Origin: Phorcus lineatus | Lineage: Eukaryota > Mollusca > Gastropoda > Trochida > Trochidae | Reading direction: 5' to 3' | Length of the DNA stretch: 64,000 bases | Assembly: GCA_921293015.1 (NCBI GenBank) | Contig: OV121093.1 | Span: forward strand, 23,880,622-23,944,621 | The notes under the pieces: model-generated | The model's database searches: none | What the model was told of the DNA's origin: nothing | What the model saw: only the letters and a program-made list of their open reading frames with translations | Made by a program: the position numbers and the translations under genes | Part shown: in pieces, positions 1 through 64,000 of the stretch | Layout of the letters: each line of letters opens with the position of its first letter | How positions within the stretch are numbered: position 1 is the stretch's first letter

Positions 1-42
1 ACGGGTGCCTAAATTGTAAGAAAGTATTTTAAAGAAAAACTG

Positions 43-1060
43 CACTGTAAAATTGCTGAACACCAGACGTGTTCAATATTAACACATGTAGTGTTTAATT
101 TAGTAACACTAGTGTTCTTCTTGTACATATACATATTTTGTGGTGTTTAAGATATAAACATGCATGTTCAAATTATGAATACGTGTGTTTATCATACAGA
201 CAATAGGTGTTCTCCTTTTGAACACTATGGCATAAATGCCTTATTACTTTCGCATCTGAAATACTTTTTCACAAAAGTTTGTTTGTTCATTAACCTGTGC
301 AAGTTTTCAAAAGTTTAATTTTAAAATTTTTACCTAATCACAATTTTAGAGTATGTTAACTTTTATTTCAAGGGGCTAATAAATCAAAATGTGTTCATTC
401 TTTTTTAACAACTTTATCGGAGCACAATTACTTAAATTAAGACCGCTGTTCATGGATTATTGCATATTTCAATTTAAAAAACGTGGTAATTAGTTTGCCC
501 CTTGCAGGCTTGAACACCGCTGTTCTGCTTTTGAACACCAGTGTAAAATTGCTGAACACCAGACGTGTTCAATATCAACACATGTAGTGTTTAATTTAGT
601 AACACTAGTGTTCTTCTTGTACATACACATATTTTGTGGTGTTTAGATATAAACATGCATGTTCAAATTATGAACACGTGTGTTAACATAAAGACAATAG
701 GTGTTCTCCTTTTGAACACTATGGCATAAATTTTCAAATATGTCTTATTACTTTCGCATCTGAAATAATTTGTCACAAAAGTTTGTTTGTCCATCAATCT
801 GTGGTAAGCTTTCAAAAGTTTAACTTTAAAATTTTTACCTAATCACAATTTTAGAGTAGGCCTATGTTACCTTTTATTTCAAGGGGCTAATAAATCAAAA
901 TGTGTTCATTCTTTTTTAACAACTTTATCTGAGCACATTATTACTTAAATTAAGACCTCTGTTCATGGATTATTGCATATTTAAAATGTAAAAAAAACCC
1001 GTGGTAATTAGTTTGCCCGTTGCGGGCTTGAACACCGGTATTCTGCTTTTGAACACCAGT
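43..1060. repeat. Tandem duplication of the element's left end (about 496 bp x 2)
   Basis: Copy one (43-538) and copy two (539 to about 1060) share nearly the same sequence at an offset of 496 bp, including the start (CAGTGTAAAATTGCTGAACA at 539, one base different from the true terminus), ACTAGTGTTCTTCTTGTACA, and the closing TTCTGCTTTTGAACACCAG. Each copy contains many GTGTTC/GAACAC motifs. The second copy is a few substitutions and one short insertion away from the first. This suggests a duplication of the transposon's 5' subterminal region after or during transposition. Confidence 0.8.
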
Positions 1061-1260
1061 GTTCAAATTTCCCGCTCTTTCGAAAGTTCTTGACCCAAGA
1101 TGCAACGCGAACAGGACGGAAGTTGACTTGGCGAAGCAATTCGAACACGGTGGAGTTGTGAAAAAGTTTCAAAGAACGTTTGGTCTCTTCTTTAGATTCT
1201 TTAGCTACAACGAGGTATTTTACTTTTGTGGCCGAAAAGTTAGTTGCTCTTTTGGAGAAC

Positions 1261-2710
1261 ATGAAGAAGGTTGTTGTAGCGTGCCACAAGTTGATGAAGA
1301 AGGAGACGTCTGATGAGCCCAAAGAGGAGGTATAAATATCAGTCAAAATCTTCGTTCATCATAACCATAAGGTCCATAAACATGTTTTATTTTGACATAT
1401 CTTGAACCTTGTTATTATTTTGAAGCATACCTCCCTTAATGTAGATCATAGTTCATCATACCTCTATATATATCTGTGCATTTTGTGGGTTAGACCTGAT
1501 TTTTTGTATCACCAGTGTCATGGAATTTACGATTTGAAGCTTCTTCGACAAATATGTGTTCACTTATCTCTTGTTCGATACTGATCTTGTTTGTTGGGCA
1601 CTTAAATTGAAGACCTTGCCTTTTGAAAATAATGCCCTGAAAAACAGTTCTTCTCCCTTATATGTACACTCATTGTTGACCAAAACAACCCCTCATTATC
1701 TATATGCCTTATATCTAGGGAAGGATGTGACTATTTAAAAGTTAACGAATATTGCCAAAATAGACACTTGCTTACACTGACATTTTATTTGAAACAGGAC
1801 TCAAGAGCAATGGTTGATGTCATCCGCTTTATCGAGCAAGAAACCAAATTTGACAGAAGTGGGAAAGGGAACACTCCAAACACTCATTTCAAGACACTTG
1901 TTCAAGTACATGATGTAAGTAATAGTGAATAAAACAATCTGTTTTACCATAACGGAAATGAACGTTTGGCTAAGTTATCAATCATCAAAAAAAACTTTAA
2001 TGAAATCCTGTAAATACATTAAGATAATATTGTTATTAAATTCATCTGAGCTATGTTTACCTGTATACGTCTTCAAATGATTATCTGCCGGTAACAGTTT
2101 CGACTTTCAATTTTACCTTGTGAATGATTGCCTCCAGAGACCTTAAATCTTGTTTACATTTATCTTGGCCCAAGGGAACTGTACAATTGTAGACTTCATG
2201 ACAATTGCCCCTACTATAAAAAGGTCACGCAAAAAAATCTTCTAAAAAAACAATGCGAGTCCTAAAATGTTGAAATGTCATTTCAGGATCCTTAGCTATT
2301 GGGATTTTTTATGTATTATATAAAGCCTTATGAGATCCAAATGGTCTATTTATTATATGTTTTTCTTTTTACAGGATGTTGCAGATTCTGACATTGGAAA
2401 AATGTTGATAACCAAGCCAATGGAAGCTCCTCATGTCATCGTTTTCACCAAAGATCAAGCTGTGAAAGGAATGTTCATCGTTGGAGATGGCTGTTCTATT
2501 CGCTGTCAAGGCAGTAGTGTCACTTCCTCAGTCTTGCAACTCATTAGCTTGTACTACAACTTTGATATTGAATATCCCAAGTGTCATGCAATGGTTCTTG
2601 GTCTCTTCCAACAATTTGCCATTGGAGAGCCATATTCGATGCAAACATCCAAAAAATTCAAGTTCTTTGTCCATAGATTCAGACCAGTGTTTGAATCTAC
2701 CGAACTGTAA
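1261..2710 (+). CDS. Spliced unrecognised protein inside the CACTGTAAAAT element
   Basis: Three exons join in one frame, all at phase 0. The first ends at 1329 (GAG|GTATAA), the second is 1798-1914 (ACAG| ... GAT|GTAAGT) and the third is 2375-2710 (TTTTTACAG| ... TAA). The first in-frame methionine is at 1261, which would give about 173 residues. The same frame is open upstream to a stop near 1158, so the true 5' end is uncertain. The C-terminal exon contains a segment ending NFDIEYPKCHAMVLGLFQ, reminiscent of the C-terminal part of multicopy uncharacterised animal proteins often labelled SAMD3-like; that link is from memory only. No catalytic motif was recognised. Position between transposon ends suggests it travels with the element. 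Confidence 0.55.
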
Positions 2711-2745
2711 GAATCAGCCATCAACATTGTTGATCTTTGACTTGC

Positions 2746-2895
2746 CTGCCTTGTACAAATTTGTATTTGATTCAATTGTCGTTCAAATGTTATTAAGTAC
2801 ACCTGTGTATTGTAGGCTACCTGCCTTGTACAAATTTGTATTTGATTCAATTGCCATTCATATGTTATTAAGTACACCTGTGTATTGTAGGCTAA
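2746..2895. repeat. 75-bp tandem duplication after the stop codon
   Basis: Two consecutive copies (2746-2820 and 2821-2895) start CTGCCTTGTACAAATTTGTA and end near TGTGTATTGTAGGCTA. They differ by only a few bases. They lie in the presumed 3' untranslated region of the preceding gene. Confidence 0.85.
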
Positions 2896-4559
2896 GTGGT
2901 GAGATGATATATCCCGATACCAGTTAATGAGGCACCCAGGGACCTGTAATCTGATTGTAATTACAACTTCACAAATTGTGAGGCAATACATGTCCCGATA
3001 CTCTACACATAAAGATTTTAAAGACAGTAGAATAGATTAGAATAGATGAATGGATATAATAAAATCAGTGAATCTAATTGCAGACATAAATCTGAAATAT
3101 TGTTTCTTCATTTTGTCTGATCACCTCCAGTCTTAACTTTAGTGAAAGAAATACTTCAAAAGCTTTTCAAACTATACAATCTTTTGTTAAATATGGAATA
3201 ATATCGAGATATATCTCTTCTCGTGGCTGTATATTGATGTATCAAGGACTCTCTTGTAAGTCTTGTGAAATTATTTCCTGTTTTGGATAGATTTTCTGAT
3301 ACTTGGTACATCCTCGACTACCTTGGGTATACACCAGTTACTGTATATTACCGCGTTTAAGTCGACCCCCAAATATAAGTCGAAGGCCTTTATCAACCCT
3401 TCAAATCCCTGTCAAAAGTCAATAACTCATGTATTAGTCTACCCTGTTTTCTACACATCGCCGAGTGACTGACACATCGACTTGGAGATTGCTTGGAAGT
3501 TTTGATATCGAAGCACATGTTTGAGTGCCATTCTTGAATTTGAGAGTTATAAGAAAGACAAATAGTTTTATGGATGAACTACTTCTTTGTTTCCACAATA
3601 GCGACGTTTTGGTGTAGGTTCTTACACCGTTTTCAAGCACATGCTTCATCCATAAAACTACTGGTCTTCCTAAGATATGCACATGTTAAGATTAAGGGTG
3701 GTTGCAATGATGCTTGTTGTGCTCTCAGAGCACTCTTACTGCAGTTTGTATCTTTGATATATTTGAACAAGAGTATGTTATTTGATTTCCCTATCAAATA
3801 TAAAATAATTGAATTGACTCGTTAGAGTCAAATATCCAACCGTATCAGAATCAAATATCCAAACGTATCAAGGTAGCCTTTCTTCTCAGTCAAACTGACT
3901 GGCAGTGACTCAAGCTGTTTATATTTTTGGATTTCAATAGCATTTAGTTTCTGCATTTTTCTGACTACAGTAATTTCCCATGTTTTCAATGCATTTTGTT
4001 TTAAATTGCATTTATCACATCAATTTTTAAATATATCATATTCGTTTCATTATGTTGTCACCGCTAATGTTTGAAATATTACCCAACCCAATTCACATGC
4101 TCAACTTGTTTCAGTAGTGTTGGGGTATAATGCCATGATAGTGACAACACTTTTTGGTTGGATTGTTGTTTGTTATAATGCAGATTTTATTTTCATTTAA
4201 TTCTTGTTATATCTATTTATTTTATATGGCATAGTAAAGTGCTATACTGCTGCATGTTTTTTAAGGACATAATAGAGGTTTTCATATTGATGCACGATGC
4301 CAAAGAAAAATAGTACTGGTGATTCCACTTGCTTCTTTGAATGTTTTGACAGTAAAAGACAAATTATTAAGTTCAGTAGATACTGTTTATATTTCTGTCA
4401 ACTGAACAGTACCGGTATATACTCATATATTCATGTATTAATTATTTGAAACAGTGTTGTTGTCTTGTTCTTGGTTTAAATTAAATAAATAATTGACCAC
4501 ATGTTTATTGTTTTTCAGTTTTTTTAAGTTTCATACACTGGGTATGCTTTCTGCTATGG

Positions 4560-4975
4560 TGTTCAAGATGTAGAACATAAAATGTTCTAAGTAATAAACA
4601 TAAGGTGTTCAAGATGATAAACATTAGTGTTCAAGATGATAAACATCAAGTGTTCAAGATGATAGCATTATGTGTTTATGAAGTGTTCACTTTTGGAACA
4701 CCCAGGTTTTTAAACATGTAAAAATGTTCAAGAAGTGTTACATGGCTTTGAACATGTAAATGTGTTAACATTTTGAACGTTTGGACGTGTTCAAATGGCG
4801 TTCATCTATGTAACGCTTGGTGTTTAAAAATTGAACACCTGGTGTTTAAAATTGAACACCTTATGTTTAAAATCGAACGTCTAGTGTTCAACTTTGGAAC
4901 ATGTAAAAGTGTTCAAGAAGTGTTACAATTTAGTGTTCAAATAGTGTTCAATTCCTGAACACTTGATTTTACAGT
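4560..4975. repeat. Right subterminal GTGTTCAA/GAACAC motif cluster
   Basis: Dense degenerate copies of GTGTTCAAGATGATAAACAT, then GTGTTCAA and TTGAACACC in both orientations, run up to the terminal ATTTTACAGTG. Motif density and the mix of orientations mirror the left end at 43-1060. Confidence 0.75.
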
Positions 4976-5329
4976 GTGGGTTTCAGTGAAGAGAGAGTAT
5001 ATACCATAAAGACCGAAAGGTTTGTTTACCTGTAGATTCCTTCGTCGTGATGCGCCAATGTGAAATTTAAAAAATAAAAAATAAAAAACACTTTTGTCCG
5101 TGTTTTAGACGGTTTTATTATCCCGATCAGGGTGTTGGTTCCCGAACGAGAACTATTACCCGTTCGAGGGGTTTGCAGAACCTGACAACGATCCGACGCG
5201 AAGCGAGTTCGTTTCTTGCTTTGACCGCCTTACAATACATGTGAATCTTAACGGTCCAGTAAACAATGCACAATTTTGACTTGTTCGACTTTGAGTTCGG
5301 AATTTCCAAATTCTTCAGCTATTTCGTGG

Positions 5330-6390
5330 GGATGCAGTGATTTCGTAGACAAACCAATTTCGTAGACACGAAAGCGGTGAAGTCGTAGACAAATCGAGCA
5401 GTGAATTCGTAGACAGGTTTTAAAACAGGATTAGAAGTAATAATAACAAACCTTTATTTATCCAGCTCAAGGATTCGAACACTAATAGGTTCGATCAAAG
5501 AAATAAAGTGAATAAAAACTATAATAGTCAATTTTGTTGTATTTTGAAACTATTAAAGTAATCCAACATTCATGTGTTATTATCAATTCTTTTAGTTCTT
5601 GTTTGATCTTTTAAAAAAATAAATTAAGGTAACAGGCCCTCCTGTCTAATGCTTTGCCTTTCGTTTGACTGAACTTAAATGAATAATAAATCAATAATAT
5701 ATGAATGATATACTATATCATTTACAAATGAATTACACGTGTCTGTTATTATTTCTGATGCTTTGTCATCTTCAATATCTGAAAGATATATTTATATTTC
5801 GATTAACTCTCCTATGTTGTAGGTGTAGGTTTAGTTATGAATATTCAGATTTCTCGATCGATAACAATTTCACTTTGTCCCCTTCTCCTGTTAGTATTGT
5901 AATATTTAATCTTTTGACATTTTGTTATATTTAAATAATTGTGTATATAACTATACAAACATTGCTATATAGACAAAAGTTCGGACTGAAAGAATTAAAA
6001 CAATTTAATATGTAACATTCAATATTGATCACTATCTGGAAGTTCTAAGAGTGTTTAACAATTTATATGAGGGTCCGAAGTCGACATGACAAGCCAAAAT
6101 GCTGTACTGGGCCAGTGCCGGTTTGATACAGTATGCCACTACTGGCCCAGTGCCGCACCAGCGTTGATAAACCGTACCGGCCCGGTGATGGCGCACGATG
6201 CTGAATTGCTACCTGGGATGATATAAACTACTATAAAAGATAATAATAATTAAAAATAAAAGCCAATATTGACTTAGAAATAAAAAATTTATACTGTCTA
6301 CGAATTCACTGTCTATGAAATTGTGTTGTCAACGAAATTCCCGTATCTACGAAATTTTTTGTCTACGAGATCACCGCAAGCCATTTCGCG
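5330..6390. mobile_element. Non-autonomous inverted-repeat element with TTTCGTAGACA motifs
   Basis: The left 90 bp (5330-5420) carries repeated (AT)TTCGTAGACA and GTGATTTCGTAGACAAA. The right 90 bp (6295-6390) carries the reverse complement, TTTGTCTACGAGATCACCGC, with TGTCTACGAATTCACTG. Paired motifs occur in the same order from each end, so the arms form long, imperfect terminal inverted repeats. The interior is AT-rich with no convincing coding region, plus a GC-rich insertion-like patch at about 6085-6220. It looks like a roughly 1.06-kb miniature DNA transposon; no target duplication was identified. Confidence 0.55.
6085..6220. repeat. GC-rich short tandem motif (GGCCCAGTGCCG-like)
   Basis: Degenerate copies of TACTGGGCCAGTGCCGG recur at roughly 30-60 bp spacing and end in TGCTACCTGGGAT-like sequence, inside otherwise AT-rich DNA. 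A similarly composed patch at 55014-55115 begins ACCCAGGTAGCA, the reverse complement of this ending, so both may belong to one small repeat family. Confidence 0.4.
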
Positions 6391-6663
6391 CCCTTTTAAC
6401 GGTGACCCGAACAATGGAAGTAACGCGTAATCTGATTGGTTATATTTCAATAGGTTGTTGGTTGGGAGTTCAAGGACGAAGGTCAATCTGGTGACCCCTC
6501 TAGCGGGATAGTGTCAGATGTTAGTATCGCATATTGATGATGGACAAATGTTAAGCGCGCGATACTTCATCTGATTTTAATCAGATTGCATTAAGTTACT
6601 GTAGAAGTATTTTAGATTTTAACGACAGTTCTACCTTCAGCCGAATCTGAGTTGTTCTTGCAG

Positions 6664-6923
6664 ATTTCGACGGGGACGGGGTGTCTGACAACATAAACTT
6701 TGTGATCCGAAGGCTAAAGGTTCACACAGACCCGGAGGAGATCTCCTACCGTCTGAACGGTCACTTCGGGGTGGAGAAGTTTCTCGAGCTGCACTCTACC
6801 GCCAACTACTCCCAGTATTGTCTCAGCTATATGTTCACCCATAGAGACTTCGACGGGGGCACCCTGGGGCTCGCTTGGACAGCAGGCGATGAACAGGCGG
6901 GGGGACTCTGTGATACCTACACG
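6664..6923 (+). CDS. ADAM10: ADAM10 exon: start of catalytic domain
   Basis: The acceptor CTTGCAG precedes 6664 and the donor ACG|GTAACG follows 6923. It begins mid-codon (one base is supplied by an unseen upstream exon) and encodes [18 protein letters not shown] through [20 protein letters not shown] and LCDTYT. This corresponds to the vertebrate stretch containing GVEKFLEL and RDFDDGVLGLAW. Confidence 0.92.
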
Positions 6924-9900
6924 GTAACGCGATAATGTGTTTGAAGGAAGAACACGTGGCAGAACATCAACTCGCAAAAGCAAAGCTTGACTAGCGTTTT
7001 ATGTTAGTGTTTCGCTATGTCAGTAATGTCCGTCACTACTTTGCATGGCTACCGGAAGTTCAAATTCTTGCTATGCATAGTCTCAGAAAAATCTCTATAA
7101 GTCATTAAAAGCGCATTTTGTTTAATTCTTTCCTATTCATCCTGCAATGTTGAAGCCAGTTGTAGAAGTGCACGTCAATCGGAATCATTCCATCCCGTTT
7201 TTTGTGTAAATCAAGTGACAAGATATAGGTAAGAGTTGTGGAGGTAGTTGAACTATGACCATGTTATTCAGCTTGGTTATCCTCGAAAAACTCCCTCCTT
7301 CTAAGGTAGATATCATTATAAATAACTGAACCAGTCTCGCCTACGGTTTTTTAAGTTCAAGTCCTCGATTATACACCAGTGATTTGTGCCGATAAAGTGC
7401 TCTCAAACCACGCGTATAAACACGCGTATAAACTTACCTACACAGTTGAATATCTTCTTCACGCAGACGATTTCTGAGATTGTGATTCTACCAAACCAAA
7501 GACCAGTAAGCTTTGCATAAGTCGATAAGGTAACTGAACACTTAGACTTGCGCGCCGAAATCTCTATGCACTACAAACTTATAGCTCATTCATCAAACAA
7601 ACTAGTCATAATCAAGTATCAACTGAAACATATTTTCTTCATAATTATCTTCTACGTTCTAGGCACGCCACAATACGTAACCTCAAAATAATGCAATTTC
7701 TAACAAGCACTGATATTGGACTTTTTACTGTCGAGATTTTATATTATTTGGTATTGTCTGATGTTGGAGTTTTGTCCGGATACCCATAAGCCACACATTA
7801 TATAATGAAATTGCATATAATTATATGAATAAACGAGAATTGTTACCTCCATCTTGTTTGGTGACCTTAAAAATTGTTTAAAGAATTATATCCGGGCTTG
7901 TTAATCTCTTTGATTTTCATTTACAAAAATATCTAACAGATTTCCCAAACCTATTGTAAAATGTATGTGTTTGTATTGACCAGACGTACCGCCAAGGGTC
8001 GCTGACCCTCAACACGGGGGTAGTGACGTCACTTAACTATGGCAAGACGGTGCCCTCTCACGTGACTGCCCTCACACTGGCTCACGAGATCGGACACAAC
8101 TTTGGAGCTCAGGTACCCAATGGTCTTTTTTTCCGTTCCCGCAGCTTTCTTAGTCATATAGAATCAGGAGTTCAGTGGGCCAAAGTACAAATACGTTTTC
8201 ATTTTCAAAGCTTTCAATCACTTGACAAACCATGTTTACTGGGGATTTTAAAGTGCATATCAATTGTTTTATTTAAATCGCACCAGACTTTTTGGTGTTT
8301 AGAAAGTTGTTCATTGTTCATTATAACATTTCAAATATTACTTACGACAAGCATAAAAGGCGTCATAAACAAACTATATGTGAAACTCGTCTTCTGTTCG
8401 GCCAGAAAAACAAAACGAACATGCATATCAACTTATATTTTGTTATATTTTCTAAACTTCTGTATTTCTGTGAGACAAAGGGTGAAATCCTAAATTTACC
8501 AAAAAATCTTTAAAGTGATACTTTTATATACATAGATTATTGATACCATTTTAAACTTACTTTTGGTGGGACAGGAACATAACCCTTGCAAGTAACATGT
8601 ATATCACAACAACATAACAGGGTAAAACAAGATCAAAGCATCACTTTTTCATATCAATGTTCAACAAGGTCTCCACTTTCATTTCTGTTTCTGGTCACCG
8701 GTTAACATTATTGGTAGTCATGGCCATCTTGCATATCACTTGATCATGTGAAGAACATGTGTCAGTATTGTGTAATGCCCAGTTCCTCATCTACGAGATG
8801 AATATCCGCACGTCTGTATGTAAGCACCGTGTAGTGAACAGCATCAACTTGACCATCACTGACCGTGTCTGTAAGCACCGTGTAGTGAACAGCATTAACT
8901 TGACCATCACTGACCGTGTCTGTAGGCACCGTGTAGTGAACAGCATTAACTTGACCATCACTGACCGTGTCTGTAGGCACCGTGTAGTGAACAGCATTAA
9001 CTTGACCATCACTGACCCTGTCTGTAAGCACCGTGTAGTGAACAGCATTAACTTGACCATCACTGACCCTGTCTGTAAGCACCGTGTAGTGAACAGCATT
9101 AACTTGACCATCACTGACCCTGTCTGTAAGCACCGTGTAGTGAACAGCATTAACTTGACCATCACTGACCCTGTCTGTAAGCACCGTGTAGTGAACAGCA
9201 TTAACTTGACCATCACTGACCGTGTCTGTAAGCACCGTGTAGTGAACAGCATTAACTTGACCATCACTGACCGTGTCTGTAGGCACCGTGTAGTGAACAG
9301 CATTAACTTGACCATCACTGACCGTGTCTGTAGGCACCGTGTAGTGAACAGCATTAACTTGACCATCACTGACCGTGTCTGTAAGCACCGTGTAGTGAAC
9401 AGCATTAACTTGACCATCACTGACCGTGTCTGTAAGCACCGTGTAGTGAACAGCATTAACTTGACCATCACTGACCGTGTCTGTAAGCACCGTGTAGTGA
9501 ACAGCATTAACTTGACCATCACTGACCGTGTCTGTAAGCACCGTGTAGTGAACAGCATTAACTTGACCATCACTGACCCTCCAGGCATCATTTACAATAC
9601 TCTGCCGGCAACGTTTAAATTCATCAACACTTTTGACAACTGTAGAGTATGCAATTGAGTAATCGCCCCATGTATCGACCGTGTCTTCATGGATTTCCTG
9701 TGCAGACATTCCTCTCCTGAACAAATACCTGAAGACTGCACGCTTTTCTACATCATTCATTTTCCAATGTTCTTCACCCTTTTGCAATTTGGGATGTGAC
9801 ATGTGGAAAACTACTCTACGGATCGTTGTAATATTTTGTCACTAGCTTTAGAAATATTGCTCTCAATGGTTATAGATAATTTGGTAATAGTGGATGTTAC

Positions 9901-12900
9901 ATCTTGCTTATCCTGCGAGCTTTTTTATTTACCCTCGAGGAAATAACCTCCGTCTGTCTATGGGTCGGTTCCATTGAAACCCACTTTTTAAAAAAAATTC
10001 GGACCTAAAGCATTTAAGGCCTTTGACAGGTTTAGAGTAAAGGTCTAAATCTACACTCTTAAATCCTCCTACTCGAGGGTAGACACAATAGCCTACTGTA
10101 TTTGGTAGAATAAAAGTAATACATTATAATTCTCGATTATCGTGTAAACATAAGTACGTACAAAGAGCTCTTAGACAGTAATGGCAGGTTGACCAGAATC
10201 TCACAAATGTGGAGTAGTTTCAAGTTTAATAAGTGTATCTTTGTCAGTATTGTATTGTTTCTCGAGGTTACTCTTATTGTAAGTAAACTTTGGTTTCAGT
10301 TTGTTGTTTTGTTTTGAATATGGCGTATTTCACGTTTAAAATGATCATGTTAAGTACTTTATTTCTATATGCAGGATATCCAGGATATTAAGATTTGACA
10401 CAAAGGGTATTTTCTTTATGTTTCTCCATTCACTTTCGTCGATGTAACCTTCAACATTGGTTTTAGAGAGGGGGTGTTCCTATGTACATTGCAATGACGT
10501 CTTTATCTTGATCGTTCTCGAATTCCGGCGATAAAGGCTTACCTAAGTGCACATACATGCAGCTTACTCTTGTACGGCTTGTAGAAATCGTTTCGGCAGA
10601 CACTATATGAGATTTATTAAAACGTTCCTTAGAATAACTAGGATTGCCTATCTGTAGACTCCTGTACAGTGGAAAGGGACAACCTCTCGTTGAGCTGGCT
10701 TGATTACGCATCGTTTGAAACAACTTGTACGTCTCTAGAAACAACTTGTACGTCTCTAGAAACAACTTGTACGTCTCTAGAAAAAATTTGACGAACTTTT
10801 CCAAAAAATATTTTTTATTTTTGGAGGTCTTTCAATGGTTACTGTATACAAACTTTTACACGTATTTCTGCGTAGATTCCTTGATAAAAGATTGCATCAG
10901 CCACAGTTAGTGATTTCGGTCTTCTAGTATAAGGGTCTTCAAAGTAAAAGATTCTGAGGGATGGGTCGTAACGGAAAAGATTAGAATACGCAAAAATCAA
11001 TACTGCATCAATGTCACGTGACCTACGAAATTATCATGCTTTAGTATATTTACATTTTTTGATTTCGAATCGTTATCAACAGGTTGCAAATCTCCGGAAC
11101 CTTTCTCCGTAACGTTTCATATAGGAAATACAAGGTCGCAATGAAATTAAAGCGGCGGTAAAACCACCGTGACGCAAAGGTTTAGTTTCGTATTACGCAG
11201 CGGGTATAATATTACGAGTTTTTAAGAGACGTTCGTAAAAAAGGTAGCAGAAAAAAGAGGATCATGCACATGCGCAATAAACCACTTCTTTATAATAGAT
11301 GATGGACAAGCGAATTTTACGGTGGCATATTAGGGCCATCTGTTTTTTTATTTTTATCTTGAAATTTCAAGAAAAAAGTTGAAATTTCAACATGTCCATC
11401 TTGAAATTTCAAGATACTTATGTTGAAATTTCAAGATATTAAGTTGAAATTTCAAGATAATAAGTTGAAATTTCAAGATATTTATGTTGAAATTTCAAGA
11501 TAATTATGTTGAAATTTCAAGATAAATAAGTTGAAATTTCAGCATAGCATCTTGAAATTTCAAGATAATGATATATATATAAGGATTTGATCTGTCAAAG
11601 TCAGCATTACTTGCGTGGAAGTCTCCTTGATTAGACGTCCCTACATATAAAGAAAGTCTTATTGTAGATATATTACAAATAAACATACAAACTAAATCAG
11701 TAATAATGTGTGTATGTATGCATGTATGTGTATGTATTTGTATGCATGTAAATGTATATGGATGTGGGAATGATGTATTTATGTACTTTCTTATGTATAA
11801 ATCATGTTGGAATAAACGTTTTTAGTATCTTATGTAAGAATGATATAACCAGTGCCAACGAACCGTGACCACCCCTCTGTACCATCACTACACCATCACG
11901 TCACTTCAGCTCACCACGCCGTCATCTTCCAGGATCGACATATGTGAGATTGTGCTTTTGATTTTGTGAATATGTGTATGTGATATCAGCTTCTTCTTCA
12001 TTGACTGTGATAAGACACTTTACATCTATTATATTTTACCCATTGATCTGTGATATGCATATATACATGTGACACTATAAACAAGACTGTGATAACCGTG
12101 ATATGTGATATCTGTGAGCATCAATGAGACATTGGGAGACATTCATCAGTAATGAAATGTGACATTTGATTGATATCCATGGACCTCCTTTATTCTTATT
12201 ATTGAACTGACATTTTGGAAAACCTTTATTCTAAATATTCTACATTAGAAAGATGTTGAAAACACATCCGACATGGTCGGGTGGTGACATGAAAGTGTCA
12301 CACGTCACAGGCATGGAACGCACGTGATTTGGCGTGTAGCCAAATACGGGTAGCACATACGACTCACTACATAAAGACAGTGGAGAAACAACCTTCTGAT
12401 GGAATAAAAGGGAAATAGAAGGCTGTCGGCGACATATATATAGAATTTTGGGAGGTTGTGTGTATTCAGTTGATACCTTGCATTATAAGGATTAAACACA
12501 GACCAAAATTATATCATCGGAAATTATTAGTGATATGTATGTTCTATATTAAAACGTGAGAGACAGTCTTATTATACATAAGAGACAGTCATAAACATTC
12601 TTACAAAGAATGCGGGTAACCTTATAATCAAACATGCGCGGTCTTACATACATAGGAACATAGGAACAAACATATACGAAGCGTTATAAAGTAAAGATTC
12701 ACATACACATATGAATTAATATATTTAATACATATCACGAATACTTTACCGATGATATTATTGTGGTCTGTGTTTCATCATCCAATAGAAAAGATATTTA
12801 AAAAATACACACAACCTCCCCGAAACCTACCATTTATACATACATACAATATGAGTACATTAATTCCAACATAATCTACTAGTACAACAATATATACTAG

Positions 12901-15900
12901 TACCAATATAGATAATCTCACTCCCACATCCATATACATTTACGGCAAACATACAGACACACATATAAACACACACAAACACATACATAGACAGTACATA
13001 TCTACATACACACACACACATCCATACACACATACTTATATACATACATACAGACATTGTACATATTATGTCATTTACATATGTAAGGTCTTGTTCTTTT
13101 TATGAATATGTTTGTGTAATGTTTTTCCTGAAATGAAATTTTTGTCTAAAATGAACATTAAGGGCTAACCTATTTCATGTTTCAAATGTATTTGGATAAG
13201 TTTATTATCACCTGGTTTAGTTTGTATGTATGTCACTAATAATTTCCGATGATATAATTGTGGTCTATGTTTAACCATCATAATGAAAGGTATCAACTGA
13301 ATACAAACAACCTCCCAATATTCTCTCTATATATATCATTCTTACTAACATAAGATACTAAAAACGTTTATTCCAACATGATTTATACATAAGAAAGTAC
13401 ATAAATACATCATTCCCACATCCATATACATTTACATGCATACAAATACATACACACACGCATACATACACACATTATTACTGATTAGGTTTGTATGTTT
13501 ATTTGTAATATATATCTACAATAAGACTTTGTTTATATGTAGGGACGTCTAATCAAGGCGACTTCCACACAAGTAATGCTGACTTTGACAGATTAAATCC
13601 TTATATATATATCATTATCTTGAAATTTCAAGATGCTATGTTGAAATTTCAACTTATTTATCTTGAAATTTCAACATAATTATCTTGAAATTTCAACATA
13701 ATTATCTTGAAATTTCAACTTTTTTCTTGAAATTTCGAGATAAAAATTAAAAGAACAGATGGCCCTAATATGCCACCGTAGGAATTTGATGTCACCAGGT
13801 ATAAAAATTAAACGAAATTACAAAATGCCGACGTGAAATATGTATACACATTGATGTTGATATGATAACTAACAACGTATTTAACAAAATAAAATTTAGA
13901 TATGTTACAACATCAGTTAAGTCTCATACATTTGATAGGAATATAAACATAAATGCAAATGTCTGATTACAAAATTACTGTTGATAACTTTATTTCTGTC
14001 ATTATAAAGATCAGGCCTCACTCTAAGTCACAAGTTCTTCCTAAATACGAACGAAGTTAAAAACTTTGGAAACTCGACTCGAATTGAATTAATATTGTTT
14101 TATTTGCGGTTTATATTAGCCTACGAGTTACAAACAGTTACAACAACTGACTGCTTTAATGCAAGTGACGTTACTCCGCCAGCACGACGCGGAGGGAAGC
14201 ACGTGTACTCCGGGGGGCACTAGGGGCAATTACATTATGTACGCACGCGCTACAGACGGATACCTGCCAAACAACGACCATTTCTCCTCCTGCAGCGTGG
14301 CGGCAATGGCCCCCTTCATACTGGCCCGGGGGGTCGGCCCCGGGGGGTGCTTCGTCGGTAAGTGTGCTATAGCAAACTCAATATACCATCTTCATCTCAA
14401 TATACCATCATCGGTGTTACAAGAGCATCATCGTAGACAAACAGTTTAGATATATACATTTTGGAAGGTAAATGTTACAGCAGCTTATTCAGTTCAGCAT
14501 TTACAGTAGTGATAAACTTTGCTTAATACTGAAATTTTAGAACACAACAAACTTTTTTTTTTTTTTTTAAGAATGTCAGGGAAGACATAAAATATCTCCT
14601 TGTACTTAAAGGTTTTAAACAATGATCAGGCAATGGAATTCACCTGCTATTGTCGCTAGGCCTTATAATTCCCAGTGATAAGTTTGAATAGGACTCACTT
14701 GTTCTGAATAACAAATAGAGGGTGTTGTTGTATTCAAACAGTACAATGTGTGATTCAAAACATACTGAACGCATGATAAATATTCCATATGTTCAAATGA
14801 ATAGGACTTTTACATCAAACCTTAAAAGAAGCGAGTCTAAAAAAGGATTGCGTTATATTTGAAGGGCAAACATAACCGGTTTTTGTTTCTTTGATAATTA
14901 ATCGAAAGAAAAGTGTAGTAGTCTGATGTTTCAAAATTTCTTTTCCGAAGTGGCAGGATAGTTTTGATTTAGGTGAAGCGCAACTTGAAATATAACAACC
15001 ATATTTTTAGATTTTCCCCTTTCACAATATTTTTATAAAAACTAACATATGACTATTGAAGTTTAAGGGGTATCTCCTATTGCTCCTAGTAGGGCAGTAA
15101 ATTCTTAGTATAAAAGAAGAAAAAGCTTTATGCATGCAGCAATGTAGCCATCATCAGGTATGTTAAAGTCATAGTCTCATTTTTGTAAGGCAACTAAACT
15201 AAACCAATTATTCTTCACGAACAAAATCTGATCACTAACACAAATATTTCCTGTCGCATTTGCAAAGATTTTCATTTTTATGCCCATTTTACAGTTTTGG
15301 ATGAAGCAGCTTATTGGCGTATGCCATTTCAGACCAATGAGGTACCGAATCAAGTGCAATCCCATCGCGAGTACGAAACACCGGAAATCTAGTCATCGCA
15401 GCGCCGATACTTATGACAGACGCATTCTTCACTGAGTTTACCACCTTTTTGTTATTACTGTATTTGAAAAAGCGTAAGCTATTAGCTATTTTCATTGGAT
15501 ATTCAGCTGGTAAATTTTATGTGTTCTTCGTCACGGCCTTAGCGAAATGACGTGGTAAGGACTAACGCTCGCAAAAAACATAATATTCGGGTAGGGTAGG
15601 GTAGTTTGAACTTCATTATTGAGGGCTAGAATGCCTGCAGAGTTCTGAAAATTGTTGCAAACGTCAGGGGAAAGATTTCTGTGAGTGGTGAACTATTTGT
15701 CCGTCATTTATGAAAATTTGCCTAGCAAAAATGAGACTATGACTTTAATTGTGACACCATTACAACCTAGAAGAAATGTGACAGGTCATTCAGGAAATAC
15801 AGAAAGCCGCCGCGAAAGATTTTTCCCTGACGAACCCATGGTTAATATACCTAGTTAAAAAAATATACAGAATGGATATCATCAACAGTCGTACATGACT

Positions 15901-18900
15901 TTCAACGTTATACAATTACCTGACTTTGACTATTTTCCATCGATGTCACATGTTAACAATTTATGCCATGAACCAACCATGCACATGTTATCGAGGGCTT
16001 TGGTGTTTAAAAAAACACACAGTAAAAAAAGTATTTGAGATAAGCGATGGCAGACGGATACAAAAGTATTTGAGATAAGCGATGGCAGATGGATACAAAA
16101 GTATTTGAGATAAGCGATGGCAGATGGATACAAAAGTATTTGAGAAAAGCGATGGCAGATGGATACAAAAGTATTTGAGATAAGCGATGGCAGATGGATA
16201 CAAAAGTATTTGAGATAAGCGATGGCAGATGGATACAAAAGTATTTGAGATAAGCGATGGCAGATGGATACAAAAGCTATTGTCAATTATTGATCAGTTT
16301 TCTTTACATTTTGCTTGGTCTCGTGATTGTATATTAGTACTGGTTTGAAGGAAGTCCCAAACACAATGTATTAGCATTATAAAACCTAAATTCCAATTAT
16401 GAACATCGTTTCTGTATCAGTAACAGATCGCCCAACCGCAACTTTGAAGTTGTCTTCAAGTTGCGACCGCTGCACGAGAACTTCGACCACGTGCGTTTCG
16501 GTAGTGATAGATTTCAGGCCTGTTGCGGCATTCTGACTTGAGCGTCTCTGTTGTAAGGACGTGTCTGGTTCGCGTTAGATTTAGATAGTTTTCTCCCAAC
16601 ATTTTGATTAGATAGCTCTGTTGGCGGCAATTGGTATTAACAATTGCAAAGGATACAAACTTTCAATGTAGTTTGTTATAGAATCTCAGATAGTCCATTG
16701 TAATCTGATAGTACTTCTTCTTTTGTTGTAGATAGTTGACAAATATGTAAATATTATCTCGGGGTTTTGCATATTGGGTTTCTTTTATCAGTTTTCGACA
16801 GTTAATAAGTGTTATCACGTTTAGTTGTATGGTTATTCAATTACGACACTCATACTAAAAAAATGTAATCACGTTTAGTTCCTTGACACATATCCCGCCG
16901 GGGGCTCGGCAACTTTGTCTGCAGTAGAGAACTGTTCTACACGCAGTCAGGTTTAGGTGCAATGCCACAGTACCAACCATGGTTCGCTAATTCCAGCCGA
17001 TGCTCGCAGGTTTCACCGCAATGCATAGCCACAATAGTGTTGCGGGCTTTCTCCCTGCAATAATACTAGCAGCCGCGTTATAAGTGAAATAATCTTGAAA
17101 GTGGCGTTAAATACGAACTCACCTCACCTCCTTGACACATAACAGTTTCTATCATACATTCGTTCCTATCTTACTATGCTTTTCCACGCCGCTAATGGCT
17201 GAAATATTGCCCAAGCGGCGTTAAACAATAACTCACTCACTCACTATGCTTTTCTTTCCTTATTTCTATTCTTTTCTCCCTGATCTGTCCACATTCTTAA
17301 ACCCAAATTCACTCACTCACTTAAATCTCTTTTCTTTCTCTTAAGTATCACGCTTCCACTTTCGTCCAAAACCATTTTCGTTAAGAACAAGTACATTCAA
17401 GGAACGTATTTAGCTTCCTGTTTGGGAATAAAGTAAATTCATTGCTAAAGCATTCATCATCATATGGAGTCTGAGAGGGCATAATACTCTCAGTGGTATT
17501 AAAACAGAGGATTTTAAGCCTCCTGTTTTGCCTAGAACTGTGTTGTGGGGGAATAGCTCGGGATCTACACACCTTCAAAAACAAGCAGAGAAGATTCTTT
17601 CAGGCAGGGAACAAGACTGTTTATTCGTAAGATAGTAAATGAATCAGACAAGAAGTAAATCAATCAGACACAACAAGCCATCAAATAATAAATGAAATCA
17701 TATGTAAGTTACAGTTATTGAATATAAAAACAATGATACCTGAGTTAGAGAATTGATAAGTATGATTAACATATTTATTATGTAACAGTATAATATGAGA
17801 GTAATTATAATTGAGTTCGATAATCAATAAGTATAATGAACATAATTGTATATAACAGTATAATGCAATAGCTATAAATGAACAAAGGATGTGAGTATCT
17901 CAACAACTTCTAAATGCAGCTCACTAAGTAATGATTATGTGACAAACCGGAGCTTAACAATTTACTTAAGATAAATGAACATTACATTCATCTAGATAAT
18001 ACAAATACATATATCGTCTTAACTTCCATGTTTATATGCCATTAATAAACATTCATTATACACCTAACCCTTATATTAAAATACTTACTTGAATAGTGTT
18101 CCTCTTACAACACGTGTGCAATATAAGAAGTATTATGGTAAAGTAAATAAAACGATAATTACATCTAAAGCCTTAAACAAATATAAAACATGTCCTACTT
18201 TATTAATGTAATGATTCTTTACAATTTAATACTATTGAAAATATTAGATATATTACGGTATGGAAGGCTTTGTTTAAACACTTGAACAAGAGACAACATG
18301 AATACAAATTATTGCTAGAATAATGAAGGACCTATTATAATTTTAAGTGTGAATTCTTTTAGAGTTATTACAGTACGGAAGGTACACTGATAATTACATT
18401 TAAAGCACTTAAACAAAGGTTAACTCTATTGCCTGTTCTTGCTCGCATAATGGATAGACTCTTATTTCTAGTTTAGCAAGGTGAAATATTAGACTTACTA
18501 CGGTACAGGAAGTTATATGATAATCCTATCTTTCATCACGATAATTTATCCAAAGTGTAACAGTGACATTCTAACGTTTACAGAAACCTATACATGATGA
18601 ACTCTGTTAATATTTGTAAAGACTACCTATATTGAAGACATAAGGGAATATAACAAGCACTGTTTGATTATTTTGTACCAAGATGGATATTTATAATTGC
18701 CTGTATCTTTTGAACTATTCTAATACTTTGCTACATCGCCGTGGCATCATAATAATTTGTGTAAATTACGTAATAAGACATTGCCCGAATGTGCACGTTT
18801 AGCTAGGAAGATAACATTAAAGTTTTGTACCCTAGAACATATGCGCTTACAGACAGGATACCTTGAACGTAAATATGTATATAAGCTTCCGGCGCTACAT

Positions 18901-21900
18901 GACATTTAACATACACAGACGTGTTAAGTAGTATAACATGATACACCACAAAGATATGAATATGAACATTTGAAAACTTGAACATCATCAACACGTTGTA
19001 CATATATGTGCTTTAGCATCCACGACACCCGACCGAGAATAAAATATACATTTTAACATAATTCTCTTCCTAAATACTTCTACATTTGAAGCAACTGTAT
19101 AAACACTATTTATGAATTAAAACCACCCAATGCATTAGAATTGTCCTACTGAATTCTGACTAAAAATAACATAAGTTCATTATTGAAGGCAGCAGATTTT
19201 AAACAAAGTTTCAACACAATAGCAAAGTGAAGTGACTTACCTTCAAAAACAAGCAGAGAAGATTCTTTCAGGCAGGGAACAAGACATACATATTTACGTT
19301 CAAGGTATCCTGTCTGTAAGCGCATATGTTCTAGGGTACAAAACTTTAATGTTATCTTCCTAGCTAAACGTGCACATTCGGGCAATGTCTTATTACGTAA
19401 TTTACACAAATTATTATGATGCCACGGCGATGTAGCAAAGTATTAGAATAGTTCAAAAGATACAGGCAATTATAAATATCCATCTTGGTACAAAATAATC
19501 AAACAGTGCTTGTTATATTCCCTTATGTCTTCAATATAGGTAGTCTTTACAAATATTAACAGAGTTCATCATGTATAGGTTTCTGTAAACGTTAGAATGT
19601 CACTGTTACACTTTGGATAAATTATCGTGATGAAAGATAGGATTATCATATAACTTCCTGTACCGTAGTAAGTCTAATATTTCACCTTGCTAAACTAGAA
19701 ATAAGAGTCTATCCATTATGCGAGCAAGAACAGGCAATAGAGTTAACCTTTGTTTAAGTGCTTTAAATGTAATTATCAGTGTACCTTCCGTACTGTAATA
19801 ACTCTAAAAGAATTCACACTTAAAATTATAATAGGTCCTTCATTATTCTAGCAATAATTTGTATTCATGTTGTCTCTTGTTCAAGTGTTTAAACAAAGCC
19901 TTCCATACCGTAATATATCTAATATTTTCAATAGTATTAAATTGTAAAGAATCATTACATTAATAAAGTAGGACATGTTTTATATTTGTTTAAGGCTTTA
20001 GATGTAATTATCGTTTTATTTACTTTACCATAATACTTCTTATATTGCACACGTGTTGTAAGAGGAACACTATTCAAGTAAGTATTTTAATATAAGGGTT
20101 AGGTGTATAATGAATGTTTATTAATGGCATATAAACATGGAAGTTAAGACGATATATGTATTTGTATTATCTAGATGAATGTAATGTTCATTTATCTTAA
20201 GTAAATTGTTAAGCTCCGGTTTGTCACATAATCATTACTTAGTGAGCTGCATTTAGAAGTTGTTGAGATACTCACATCCTTTGTTCATTTATAGCTATTG
20301 CATTATACTGTTATATACAATTATGTTTATTATACTTACTGATTATCGAACTCAATTATAATTACTCTCATATTGTACTGTTACATAATAAATATGTTAA
20401 TCATACTTATCAATTCTCTAACTCAGGTATCATTGTTTTTATATTCAATAACTGTAACTTACATATGATTTCATTTATTATTTGATGGCTTGTTGTGTCT
20501 GATTGATTTACTTCTTGTCTGATTCATTTACTATCTTACGAATAAACAGTCTTGTTCCCTGCCTGAAAGAATCTTCTCTGCTTGTTTTTGAGAAGCAGAT
20601 AGGTCGGAATCGGAAAGGTCAAAGGATAGGTCTGTGGGATGAGATTGCTTGTGATTTGTTGGTGTTTTGGATGAAGTTGTGTGAGTGTTGGTGTTATGCC
20701 TATTTTGTGAGATGGAGGCAGCATTGACGTTAGATGAGCGTTGGTAATAATATACATGATGAACTCTGTTAATATTTGTAAAGACTACCTATATTGAAGA
20801 CATAAGGGAATATAACAAGCACTGTTTGATTATTTTGTACCAAGATGGATATTTATAATTGCCTGTATCTTTTGAACTATTCTAATACTTTGCTACATCG
20901 CCGTGGCATCATAATAATTTGTGTAAATTACGTAATAAGACATTGCCCGAATGTGCACGTTTAGCTAGGAAGATAACATTAAAGTTTTGTACCCTAGAAC
21001 ATATGCGCTTACAGACAGGATACCTTGAACGTAAATATGTATATAAGCTTCCGGCGCTACATGACATTTAACATACACAGACGTGTTAAGTAGTATAACA
21101 TGATACACCACAAAGATATGAATATGAACATTTGAAAACTTGAACATCATCAACACGTTGTACATATATGTGCTTTAGCATCCACGACACCCGACCGAGA
21201 ATAAAATATACATTTTAACATAATTCTCTTCCTAAATACTTCTACATTTGAAGCAACTGTATAAACACTATTTATGAATTAAAACCACCCAATGCATTAG
21301 AATTGTCCTACTGAATTCTGACTAAAAATAACATAAGGGAGGGAACAAGACTGACGTTAGAAAGTTTAGTCTCCCCTTTTATAGCCCTGATTCTCTGTGT
21401 GAATTTGAAAATATGTCGTTTCTATCTACCTCTTGATAATGGATAATCTTCATTATGATTACGTTATGTACATTTGATGCGACATTGAGTGCCCGGAATG
21501 ATAATCAAAGTTTATGCTTGCCATTGACTGTTGAAGTAAACGCTCTTGTTGTTAAAGTGATAAGCTGTTGTTTGTCCAACTGGTCGCTCCGACAGGTTAG
21601 TTAATACTTATTGCCTAATAGCTGGGCTTAGCACCTCGTGTCAACTTGTATCGGAGAGAGAGATAAGTGATATCATGTAAGCTGACTCTACACATTAAGA
21701 CTTCATGGGTTAAATAATGTAAATTATAACTTTGTAGTGTATAACAAAAATTATGAAAATTTTGAACTAAAATATAGCAATTTTGGCACTGTTATAGTAT
21801 ATCTCGTTATTCCTCTAAGTCTTTATAGATATCATCGATATAAGTGTCTTTAACTGTGTTATCTTTATCAGGGTAAAATATTTTCAAAATTTCTTAGATG

Positions 21901-24900
21901 AACCATACATCTGGTGATTTATTTGCATTCACTTATTCTTTTCTTGAATCTTGTACGGTTACATAGAATAAATATATTTAATCAAATCTTGTAAGTGACT
22001 TAAAAGAGGGCCGAAAAAAGTTCAGTTCAAATCAACTTTCAAAGGTCTTCTTTTTCTTACTTCGGGTGAAGTAGAACTCATATGTTTGCCATTGTGCTGT
22101 GACATTCGCAATACTATAACTTTCAACTTCACTGGATGCGACGTATTCGACGTGAATTTTCAAATAGCCAACATGTATCTTTTGCTCTGGGAAATGAGGC
22201 TGTACTGCAAGGACATGACAATGAAAGCGCCGGGGCTGTGATGGTCTTTGTCTAACAGCAATGATGTTGCAATTCACCTTTATTTGTAAGTTCGAGTAAT
22301 AAGAAAAATATCAAACTTGTTCTTCTTTGTTCTTCTTTGATATGATTTTAGTGAACTCGATCGTGTTAGTATCTTTTAGGAGTTCTCTGTCTTATACGGG
22401 GAGTTTGTTAAGCTTAATTCGGGCAGAAGATTTATTACCCCGTTATAAAACCAATAGTGGTAAAAATACATTCATTCCTTTCAGCTTTCGTCTGTTAATT
22501 GATTTTTGAATTAATACTGTGATACCAGAAGTCTAACGGAACTATTACACAATATAATATCTAGGTCAGAAATGGCAATATCCATATGTGTAATACGTTT
22601 ATAACGTATCCCTCTTTACAACCTTTCTGCAGATTTCACAAACTTGCATTGATGAAAACATGGTGCACACGTCCAGGCTCCAGTTCACAAAAAGAGCAGA
22701 TATTTTGATCAATCATAAATCTGTACTGAACATCTAAACGCTTTATCTTTAGTATATTTTCTGTACTTTTTAAACACATCAATGGAATATTTAAGTTATA
22801 TTCATCTTGCCATTTTTGACAAATCCTAAAAAATTCTTTTTCCCTTTTGTTGAGATAACGGATCATGGAAAGTTGGGCATAATGAAAGGTTGACGGTTTT
22901 GTCTGATTTTATAAGAGAGTATCTCTCCACATTTTGGGGATATTCAAAATTATCTTATTGTACTCAAGGATTGTTCCCTTGATACAATAGAGACTTTTAA
23001 CTTCTTTGAAGGGCAAACATTTATTATCACCCCCAATATCTCTTCTTGTGTGAATACCTCTGTTAAACCAGCTTTCAATTAAGAAATTGCTGTGTCTAAA
23101 CTGATGATTTAACCACAGAGGTTCAGCTAGAATTTCTTCTACCTGAGATGTATCTATAACATGATGGGGTTTTTTTTATAATATTAACCCCATAAAGTTA
23201 AATGTTCGTGTCAAAAAGGGTTATTAATAAGTTAATACCTATCTAATTTCTCACCTTAAGTAATCTAGCAAAGACGCAAGTTTAAGGATGCGATATAAAC
23301 CTTACTCGGGTCATGTGGTATTTTGGATGTAAATTGATAATATTAATAATGTATAAGCTACATTTATATTATGAAACATACTCTGTGTCATTAAATGCTT
23401 GCCCAATTGAATGTTGCCTATATGCTGTGTGACACTTAATGAAACAATTTCTTCTATTCCTGCTTCTACTGCTGATGTTCGTGTACAGAGCGCGTGACGG
23501 CCCAGTGCGGCAATACAGTGGTGGAGGAGGGCGAGGCGTGTGACTGCGGGTACGAAGCTGACTGCAAGGAGAGCTGTTGCAACCCACAGACCAACACCCC
23601 CGGGGCCAACACACCATGTACCGTGCGGGATACCTCCGTCTGCAGGTGCGTGATGTCATTACACGACCAGCTTATACTTCACTGCACCTTCCTTGGTCTC
23701 TCTACATGTGCGTCTGAAGAAAAAGGAGTAAATTCTTATACCCATATTCTCGATACGTCGATTCCCACTCCTTGCGAATGTTTCCTGATGTTAAACAATA
23801 TCTTTGTCTTTTACGTCGCCATGAGATCGCTATCTCTAATTTGTAACTATATTCAAAGCGCAAAATATAGAACCGGGGTCTCGTTAACAAACGCGTACTT
23901 AGAGGCGGTATTTTCTCTCGAGTATAAATGTCAACGAGATCACTAACGCAATATTGACTAATACTTAATCTTTTATATCATTTCATTTGAAATAAATTTG
24001 TTGTTACAACTAATATTAATACTAAAGTGTTGGAAGTCCAGTGGAAGTATTTGTATCAATTTAGGGTTAGAGAATCGAGAATTTGATGTGACCATTAGTA
24101 ATTCTTAACCACGAGAGACGCTTTGATATGCCAGAGTGACTCCAAAGGAAACCGGCTTATGTAGATATGTTCATTTAAGTTTGGCTTAAGCTATATATAT
24201 ACACAAAACATGACAATTTCCCCCTTTACGCCACTGGTCTCCGCTTCTTCTTTCATGAATGATTCCCAGGGCAATATGGAGTCAATCTTCTTATATCAGA
24301 TAGGTTAAAGGAGCATAGAGTATGTTGTTGAGGTCAGATCTGTCAAACTTCATAAATACTGTAATTTTAACGAGAAGTAGTGAATCTTTCAGAAAATCAT
24401 AATCATAATGTTTATCAGTTCAGTATAATGACAGTACACGAATTAAAGTCGGGATTTATGATCGAAAACCGCACACTGGCGCGCCACAATGACTCAAACG
24501 TAATTTTGGAAACTTTTTAAAAGCAGACAAAAAGACGAACATAGGTTGATAGTGTTAAGTAGGACATTTGACTTTTACTCATGTTACCTGGAGACAGAAT
24601 TTCGATTTAACTTCATATGACCGTTCTCCAATTGTCATTGAAAACAAGAAAACATCAAAATTTGGCCCTTTTAGAGATAAATCTGCAAGTTTAGGGAGGC
24701 GATTTTATTTTAACACAGGTTAAACACAGGCCATAAAGCATTTGGCTCTTGAAAACATGAAAAATCATGAAACATAATGTGTGTCACTTTAAGGGACATT
24801 TGCATTACCGCTTGCCAAGCTCTATGTTATTTTGAACTGTTTGAACGTTTAGTAGAACAGATCTTGAAGTAGAAATGTGGAAAGCCATACTAACAATCTC

Positions 24901-26138
24901 AAACAATGCAGTCATTCTGAACTTGGTGTTTAATAAAATATACATTTTTTAATTAGATTGATTAGACATCATTAGATATCAATTTGAAGAAAGTCGTGCT
25001 CATGTTGGAAAATGAATAATTGATTAAGACAATAACGATATAAAGTTGCTCCCCACCACGTGTGTCTCTTGACTAATAGTGAAGGTTGTTTATTGCAGTC
25101 CGAGTTCCGGTCCTTGCTGTGACACTTCTTGCCGCTATATCACAGCCGCTTCTACAACTGCGTGTAGGGACAACACCTCCTGTCTGCAGCCCGCATATAC
25201 TGTACATATCCTACACTCATGTGGCCGCTCGTCCCACCAGATACTTTATTTATCATTTAAAAAACCCGTAAATGTATGAGTTTAAATGATGAGTCATTTA
25301 ACGGCAAATGGTTCTGTTAACTATATACAAATTATCACCAGAAACGTATCATCACCTTATCATGACTTTGAGCTCTCATCTCACGTCACGTCCTGCACAC
25401 AAGTGCTACGAGGCACAGACAGACGTTGTTCTGCATTATATTATATTCTTTCTTAACTAGAGATTCCAAAGAACATATCAATTTGTATTGTCATTTCGAG
25501 TAAATAAACGCCGATTTTCATATTATGATATATAATGACCCACAGTTAAATATTACGTATGCACGTTTGGAAGTATGTCCCTTAACCAATCAACTGGCGC
25601 CTCCAGTCAGTGCCCAGCGTCGGTTTGGAAGCCTGACCGAACCCCATGTGAGGACCAGCGCGTGTGCATCAATGGGGTAGGTTCCACAGTTACTCCCGAC
25701 AGCAGCAATATCAGAACCAACGTTGATAAGGGAAACCTCCATTATGATGAGTGTCACTGTTAATGGATACATTCACTTCAATACGCTGGGCACCTTATTT
25801 ACAGAAGCCCACTGAAAGACTGCATGGAAAACAACAAGTACGACAGTCACTTTGTAACCAGTTCGTCATTGTCGGCTGTAATGTTCTATGATATATATGT
25901 AATGCTCATACAATAGCGGTTTCCAAATTAGTGACAAAGATGTGTAGTAGGTCTCACCTGTGTTGTAAGACCTGATTACGTAGATGGTTTCCAAGTTCGA
26001 GTGTAGTAGGTCTCACCTGTGTTGTAAGACCTGAATACGTAGCAGGTTTCAAAGTTCGACATGTAGCGGGACACTGTGTGTGTGTTGTAGACATGTGGCG
26101 GATTACTCTGTGTGTTGTCGACTTGTAGCTGGACACAG

Positions 26139-26170
<32 letters not shown>

Positions 26171-29100
26171 TGAGTGTGTTGTAGACAGCGGAATACTGTG
26201 TGTGTGTTGTAGACATGTAGCGGAATACTGTGTGTGTTTTGTAGACATGTAGCGGAAAACTCTCTGTGTGTGTGAGTGTGTGTTGTAGACATGTAGCGGA
26301 ATACTCTGTGTGTGTTGTAGACATGTAGCGGAATACTCTGTGTGTGTTGTAAACATGTAGCGGAATACTCTCTGTGTGTGTTATAGACTTGTAGCGGTTC
26401 TGCGTGTCTACAGAAGGAGCTAGAACCGTGTCAATGCTCCCCTTCTATATCCGGGGACTGGCGGGACGTCAAGCTATGCTCAATCTGCTGTCTCGTCGAC
26501 GGGAAGTGCAAGTGAGGCCAAACATTAAGATATTTTCTTTTAAAAGAACAATGTTCCTCGCTATATCATAGATTATCAGGCCCAAGATAGATGAAAATTT
26601 ATATGCTCAGAATCAGCTGTATTCTTCTTCTTTTTTTAAAATTTTCCATATTTTGTAATACAAGCAAAATAACATTGTATAAGGAAACTAGATAAATATA
26701 AACATATACACAAATCCACATTTGGCTCCTTCAATTCATTGTGCTAACAAAAACAAGACTATCTACTAAGTGATAAATGTAAAGTTGACCAATATCGAAA
26801 AAACATTTCTTCTGTGGCTGTTGACAAAAACAAATCTTAATAAATCGTAATAACGTACACTTGCCGTTTTAATGAATTTCAAATTTGGTGTAAAACCATC
26901 AATGCTGCATCTGTATATACACTGTTTGACTAATAAAATGATTGCATTTATAAGATTATTGTTTTACCCTTCATTATTGTTTACCCATCTTAACTTTGTT
27001 GAATGAAGAATAACATTCGTTGTGTGCTTTGCTTTAAAAGTTTAAAAATGATTATCGTCAGTTTGTGTTCCTTTTCTGAATGTGTCGGAGCAGCAAAAGC
27101 AGTCTTCAATGTACCTGACCGTCCGTGACCCTTGAACCCTTTATTAAGTCTGGTAGAAACTTCCGACTTAAGGTTCTAATAACTTATAGATTGATTTTAG
27201 GTCAAATCAGTTTTGGTGCGCTCAGTTTAGATACAATTATTGTAGAGAACAACCATGTTCTGGTTTTGAGTCAAGGTGTATCAACCTGGAATCAAGCAAA
27301 TGCTTATAGAGCTGTACAAACTTATGGCTATGGTAACGTTTTGTTTTATTGTTTATACAAACTACATTTTAAAAACAGTTAACAACATACACACAAACCT
27401 TAACACGATGTACTAAATGAGTTTATATTCGCTGCAGGCCTTCCAACGAAATAGCGGGGCTCCCTAATGGCAGCAAGCCTGCAGGTTCACCGTGTAACGA
27501 CTTCATGGGCTACTGTGACGTCTTCTACAGGTGTCGCGAGGTAGATCATTATAATGGGTAGACTATGTGTTCGCTCTTTATCTCAAGGACGGTACATTAG
27601 AGTAAACCACAAGATAGGACGTGTACTCTCATAGCCCATTGTAGCAGACAGGTTAATTAGGTGTCCTCCCCTACCCCAGTGTATTGGATAAGGTCAGTGT
27701 AGTGGACTGGGTAGGTGTGCTCCCATACCCCAGTGTAGTGGATAGGGTCAGTGTAGTGGGCAGGGTAGGTGTCCTCCCATACCCCAGTGCAGCGAATAAG
27801 AATGTGTCCTCCCATACTCCCGTTTAGTTGACAGGACATGTGTCCTATTGTACCCCAGTGTCATGGATAGGGTAGGTGTCCTCCCATACACCAGTGTAGT
27901 GGACAGGGTAGGTGTCCTCCCATACCCCATTGTAGTTGACAGGGTAGGTGTCCTCCAATACCCAAGTGTAATGGACAGGGTAGGTGTCCTCCAATACCCC
28001 AGTGTAATGGACAGGGTAGGTGTCCTCCCATACCCCATTGTGGTGGACAGGGTAGGTGTCCTCCAATACCCAAGTGTAATGGGCAGGGTAGGTGTCCTCC
28101 AATACCCCAGTGTAGTGGACAGGGTAGGTGTCCTCCAATACCCCAGTGTAGTGGACAGGGTAGGTGTCCTCCAATACACCAGTGTAGTGGACAGGGTAGG
28201 TGTCCTCCAATACCCAAGTGTAGTGGATAACGTCAGTGTAGCTCACAGGTTAGGTGTCCACCAATACTCCAGTGTAGTGGATAGGGAAGGTGTCCTCCCA
28301 TACTCCCGTGTAGTGGACAGGACAGGTGTTCTACTATACCCCAGTGTCATGGATAGGGTAGGTGTCCTACCATACCACTTCTTGATTTTTATATGGTTTA
28401 ATCTAAGTTGGATTTTGTTCCTTTAATCGTTAAAATCGACAATCAAAAGCAGTCAGACATTAACTTGAACTCCGATCACCTAGCCTCATTGTGTACACGA
28501 CAGTAAGTGTTGCATTTGAGTCTTCTTAACGCATGACATAAAGCATTTCTACCTCCTGCAGGTTGACCCGAGTGGCACGTTCAGGACGCTGAAGAAACTA
28601 CTGTCTCAGCAGAGTCTGGAGAGCATCAAAATGTGGATCACAGGGCACTGGTATGTGCTGGTGATATCCGTAATAGGCTTCGTCATACTAATGGTGAGTG
28701 TTGACTAGTGTATCATCTTCTTCACCATACTTATGGTGAGTGTTGACTAGTGTATCGGCTATTTGATCATACTCATGGTGAGTGGTGACTAGTGTATCAT
28801 AAGATAAGATAAGATAATACTTTATTATCCCGGAGGAAATTTGTTTTACATCAAAACGGCCTCGTACATAGATGGCTCACATTGTCCAACTATAAACAAA
28901 ACATCATGTAAAGAATATGACACATCAATAACAGCAACATATAACTTACAGTAGGATATAGATATTCAAAGAATAACAGGCTGAATAGTATTAATACTTA
29001 GTACTAGAAATTTCTAAACATTTATTCATTTCACAAATACTTGCTGGTATGAAGGAATGACGGGCTCTGTTCGTTTTTAACGAAGGTAGCCGAAAGCGAC

Positions 29101-32100
29101 GTCCAGAAGGAAGCAGTTCGAAATGATGTGATAGTATATGGGAGCTACCATTTCTTATCTTTGTACCTTTCTTTACTAGCTGGCGCTCATAGATAAAAGA
29201 AATGTTTTCGAATGGCATTCCGGTGATTTTTCTTGCGGTATTAACAATTTTGAAAATTTTGTTTTTGTTGCGAGCAGACAAACCTCCAAACCAACTTAAA
29301 AAATTATAAGTCAGCACACTTTGTATGAAAGTTTGTGTCAAGATAGATGTATCAATTGAAAATTTTCTTAAGCAGCGAAGAAAATAGAGCCGCTGTTGAC
29401 CTTTTTTTATAGATGTAATCAACGTGTTTTGAGAAAGAAAGATTTGAATCTAAAATAGTACCAAGATATTTATAATGATTAACTCTTTCAATTTCTTCAT
29501 TGTCAATTCTAATAGGTTTAAGGGGTTCCTTTTTACGCCGAAAGTCAACAATCATTTCCTTAGTTTTCTTTACATTCAGAAACAGAAAGTTATCTCTACA
29601 CCATGATAGAAAAAGTTCAATGCCTTGACGATAATTATGTTCTGAATCAGAAATGAGACCAGTAAGAGCAGCATCATCTGCAAACTTCACAGTAAATACA
29701 TTATCAAATGACGATTGACAATCATTGGTGTACAAAATGAAAAGTAAAGGCGACAAAACAAAGCCTTGTGGAGCTCCTGTAGAGGTTGATGTAATAGAAG
29801 ATTGGCATCCATTAGCATTTACATATTGTGTGCGATTAACCATAAATTCTTTAACCCATCTAGATTAAACAATTTATTCATTAAGAGGTGAGGTTGAATG
29901 GTATTGAACACTGAAGAGAAATCAATAAAGAGAATCCTTACATAATTAGTACATGTTTCTAGGTGAGAGAACACATTTTGAAGGAGGGTAATAGTTGCAT
30001 CCTCAGTGCCTCGCCTTGGTCTGTATGCAAACTGGAGAGGGTCAAGCAAATGACTGACATTATCTAATAAAAGCCTTTTCATAACCCGTTCAAAACACTT
30101 CATTACTATGGAGGTCAAAGCAACTGGGCGGTAGTCATTATTTTCGACAGGATGTGTTCTCTTCGGAACAGGAATAATATTAGATGTTTTCCAAAGATTA
30201 GGGATGGTAGCTGAGCTCACTGACCATTGGAATATTTTTTTTAAAATGGCGCAAAGTTGCTCTCCACATTCTTTCAAAACAATACCTGGCAATCTATCAG
30301 GACCACAAGATTTATGAACATTGAGTTGTTTAAATGACATCAAAACATCACTTTTTGTTATTGTTAATTCATCAGAAGGGGGAAGTGATGTGTACATCTT
30401 ATCAATTTAATTGGAAAAATCATGCGAGTCAAACCTCGAATAAAACAAATTCAATTCATTTACAAAAGTCTGGTTATCTTGAACTGCTATACATGACTGC
30501 TTTTTATTTATGCCTATAATGGATTTAAGTCCTTGCCATGCATTCTTCAAATTGTTTGTAGTAAACTGTTTCTCTATCTTTTCTTTGTAATTCTGTTTAC
30601 ATTTCGCTGTTTGGCACGCAATGTCCCTTTGAATTTCTTCAACTTTAAACATATCACCTGAACAAAATGCTCTTTTCTTGTCGTTCAATAAAGACTTGAA
30701 TTCCTTTGTCACCCAAGGTTTATTATTTGGGTAAACCTTGATTGTTCTATTTGGAATGACATTATCAACACAGAAATTAATATAATCAGTCACTGAATTT
30801 GTCAAATCGTCAAGATAATCCGATGCTTTTTCAAAAATGTCCCAATTTGTGCAATCAAAACACACTCTGAGTTGTTCGACAGAATCTTTTGTCCAAGCTT
30901 TGATTTGTTTCATAATTGGTTTTTCCGACTTCAGTTTCTGCTTATACGATGGAAGTAGATGAATGGCATTATGGTCCGAGGTTCCAATCGGCGGCTTTGC
31001 GTAGGACTTACAAGCGTCGGGAATATTGCCGTAGCACATATCCAAAGTCTTGTCTCGCCTGGATGGACATGTCACGTATTGGAAATAGTGTGGAAAAACA
31101 TTCTTTAGAGAACACTGATTAAAGTCACCCATAATGAAGTTTGGGGCATCCGGGGAAAGAGCTCCCAGTTTGTCTGTGGTCGTGCGGATTGATTCAGCGG
31201 CCGTGATTGAATTTGCATTTAGCGGAATATACACAACAGTTATAAAGATCTGTCCAAATTCTCGCGGTAAATAAAATGGCCTAAATGAAACTGATAATAT
31301 TTCAACATCCTTTGAACAAAACGTTTCACGTACAACGAAGTTTTTACACCATTTTTCATGTATTTACATACACAATCCCCCACCCGTTACCTTTTCCGTA
31401 ATACACAAGTCTCTATCCATGCGAATCGGTTGTCCAAATCCGGAGAGAGTAAGTGATCCTGTGTTCACGCTGTCATTGAGCCATGTTTCCGTAAAGCACA
31501 GAACACAACTTTCCCGGTATTCATACATGAATTTTACGCACGCTTCAAGGTCCGTCAGCTGTTTCCTCAAGGAACGCACATTCGCAAGCATCATACTTGG
31601 TAGTGGTGGTTTGTTCTTTCTCTCCCTCACCTTCCTTCTCAAGCCTCCTCTTTTCCCCCTCTTCCGTTTCTTAAAAGACCCGCTTTCTTTCCGACACTCC
31701 TCAGGGACATCAATCACAGAGTTTTCGGCCAGTGAAAAGTTACGTAACTCCAGAAGTTGAAGGCGGCCATAATGGATAACCGTAACGTCACCATGGCTAC
31801 CAGAGTAAACAATGCCAAACTGTCCGGCGATGATCAGCAGCACTATCAAGCCGTATTACACTCTTAAAAGACGTAACCGGTCCATTGCACTCTTCAAAAA
31901 TTGAAGAAAATACTCTTGCACAAATCCTGTACAACTTTTAAACTATAGGGAAACACATAAAAGTCATAAAATTGTATAATGCGAGAGAGCCGTTTTGATG
32001 CGTGTCGCCACGGAGCAGCGCCACCTATATCATACTTATGGTGAGTGGTGACTAGTTTATCATCTACTTCATCATACTTATGGTGAGTGGTGACTAGTGT

Positions 32101-35100
32101 ATCATCTTCTTCATCACACTAATGGTGAGTGGTGACTAGTGTATCGGCTACTTGATCATACTTATGGTGAGTGGTGACTAGTGTATCATCTTCTTCATCA
32201 TACTTATGGTGAGTGGTGACTAGTGTATCATCTTCTTCATCATACTTATGGTGAGTGGTGACTAGTGTATCATCTTCTTCATCATACTTATGGTGAGTGG
32301 TGACTAGTGTATCATCTTCTTCATCATACTTATGGTGAGTGGTGACTAGTGTATCATCTTCTTCATCATACTTATGGTGAGTGGTGACTAGTGTATCGGC
32401 TACTTGATCATACTAATGGTGAGTGTATAGTGTATCATCTTCTTCGTTATACTTATGGTGAGTGGTGACTAGTGTATCGGCTACTTGATCATACTAATGG
32501 TGAGTGTATAGTGTATCATCTTCTTCGTTATACTTATGGTGAGTGGTGACTAGTGTATCATCATCTTCTTCATCATACTTATACTTATACATATACTGAC
32601 ATAATGACAGTTTTATACGGCAAGGGTAATCTGACTATCCTTGAAAACAGCAATATGCTTGAATCATTACACCATTTTATCTTGATTTTCTTGACATTCT
32701 GCAATTATCTATAACTATTCACTTTACTTGTTTCGTGCGGAGGCTGCAGTAAACTTCAATACTAGGCATATACCAGGCAATTTTAAATCTTATTACGTAA
32801 GTACATGTAAAAATTACACATTGTTTCTTAGCTTTTGAAGTTTCACATTTTCTTCTGCTTGTTTCCAGCTTTATGTATTATGTAAAAGAGCGGCGTCCAA
32901 ATAAGCTATTATAGCTTGTTCGCCAATTTTTCTTTCATTTTTGGAAATAAAAATATGTTTAAATCAAAAGAAGTCATGAAGTTGTGGAATACTACTGGAT
33001 ATTCGTTATGGCAATTCTCTTTTGTTTGCTGGTATCATGAATAGATCAATAGAATGTTGCTTGTGTTTAACTATTGTTTGACCTTGACATCCATGTCAAA
33101 ACTTTGACTCCCTGTCTTGCTGGGCGCCTTCTCTATTTGAGCATGAACATACATACATACTTCATGTCTCTTATCATCCCTGTCTATTAGTCCCTTCCCT
33201 TCCTCATATTGTTTGAAGACATTCGCTTTGCCTTCGGTGGCTGCTACTTCAGCTTCCATGTCCTCTTCCTTCAAATATTTCAAATGAATTTCTTCTTCCT
33301 CTAATTTCTGTTTTCCTTCAAGATTGATTAGGAGGTCAGAAACTTGACTTTTCCAGCTTCTGCTCTCATTTGCTCGGTACAAGCAGCGGATTGTATAGGC
33401 GACGAGTTACTTCTAAGCAAACTTACAGAGTATGGTAGTTTGTGTCACGTGAGACAAAGCTTCTCTGACATGACAAGTCATTAAACTGACATGTTACTGG
33501 TTTATACTTCTAAAGAAATTCTTTAAGAATGATATCTTGACATCGAGGTTATCATAATTTCTTCTGTTTCTGCATCTGCATCTGCATCTCGACATAAAGG
33601 TAATACTAATTTCTGCTGTGTCTGCATCTGCAATTGGACATCGAGGTAATGAGAAGCATTGGAAAATCGATTAAACCTTATTATATTTCTTAAATCATAA
33701 TAAAAGAGAATAGCAGTTAGGGAGTAACTAATACCTTGATTCATCTACACACTCTTTTATCTTTGCTCTCTTAGGCTTTTTGAAGTTCTCTTTGTAAGTA
33801 CTAAATGCATCCAAAAAAACAACTAAATATGCCTTAAATTTGAAGAAATAATTTCTCATCAAGATCCGATTTTGATTTTTTGACTCGCTCTCAATGTCCA
33901 TTCCTAATCAACATTAAACAAATCCTTGTAACTATGCAATGAAATCGCAAGAATATTAGGTTTCGATTTTCTTGTCCCTGATGGCTGTGTGCAAAGTCAA
34001 TTGTTAGTAAAGGCAGCTCAATCATACACTTTCACACAGACCATTTTATTTTCTGCTTACATTTTGCCTTTCAATTGTGAACTTCGGATCGTTTGAATCC
34101 TCAACATCACATCAATATGATTCGATTTTCCATTTCAAAAAGCTTTCAAAATTGGTATGCCTTTTATTTGCAACATTGCAATGCACTAATTTTTGGGGTA
34201 GGACAATGTTTTTTACACATCTTGGTCTCAAACCTACAAAAAAGTCATTTTAAAAGTTTTAGATTTCAAGCATGATCGGTGTCAGCAGAAAAAAAACGAA
34301 AGAAATTTTAATGGTGGCTATCCTGCCTAGCCCATATTTTAAGGACGGTTAAGACCTCGTCTAGAAACTTTAAACATCATAGATGAAAGATGTCATTCCG
34401 AATATGAGTTATGTTATGTTTACATCACTTCTGCCAAGCCCATATTGTTTGATATCGATTTGAATGATATTAACATCTGGGGATCCAACCATTTGAGTTG
34501 TCCCAATACCGTTTTGTCCATTTTTCTAACTGGACCAAAAATTAAAAACGAATGAACAACAAACGTGAGACAATCACCAATAACAGGACCTGCAAAGAGC
34601 TTTCTCGTTTTTTAGTGAGATCGTGTCTACCTTAGCCTTGTGTATCATGGGTGTTTCAGTTGGTAATTGGAGGGTCAAAATTGGAATACATTCGCCAAAG
34701 ATTGAAAAACGGGTTTTGAGGGTCTGCGTGATAACGGTATCGCCGGGTATCAAGACGGGCGTGGGATTCACAATGTACTCGTTTATGCTTATATGCTTCA
34801 TAGGGTGACGTTGAACGTTACAAACCAAGACCGAAGATCTGGCGGTCGTTATTATGCAAGTGGTTACAGTAAGAACGGGGTAAAATAAGCATTACCAGCA
34901 AAACATAAAGCTTGTTGATGTAAAACGGTTTGGAAGTGAACAAGCACAGTGTAACCTGATTAGAATGGGTGCGACTGCACGGACTTTGAAAACAAGTACA
35001 AATGACATTTATCTACCGGCTATGAACCTTTTGATTTAGGAATTTAGACTAACAACACAGTCATGTCGATGTAATCTAATCCTTATCTCAACATATGAGG

Positions 35101-35948
35101 ATAGTTGAGCCAAAATTATTTAAAGACCTGTACTGTCGGGGTTTTTTGTGGAAACGAAATTCAAGGGTATATTTCTGTTTATACAAGTATATTAGACATA
35201 CATGATTTTAACATAACCAATTTGAAACATGGAACTGAGTTCCATGTTGGTTGATTTAGATTTTACAATTACATAAATGAGAGCGCAAACTCGGTAAAAT
35301 AAAACAAGAATGAGCAGTGAAGCCATCCATCGGACAAAACACACCTCAAAGATAATACAAACTTTCGTTCATAAGAAGATTTCACTGAAATGCTCGTTAC
35401 GAGGGATGTACAGCGTTCCTGAGCTACGACAAGCTTGTGATGACGAGAATGTGTATCTTTCTTGAGGTGCAGGAGTATCTAAAGCAGATCGGACAACGAC
35501 GTTCTTCGATTCAAAAACCCTCGTTATCACAAAGAAAGATCAAGACCTAGGTTCCCATGGGAGATAATACCAGCAATATGAGGTCCGCGGTGGCCCCTAG
35601 TGAAAGCCGGAATCTGACTCAGTGCTGACCCTCCCGCTAATTCACATGATGATGCAGTTTCAACGATCTACGACCATCACTATAAAGTCAAGATTTTGTA
35701 TCCTTTTTAATAGCGTTTATACATAATTAGATTAACAGAAACTATGTGTTTTCTAACCCGGGCTATGACAAGCTTTGGACTATAATCTCAGAATCTTCTC
35801 ACAGGTGCTGTTCATCAAGGTGTGCGGGAAGCATGTCCCCAGTGACAAGGAGTTGTATGAGAGGAAGAGACGTAACCATGTCAACAGTGATCTTCCTCTC
35901 AGTCACAGATCCAACAGAACCAGCGTTGCCCCCACCGGGCACATGTGA
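6664..35948 (+). CDS. ADAM10: ADAM10 (Kuzbanian-type) metalloprotease, 5'-partial, ten exons
   Basis: Membrane-anchored zinc metalloprotease of the ADAM10 branch, which in animals sheds ectodomains such as Notch at the cell surface. The visible exons encode, in order, most of the catalytic domain with the zinc motif HEIGHNFG followed across a splice by HD, the Met-turn region NYIMYARAT, a disintegrin-like domain ([17 protein letters not shown]), the cysteine-rich region, the stalk [17 protein letters not shown], one transmembrane helix ([13 protein letters not shown]) and a basic cytoplasmic tail ending PTGHM. Exons: 6664-6923, 7984-8112, 14183-14357, 23489-23645, 25099-25201, 25611-25676, 26387-26511, 27438-27540, 28562-28693, 35805-35948. 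Splice phases agree throughout. Signal peptide and prodomain exons are upstream of the window or unrecognised. The tail is short and lacks the proline-rich stretch of the vertebrate protein. Introns are loaded with mobile elements and minisatellites. Confidence 0.95.
7984..8112 (+). CDS. ADAM10: ADAM10 exon: zinc-binding motif
   Basis: Acceptor GACCAG|ACG, donor GCTCAG|GTACCC. The 43 codons encode [20 protein letters not shown] to [11 protein letters not shown]. The HExGHNxG zinc-ligand motif and catalytic glutamate are intact, and the third zinc histidine is the first codon of the next exon. Confidence 0.95.
8762..9802 (-). mobile_element. Mariner transposase N-terminal fragment with internal tandem expansion
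   Basis: An open frame of 346 codons on the - strand begins [20 protein letters not shown] and continues with a mariner-type helix-turn-helix ([39 protein letters not shown]). A 17-residue unit, [17 protein letters not shown], is then repeated about 15 times in frame, and the normal sequence resumes as [15 protein letters not shown], the start of the second HTH. The catalytic DD34D domain is missing, so the fragment cannot be an active transposase. It lies antisense in an ADAM10 intron. Confidence 0.8.
8819..9583. repeat. 51-bp minisatellite (about 15 copies) inside the mariner fragment
   Basis: The unit TGTAAGCACCGTGTAGTGAA continues CAGCATTAACTTGACCATCA and CTGACCGTGTC. Copies are nearly identical, differing mainly at TGTAAG/TGTAGG and GACCG/GACCC, and the variants occur in runs, as expected from unequal exchange. 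The unit is 17 codons, so several frames remain open on both strands; only the - strand frame matches a known protein. Confidence 0.95.
9927..10084. mobile_element. Possible MITE with CCTCGAGG-type inverted ends
   Basis: The ends TTTACCCTCGAGGA and TCCTACTCGAGGGTA are imperfect inverted repeats about 150 bp apart in an intron. No target duplication was seen, and the call rests on the ends alone. Confidence 0.35.
10717..10779. repeat. 21-bp tandem repeat, three copies
   Basis: GAAACAACTTGTACGTCTCT plus A is repeated three times without interruption, within an ADAM10 intron. Confidence 0.9.
11318..13780. mobile_element. 2.5-kb palindromic DNA element with TTGAAATTTCAA arrays
   Basis: The left end ACGGTGGCATATTAGGGCCA and the right end TGGCCCTAATATGCCACCGT are perfect reverse complements. 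Inside each end lies an array of the palindrome TTGAAATTTCAA. Further in, 11560-11850 is the reverse complement of 13330-13620 (both contain the AATAAACGTTTTTAGTATCT block), and 12490-12560 pairs with 13200-13270. The arms thus exceed 500 bp. The interior has ACAC/CATA microsatellites and no convincing gene. It is probably a non-autonomous terminal-inverted-repeat transposon; GAATTT lies one base off on both flanks as a possible target duplication. Confidence 0.75.
14183..14357 (+). CDS. ADAM10: ADAM10 exon: third zinc ligand and Met-turn
   Basis: The acceptor CGCCAG is followed by [20 protein letters not shown] ending GGCFV, with donor G|GTAAGT (phase 1). It supplies the final zinc histidine and the Met-turn methionine (NYIMYARAT). 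The exon is noticeably GC-rich compared with its flanking introns. Confidence 0.94.
14360..16029. other. ADAM10 intron without recognised features
   Basis: AT-rich DNA following the GC-rich exon at 14183. Open frames here are short and match nothing I recognise, and no inverted repeats or RNA genes were seen. Confidence 0.4.
16030..16274. repeat. 35-bp minisatellite, seven copies
   Basis: The unit AGTATTTGAGATAAGCGATG then GCAGATGGATACAAA is repeated seven times with one or two substitutions per copy. It lies deep in an intron and shows no similarity to a nearby exon edge. Confidence 0.95.
16895..17245. mobile_element. Mollusc SINE-like sequence with CTCACTCAC tail
   Basis: The segment contains CCCGCCGGGGGCTCGGCAAC and two successive tail-like pieces: GAAAGTGGCGTTAAATACGA before a CTCACC run, and GGCTGAAATATTGCCCAAGC followed by GGCGTTAAACAATAACTCAC and further CTCAC repeats. 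This 'GGCGTTAAACAA + CTCACT' ending is one I remember as very common in gastropod genomes. No clean A and B boxes were identified, so the class is tentative. Confidence 0.5.
17576..20590. repeat. Large inverted repeat: two 1305-bp arms, 405-bp spacer
   Basis: The left arm 17576-18880 and right arm 19286-20590 have equal lengths and are near-identical reverse complements, with scattered single differences. Both outer ends carry the motif CAAAAACAAGCAGAGAAGAT, which appears a third time in direct orientation at the spacer's inner edge (about 19244). The spacer (18881-19285) continues the left-arm sequence. No transposase was seen. It could be a foldback element or an inverted duplication of a local unit; it lies in the 9.1-kb ADAM10 intron. 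Confidence 0.88.
20751..21337. repeat. 587-bp direct copy of the inverted repeat's centre
   Basis: 20751-21337 repeats 18589-19175 in direct orientation at a constant offset of 2162 bp, with essentially no visible differences. It ends where GGAACAAGAC, the motif that also bounds the inverted repeat, resumes. About 160 bp of unrelated sequence (20591-20750) separates it from the palindrome. Confidence 0.88.
21340..22614. other. ADAM10 intron, no recognised gene
   Basis: AT-rich sequence. The segment 22030-22280 is locally less AT-rich and open on the - strand for about 80 codons, but I recognise no family and no flanking splice sites stand out. Confidence 0.35.
22615..23175 (-). mobile_element. 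3' fragment of a Tx1/L1-type LINE ORF2
   Basis: Read on the - strand, successive frames encode [20 protein letters not shown], then [20 protein letters not shown], then [20 protein letters not shown] with PGRVHHVF. This is the C-terminal region of L1/Tx1 ORF2 proteins, including the CxFC...H zinc-knuckle-like motif. The reading frame is broken and both ends are truncated, so it is a dead insertion in an ADAM10 intron. It is not an obvious copy of the full-length LINE at 57978-63705, whose equivalent motif is SNLCTFCQCKVETISHLFW. Confidence 0.7.
23489..23645 (+). CDS. ADAM10: ADAM10 exon: disintegrin-like domain
   Basis: Acceptor GTGTACAG, donor TGCAG|GTGCGT. It encodes [20 protein letters not shown] through SVCR. 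The cysteine spacing [14 protein letters not shown] matches the ADAM10 disintegrin domain. The preceding 9.1-kb intron carries the large inverted repeat and the LINE fragment. Confidence 0.93.
23700..25080. other. ADAM10 intron, nothing recognised
   Basis: AT-rich intron between the disintegrin and cysteine-rich exons. The open frame continuing from the exon at 23489 past 23645 is read-through into intron. No repeat structure was seen. Confidence 0.4.
25099..25201 (+). CDS. ADAM10: ADAM10 exon: disintegrin/cysteine-rich boundary
   Basis: The acceptor TATTGCAG precedes 25099. The frame encodes [20 protein letters not shown] ending CLQPAYT. The 3' edge is uncertain: the nearest donor is T|GTACAT at 25201/25202, which preserves phase 0 with the next exon but omits the CNG-containing loop found in other ADAM10 proteins (see findings). 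Confidence 0.8.
25611..25676 (+). CDS. ADAM10: ADAM10 exon: short cysteine-rich exon
   Basis: It encodes [20 protein letters not shown] then NG, ending GGG|GTAGGT at 25676. The start at 25611 (acceptor TCAG) is chosen because it keeps phase 0 with the previous exon. The frame is open further upstream to 25575, so a start a few codons earlier is possible. Confidence 0.75.
26050..26386. repeat. TG-rich minisatellite built from the next exon's 3' splice site
   Basis: About nine copies of a roughly 34-bp unit read TGTGTGTTGTAGACATGTAG followed by CGGAATACT, with a (TG)n stretch in the middle. The array ends exactly at the real acceptor TGTGTGTTATAG|ACTTGTAG with CGG following, and units share the acceptor plus about 11 exon bases with it. 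Confidence 0.85.
26387..26511 (+). CDS. ADAM10: ADAM10 exon: cysteine-rich region
   Basis: The acceptor TTATAG precedes 26387. The exon encodes [20 protein letters not shown] to CCLVDGKCK and ends AA|GTGAGG (phase 2). It aligns with the vertebrate CAGSICEKYGLEECTC region. The upstream minisatellite consists of copies of this acceptor. Confidence 0.88.
26515..27430. other. ADAM10 intron, nothing recognised
   Basis: AT-rich. One open frame near 27125-27380 on the + strand lacks a family match and good splice context. Confidence 0.4.
27438..27540 (+). CDS. ADAM10: ADAM10 exon: membrane-proximal stalk
   Basis: Acceptor GCTGCAG, donor GCGAG|GTAGAT. It encodes [20 protein letters not shown], then [15 protein letters not shown], matching the conserved GSPCNDFRGYCDVFMRC block of ADAM10. 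Confidence 0.94.
27650..28380. repeat. 36-bp minisatellite, about 20 copies
   Basis: The unit GTCCTCCAATACCCCAGTGT then AGTGGACAGGGTAGGT is repeated from about 27650 to 28380, with variants (CCATA/CAATA, GTAGTGG/GTAATGG). Because 36 is divisible by three, long open frames appear on both strands; they are artefacts of the repeat. Each unit contains ACAGG|GTAGGT, a good 5' splice-site consensus on the + strand. It begins about 110 bp after the ADAM10 exon ending at 27540, but its unit is not clearly derived from that exon. Confidence 0.93.
28562..28693 (+). CDS. ADAM10: ADAM10 exon: transmembrane helix
   Basis: Acceptor CTCCTGCAG, donor ACTAATG|GTGAGT. The 44 codons encode [20 protein letters not shown] and then [20 protein letters not shown]. 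The hydrophobic run is a single membrane span. The donor junction (last 15 exon bases plus intron start) is tandemly repeated downstream. Confidence 0.94.
28679..28801. repeat. 42-bp array copying the ADAM10 transmembrane-exon donor (left part)
   Basis: Starting inside the exon, three copies of TTCATCATACTTATGGTGAG-type sequence followed by TGGTGACTAGTGTATCA occur before the LINE insertion. The first copy contains the real exon end (TTCGTCATACTAATG) and donor GTGAGT. Confidence 0.9.
28802..32027 (-). mobile_element. CR1/L2/Rex1-like LINE, full-span but frame-broken
   Basis: Read on the - strand from 32027, successive frames encode an endonuclease ([46 protein letters not shown]), a reverse transcriptase ([72 protein letters not shown]) and a C-terminal region with [11 protein letters not shown]. 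The coding region is split over at least five frames, so it is inactive. The 3' end is a short (TATCTTA)-type tail, typical of CR1/L2-like LINEs. TATCATA flanks both ends as a possible target duplication. It is inserted within the donor-derived array. Confidence 0.85.
32028..32590. repeat. 42-bp array copying the ADAM10 transmembrane-exon donor (right part)
   Basis: About 13 further copies of the unit TCATCATACTTATGGTGAGT then GGTGACTAGTGTATCATCTTCT continue after the LINE. Every unit preserves CTTATG|GTGAGT, matching the real exon end CTAATG|GTGAGT. Subvariants (TCGGCTACTTGATCATACTA) are interspersed in a repeating order. Confidence 0.93.
32600..35800. other. Last ADAM10 intron, mostly unannotated
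   Basis: AT-rich. Short CTGCATCTGCATCTGCATCT runs occur near 33560-33640. Two - strand open frames are noted separately (33071-33382; 34574-34828). Nothing else could be supported. Confidence 0.4.
33071..33382 (-). other. Charged, coiled-coil-like ORF fragment, unknown
   Basis: An open frame of 103 codons contains [20 protein letters not shown] followed by [20 protein letters not shown], rich in Glu and Lys with heptad-like spacing. Comparable charged segments occur near the start of mobile-element polyproteins, including LTR-element fossils. No diagnostic motif is present, so no family is assigned. It sits antisense in the last ADAM10 intron. Confidence 0.3.
35805..35948 (+). CDS. ADAM10: ADAM10 terminal exon: cytoplasmic tail and stop
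   Basis: Acceptor TCTCACAG, stop TGA at 35946-35948. It encodes [20 protein letters not shown], a basic KRRN segment, and a tail ending [14 protein letters not shown] and the terminal GHM parallel the vertebrate FIKIC ... MGHM. The proline-rich SH3-ligand stretch of the vertebrate tail is absent. Confidence 0.92.
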   Translation: MLFIKVCGKHVPSDKELYERKRRNHVNSDLPLSHRSNRTSVAPTGHM

Positions 35949-36139
35949 AACAGCAACAGGAATACAGTACGCCGTAATAAGATGCAAAGTTTAGATGTAG
36001 TGTAATGTATACGTAGCCAGTTTACTGTTCAACGTTTCCTAAGGACCTTGAAGTGTATTATTTATACTATTGTTCAAAATGTAAAGAACATACATTATGG
36101 GCCAGGACTTATTTGAACATCTAACACATTTGATGAACG

Positions 36140-36918
36140 ATGGATTACACTTTTCAGAGAGGGTTCGTTGTCATTATATCTGAATTAATCACCGAGGAAC
36201 AAAAATGCAAATGCAGTTGAAACCAACAAGAGGTCACAACCGATGATTATCGTGCCAATTACGTGTATGAGAGCCTCTTGCACGCACTTACATATCTTCC
36301 CATGCTGCTGTTCCTGGAGACCTGGTTGAACCACACTATTGGATTAAGATCCAGTGAACTAGCAGGCCATTCTATCCGCTCCATTGTATCAATTCGAAGG
36401 TCCTGTTCCACCACCCTTGGTCAATGTGGACGGGCATTTTCATAAGTTAAGGAAAATGTTATGAAGCTGAAGCGGCATTTTCGGAAGTTAAGTCAGATGT
36501 TATGTAGCTGAAGCGTACGCTTTGACGTAGACATCCAGAATCTCATATCCCTGTAACGAGCACCATTCATGGTGTCATTCTCAAGAACATGCAGATAAGT
36601 TTTCCATAACAGTTCTTTCCAACCCATTCCGAGACCAGACTTCCTCTTTACCTTTCATATTCATTAATGTTACCATATGCTTAATGTTGCCCCTGACTTT
36701 TCAAAACTCACCTATCTAACAATTAAGTCGAGACCAAATTTCAACTTATCTGTGAACAACCCAGGCCTACTATGAGCAGACCGATCAACATTCTCAGCAG
36801 CCAACTCTCGGCGTGCATCAGGATGAGTTTCAGTATAGGGGACACTGAATGACCATGTGTGTATGTCACACAGTCCATTCATATTTTCATATGTACATTG
36901 AAATAAACATGATTTCAT
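36140..36918 (-). pseudogene. Decayed Tc1/mariner transposase
   Basis: Reading the - strand from about 36918 in shifting frames gives ELAAENVDRSAHSRPGLFTD then KLKFGL (compare ENVDW...VLFTDESKFCL of Tc1), then LHVLENDTMNGARYRD, and lower down a DNAxPH-like segment followed by remnants of the QWPAxSPDLNPIE block. The order matches the Tc1 catalytic domain. Several frameshifts and stops interrupt it, and no clear terminal inverted repeats were found. It lies in the space after ADAM10's stop codon. Confidence 0.6.
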
Positions 36919-36919
36919 A

Positions 36920-38250
36920 AAAAAAAAAGATCATTATGGTCCTTAGCAAATGTTGAACAGTATATGATTTCCTAACTTTCAACTGATGTCTAGGGTTTTT
37001 TTTCCTTGTATGAATCAATTTCAAGAAAAACTTGTGTTAAATAAATAATGAAAATTATTTTGAGTTTTGCATGGGCTTATATCTGTTTATGAACTTGATC
37101 ATATCTTACCTTGGCCCACTGACGTTGTTGATGGTTCCGTTCTCTGATTACGTAGGGAATCCATAAACAAGAACATTCAGCTAAACTGGATGCATTCTGA
37201 ATATACTAGTCACTTTGAGCATACGTTTTACTTACCTTTAACTTTTATCATAATAAAAACTAAAGCCACACTTTAACAATACAATTTCAATTAATTGTTT
37301 ACTTTTTAAAAACGGATTTTTTTCTAACCATGGCCACTGAACCAAATGACCAAATTGACAGTGGGTTCAATCAGAAGCCTGTGGGACATGTGAAATGTGA
37401 CCTAGAGTAGTTTCATGTGCATGTATTCGAACGGGACGGAAAAATTTAGTTTCAATGGCTATGATGATTTTGTAAATATGTCTGTGTGTATGTACATGGT
37501 ATGTGTTCGTGAACCTATAAGACTCAGGTCACTTATATGTCACTGTACGAGTAACATCATGCACTTATACCTTATTTGATGAATAAATCGACTTCTATTT
37601 TCTTTTTGTATGTAGTTTATCTGAGCTACATCGTCCAAAGGTGGCCAGGTGGAACTTCTTGACGAGTTGGATAGGACGAACCAAGACTTCACCAGATTTC
37701 TATACTTCCGCATGTAAACTAGCCTGTGTCTCCCATTGCCCCTAGCACTAAACAGACTTCACCATAAGCTTGATTTCCAAACGTTTCCTGCAATAGATAA
37801 TCTATAGGGACATTGCACTAAACCATAGTGTATCACTAGGCTTCTCATTCAATAACTGAAAGCTTTATTTCCCGCCGAGACTTGGTGTTACTCAACAATT
37901 GTAATGACTAAAGGAGAGTAAAGTAGGTTGGGAAACAAATTGAGTCATCGTAGACAACTTTCAAACCCAATGAATGTTATTAATTCAATCCAATCACAAG
38001 AGTTCAGCCATGTTGGTGGTCTACCCGTAAAGAAGTTGTAAGGCAGAGTAACCGTATCTACAATATTGTTCCATTTGGTCACGGTACCTGTATAGACGTC
38101 TTCATCTAGAGTCAGTGGAAAACAGTCGAAAAAGGGAAAGACAAACAGAAGTTTGACGCTGTGCCATGCAAAAAGCAAATATTGGTCCCGATGATCTTTA
38201 AAAAACTTCATCTATGGAAACAGCAATGTTGTCAATGCATAGGAAAGTCA
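36920..38250. other. Intergenic AT-rich DNA between ADAM10 and ABHD2
   Basis: The convergent intergenic interval includes any ADAM10 3' untranslated sequence. A - strand open frame at 37945-38211 has no recognised family. Nothing else could be supported. Confidence 0.4.
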
Positions 38251-38254
38251 CTTT

Positions 38255-39355
38255 GTTAACGAGTTCCGTCGAGTGAGAATAAGTCGAGTTACTTCTGTCA
38301 AGTGAGAATGAGTTGAGTTACTTCTGTTGAGTGAGAATGAGTTGAGTTACTTCTGTTTAGTGAGAATGAGTTGAGTTACTTCTGTCAAGGGAGAATAAGT
38401 TGAGTTACTTCTGTCAAGGGAGAATAAGTTGAGTTACTTATGTCAAGTGAAAATAATTTGAGTTACTTCTGTCAAGTGAGAATAAGTTGAGTTACTTCTG
38501 TTCAGTGAGAATGAGTTAAGATACTTCTGTCAAGTGAGAATATTTTGAGTTACTTCTGTCAAGTGAGAATGAGTTGAGTTACTTCTGTCAAGGGAGAATA
38601 AGTTGAGTTACTTCGGTTTAGTGAGAATGAGTTGAGTTACTTCTGTCAAGTGAGAATAAGTTGAGTTACTTCTGTCAAGTGAGAATAAGTTGAGTTACTT
38701 CTGTGGGTTGAGAATGAGTTGAGTTACTTTTGTGGGTTGAGAATGAGTTCAGATACTTCTGTCAAGTGAGAATAATTTGAGTTACTTCTGTTCAGTGAGA
38801 ATAAGTTGAGTTACTTCTGTCAAGTGAGAATAAGTTGAGTTACTTCTGTCAAGTGAGAATAAGTTGAGTTATTTCTGTCAAGTGAGAATAAGTTGAGTTA
38901 CTTCTGTTTAGTGAGAATAAGTTGAGTTACTTCTGTTGAGTGAGAATGAGTTGAGTTACCTCTGTGAGTTGAGAAAAATTTGAGTTACTTCTGTTGAGTG
39001 AGCATAAGTTGAATTACTTCTCTTGAGTGAGAATGAGTTACTTTTGTTGAGTGAGAATGGGTTGAGTTACTTCTGTCGAGTGAGAATAAGTTGAGTTACT
39101 TCTGTCGAGTGAGAAAAATCTGAGTTACTTCTGTTCAGTGAGAATAAGTTGAGTTACTTCTGTCAAGTGAGAATGTATAACTTCTATCGAAAGAGAATGA
39201 GCTGAGTTGCCTCTGTTGAGTGAGAATAATTTGAGTTACTTCTGTTCAGTGAGAATGAGTTGAGTTACCTCTGTGGGTTGAGAATGAGCGTAGTTACTTC
39301 TGTTGAGAATGAATTACTTTTTCCGAGTGAGAATAATTTGAGTTACCACTGTGAG
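38255..39355. repeat. About 29-bp minisatellite, roughly 37 copies
   Basis: The unit GTTGAGTTACTTCTGTCAAG then TGAGAATAA is repeated with substitutions and occasional short units (CTGTTGAG, CTGTTTAG, CTGTGGG variants). It is intergenic, between the convergent ADAM10 and ABHD2 genes. Unit length varies by a base or two, so no long open frame results. Confidence 0.93.
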
Positions 39356-39369
39356 GCAAAAAAAAACTA

Positions 39370-42300
39370 ACAAATTTAACAAAATAAAACTAAAAAATTT
39401 AACAAAATAAAACTAACAATTGACTCACAGGTAACAAATCCGTCACACTGAAAACATAAGAAAAAAATAAAACACTTATCATTCAGCTTTAATTACAGTA
39501 TGTTTTTTCATCAAATAGAATACTTCACATAATCATTCCAAATAACAAAATGCAGAAAAAATAAATATAGCAAAGTAGTACAGCAGTTCTTAAATTTGAT
39601 AAGTAAAGGAAAATATCAACAAAAGTATATACATATATATAAAAATGATGATAACCATCAAAATATGTAATAAATGAAAAGAGAAGTGAGAGGTTTTCCC
39701 CTTGGACCCAAGAATACAAGAATGAAGAGAGACTTGAGGTTTGAACAAACAGAGCTGTGGACTCTTTAGCTCATCTGGTAACAGCATCCATATTTTCTCT
39801 GAATTTGATGAATGACATTTGAAAAAAATAAAGAAGTTCTCATTTGGTCATCAAACTACACATGATTATTGTCTGTTGATATCTCCACACTATTTTAACA
39901 CTTAATGTTCTGAGGAAGAGCTTACAAATGTGTTCTTGGAGTGTGACCTAGCTCTGTAAGCTCTTTAACCTCTGTAACAGACATCAAACATTGTGCAATT
40001 CTAAAATGTACTTATCCCTTAGAGCTTAAGCTTCAAACTCCTAATGAACACTACTAGCAGTTAAAGAGAAGTTCTGACAATAAAGTGCTATGATGGCAAA
40101 CTCCCACATTACTCTCTCCAAACCCCCTCATGGCACACATACACATAGTTGGTTTCTTAAATGGACACCTGTGATTGTCAGTAATGTCACTCATCTAAGA
40201 GGAATTATGCCTTTTTAGTATGCTCCTATTAACAAAATATAACGAGCTTTAGCAATATTATTCAAAGATTCATCAATAAAAAATAATAAACATGAATCTA
40301 TAGTAAATACTGTAAAACAGTATAAAACATTTTTTTTAACAAATCATCACTGAAAAGGAAATGAACAACTACCGTCAAGTAATAAACTATTTCTTAACAA
40401 CTCATCAATGTCAAACAAAAACATCTATGAACACCTCATGAAGCAACAATAATCAGCTCAATCAAGGAATAACCATCAGACCAGCAGCCTGCAGACTAAA
40501 CAAACCTGCAAACATCACCTCACTGTGCACATTTTCATCAGTTGGTATACATATATTATGCACTACTTGCTCATGGCTTCTGTACCAAGATAAGTGGGGA
40601 AGTAACATAACATAAACATTTTATAGTAAATTTCAAAGATAGATTTAAGGATATACGAGTGCAATGGAACAAAAGTTACCTTATTGAACATGCACCCCTA
40701 ATTATTTAAATGTTTGAAGAAATGGTATTTTGCCTGAATTTTTCACTTTTTCTTCAAACATTTAAAAGTCCCTGTATAACCTTACCTTGTACCACATCCT
40801 TAATGAATATGGCAGTTATCATTAAGGCTGTGAAATATACCAGTATAAACCGGGCAATAAAGTATTGCAATATCATTTAGCATTTATCAATTTATCGATC
40901 ACACAATTTCAATTGAATTACATAGCTATGGACTAAAAATAACTTGTTCTGAGGTAAAGTTGCAGGTTGAAGATGCAAGACAATGCACTTGATATTTAAT
41001 AACATCAATTGCAGTGTACTAGAAGTGGCAGTTCCTAGATTTCTTTTGGAGCGTGTCACTCCTTACTCACCTGTTGCTTTTTGGAATTAATAATTCATTA
41101 ATTGTTCATCAGGATTTTCAGATTTTTCTTTAAAGTTTAAAAGGGAATTTATCCTTGGTGCTGTGCTCAGGCTGAATATTAGAGCATAAAAAGTTGAGTC
41201 AATTCAATATTTAGAGGTCATAACACGCCATTTTTCATATCATACCCCATATCAGCCCCAAACCTCCATATCAGCCATATCAGACCGGTCCGCAAATTAT
41301 AGCAATATTATCACAATATGAGAGCTATTAATTGCAAGATATTGCAATACAAAGTTTGGTATGATACCTAGCCCTAGTTAGTGTATGAGATCCAACTGCA
41401 CTCACACCATCAGCCTGCACTCACACAGGTAACTCCACTAAATTCTTACAAAGTTGTGTTGTCATGACTGTTCTAAATGTTGGACGTGGTGGACACTGAA
41501 GCTCAAAGTAGTTCATGTATGAATTCTGATATTGGCTGCATGTTGAGTAATTATTTAGGATATTTTAGTACATATATTTTAATGTAACATCCCTTAAATG
41601 TTCACCTTAATATAAAACATGGCGTTGTTTACGTTTGATATGGCGGGTTATGTGTTATCAACAGTTGACATCAACGGTTGATTTTATCAAATAAGGCAAG
41701 GCTTTAACAACCTTATTTTTAATCAAAATTATTTACATGATTAATAAATTTAAACTTGTTAAATCCTGACAAAACTTCATTTCAAGATACATCATGAGAT
41801 GCAGAAGTTTGACTTCCTAACATTCATTTGGCTTTTTTTTCTTAAGACAATTTTAAATAAGAATACGTAATCTACCAAAACTACAAACTTGAGTGTCCAC
41901 TTAATAATGTTATTCTGAAAATTTTAGCTTCCTATGCTGATGTTGGTTTTGGTTAACCACATTAAGGTTGCACCCCTGCCAAGCCCTTATTTATAGGGGT
42001 GGACAACAAGATATATCTTAATCTCCATAATGCAAAGATGATATTTTCAAAATGTTAGATTCCTATCATTAATATTTTGTGGCAATTACACACAAGAAGA
42101 TCTTAAGGTGGACATCATATTAAAAAATGATGTCAAAAAGATGTTGATCTTATCATTTTTTATTCTTTGAGTGAAATGGTTTCAAAGAAAAAGATTTCTT
42201 AAGATTTTATGGAAAATACCTATCCAACAATATATGAAGGGGGGTCAGTCTTAAAGTTACAAATTCAGATCACCTAGATTTAAGTTACATTCCAAGTGCA

Positions 42301-42775
42301 AGTTTCCAATAGACAAGCCATGCCATATTGCTAAATAAGACTTTCTAACAATTCTGGTCTGATTTTCTATAAAAAAAAGGGTTTTCATAAAATTGGGGAA
42401 AACATTCTAGAAAGTTGTAAAAATGGTCATTGTCAACAATTGTGCAAAGTTTGGTTGATAAACACCTAATAGCTTTTCAGAAATTTGACTGGGCAGAAAT
42501 ATTGCTATACAGCCAGAATAACTTTGGATTGGGAGTCTCAAAAGACAATACCCTTAAGATGTGACTCCTCTCTGATTTAGTTTTTATAAAACAAACCTTA
42601 TGTTATTTGTAAAGATGACCAGTGTTCTCCAGTTTCAATCTCAAGACCTGAAATCAGCCCTCATGAAGGTGTTTTCTGACCCAATATATTATGGTGCATG
42701 GACCAAAATCAAGCTGGGGTTCAACGTTATTATTTCAATTCCAATGTCAAGGGTGGTCAATGAATGCAAAAAGAA
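39370..42775. other. Intergenic / possible ABHD2 3' untranslated region
   Basis: AT-rich DNA immediately downstream of the ABHD2 stop codon on the - strand. Some of it is probably 3' UTR, but no decisive polyadenylation site could be picked among many AT-rich candidates. No coding sequence was recognised. Confidence 0.4.
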
Positions 42776-42933
42776 CTAATTTTGTTTTTCTTCAAACTGA
42801 ACCATCGCATTTGCAAATTCCAAAACAGCTCTGTCAATCCAAGTTTCTAGTTTCGGTGTGAAATATTCTCCTTCAAAAAATCCAAGATGGCCCCCGTGAA
42901 GTGTCTTCACAAATATAGAGTTTTCCTGAGATT
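42776..42933 (-). CDS. ABHD2: ABHD2 terminal exon with catalytic histidine
   Basis: The acceptor ATTTGCAG precedes 42933 and the TAG stop is at 42778-42776. It encodes ESQENSIFVKTLHGGHLGFF and EGEYFTPKLETWIDRAVLEF, ending QFEEKQN. HGGHLGFFEG is the signature of the ABHD1/2/3 group. Confidence 0.94.
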
Positions 42934-45900
42934 CTGCAAATAAATATCTTATGATTATTTCTCAACAATATAATAAAAACAACATGCTATATACCTCAAT
43001 GTAATGGCATACACATGACACAGATGTTGATGGTAGATGTGGTGTCAGACAAACTTATCTGCATTTTGATGGTAGATGTGGTGTCACACATACATATCTG
43101 CATGTTGATGGTAGATGTGGTGTCAGTCATACCTATCTGCATGTTGATGGTAGATGTGGTGTCAGACATACCTATATGCATGTTGATGGCAGATGTGGTG
43201 TCAGATATACATATCTGCATGTTGATGGTAGATGTGGTGTCAGACATACCTATCGGCATGTTGATGGTAGATGTGGTGTTATACATACTTATCTGCATGT
43301 TGATGGTAGATGTGGTGTCAGACATACCTATCTGCATGTTGATGGTAGATGTGGTGTCAGATATACCTATATGCATGTTGATGGTAGATGTGGTGTCAGA
43401 CATACCTATCTGCATGTTGATGGTAGATGTGGTGTCAGACATACGTATCTGCATGTTGATGGTAGATGTGGTGTTATACATACTTATCTGCATGTTGATG
43501 GTAGATGTGGTGTCAGCCATACCTATCTGCATGTTGATGGTAGATGTGGTGTCAGACATACATATCTGTATGTTGATGGTAGATGTGGTGTCAGACATAC
43601 ATATCTGCATGTTGATGGTAGATGTGGTGTCAGACATATGTATCTGCATGTTGATGGTAGATCTGGTGTCAGACATATGTATCTGCATGTTGATGGTAGA
43701 TGTGGCGTCAGCCATACCTATCTGCATGTTGACGGTAGATGTGGCATCAGACATACGTATCTGCATGTTGATGGTAGATCTGTTGTCAGACATACCTATA
43801 TGCATGTTGATGGCAGATGTGATGTCAGACATACGTATCTGCATGTTGATGGTAGATCTGGTGTCAGACATACATATCTGCATGTTGATGGTAGATGTGG
43901 TGTCAGACATACATATCTGTATGTTGATGGTAGATGTGGTGTCAGACATACTTATCTGCATGTTGATGGTAGATGTGGTGTCAGACATACGTATCTGCAT
44001 GTTGATGGTAGATGTTCTGCATGTTAATGGCAGATATGATGTCAGACATACCTATCTGCATGTTGATGGTAGATGTTCTGCATGTTGATGGTAGATGCGG
44101 TGTCAGACATACCTATATGCATGTTGATGGTAGATGTGGTGTCAGACATACATATCTGCATGTTGATGGTAGATGTGGTGTCAGACATACATATCTGCAT
44201 GTTGATGGTAGATGTGGTGTCAGACATACCTATCTGCATGTTGACGGTAGATGTGGCGTCAGACATACGTATCTGCATGTTGATGGTAGATGTGGTGTCA
44301 CCCATACATATCTGCATGTTGATGGTAGATGTGGTGTCAGTCATACCTATCTGCATGTTGATGGTAGATGTGGTGTCAGACATACCTATCTGCATGTTGA
44401 TGGTAAATGTGTTGTCAGACATACGTATCTGCATGTTGATGGTAGATCTGGTGTCAGACATACATATCTGCATGTTGATGGTAGATGTGGTGTCAGACAT
44501 ACGTATCTGCATGTTGATGGTAGATGTTCTGCATGTTAATGGCAGATATGATGTCAGACATACCTATCTGCATGTTGATGGTAGATGTTCTGCATGTTGA
44601 TGGTAGATGCGGTGTCAGACATACCTATATGCATGTTGATGGTAGATGTGGTGTCAGCCATACCTATCTGCATGTTGATGGTAGATGTGGTGTCAGACAT
44701 ACGTATCTGCATGTTGATGGTAGATCTGTTGTCAGACATACCTATATGCATGTTGATGGCAGATGTGATGTCAGACATACGTATCTGCATGTTGATGGTA
44801 GATCTGGTGTCAGACATACATATCTGCATGTTGATGGTAGATGTGGTGTCAGACATACATATCTGTATGTTGATGGTAGATGTGGTGTCAGACATACTTA
44901 TCTGCATGTTGATGGTAGATGTGGTGTCAGACATACGTATCTGCATGTTGATGGTAGATGTTCTGCATGTTAATGGCAGATATCATGTCAGACATACCTA
45001 TCTGCATGTTGATGGTAGATGTTCTGCATGTTGATGGTAGATGCGGTGTCAGACATACCTATATGCATGTTGATGGTAGATGTGGTGTCAGACATACCTA
45101 TCTGCATGTTGATGGTAGATGTGGTGTCAGACATACCTATCTGCATGTTGATGGTAAATGTGTTGTCAGACATACCTATCTGCATGTTGATGGTAGATGT
45201 GGTGTCAGACATACCTATCTGCATGTTGATGGTAGATGTGGTGTCAGACATACCTATCTGCATGTTGATGGTAGATGTGGTGTCAGACATACTTATCTGC
45301 ATGTTGATGGTAGATGTGGTGTCAGACATACTTATCTGCATGTTGATGGTAGATGTGGTGTCAGACGTACATATCTGCATGTTGATGGTAGATGTGGTGT
45401 CAGACAAACTTATCTGCATTTTGATGGTAGATGTGGTGTCACACATACATATCTGCATGTTGATGGTAGATGTGGTGTCAGTCATACCTATCTGCATGTT
45501 GATGGTAGATGTGGTGTCAGACATACCTATATGCACGTTGATGGCAGATGTGGTGTCAGACACACCTATCTGCATGTTGATGGTAGATGTGTTGTCAGAC
45601 ATACCTATCTGCATGTTGATTGTAGATGTGGTGTCAGACATACCTATATGCATGTTGATGGTAGATGTGGTGTCAGCCATACCTATCTGCATGTTGATGG
45701 TAGATGTGGTGTCAGACATACCTATCTGCATGTTGATGGTAGATGTGGTGTCAGACATACCTATATGCATGTTGATGGTAGATCTGGTGTCAGACATATG
45801 TATCTGCATGTTGATGGTAGATGTGGCGTCAGCCATACCTATCTGCATGTTGACGGTAGATGTGGCGTCAGACATACGTATCTGCATGTTGATGGTAGAT

Positions 45901-48900
45901 GTTCTGCATGTTAATGGCAGATATGATGTCAGACATACCTATCTGCATGTTGATGGTAGATGTTCTGCATGTTGATGGTAGATGCGGTGTCAGACATACC
46001 TATATGCATGTTGATGGTAGATGTGGTGTCAGACATACATATCTGCATGTTGATGGTAGATGTGGTGTCAGACATACATATCTGCATGTTGATGGCAGAT
46101 GTGATGTCAGACATACATATCTGCATGTTGATGGTAGATGTGGTGTCAGACATACATATCTGTATGTTGATGGTAGATGTGGTGTCAGACATACTTATCT
46201 GCATGTTGATGGTAGATGTGGTGTCAGACATACGTATCTGCATGTTGATGGTAGATGTTCTGCATGTTAATGGCAGATATGATGTCAGACATACCTATCT
46301 GCATGTTGATGGTAGATGTTCTGCATGTTGATGGTAGATGCGGTGTCAGACATACCTATATGCATGTTGATGGTAGATGTGGTGTCAGACATACATATCT
46401 GCATGTTGATGGTAGATGTGGTGTCAGACATACATATCTGCATGTTGATGGTAGATGTGGTGTCAGACATACCTATCTGCATGTTGACGGTAGATGTGGC
46501 GTCAGACATACGTATCTGCATGTTGATGGTAGATGTGGTGTCACACATACATATCTGCATGTTGATGGTAGATGTGGTGTCAGTCATACCTATCTGCATG
46601 TTGATGGTAGATGTGGTGTCAGACATACCTATCTGCATGTTGATGGTAAATGTGTTGTCAGACATACGTATCTGCATGTTGATGGTAGATCTGGTGTCAG
46701 ACATACATATCTGCATGTTGATGGTAGATGTGGTGTCAGACATACGTATCTGCATGTTGATGGTAGATGTTCTGCATGTTAATGGCAGATATGATGTCAG
46801 ACATACCTATCTGCATGTTGATGGTAGATGTTCTGCATGTTGATGGTAGATGCGGTGTCAGACATACCTATATGCATGTTGATGGTAGATGTGGTGTCAG
46901 CCATACCTATCTGCATGTTGATGGTAGATGTGGTGTCAGACATACGTATCTGCATGTTGATGGTAGATCTGTTGTCAGACATACCTATATGCATGTTGAT
47001 GGCAGATGTGATGTCAGACATACGTATCTGCATGTTGATGGTAGATCTGGTGTCAGACATACATATCTGCATGTTGATGGTAGATGTGGTGTCAGACATA
47101 CATATCTGTATGTTGATGGTAGATGTGGTGTCAGACATACTTATCTGCATGTTGATGGTAGATGTGGTGTCAGACATACGTATCTGCATGTTGATGGTAG
47201 ATGTTCTGCATGTTAATGGCAGATATCATGTCAGACATACCTATCTGCATGTTGATGGTAGATGTTCTGCATGTTGATGGTAGATGCGGTGTCAGACATA
47301 CCTATATGCATGTTGATGGTAGATGTGGTGTCAGACATACATATCTGCATGTTGATGGTAGATGTGGTGTCAGACATACATATCTGCATGTTGATGGTAG
47401 ATGTGGTGTCAGACATACTTATCTGCATGTTGATGGTAGATGTGGTGTCAGACATACGTATCTGCATGTGAGAAGGAGATGAGCTGGAAGACATATCTTT
47501 ATGTCAGCTGGAGAAGTTGAGGATGAAGTACATACCTGCATGTTGGCGGGGGATGTGGTGGAGAAAGTTAGGCACAATTGGGTCGTCTTCAGCATTTAGA
47601 AACATCATCGGTATCTTCACCTGGCAGAGTCAGTTGCAAAACATTGTTCACAGACCATTAAAATATTGCTTCTGTGATCAAAATAATGAAAACCTTAATA
47701 GGGTTAACAGGGTAACCATATTTAAAAATAAAAGCCTAGTTGAAACATATCAGTCACGACGAACACTTTAATGTGATTGTATTTGAGTAAATATCAATTT
47801 TTATTTGCGTGGTTAATTTTATCAATTAACCACTCTATATCACTAATGGGTGATAAAAGTTAATGCATTTGCAATTTTGTCTTAGGTTTTCATTACGATA
47901 AAGGGGGAAAATTTGTTAGAAAATGTTATTGCACCTCATGGGATAAATAACCAAACAATCCATAAGATGTGATACATAAATAGTATGTCTGATTAAGTGA
48001 TTAAGTAAGCATGGATTAGTGTATAAGAAAACATCACCTTATGAAGGAAAAATAATTTAATTAATTCAAATTGTGAATGAGTATAACAATTGTCAAAACA
48101 GTACGATGACTTTGGGCAAATAAAGTAGCATGGAAAATAGACCTACGTTGTTTTGTTTGAATTGAATACTACTGCAAGTAAAGCCATTGTTTTTATATGT
48201 TAAATAAAATCTTTGAAAAACTTCATCAAAATAGTTTTAAAATTAATCTTACTTGTTCATAGTATCTGGTTATAAATATCATGCAATCCAATGAATACAT
48301 TTAATGTAACAATCTCTATATTTATAATCATATTTAGGTACTTATTAGTGTTCATTTTTTAGGAATGATTCATTTATTGAATGTAAATTGTTTTTTATAT
48401 TACCTATTTGAAGAAGTGTTAAATGAATTTATTGTTTTTGTTCTTCGCAAATTTATAAATGCAGTATTTTTTTCACTGATTAAATTCAAAAGCCATGACG
48501 TAAAACACATACAATTTCCTAGTTGTTTATGCAATGAAAGTAGCTAATGCCTACCTTTTTCAAATAAAGAAAGAAGAAAACAGTGATAAACTCATAATAA
48601 ATGCGTCTTTCGTAAGTATTGGTGATGTAACTACATGATTTCCGATATGTTGCACTCGCCAAAAAGCAGTGTCACCCTAAACTGTAAATCAGGTATAAAA
48701 ATGAGAATCTTTGCAGCATTGACAGAAAAGATTGGTGTAAGTGATCAGGTTTTTGCTCGTGAAGAATACTAAGTTCAGTTAAATGTCTTGAAATAATAGT
48801 ATCACTTTTGCAAGACATTTAACTGTCTAAATGTCTTGCAAAAGTGATCCTATTATTTCAAGACATTTTATTGACTTGACTTCCACCTTTTCCTGGCAAT

Positions 48901-51900
48901 GAAGATGAACAGTCCCTGTCTACTTACATTGTTTATGTAGTGTGAGCTGCTGCACCATTTGTAGTAATCTTCAACGTGCTTGAAACCAGCACGCTTGCTG
49001 AAAGAGAGGGAACAATTGACTAAGAATGGGTAACAATTCTCATTTCTCTACTACGATACAGAAAAGACTATTGCTATATCCACTGCGATGTATTGGTAGT
49101 TTTAAAATTGTAGATTTACCAAGTATAGCAACAATAAGAACTGCAAGCAATGTTAGGCTGTCCATCTTCTAGGAAAGGCAGATATTTAAATAAAGCACTA
49201 TAAGCTTGAAAGCCTTTGCACTAATTTGACTTTGTAAGTTCTTGCAGGGAGGTGCATGAAGGGACATGTGACTGATGTATCCTGTTTAGGTCAGGCCAAG
49301 GACAGGTGCATGTAAGGGACGGTGTGACTGATGTACCCTGTTTAGGTCTAGTCAAGGGCAGGTGCATGTATGGGACGGTGCGACTGATGTACCCTGTTTA
49401 GGTCTAGTCAAAGTGATGTTGGTCTGGTCCAGTGCCTGCAGGTAGGTGAGCGTAAGTGATGATTTGAGTGACGTACCTGGTGTAGGTCTGGTCCAGGGCC
49501 TGTAGGGAGGTGCATGTTAGGATGGTCTCAGTGTCAAGCCTGCCATATTTCTCCTCTGCAACGGAGCTGAAGAGCATTTCACGATGACGTAGCAGTATCT
49601 TCCGTAGGTTCAGTGTCATGGCAAAAATGTACATGCGCTGAAGCATGCAGTTCATCAGGTAATTCTGTGCTCTGGAAGTTCATAGAAATTAATTTAATCA
49701 GCAAACAATGAATAAAAATGTTTCTCCTTCAATGATAAACTAGACAAATTGTGGTAAGTTCTTTACTGACCTAGGTTTTGATGAAGATATACAAAACGTT
49801 TGCTCATGGCACACATCATCACTTTGTAAGCTTCTTGTTCTTCATATACATTGCATCAATAAAAAGTATGATTAATTGCAACAAACATGAAAAATGTTTT
49901 TTTGATTATAATTAATCAAAGGTCAAGACACTGGGAACAAAGCTTAAGATATAATATAAATAGGGTTTGTCAAGTGATCAAAATATCATGTTGATGTTTT
50001 AAATATTGCAACCGTCACCACATTTGAATAAGGTAATCTAATGTGGACTGTCAATAAGTCCGAAGAGATTTGAGGCAATAGTTTATATGTTATCAAAGTA
50101 ACGTCTTTTAGTCTTTTATTCAGGTGTATGTAGGCCATCGGCCCATAATACAGTGGAACATACAGCCATTAAGCAGCTATTACGCAGCTTAGTTGCATGA
50201 TAAAGATAGATAGTCAGGTTTCTTACTACAAAAACATTTTCTACAGACATCAATGTATTAAATTTATGCAAAGAAGGATAGTTGTAATAGTCTACAGGTA
50301 TAAAAACGTGCGAAGATGATCGTAGGCATGGCAAAGCAAAACAAAATGATATTCATCATCAATATAAGTATCGGTATACATTTCACATAACCTTAGAAGC
50401 TTGGCTTATTGGTATATCTACCATTTTCAACATTTAATTGATGCAAGCTGCATCGAAGCTTTCAAGAGTAACACAGAATATTTTTACATCAATACAACTC
50501 ATATAAGTTTCCAAACCAAATACCTGTCTATACAGGAATATGAATGCGTTTTTGAGCTAACAGTTAATGATTTATTCCAGCCTTGGACATACATATACAG
50601 TGCCCTAGCCATATTGGCCCAATTGGTTTTACCATGCGATTCATCCAACAACAATTATAGCACTCTAGGAAAACGAGATATTGGCATATTCATCAACTGT
50701 ACTAGTATTTGATACAGCGTTTATAGCCATAGATAAAACTGGGATATCAGAGTAGCATGAAATTGTAGACAGTGAAGTTCCTGATCACAGTAAACTATTT
50801 GCACTGAGCTAGGGACAATAACCCACTTACCTGTTGGCATCATAGCCCTGACAGAGGGACATGCCAGCAATAAAGTGGGTCTGGTTGGCAGGGTCCTCCC
50901 CTAGGTACTTGGTCACCAGGTTAGCTCCAAGACTAAAACCCACTGCCAGGAACCGGCTCTCTGGGTACATTGCCCGCATGTCACGCACCATCACCCCAAA
51001 CTCTTCTGTACTCCCTGTAAATAAACATGTTACATATCACATACCATCACCCTAAACTCTTCTGTACATCCTGTAAATACCGGTAAACATGTTACATGTT
51101 GCATACCATCAACCCAAACTCTTCTGTACACTCTGTAAATAAACATGTTACATATCACATACCATCACCCCAAACTCTTCCGTACTCCCTGTAAATAAAC
51201 ATGTAACACATCAAATACCATCATCCCAAACTCATCTGTACACTCTGTAAATAAACGTGTAACATATCACATACCATCATCCAAAACTCGTTTGTACATC
51301 CTGTAAATAAACATGTTACATATCACATACCATCATCCAAAACTCTTTTGTACATCCTGTAAATAAACAATTTACATATCACATACCATCATCCAAAACT
51401 CTTCTGTACACCGTGTAAATAATCATGTTACATATCACATACCATCATCCAAAACTCTTTTGTACATCCTGTAAATAAACAAGTTACATATCACATACCA
51501 TCATCCAAAACTCTTTTGTACACTCTGTAAATAAACATGTTACATATCACATACCATCATCCAAAACTCTTTTGTACATCCTGTAAATAAACAAGTTACA
51601 TATCGCATACCATCATCCCAAACTCTTCTGTACACCCTGTAAATAATCATGTTAAATATCACATACCATTACCCAAAACTCTTCTGTACACCCTGTAAAT
51701 AAACATGTTACATATCGCATACCATCCCCCCAAACTCTTCTGTACACTCTGTAAATAATCACATTACATGTGGCATACCATCACCCCAAACTCTTCTGTA
51801 CACCCTGTAAATAATCATGTTACATATCGCATACCATCCCCCCAAACTCTTCTGTAGACTCTGTAAATAAACAAGTGACATATCACATACCATCATCCAA

Positions 51901-53011
51901 AACTCTTTTGTACACTCTGTAAATAAACATGTTACATATCGCATACCATCACCCCAAACTCTTCTGTACACCCTGTAAATAATCATGTTAAATATGGCAT
52001 ACCATCCCCCCAAACTCTTCTGTACACTCTGTAAATAAACAAGTGACATATCGCATACCTTCACCCCAAACTCTTCTGTACACCCTGTAAATAATCACGT
52101 TAAAAATCGATACCATCACCCAAAACTCTTCTGTACACTCTGTAAAGAAACATGTTACATGTTGCATACCATCAACCCAAACTCTTCTGTACACCCTGTG
52201 AATAATCACGTTACATATCGCATACCATCACCCCAAACTCTTCTGTACACTCTGCAAATAAACATGTTATATGTGGCATACCATCATCCCAAACTCTTCT
52301 GTACTACCTTTAAATAAACATGTTACATGTTGCATACCATCACCCCAAACTCTTTTGTATCATAACTCTTGGTAACTAGTTATAGCTCAACAAAACAGTT
52401 GGCTATTTGGTGGCAGTTAGAAGTCGGCAAAAACTTATAAGCCGCACCGACTAAGTGGGGACTTTTTAGTAACAACCTTACTCATAATCATCTGTCAAAA
52501 CGTGTTGACTTACCAAAGTCAAAGATTCTAGGTGATGTAAGGGGGACATCCCGCAGAGCCCCAAGATGGTTAAGGACTGCGACACGGTAGCCGCTGCGTC
52601 GTACCAAGTCAACGAGTGTGCGAATATAGCAGCTCTCACTACTGTTAGCAATACCTGGACACACCAGCATTGTGTAGTCACCTGTTGCAAAAAAGTCAAC
52701 CTTTAAAGACTGATAAGATAAAAATATGGGACAATTCTAATTTGATAGTTACAATGTGTGGTAATTTATGTAAAAAAAATTCATGGATAGCATTTATTTT
52801 CAAGACCTAGATACAATCATAAGAAAATCAGATACCGGCTGAAGCATGTTGTGCAAGTGGGTGGTACACATCAAAAGTAGCAGTGGCTCCATCAGGCATC
52901 ACATGTTCGTGCCGCTCCCCTTTCAGATCAGGGTACTGGATGCGCCCCATCTTTCCGTACACTATCGTCTGAATATGCCCGCTCTTCCCCCACAGCAAAG
53001 GAGGGATGTAC
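42776..53011 (-). CDS. ABHD2: ABHD2-type alpha/beta hydrolase, 5'-partial, seven exons
   Basis: Monoacylglycerol-lipase-type serine hydrolase of the ABHD1/2/3 group (in mammals a membrane-associated enzyme). Exons on the - strand: 53011-52836, 52681-52514, 51014-50831, 49671-49477, 48997-48928, 47620-47536 and 42933-42776, with compatible phases. They encode YIPPLLWGKSGHIQTIVYGK, VCPGIANSSESCYIRTLVDL, the nucleophile elbow GFSLGANLVTKYLGEDPANQ, the acid motif FLNAEDDPIVPNF and the catalytic histidine motif LHGGHLGFFEGEYF, ending EEKQN and TAG. All three triad residues are present, so the enzyme looks functional. The N-terminal membrane-anchor exon(s) were not found upstream within the window. 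Four exon edges are sources of adjacent tandem arrays. Confidence 0.94.
43017..47469. repeat. 39-bp minisatellite, about 115 units, filling the last ABHD2 intron
   Basis: The unit TGCATGTTGATGGTAGATGT then GGTGTCAGACATACCTATC is repeated for about 4.45 kb. It is punctuated by 22-bp truncated units ending GATGTTC at 44012, 44524, 44958, 45899, 46255, 46767 and 47201. Intervals between these marks equal whole numbers of 39-bp units plus two short units (12, 10, 23, 8, 12, 10). The array occupies nearly all of the 4.6-kb intron. Long open frames on both strands (for example MQIGMSDTTSTIN repeated on -) follow from the 13-codon unit and are not taken as genes. Confidence 0.97.
47536..47620 (-). 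CDS. ABHD2: ABHD2 exon with catalytic aspartate
   Basis: Acceptor TGCCAG, donor CATGCAG|GTATGT. It encodes VKIPMMFLNAEDDPIVPNFL and then HHIPRQHA. AEDDP carries the acid residue of the triad. The last 25 exon bases plus GTATGT are the evident parent of the 39-bp array that fills the next intron. Confidence 0.94.
47640..48780. other. ABHD2 intron, nothing recognised
   Basis: Strongly AT-rich intron between the exons at 47620 and 48928. Apart from the hairpin that follows it, no structure was seen. Confidence 0.4.
48781..48868. repeat. Near-perfect 41-bp inverted repeat (hairpin)
   Basis: AAATGTCTTGAAATAATAGT runs into ATCACTTTTGCAAGACATTTA. After a loop of about 6 bases (ACTGTC) the sequence returns as its reverse complement with a single mismatch. 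It lies in an ABHD2 intron about 60 bp from the 70-bp exon (48928-48997). Confidence 0.9.
48928..48997 (-). CDS. ABHD2: ABHD2 exon, 70 bp
   Basis: The acceptor TCTTTCAG|C and donor AACAAT|GTAAGT bound a 70-bp exon encoding SKRAGFKHVEDYYKWCSSSH and YINN, equivalent to the vertebrate GYNSLKEYYEEESCMRYL segment. Confidence 0.9.
49237..49470. repeat. About 56-bp array derived from an ABHD2 5' splice site
   Basis: Four to five diverged copies of GATGTACCCTGTTTAGGTCT then AGTCAAGGGCAGGTGCATGT lie just outside the exon ending at 49477. The real edge reads GACGTACCTGGTGTAGGTCT and GGTCCAGGGCCTGTAGGGAG on the + strand, so units copy the exon's last 40 or so bases and its donor. Confidence 0.85.
49477..49671 (-). 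CDS. ABHD2: ABHD2 exon, cap/helical region
   Basis: Acceptor CTTCCAG, donor CACCAG|GTACGT. It encodes AQNYLMNCMLQRMYIFAMTL to LTCTSLQALDQTYTR, the helical insertion between nucleophile and acid motifs (LRKILLRHREMLF resembles KKIILSHRQALF of the vertebrate protein). Its 3' edge is repeated downstream. Confidence 0.9.
49680..50825. other. ABHD2 intron, nothing recognised
   Basis: AT-rich intron. A 103-codon + strand open frame at 50401-50712 has no family match and no support from splice context. Confidence 0.4.
50831..51014 (-). CDS. ABHD2: ABHD2 exon with nucleophile GFSLG
   Basis: Acceptor TTTACAG|GG, donor CAACAG|GTAAGT. It encodes STEEFGVMVRDMRAMYPESR, FLAVGFSLGANLVTKYLGED and ends CQGYDANR. 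The GxSxG serine is intact. The acceptor and first 35-40 exon bases are the template of the array at 51015-52370. Confidence 0.95.
51015..52370. repeat. 56-bp array derived from an ABHD2 3' splice site, about 24 copies
   Basis: The unit ACCATCACCCCAAACTCTTC then TGTACACCCTGTAAATAAAC and ATGTTACATATCACAT repeats without a gap from the exon's 5' edge. Read on the - strand, each unit carries TTTATTTACAG|GGTGTACAG then AAGAGTTTGGGGTGATGGT, which is the real acceptor and exon start with one or two changes. Since 56 is not divisible by three, consecutive units rotate through frames and encode TEEFGVMV-like peptides. Confidence 0.95.
52514..52681 (-). CDS. ABHD2: ABHD2 exon with CPGIANSSE
   Basis: Acceptor GCAACAG, donor GACTTTG|GTAAGT. 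It encodes GDYTMLVCPGIANSSESCYI through VLNHLGALRDVPLTSPRIFD. It holds the strand and oxyanion-side loop (HLGA) conserved in ABHD2. Confidence 0.94.
52836..53011 (-). CDS. ABHD2: ABHD2 exon with YIPPLLWGKSGH
   Basis: Acceptor TGCTGCAG|G, donor GCCG|GTATCT. It encodes YIPPLLWGKSGHIQTIVYGK, then MGRIQYPDLKGERHEHVMPD and ATFDVYHPLAQHASA. The ATG at 53028 (MALCC) lies in the acceptor region and is probably not a start codon. The upstream array consists of copies of this acceptor. Confidence 0.92.
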
Positions 53012-54139
53012 CTGCAGCACAAAGCCAACCATCAAACAAACAGTGGAGAAGGGGGAAGATGTACCTGCAGCACACAGCCTACCATCAAACAAACAGTGGG
53101 AAAGAGAGAAGATGTACCTATAGCACACAGCCTACCATCAAACAAACAGTGGAGAAAGGGGAAGATGTATCTGCTGAACACAACCAACCATCAAACAAAC
53201 AAATTGGGGAAGAGAGAAGATGTACCTGTAGCACACAGCCTACCATCAACAAACAGTGGAGAAGGGGGAAGATGTACCTATAGCACACAGCCTACCATCA
53301 AACAAACAGTGGGGAAGAGAGAAGATGTACCTATAGCACACAGCCTACCATCAAACAAACAGTGGAGAAAGGGGAAGATGTATCTGCTGAACATAGCCAA
53401 CCATCAAACAAACAGTGGGGAAGGGAGAAGATGTACCGTACATATATAGCCAACCATCAAACAAACAGTGGAGAAGACAGAAGATGTATCTGCAGAACAC
53501 AGCCAACCATCAAACAAACAGTGGAGAAGGGAGAAGATGTACCTATATAGCCAACCATCAAACAAACAGTGGGGAAGGGAGAAGATGTATCTGCTGAACA
53601 CAGCCAACCATCAAACAAACAGTGGGGAAGAGAGAAGATCTATCTGCTGAACATAGCCAACCATCAAACAAACAGTGGGGAAGGGAGAAGATCTACCTAT
53701 ATAGCCAACCATCAAGTACACAGTGGAGAAGGGAGAAGATGTACCTGCAGCACAGAGCCGACCATGAAACAAACAGTGGAGAAGGGAGAAGATGTACCTA
53801 TATAGCCAACCATCAAACAAACAGTGGTGAAGAGAGAAGATGTATCTGCTGAACATAGCCAACCATCAAACAAACAGTGGGGAAGAGAGAAGATCTATCT
53901 GCTGAACATCGCCAACCTTCAAACAAACAGTGGGGAAGGGAGAAGATGTACCTATATAGCCAACCATCAAACAAACAGTGGGGAAGAGAGAAGATGTATC
54001 TGCTGAACACAGCCAACCATCAAACAAACAGTGGGGAAGAGAGAAGATCTATCTGCTGAACATCGCCAACCTTCAAACAAACAGTGGGGAAGGGAGAAGA
54101 TGTATCTGTAGCACACAGCCAACCATCAAACAAACAGTG
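53012..54139. repeat. About 53-bp array derived from another ABHD2 3' splice site, about 21 copies
   Basis: The unit ACCTGCAGCACACAGCCAAC then CATCAAACAAACAGTGGAGA and AGGGAGAAGATGT starts at the exon edge and runs for 1.1 kb, with shorter variants lacking the CTGCAGCACA portion (TACCTATATAGCC). The real acceptor, on the + strand, is GGATGT|ACCTGCAGCACAAAGCC, so the units copy the acceptor region and about 15 exon bases. Confidence 0.93.
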
Positions 54140-54154
54140 GGGAAGGGAGCCCCT

Positions 54155-54220
54155 GGCGGGATACGAACCACAGACCTCTTGATGCGAAGATGAACGCGCT
54201 AACCACTGCACTATCCCGCC
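54155..54220 (-). ncRNA. tRNA-like sequence / tRNA-derived SINE head
   Basis: On the - strand, a 66-nt segment starts GGCGGGATAGTGCAGTGGTT and ends TCGTATCCCGCC. It has an A-box-like TAGTGCAGTGG and a B-box-like GGTTCGTATCC, and its ends GGCGGGA/TCCCGCC pair. It is about six bases too short for a canonical tRNA, and no proper anticodon and T stems form. A tRNA pseudogene or SINE head is therefore more likely than a working tRNA. It directly abuts the end of the ABHD2 acceptor array. Confidence 0.5.
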
Positions 54221-54229
54221 CCCGCTGAC

Positions 54230-55480
54230 CTTTGATAATATCTTGAAACGAGTGAAAATCAGCTTTCAACCAATCAAAGACGAGTTTCATTTGCATTTCA
54301 TTCAATGTCACATGATGACATTTACTATATGTTTGTCTATATTTTTATCCTTAAACTTATATTGTGATTGTTTGACCAAATTTGTTGATTTACTCTTGCA
54401 CAAATGAACAACACACAAATATTCTGTCAACAAAATCTGTACAGAATCGATGGTGTCATCATATTTTCGACCTAATTCACTGCGATATATCAATAACATT
54501 CGGATTTTGAAATCGAGGTGCTAAAGAACAGCAAAACAATTGCACTGACCCGCAATTCGATGGGCTGGGCCAGCTTTCTTTTGATTGGCTGATGTTCGTG
54601 CATGCACGACATGGAATAGGTGTGTAATTCCAATAGATGTGATAATGGACAAATTATATTACAGCTAGTTTTAACTAGATTGAGAAACTTGTATACAGTT
54701 TCAAACTAGTTCTTTGAAGCATATTTTGTTCCTCGAAGTCCTACAATAATATTTCACTTTGGATTGCTGCAATTAAACATTGAGTAAGAATTATAAGGAC
54801 CAGAAATAATTTTCCGTGACGCACTGACTTTGCAGTTATCTCTCTTTGCAAAAATTAGCCAGTGCTACAGTGCTAGCAATTTTTCTGCAATTGAATTTGC
54901 TTGTTCAAAGCTAATTTTAACGAATAATAGTTTAAAAAAGACAAATGAACATTTTGTACTTACTAGTTATATCTTATAAAAATTTAACTTATGTTTGAGA
55001 GATTATAGGGCCTACCCAGGTAGCACACCTACATCGGCCCGATGCCGGCTGATCAGCGGCACCGTCGGCACTTGTTTTACATCGGCTAACAGCGTCGGGC
55101 CGACATCGGGCTGATGAGTAAACTTTGTGTTTATAGAATTCTTATATAAAATCCTTCTTGATAAATGATACGGCCCCTTTTTAGTGACGAAATGAATAAA
55201 ATGGAAACATAATCATTTAATTTCTTTAGATATATAGCTGCTTTGGTTACATGAAATTTTTCAGGCATCTATTTATTATTAAAAAAATATTTGAAATTAA
55301 CTGCATTTTTTTAGCCTTCTGTCTTTAGACATTTGACACCAAAATATTTCACATACAGTTAATATTTCTGGAATTGACAATAAAGTCCTTTTGCTTTGAA
55401 CATCTTTGTATTTTTTTATACATTCTCTTTTTCCGCATCGCAATCCCACTTTTATATAAATGTTTCGTTTTAAATCACTT
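54230..55480. other. Upstream ABHD2 intron or flank, mostly unannotated
   Basis: AT-rich, with a GC-rich patch at 55014-55115 (CATCGGCCCGATGCCGGCTG and inverted GCCGACATCGGGCTGATG) that can fold on itself. The missing ABHD2 5' exon was not found here. Confidence 0.4.
55014..55115. repeat. GC-rich partly palindromic patch
   Basis: It begins ACCCAGGTAGCACACC and contains CATCGGCCCGATGCCGGC and later GTCGGGCCGACATCGGGC, forming imperfect inverted repeats in AT-rich surroundings. Its start is the reverse complement of the end of the patch at 6085-6220. Confidence 0.4.
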
Positions 55481-55486
55481 TGCAAG

Positions 55487-55545
55487 TTTTGATGATAACC
55501 CAGTGTCGTCTGCTCCAGTTGATGTTACGCAAACTGCGCCCAAAG
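55487..55545 (+). other. Possible short exon, unlinked
   Basis: A coding-like segment (FDDNPVSSAPVDVTQTAPK) is followed by CCAAAG|GTAAAA and a second candidate donor GTAAGT. Its exit phase (1) cannot be joined directly to the exon at 56830, which is open only at phase 0, so its gene assignment is unresolved. Confidence 0.3.
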
Positions 55546-56829
55546 GTAAAAGTAAGTATTTTTTTTTAAAAATTTATAATCTTTTAATTGTCTGTGACGT
55601 TAAAACAGGATTGGCGTACAAAGATTACTCTTGATAATGTTTGCTGTTGATGAGTAGATGTTTGAGTAAAACCAAATTGCTGTTGCAAAGTTACGGTAAT
55701 GTTGACCTTCATGTTATTAGGATGACCATGCCATGGTTGTGTCTTGGCTTGGTGCACACTGTCAACAATAAACAATGAATTAGTCAACTGAAGTCAAGAA
55801 GTTATAATAGATCCATACCATTGATGTACGCTTTGAAGATAAAATATTTTAATTGCTGTGTGGTCGGTAACTCAAGCAAACGGTGTGTCACTTTTATAGG
55901 TCAATCAAATTGCTCGTCACTGAATGTTTTGATGGTTGAGTCACAAAGTTGAGTGATAACGAATATTATTGCGACTGGATGTTCATGTTGTTTACTGCCA
56001 CCTGGATTCTCTCCCCAAAGCTTCTGCTAATAAGACAGTGAAATTTAAATGTTATTGGCGCGATGTCAAAGTTCACTGACGTTGATAAAAAATTATGTCA
56101 GCTCGTAGTCTTAGTGGGTTTTTTTTTACCTCGTTAATGAACAAATAATAATAGTATAGTAATAGTATTAAACTGTCACTATGCCAATTTCAATTTACTA
56201 TCAAAATAAGCAAGACGACAACTATTTGATTTCTAAATTATCACAGTCATTAATATGTTTTTTTAATAAATCGTAGGCCTACTATGTACAGTGCTGTCAG
56301 GTACGCTATGCACCTAAGACATACATGATCATTCAACCGAGAAAATAAGTGATAAAAACCAAGTCATTGTTAAAGTTAAGAACTTCATTCAATGTTAAAA
56401 CTGATTTTTGAAGTTTAGGTAAGGATAAAACGATAGTACGATCAATATGTTGGTCACAATTGCTTTGTGAGAAGGCAAACTGTTTGATGACGACATATTT
56501 GCTAGGAATTTTGTCAGTTTTTACAAATTTGTCAGTCTTTTGTGCCATAGTTATCAACATTTAAATCCTTTTTACCTTTTCAAAAACTTTATAATATCAT
56601 CCAAATTGCCCAAAGATGCTATGACATCAATTTATTACAAGCTAACACTCGTCCTGATTTTCTAGGTAAAGTTTTTAGTTAATGCGTATCTGTACCCGAC
56701 ACTGCTGTATTTGTATATTAATGTGGAAAACTTATCGCATGACCTATGCAAGTGACATGAGAAGGAAGTAGAAATACACAAAATACTTTAACTTAAGTTT
56801 TTATATGACATATTTTGCAACACTTTCAG

Positions 56830-57594
56830 GTCCTTGAAAACGTAGACGGACCTAAACCCGGGAATAATTACTCCATGAAAGAAATCAAAAGCAATGACGA
56901 CCAGGTATTCATATGCGATTTCATCAGATCAAAACAATGTGACATTGGATGGATTTTTATTACGTTAACTTAATGCATAAATGTAATTGGGGTCTTGGGT
57001 TTTGATTTTGAGCAATAATAAGTAACCACCAGTATGAGTATGTGAAATATCTATCACTTTTCAGAGTTAATCGCAACTGAACAAGATGTGAACTCTAGTT
57101 ATGAGCCTGAAAATCTATGCGGGAGTAATATAAATGGGCAAATTAAATACCCGTTTCTTTTCCAATTTAATCGAAATTCTTTTATTTCAGGAGGGGATTT
57201 GCTTTGCCATCTGTCCAGAAGTACAAATGCCAGAGTAAGATTTGAGTAAGCATCACCTTTAATCATCAGATTTCTGTTTTTCATACATTTTTATGATTTA
57301 TACAAGAATAACATTTATAATATTTAGTTCTAATTGGTTTATCATATATGATTTTAATCACTATATGTAATATAATTCTTTATATGTTTTGTAGATATTC
57401 AGTAAAGGTAACTAATGCAATTTTGATTTATTTCATAAAATATTTACTATATGTTTTATTTTTTCAGAGAAAAACTTTATCAGGGGCCGGTGAGATACTG
57501 CTTCTTTTCAAGAAAAGAGGAAGCTTCACTGTCCAGTTTTACTGTATCAGTTTTGCTAATAAAAATGCTGTACCGAAGAAGATGTTTTTCCTGA
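56830..57594 (+). CDS. Unrecognised spliced gene, three 3' exons
   Basis: Exon 56830-56904 (CACTTTCAG| ... GACCAG|GTATTC) encodes VLENVDGPKPGNNYSMKEIK SNDDQ. Exon 57191-57234 (TTTATTTCAG| ... CCAGA|GTAAGA) encodes EGICFAICPEVQMP. The last exon, from 57468 (TTTTTTCAG|), encodes EEKLYQGPVRYCFFSRKEEA and ends RRRCFS at a TGA (57592-57594). Phases agree. The last exon is also open in another frame to 57626 (GEILLLFKKRGSFTVQFYCI), so the frame choice rests on splice phase. AATAAA occurs near 57680. The family is unknown and upstream exons were not identified. Confidence 0.45.
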
Positions 57595-57961
57595 ATTTTG
57601 AGCATGTCTCGCTAACACCTGTTTGATGAATACTTGTTTGAATCAGGAAAATAACACCCAGGATATATTAAAGATTGAAATAAACCCTGCTGTAAAGTAA
57701 GCAGAGAGTAAGATGTCAAAGAGTTGACAGTTCACTAATGATTAGTAATTAACTGTAGACTATGCTCGAGCTCAACACCTGTGAATAAATACTAATTACA
57801 AGAAAGCAATGAATTAGTAAATCCATGATGGGCCGCAACCTGGTTCCCTGGCCTCGTTCCGCTTGCGCTACAGTGAGGCCATGGCACTGGCTGTATAATG
57901 GCGCTGCGCAGAGCAGTGATCCAAGATGGAGGACAAGGCAATTTTATGCATAGCGATCACA

Positions 57962-57977
57962 AATTCACTTCATTCTT
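57962..57977. repeat. Target-site duplication of the full-length LINE (3' side)
   Basis: AATTCACTTCATTCTT here is repeated exactly at 63706-63721, the other border of the LINE. Confidence 0.95.
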
Positions 57978-58306
57978 TTTTTTTTTTTAATTGACTTTTT
58001 ATTACAGATATCCTGTTACAATAAAAGGGGACTCCTGCCCAGGAACACAGAAGCCCCATTGAAATTAAAATGGTGAAACCGATTTCTGTTGGTTTTTTCT
58101 TTTCCGACAAGGACACAATAACAAACATTACATTCACTCACACATTCACCCCGCTATTAAATATGTGTACATGAGATCATTTTTTTTTATCTGTTTTGCA
58201 AGAAGAAATAATTCAGGTGGAAGGATTTGCAACATCATGGTATAACATCCATTTTGCATAGAACTTATCTTGTTTGCTTTTGCTATATGCTATATTTTTT
58301 TCAATA

Positions 58307-61300
58307 TTAAACATATCTGTTGTACAAATAATGTCTAAAATGCTTAAAGTCTAGTTTAGATTTTAAAACCTTACATTTGTATATAAAAAACTTTGCTAAC
58401 AATAATAGTAGATCAAAAACATCATCAGTGTATACATTTTTTCTCAACCCAAAAATAACAAGCTGCAAGTCAAAGTTCAAGTTGTAGATATGGGAACATT
58501 TTTCATTTAGCAATTTAAGAAAAGATTGCCAAAATGCCTGTACATGTCTACAATCCCAAAAAAGGTGTGAAATGGTCTCAACTTTGCATTGACAAAATGT
58601 GCAAAGGTTGCTATCTGCTATTTTGATCTTAAATAGGAAAGAGTTAGTTGACAAAATGTCATGTATTATTCTAAACTGAAACCACCTTAATTTAGTATCT
58701 GTTGTAGTCCTTAAAGGTTTCACAAATATATTTTCCCAATCTAATTCAGCTAGAATACACTCCTCCCATTTGTACTTGAATTTAAGGTTAACAACAGATT
58801 CACATAGAATATAATAATAACACTTGGCACCTTTTTTGACAGACAAAAGTTTTCTGATAACATTATTATCATCTAACTGTTCAAAAGAAGTAGGCTTTGT
58901 AATGTTTAATTTATCCTGATAAATCTTGAAAACTTTAATAAGTCCATTGTAATGGAGAAAGTTTATGTTAAGTTCATAGGTATTTTGGAATTCTTCAAAA
59001 GTATAATATACACCACTTGGATTGATAAAATCGCAAATTCGACTTACACCTCTATCAAACCATGTCGAAGAAAATATTAACTCATTACCAATTTTTATAT
59101 GTTTGTTATAATAAATTGGCTCTGTTATAAATTCATCAAATGACTCTGGCTGAATCTTATGTGTAAACCTATCAAAAGCAACAATACAATCACACCAAAA
59201 TTCATTCTTAGTTTCCTTGGCAAGCTTACTTGGAAAAGAGTTACCAAATACAGCTAGATTTGGAAACTTTGGAGAAGAGGCATAACACAACTGTTTCCAT
59301 TTTAACTCATACATAACATCAAGTGACTTTCTCATCCAAGACAACTTTAAAGAACTGACATAAGAAAAAGCTTCAATCATACCAAGCCCACCATCTTTCA
59401 CAGACTTACAAGCAACAACTCTTTTGATCTTATCAGGTTTTCCACTCCAAAGAAATTTAAAAAGCATCTTGTTTAATTCTTGAAGAAATGTACCTGGTGG
59501 ATTTGGGAGAGTAAGAAAAAGGTAATTCAGTTTTGAAATAAGCAAAGATTTTATAATAGCAATTCTACCAAGAGGTGTAATTATTCTTTTCATCCATCGA
59601 TTGATAATTACTTGAATCTCAAATAACTTGTTTTCAAAATTCTTTTTGGCCATTACATCCAGATTTGTGGAAAAGACAACACCTAAAAGTTTAAAATATT
59701 CCGGATTCCATTGAAGACTTAAATAAGGCAAATATCTGACAGAACTATTCCTTCTTGCACCTATCCAGACCACCTGAGACTTATCATAGTTAATTTTAAG
59801 ACCTGATATGTCAGCAAAATAGTTCAATGTGTCAACCGTAGCTTCAAAGGACTTCTGAGAACCATCAAGAATAAACTCTGTATCGTCTGCATACTGCGTC
59901 AACAAGTACTCCTCATCATCAACTGTAATTCCTTTGATATCAGGATTCTTTCTTACCAAACCTGCCAGAATTTCGACACAGAGGATGAAGATGTACGGCG
60001 AAAGGGGATCACCTTGTCTGCAGCCCCGTTCCACAGAAAACCACGGAGACAATGTGCCATTAATATTCAAACAAGATCTAGCATCATTATAAAGGATATT
60101 GAACCACTTAATAATGTCCTCTCCAAAACCAAAAAATGATAGTGTCTTATTGATGAATGACCATGAGACAGAATCAAATGCTTTCTCAAAATCTATTAAA
60201 AACAACATTCCAGGAATATCATTGGATTCTGTGTAATTCATCAGATCATAAATCAGTCTAATGTTATCACCAATATATCTGTTGGACATAAAACCAGTTT
60301 GATCAGTACTTATCAGTTTTGGAAGAACACGTTTAACCCTCTCAGCTATAACGGATGAAAGAAGTTTATACGCAGTATTAAGAAGTGAGATAGGTCTCCA
60401 ATTCTTCAAAAAACGCTTAGGCTTATCTCCTTTTGGGATACAAGTAATAATACCTTGCCTCTGTGTCACTGACAAGCTACCGTTGGAAAAGCTGTAATTG
60501 AATGACCTCAACAAGAAAGGAGATAAATCTTTCCAGAAAAACTTATAGAACTCATAGGTAAACCCATCAGAACCTGGACTTTTATTATTTTTGGCCTTCT
60601 TCAAACATTTCAGGACTTCATCATGAGTTACTGGACCTTCTAATGAATCAGACTCCTCCTTACTTAGCCTATACAAATCTTCCTCAGAGAATAGTTCATC
60701 AAGGTCACAATCTTTCAATACCTGCTCCCTTGAAGAATATAATCCTTCATAAAAAGACTTTGCTTCAAGAACAATATCCTCTGTCCTCTCTACAGTAGAT
60801 CCATCTTCTAAAACTAACTGTGACATACCTTTGCTCACATAATTTCTATTTTCTAGATTACAAAAATAGCGGCTGACCTTCTCCCCTTCATCTATCCATT
60901 TGGCCCTTGAGCGAATAATGATGCCCTCCATCTTAGCTTTACGGATCTCCTCCAATTCTTTTCTTTTTTCCTCTAATTTATTGCTCTCAACAAAATCAGT
61001 TTCCAAAAGCTTAATATCCTCCAGTAAATCTTGTTCTTTTTTCAATTTAGATTTTTTCAAAAATGATGAATATGAGATAGTTTTTCCTCTTATTTCCATT
61101 AATAGAGTCTCCAAAAATAACTGATCATTCACTTTAAGTTCAATTTCTGATAAATTTTCTTCCCCAATGTTTGTCTCATGTTTTAATGAGCGGGCATATT
61201 GCTTCACCACATTACTAATAGTTTCCTTGACAGATGAGACATATTTGGGATCTCTTAAAAGAGAGTTGTTGAATTTCCAATATGTGGTTTTTGGGCCATC

Positions 61301-62029
61301 TTTATCTGAAAACTTCATTTTTATGTCAATGAGAGAGTGATCTGATCTGTATGCAACATTTATAGAGGATTGACTAATAAATGAATATAAATTCTGGGAG
61401 ATCAGAAAGAAATCTAGCCTTGCTTGTCTGACAGGATTAGGGCGTCTCCAAGTGTAACCAAGTACTTCAGGGTTATGGTCCCTCCAAACATCAACAAGGT
61501 CAAGGTCCCCTATCATGTCAATAACCTGCTTTCTGGCATTAGGGTTATTTATATGCTTGTAATTGAAAGTATCCAAAGATGGTTGCAGACAAAGGTTAAA
61601 GTCCCCAGCAAGAATATAGTGAGAATTTCCAAAGGCTTTGATTTTGTCCATGACCATAGCATAAAATTCAGGTTCATCAGAATTAGGGCCATAGAGATTT
61701 ACTAAAGTTATTTTTTTTTCACAAATAGTTACATTCAAAATCAGAAGGTTACCAGTGTTGTCCCTGAAAATGTCATGTATCTTGTAATTCAACTTATTAG
61801 AGAACAATATGGCAACTCCTCTTGATTGTCCAGTATTACTATTTAATATAACATCAGAGCCCAATTCACTTCTAATAAAAAGTTCTTTATCTTTCAGAAA
61901 ATGTGTATCCTGCAAGAAGTAGATATCATATTTCTTAGCTCTCAAAAAATTGAAGACATCTTTTCTCTTTGAATAATCATTTAGGCCCCTACAGTTGACT
62001 GAACTTACAGACAAACAGAATTCATCCAT
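58307..62029 (-). CDS. LINE ORF2: endonuclease-reverse transcriptase, 1240 aa
   Basis: The N-terminal APE-type endonuclease (about residues 1-240) has VNCRGLND, FLQDTHF (about 39-44), LAGDFNL (about 140-146) and RSDHSLID (about 228-235). The reverse transcriptase (about 480-780) shows NNKSPGSDGFTYEFYK, NWRPISLLNTAYKLLSSVIA, FLIDFEKAFDSVSW, GCRQGDPLSPYIFILCVEIL and the catalytic QYADDTEFIL (about 712-721). The C-terminal third ends with a zinc-knuckle-like CTFCQCKVETISHLFWDC. Copying is by target-primed reverse transcription in this family. No stop or frameshift was seen across 1240 codons, so the enzyme may be active. Confidence 0.96.
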   Translation of the reverse strand: MDEFCLSVSSVNCRGLNDYSKRKDVFNFLRAKKYDIYFLQDTHFLKDKELFIRSELGSDVILNSNTGQSRGVAILFSNKLNYKIHDIFRDNTGNLLILNVTICEKKITLVNLYGPNSDEPEFYAMVMDKIKAFGNSHYILAGDFNLCLQPSLDTFNYKHINNPNARKQVIDMIGDLDLVDVWRDHNPEVLGYTWRRPNPVRQARLDFFLISQNLYSFISQSSINVAYRSDHSLIDIKMKFSDKDGPKTTYWKFNNSLLRDPKYVSSVKETISNVVKQYARSLKHETNIGEENLSEIELKVNDQLFLETLLMEIRGKTISYSSFLKKSKLKKEQDLLEDIKLLETDFVESNKLEEKRKELEEIRKAKMEGIIIRSRAKWIDEGEKVSRYFCNLENRNYVSKGMSQLVLEDGSTVERTEDIVLEAKSFYEGLYSSREQVLKDCDLDELFSEEDLYRLSKEESDSLEGPVTHDEVLKCLKKAKNNKSPGSDGFTYEFYKFFWKDLSPFLLRSFNYSFSNGSLSVTQRQGIITCIPKGDKPKRFLKNWRPISLLNTAYKLLSSVIAERVKRVLPKLISTDQTGFMSNRYIGDNIRLIYDLMNYTESNDIPGMLFLIDFEKAFDSVSWSFINKTLSFFGFGEDIIKWFNILYNDARSCLNINGTLSPWFSVERGCRQGDPLSPYIFILCVEILAGLVRKNPDIKGITVDDEEYLLTQYADDTEFILDGSQKSFEATVDTLNYFADISGLKINYDKSQVVWIGARRNSSVRYLPYLSLQWNPEYFKLLGVVFSTNLDVMAKKNFENKLFEIQVIINRWMKRIITPLGRIAIIKSLLISKLNYLFLTLPNPPGTFLQELNKMLFKFLWSGKPDKIKRVVACKSVKDGGLGMIEAFSYVSSLKLSWMRKSLDVMYELKWKQLCYASSPKFPNLAVFGNSFPSKLAKETKNEFWCDCIVAFDRFTHKIQPESFDEFITEPIYYNKHIKIGNELIFSSTWFDRGVSRICDFINPSGVYYTFEEFQNTYELNINFLHYNGLIKVFKIYQDKLNITKPTSFEQLDDNNVIRKLLSVKKGAKCYYYILCESVVNLKFKYKWEECILAELDWENIFVKPLRTTTDTKLRWFQFRIIHDILSTNSFLFKIKIADSNLCTFCQCKVETISHLFWDCRHVQAFWQSFLKLLNEKCSHIYNLNFDLQLVIFGLRKNVYTDDVFDLLLLLAKFFIYKCKVLKSKLDFKHFRHYLYNRYV

Positions 62030-62791
62030 TTAGATCGATATACAAAACACAAAGTTGGAAATATGGTGATGATAAATTCAAAAATAATGGTTCAGTCACT
62101 TCAGAGGTGGGGACATCAATAACGTACATTTCACTCACATTCATTGTAAAATGGAAATGGTTTGTAACTCGGACACGCTCACATTCACACAAACACAATT
62201 GACAGCAAACGAAAACACTTGACATTTTATAAATCACTGTCATGAACAACCACCATAGCAACTCCATCGTGATTTAAGATGTGCTATATTACAAAATGCC
62301 TTGGTTAAGTAATCTTCTCGCAAAGTGACGCCAACAGGAAGACCGCCATCTTGGAGATCACGTGACAAGTCACATGATGCCTATCGAAGTCTCTCGATAT
62401 CACGTGCACATGCGTAGACAAGGGCAAGCTAGTCTAGAAACAGTCATCGAGAATAAATCTAATATGGAAAAAAACATAAGTAAATGGGTAAACAATTATA
62501 TCAGGCCTAACACACCATACCTTAGAGTTCTTAAACACTGCTCCAAGAAATTATAGTCCAGTAGAAAGTCAATATAAATCCAGGGCCTACAGTAGGCCTA
62601 ATCCAGTACAGTACTGTAGTAGAGTTCCCAAAAGTGAAAAAGTGTAAGATCCGATGTGGAAGGAAATTCGTTTAAGTCACAACTAATGGAAAAACAAACT
62701 CATCTTGAGTAAACAGCAAATTAACACACAGTTTTCAAACTGTAAGTAAAACACGATCTAGAATAAACACGATCTATAAATTCGCAGTCAG
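62030..62791 (-). other. LINE inter-ORF region
   Basis: 762 bp between ORF1 and ORF2 without a conserved open frame. Such a long spacer is unusual compared with the short gap in mammalian L1; how ORF2 is translated is not evident. Confidence 0.6.
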
Positions 62792-63625
62792 TCATTGTTT
62801 GGGGGGATCCTCTTCTAATTTCAGTTGTTTCCATGGCTCCGTTGAAGTTTTCCTCACATCCAGGGTTATCTGAATTCCCTTTTCTCTGATTCTAGTTTGA
62901 TAGCCAGTCTTTCTAAGATGAAAAGCTTTAGTAGCCAGTTTCCCACGCAAAACTTTCAATGGCACAGGTAAATCCGTACGAATACTGATGTTTTTGGCGA
63001 CCAGTTTCTTCCCTGATTTTCTTGAGCACTCTAGAATAGCATTTCTGTCAGACAGTTTTACAAACTTAGCGATAATGGCTGGTCGGCCATTGTTGCTACG
63101 GGGAAGCGGGTGGACCGTCGAGACAAGCATGTTGTCAACGTTTTCCATTTCCAGGTCAGTTTTCAGCATAGATTTTATGCGTTGCTCGAGCTTTTCTGGT
63201 TCGTTTTCCTTTCCCTCGATGCCATAGAAAAGTAGATTGGCTCGTCGTGAAATGACTTCATGATTCATCATATGATCGTCCATTTCTACGAAACGTGTTT
63301 GGAAGTTCGCCAAAGATTTCTTGACCTCTTGTGTCTCATGAGCTTGAAATTCTAGTGCTAGTTCGGCGTCGTCGACTCTCCTGGCAAGACTCTTTATATC
63401 GCTTCTAATCAGGTCGACTTGCTCTTTAATGAAGTTTTTCAGGTCAAGGTCCACGTCAGTTTTCGCGGCCACGTTGGCGGCCATATTTTCTTCCGTTGAT
63501 GAATCCGTTTGAGTTAGTGACGTTTCATCGGTTACTTTTGGGTTTTCAGCGACTTCTGCTTGTTTTTTTGTGGCCCGGGTACTTGCTTTCTTGTGTGCAC
63601 CAAGTTTCAGTGTAGTTTGAGACAT
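62792..63625 (-). CDS. LINE ORF1: L1 ORF1p-like nucleic-acid-binding protein, 277 aa
   Basis: The start is taken at the ATG at 63625 (MSQTTLKLGAHKKASTRATK); the frame extends further upstream through the 5' border but that part includes flanking host DNA. The order is a basic, Ser/Thr-rich N-terminus, a coiled coil (DLKNFIKEQVDLIRSDIKSL and following heptads), an RRM-like segment (SRRANLLFYGIEGKENEPEK) and a C-terminal domain with GRPAIIAKFVKLSDRNAIL and VLRGKLATKAFHLR. This matches the trimeric L1 ORF1p plan. It binds element RNA in this family. Confidence 0.9.
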   Translation of the reverse strand: MSQTTLKLGAHKKASTRATKKQAEVAENPKVTDETSLTQTDSSTEENMAANVAAKTDVDLDLKNFIKEQVDLIRSDIKSLARRVDDAELALEFQAHETQEVKKSLANFQTRFVEMDDHMMNHEVISRRANLLFYGIEGKENEPEKLEQRIKSMLKTDLEMENVDNMLVSTVHPLPRSNNGRPAIIAKFVKLSDRNAILECSRKSGKKLVAKNISIRTDLPVPLKVLRGKLATKAFHLRKTGYQTRIREKGIQITLDVRKTSTEPWKQLKLEEDPPKQ

Positions 63626-63705
63626 TTTGTAGGTGGATGGTAGTGGATTGCCGGGAGCGGCAAAATCTAACGACTGATGGGGGCGGCAGACATGACCGGA
63701 AGTCC

Positions 63706-63721
63706 AATTCACTTCATTCTT
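63706..63721. repeat. Target-site duplication of the full-length LINE (5' side)
   Basis: An exact second copy of AATTCACTTCATTCTT, matching 57962-57977. Confidence 0.95.
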
Positions 63722-64000
63722 GGTCTATAGCCACGACATATTGAAGACAAGCATCTACCTAGAATGCAAATAAAATTAGAACTCGGAATATCGCCACATG
63801 TATTTTTTGTTGCAAAGGGATATTGCTAAACATGATAATGTTTGCAGCAGAATGATAGCCCCGCCCACCTGGAAATATAAACAATATAGTGGAAGGCTTC
63901 GTGCACTGTTTTAAACTATGTCAGGTCGAAAATTGAAGAAATTGTTGTTTACTTGGTGTGGTGACAACTTGTTTCAAATACTGGTATTGAAGGAGTAAGG
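63722..64000. other. Flank beyond the LINE, nothing recognised
   Basis: Unique-looking, moderately AT-rich sequence to the window edge. It is the original continuation of the DNA left of 57962. Confidence 0.4.

Follow-up and report, generated by a model that had tools for sequence, protein, structure and literature searches.

Intronic tandem arrays derived from adjacent splice junctions in neighboring ADAM10 and ABHD2-like genes

The window analyzed here, a stretch of 64,000 nt that contains the 3' exons of an ADAM10 gene (+ strand) and of an ABHD2-like gene (- strand), raises the question of whether the tandem arrays that lie beside its exons are copies of the splice junctions that they adjoin, and of how such arrays might have arisen. 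A first-pass annotation had reported arrays of this kind at six places, three at donors and three at acceptors; TRF detected tandem arrays at all six, with 2.8 to 113 head-to-tail copies per array block, and the division into donors (D28693, D47536, and D49477) and acceptors (A26414, A51014, and A53011) was correct. The arrays lie on the intron side, in introns that already possess their own donor and acceptor and that are enlarged by the repeats. In the exon models used here, the exon-proximal joins give an open frame to the natural stop across the last five ADAM10 exons and the seven ABHD2-like exons; the ADAM10 edges at 25206 and 25612 are guesses, and no array is located at either.

Two of the six places are in ADAM10. 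The exon at 26414 to 26511 (+; KELEPCQC...DGKC) is preceded by an array with a unit of approximately 32 nt (26058 to 26397, +) that lies upstream of acceptor A26414 and comes to within 17 nt of the exon, yet shows no exonic identity. The exon at 28562 to 28693 (+; ending ...GFVILM) contributes its final 16 nt to a 42-nt unit that also includes the first 26 nt of the intron, and this unit makes up a first block at 28678 to 28800 (+) and a second block at 32026 to 32590 (+), in which the GT is intact in 13 of 13 scored units. While 28679 to 32590 had initially been described as one array, TRF placed two blocks there (28684 to 28800 and 32029 to 32582), and the intervening 3.2 kb (28801 to 32025, - strand, ends read from the sequence) represent a degenerate LINE-like retrotransposon that matches reverse transcriptase in two different reading frames, which rules out a single unit.

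The other four places are in the ABHD2-like gene, with all features on the - strand. The last intron, between the exon at 47536 to 47620 (VKIPMMFLNAEDDP...RQHA) and the last exon at 42775 to 42933, is occupied almost entirely by a 39-nt array at 43017 to 47469 with approximately 113 TRF copies and higher-order repeats; the unit consists of approximately 25 nt of exon end plus the intron start, with four extra nt, as read from the sequence, between the copy of the exon end and the copy of GTATGT. The exon at 49477 to 49671 (AQNYLMN...LDQTYT) is followed by a 56-nt array at 49237 to 49476 (2.9 copies by TRF and one diverged copy beside the exon), the unit of which contains up to approximately 45 nt of exon end and the intron start. 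At both of these donors, the array as delimited by TRF (43024 to 47469 and 49250 to 49411) ends short of the exon edge, by 67 and 66 nt, respectively, with diverged copies in the gap. The exon at 50831 to 51014 (STEEFGVMVRD...) adjoins a second 56-nt array (50987 to 52359), which occupies nearly all of its intron with 24 copies of a unit that comprises 28 nt of intron end and the initial 28 nt of the exon; 27 of these 28 exonic nt agree with the exon. Finally, upstream of the acceptor of the exon at 52836 to 53011 (YIPPLLWGKSG...), 22 copies of a 53-nt unit (53005 to 54149) contain the intron end, the AG, and just 7 nt of the exon (GTACATC), which match exactly and abut the AG, with divergence beyond. 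The distal end of this array adjoins a tRNA-like head (54150 to 54225, read from the sequence) of an element that we take to be a SINE; searches of this interval with ARAGORN and against Rfam returned no match.

Whether the units copy exon edges was assessed by aligning the 30-nt exonic edge of each junction with the TRF unit of its own array against a null of 5000 shuffles of the edge; for D49477, a 45-nt edge was aligned with the array DNA at 49237 to 49470 instead of the TRF unit. No shuffle reached the scores of A51014 (51), D49477 (45), and D47536 (30), and 5 of 5000 reached that of D28693 (22), as compared to 266 of 5000 for A53011 (15) and 2724 of 5000 for A26414 (9), at which exonic identity is thus absent. 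In an all-exon test, each TRF unit was compared with the full set of 17 modelled exons in both orientations, with 60 shuffles; only the units of A51014 (score 51, null maximum 26) and D47536 (30, null maximum 22) exceeded every shuffle, the units of A53011 and A26414 did not select their own exon, and a further array near the ADAM10 exons (27749 to 28376) showed exon identity not above the null. The D28693 unit matched its own exon end best, but within the null (22, maximum 27), and the D49477 TRF unit produced a tie between two exons, also within the null (23, maximum 27). The failure of these two units to exceed the null in this test speaks against copying at their junctions.

A scan of 31 junction edges for degenerate repeats, with 100 shuffles each, again singled out A51014, D49477, and D47536 as above all shuffles, along with D14357, and found D28693 and A53011 unremarkable (56 and 78 of 100 shuffles, respectively, at or above the observed score). 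We consider D14357 (score 21, 2540 nt from the junction and outside the TRF arrays), A25612 (18; 1 of 100 shuffles), and D26511 (22, 90 nt from the junction; 1 of 100 shuffles) to be chance results among 31 tests. The units at four junctions (D28693, D47536, D49477, and A51014) derive from the adjacent junction, and the proposal that all six units are junction copies thus held clearly for these four, weakly for A53011, where the unit may be junction-derived, and not in the edge test for A26414.

It had also been argued that chance adjacency would not produce six such arrays, and the opposite reading is that arrays large enough to fill introns must touch exons and that their resemblance to junctions has been over-read. 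Two chance tests bear on this, both of which counted 12 intronic arrays, with the two D28693 blocks counted once; 13 two-copy rows, other rows that were short or had two copies (7409, 11709, 12877, and 12949), overlapping TRF rows, two arrays that precede the first modelled exon (4559 and 4818), and the intergenic array at 38264 were left out. When arrays were shuffled within introns, 3.9 exon contacts were expected versus six seen (P(≥6) = 0.073); because the arrays nearly fill several introns, closeness to exons is uninformative, and we dropped it as evidence. By exon identity, on the other hand, random founding positions predict 0.56 junction-spanning arrays among the 12, versus four or five seen (P(≥4) = 8.8e-4, P(≥5) = 4.1e-5, in a window picked for this pattern and with an assumed 2000-nt intron upstream of A53011). 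The earlier argument thus stands for identity and hardly for position. Chance adjacency may account for A26414 and A53011, and D28693 fell within the null in both the all-exon test and the 31-edge scan; however, chance is refuted by exon identity at A51014, D49477, and D47536 and fits poorly with D28693, the array of which abuts the exon end (5 of 5000 shuffles), so that as an account of the arrays overall it is very unlikely.

The retained splice dinucleotides raise the possibility that selection maintains the copies as decoy splice sites, for example to delay splicing or to produce regulated nonsense isoforms. GT is intact in 97-100% of 106 scored copies at D47536, and AG in 96-100% of 24 copies at A51014 and in 95-100% of 22 copies at A53011; homogenization explains this retention. 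At these three of the four arrays, conservation of the dinucleotides does not clearly exceed that of other columns (ranks 0.72, 0.75, and 0.77, respectively), and the rank of 1.00 at D28693 comes from an array in which many columns are invariant. A reading frame continued across the three donors closes after 15, 73, or 32 nt of intron, and stops in frame with the exon are found 8 codons before A53011 and 9 codons before A51014; at the five junctions tested, predicted use of decoy donors leads to a stop and that of decoy acceptors to a stop or a frame shift, which further argues against selected decoys. We regard this explanation as extremely improbable.

We consider it likely that independent junction-spanning duplications grew into intronic minisatellites that were tolerated as long as the site at the exon edge kept working. 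Each array would have been founded separately by a short tandem duplication across an existing splice junction, presumably through slippage, and would have grown by slippage or unequal exchange; the replication slippage or break repair listed among earlier suggestions fits this account. Selection would purge a duplication confined to an exon but would tolerate one that crosses a junction, since use of the exon-proximal copy in splicing yields the original mRNA. The exon-edge copy would remain in use, held by selection on the protein, and the other copies would drift and homogenize in the intron as satellite DNA, with decoy sites that are probably neutral. No relatedness was detected among the six units (for the strongest of 15 pairwise comparisons, 8 of 200 shuffles scored as high or higher, which is unremarkable for 15 tests); they give no sign of a common origin or, within the window, of introner-type mobile introns, which place similar sequence at many unrelated sites.

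Two further proposals, like that of decoy selection, found no positive evidence in the window. RNA-templated repair, in which pre-mRNA is written back into the genome at junctions, is consistent with units that hold both exon and intron; it is, however, unnecessary for head-to-tail tandem growth, left no mark of reverse transcription noticed at the arrays in an unsystematic look, and is inseparable from DNA slippage on the present data, and we attach hardly any probability to it. Frozen intermediates of intron gain are suggested by the D47536 and D49477 units, which place AG beside a GT-type donor as do the segments in the model in which introns are gained when exon segments containing AGGT duplicate in tandem. 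In that model a new intron arises inside an exon, flanked by the two copies of the duplicated segment. Here, although an AGGT-containing segment is likewise duplicated, the repeats multiply one end of an intron that was already present: each unit carries sites of a single kind, taken from the gene itself, the copies are enclosed by the intron's own donor and acceptor, and no additional intron has formed. Such intermediates are barely credible.

The preferred account of separate, tolerated duplications leaves the excess to be weighed, as four or five junction-spanning arrays versus 0.56 expected suggest that something beyond tolerance may favor junctions. A genome-wide process of the lineage could found minisatellites preferentially at splice junctions, possibly through breaks linked to transcription or R-loops or through slippage between recurring splice-signal motifs. 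This excess, and its occurrence in two genes on opposite strands and at donors and acceptors alike, supports such a process; against it, the evidence comes from a single window selected for the pattern, 8 of the 12 intronic arrays (7 when A53011 is counted) lack clear junction identity, and closeness was not significant, and we judge the process rather unlikely. The broader notion that minisatellites in this lineage arise preferentially at splice junctions, with self-copying of borders providing a large share of intron growth, is similarly doubtful. If it is true, introns carry from about a dozen to more than 100 intact-looking decoy sites that the spliceosome has to pass over, as in the last ABHD2-like intron, with GT in nearly all scored copies. 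If the excess is genome-wide, intron growth is tied to splice junctions, and these introns offer a natural system for studying how the spliceosome chooses one site among near-identical neighbors; if not, these are ordinary minisatellites, the founding unit of which happened to cross a junction.

In the human interferon-induced gene 6-16 (IFI6), a minisatellite is said to supply multiple splice donors and, as here, a tandem array lies at an exon-intron boundary with the donor in the repeats; the human case has a short unit, while here several junctions, two adjacent genes, and both donors and acceptors are involved. The Adh locus of amphioxus, an invertebrate chordate, contains comparable intronic minisatellites called mirages, which are possibly, though not certainly, tied to exon-intron borders. 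Two details of the arrays bear on their growth. Larger blocks recur in the 39-nt array according to TRF, an outcome that unequal exchange would give, and at the distal end of the array located at 49.2 kb a piece of the exon end is found again (15 of 16 nt identical), a remnant of the kind to be expected had the initial duplication been flanked by a short direct repeat.

The first-pass annotation held that six tandem arrays are each copied from the splice junction that they adjoin; Tandem Repeats Finder (TRF) arrays are indeed present at all six places, and four of their units carry clear exonic identity, but this identity is weak at a fifth junction and absent at the sixth. Units were aligned to their junctions (designated here as donors, D, or acceptors, A, with the position of the exon edge) and the exon side was tested separately against 5000 shuffles. 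The unit at A51014, present in 24 copies, joins 28 nt of intron end to 28 nt of exon start, with 27 of the 28 exonic nt matching (0/5000 shuffles). At D49477, the intron start is combined with at most about 45 nt from the exon's end (0/5000) in 2.9 TRF copies plus a diverged copy adjoining the exon, and at D47536 with about 25 nt of exon end (0/5000) in about 113 copies. The D28693 unit unites 26 nt of intron with 16 nt of exon end (5/5000). The A53011 unit contains the AG, the intron end and 7 exonic nt, a weak match (266/5000), and at A26414 no exonic identity was found (2724/5000), the unit alignment stopping 6 nt short of the exon. Precedents include a minisatellite at a junction of human IFI6, the minisatellites of amphioxus Adh, and AGGT duplication in intron gain; judged from these precedents, the junction-copied arrays appear to be a further case of an already known kind.

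Stricter identity tests retained fewer junctions. When every TRF unit was compared with all 17 modelled exons on both strands (60 shuffles), only A51014 and D47536 exceeded the null; the best match of the D28693 unit was its own exon end, yet fell within the null, and the D49477 TRF unit tied between two exons. Scanning 31 exon edges, each against its own intron (100 shuffles), singled out A51014, D49477, and D47536, with no signal above shuffles at D28693 or A53011; the unrelated edge D14357 likewise exceeded all 100 shuffles, through a match 2540 nt from its junction.

The closeness of arrays to exons proved to be within chance expectation, because several arrays nearly fill their own introns and random placement within these introns gives a mean of 3.9 contacts (array within 70 nt of a junction), with at least six in 7.3% of trials. 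If founding segments are positioned at random, 0.56 junction-spanning arrays are expected among 12 intronic arrays, the probability being 0.012 for at least three, 8.8e-4 for at least four and 4.1e-5 for at least five. Exon identity of the units is more than chance, a lead rather than a genome-wide result, since the window was selected for this same pattern and the intron upstream of A53011 was assumed to be 2000 nt long in both chance calculations.

The window is animal DNA. D28693 and A26414 belong to a plus-strand ADAM10 gene, with exons from 6664 to 35949 covering the metalloprotease, disintegrin and cysteine-rich regions together with the membrane end (PDB 8esv_A, E 8.3e-98; PF21299 ADAM10_Cys-rich and reprolysin families). 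The other four belong to a minus-strand alpha/beta hydrolase (PF00561; exons from 53011 down to 42775), which we take to be ABHD2-like from the first-pass annotation and the human protein; its exons scored 97 bits against NF008218, under the cut-off of 267, and nothing better than E 0.02 was found in PDB. The models comprise 17 exons and 32 junctions, with ADAM10 edges 25206 and 25612 guessed. Because exon-proximal sites join the last five ADAM10 exons and, separately, the seven ABHD2-like exons, each set in a single open frame to its natural stop, the array-edge splice sites were taken as the working ones. Translation continued beyond the three donors with arrays encounters a stop after 15, 73 or 32 nt of intron, and stop codons in frame with the exon are found 8 codons before A53011 and 9 codons before A51014; use of intronic copies would therefore bring stops or frame shifts (computed at five junctions, all except A26414). 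Almost every scored copy retains its GT or AG, but in three of the four arrays tested these dinucleotides are not clearly better conserved than the remaining columns, and selection for or against decoys is thus not visible.

Since the exonic parts belong to open frames that code for protein, whereas the copies sit in introns, copying would have run from exon edge into intron. In the simplest account, a chance tandem duplication across a splice junction may have founded each array, tolerated because one working splice site was left, with minisatellite growth within the intron probably following. The distal end of the array at 49.2 kb (D49477) is once more a stretch of exon end (15/16 nt match), as expected from slippage between short direct repeats. 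The 39-nt array at D47536 contains repeated larger blocks, consistent with unequal exchange; by TRF, these lie at 43994-47326 with start-to-start spacings of 512, 434, 941, 356, 512, and 434 nt.

The six units have no detectable kinship with one another, which speaks against a mobile element as their source. The stretch 28679-32590, previously read as one array, is mostly retroelement, as a 3.2 kb insertion with reverse transcriptase matches splits the 42-nt array at D28693; this LINE-like element (28801-32025) has its matches in two separate frames and terminates in a TATCT-type tail. A tRNA-like head on the minus strand (54150-54225), presumably of a SINE, adjoins the 53-nt array of A53011 at its distal end; the intronic part of this array could be the tail of the SINE, represented by a single copy in the window. 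On the minus strand, a 1240-aa open frame at 58310-62029 with endonuclease, reverse transcriptase, and zf-RVT domains represents a LINE-type second ORF. A 51-nt array at 8815-9578 (17 codons per unit, 98% alike; closest modelled splice site 703 nt off) lies in an open frame (8765-9838) that also holds a Mos1-type transposase HTH fragment (PF17906 on 9501-9838), and is a minisatellite grown within a transposon remnant. Two TRF arrays at 11354-11569 and 13614-13743, about 2 kb apart in the same ADAM10 intron, have similar 22-nt units and share the palindrome TTGAAATTTCAA.
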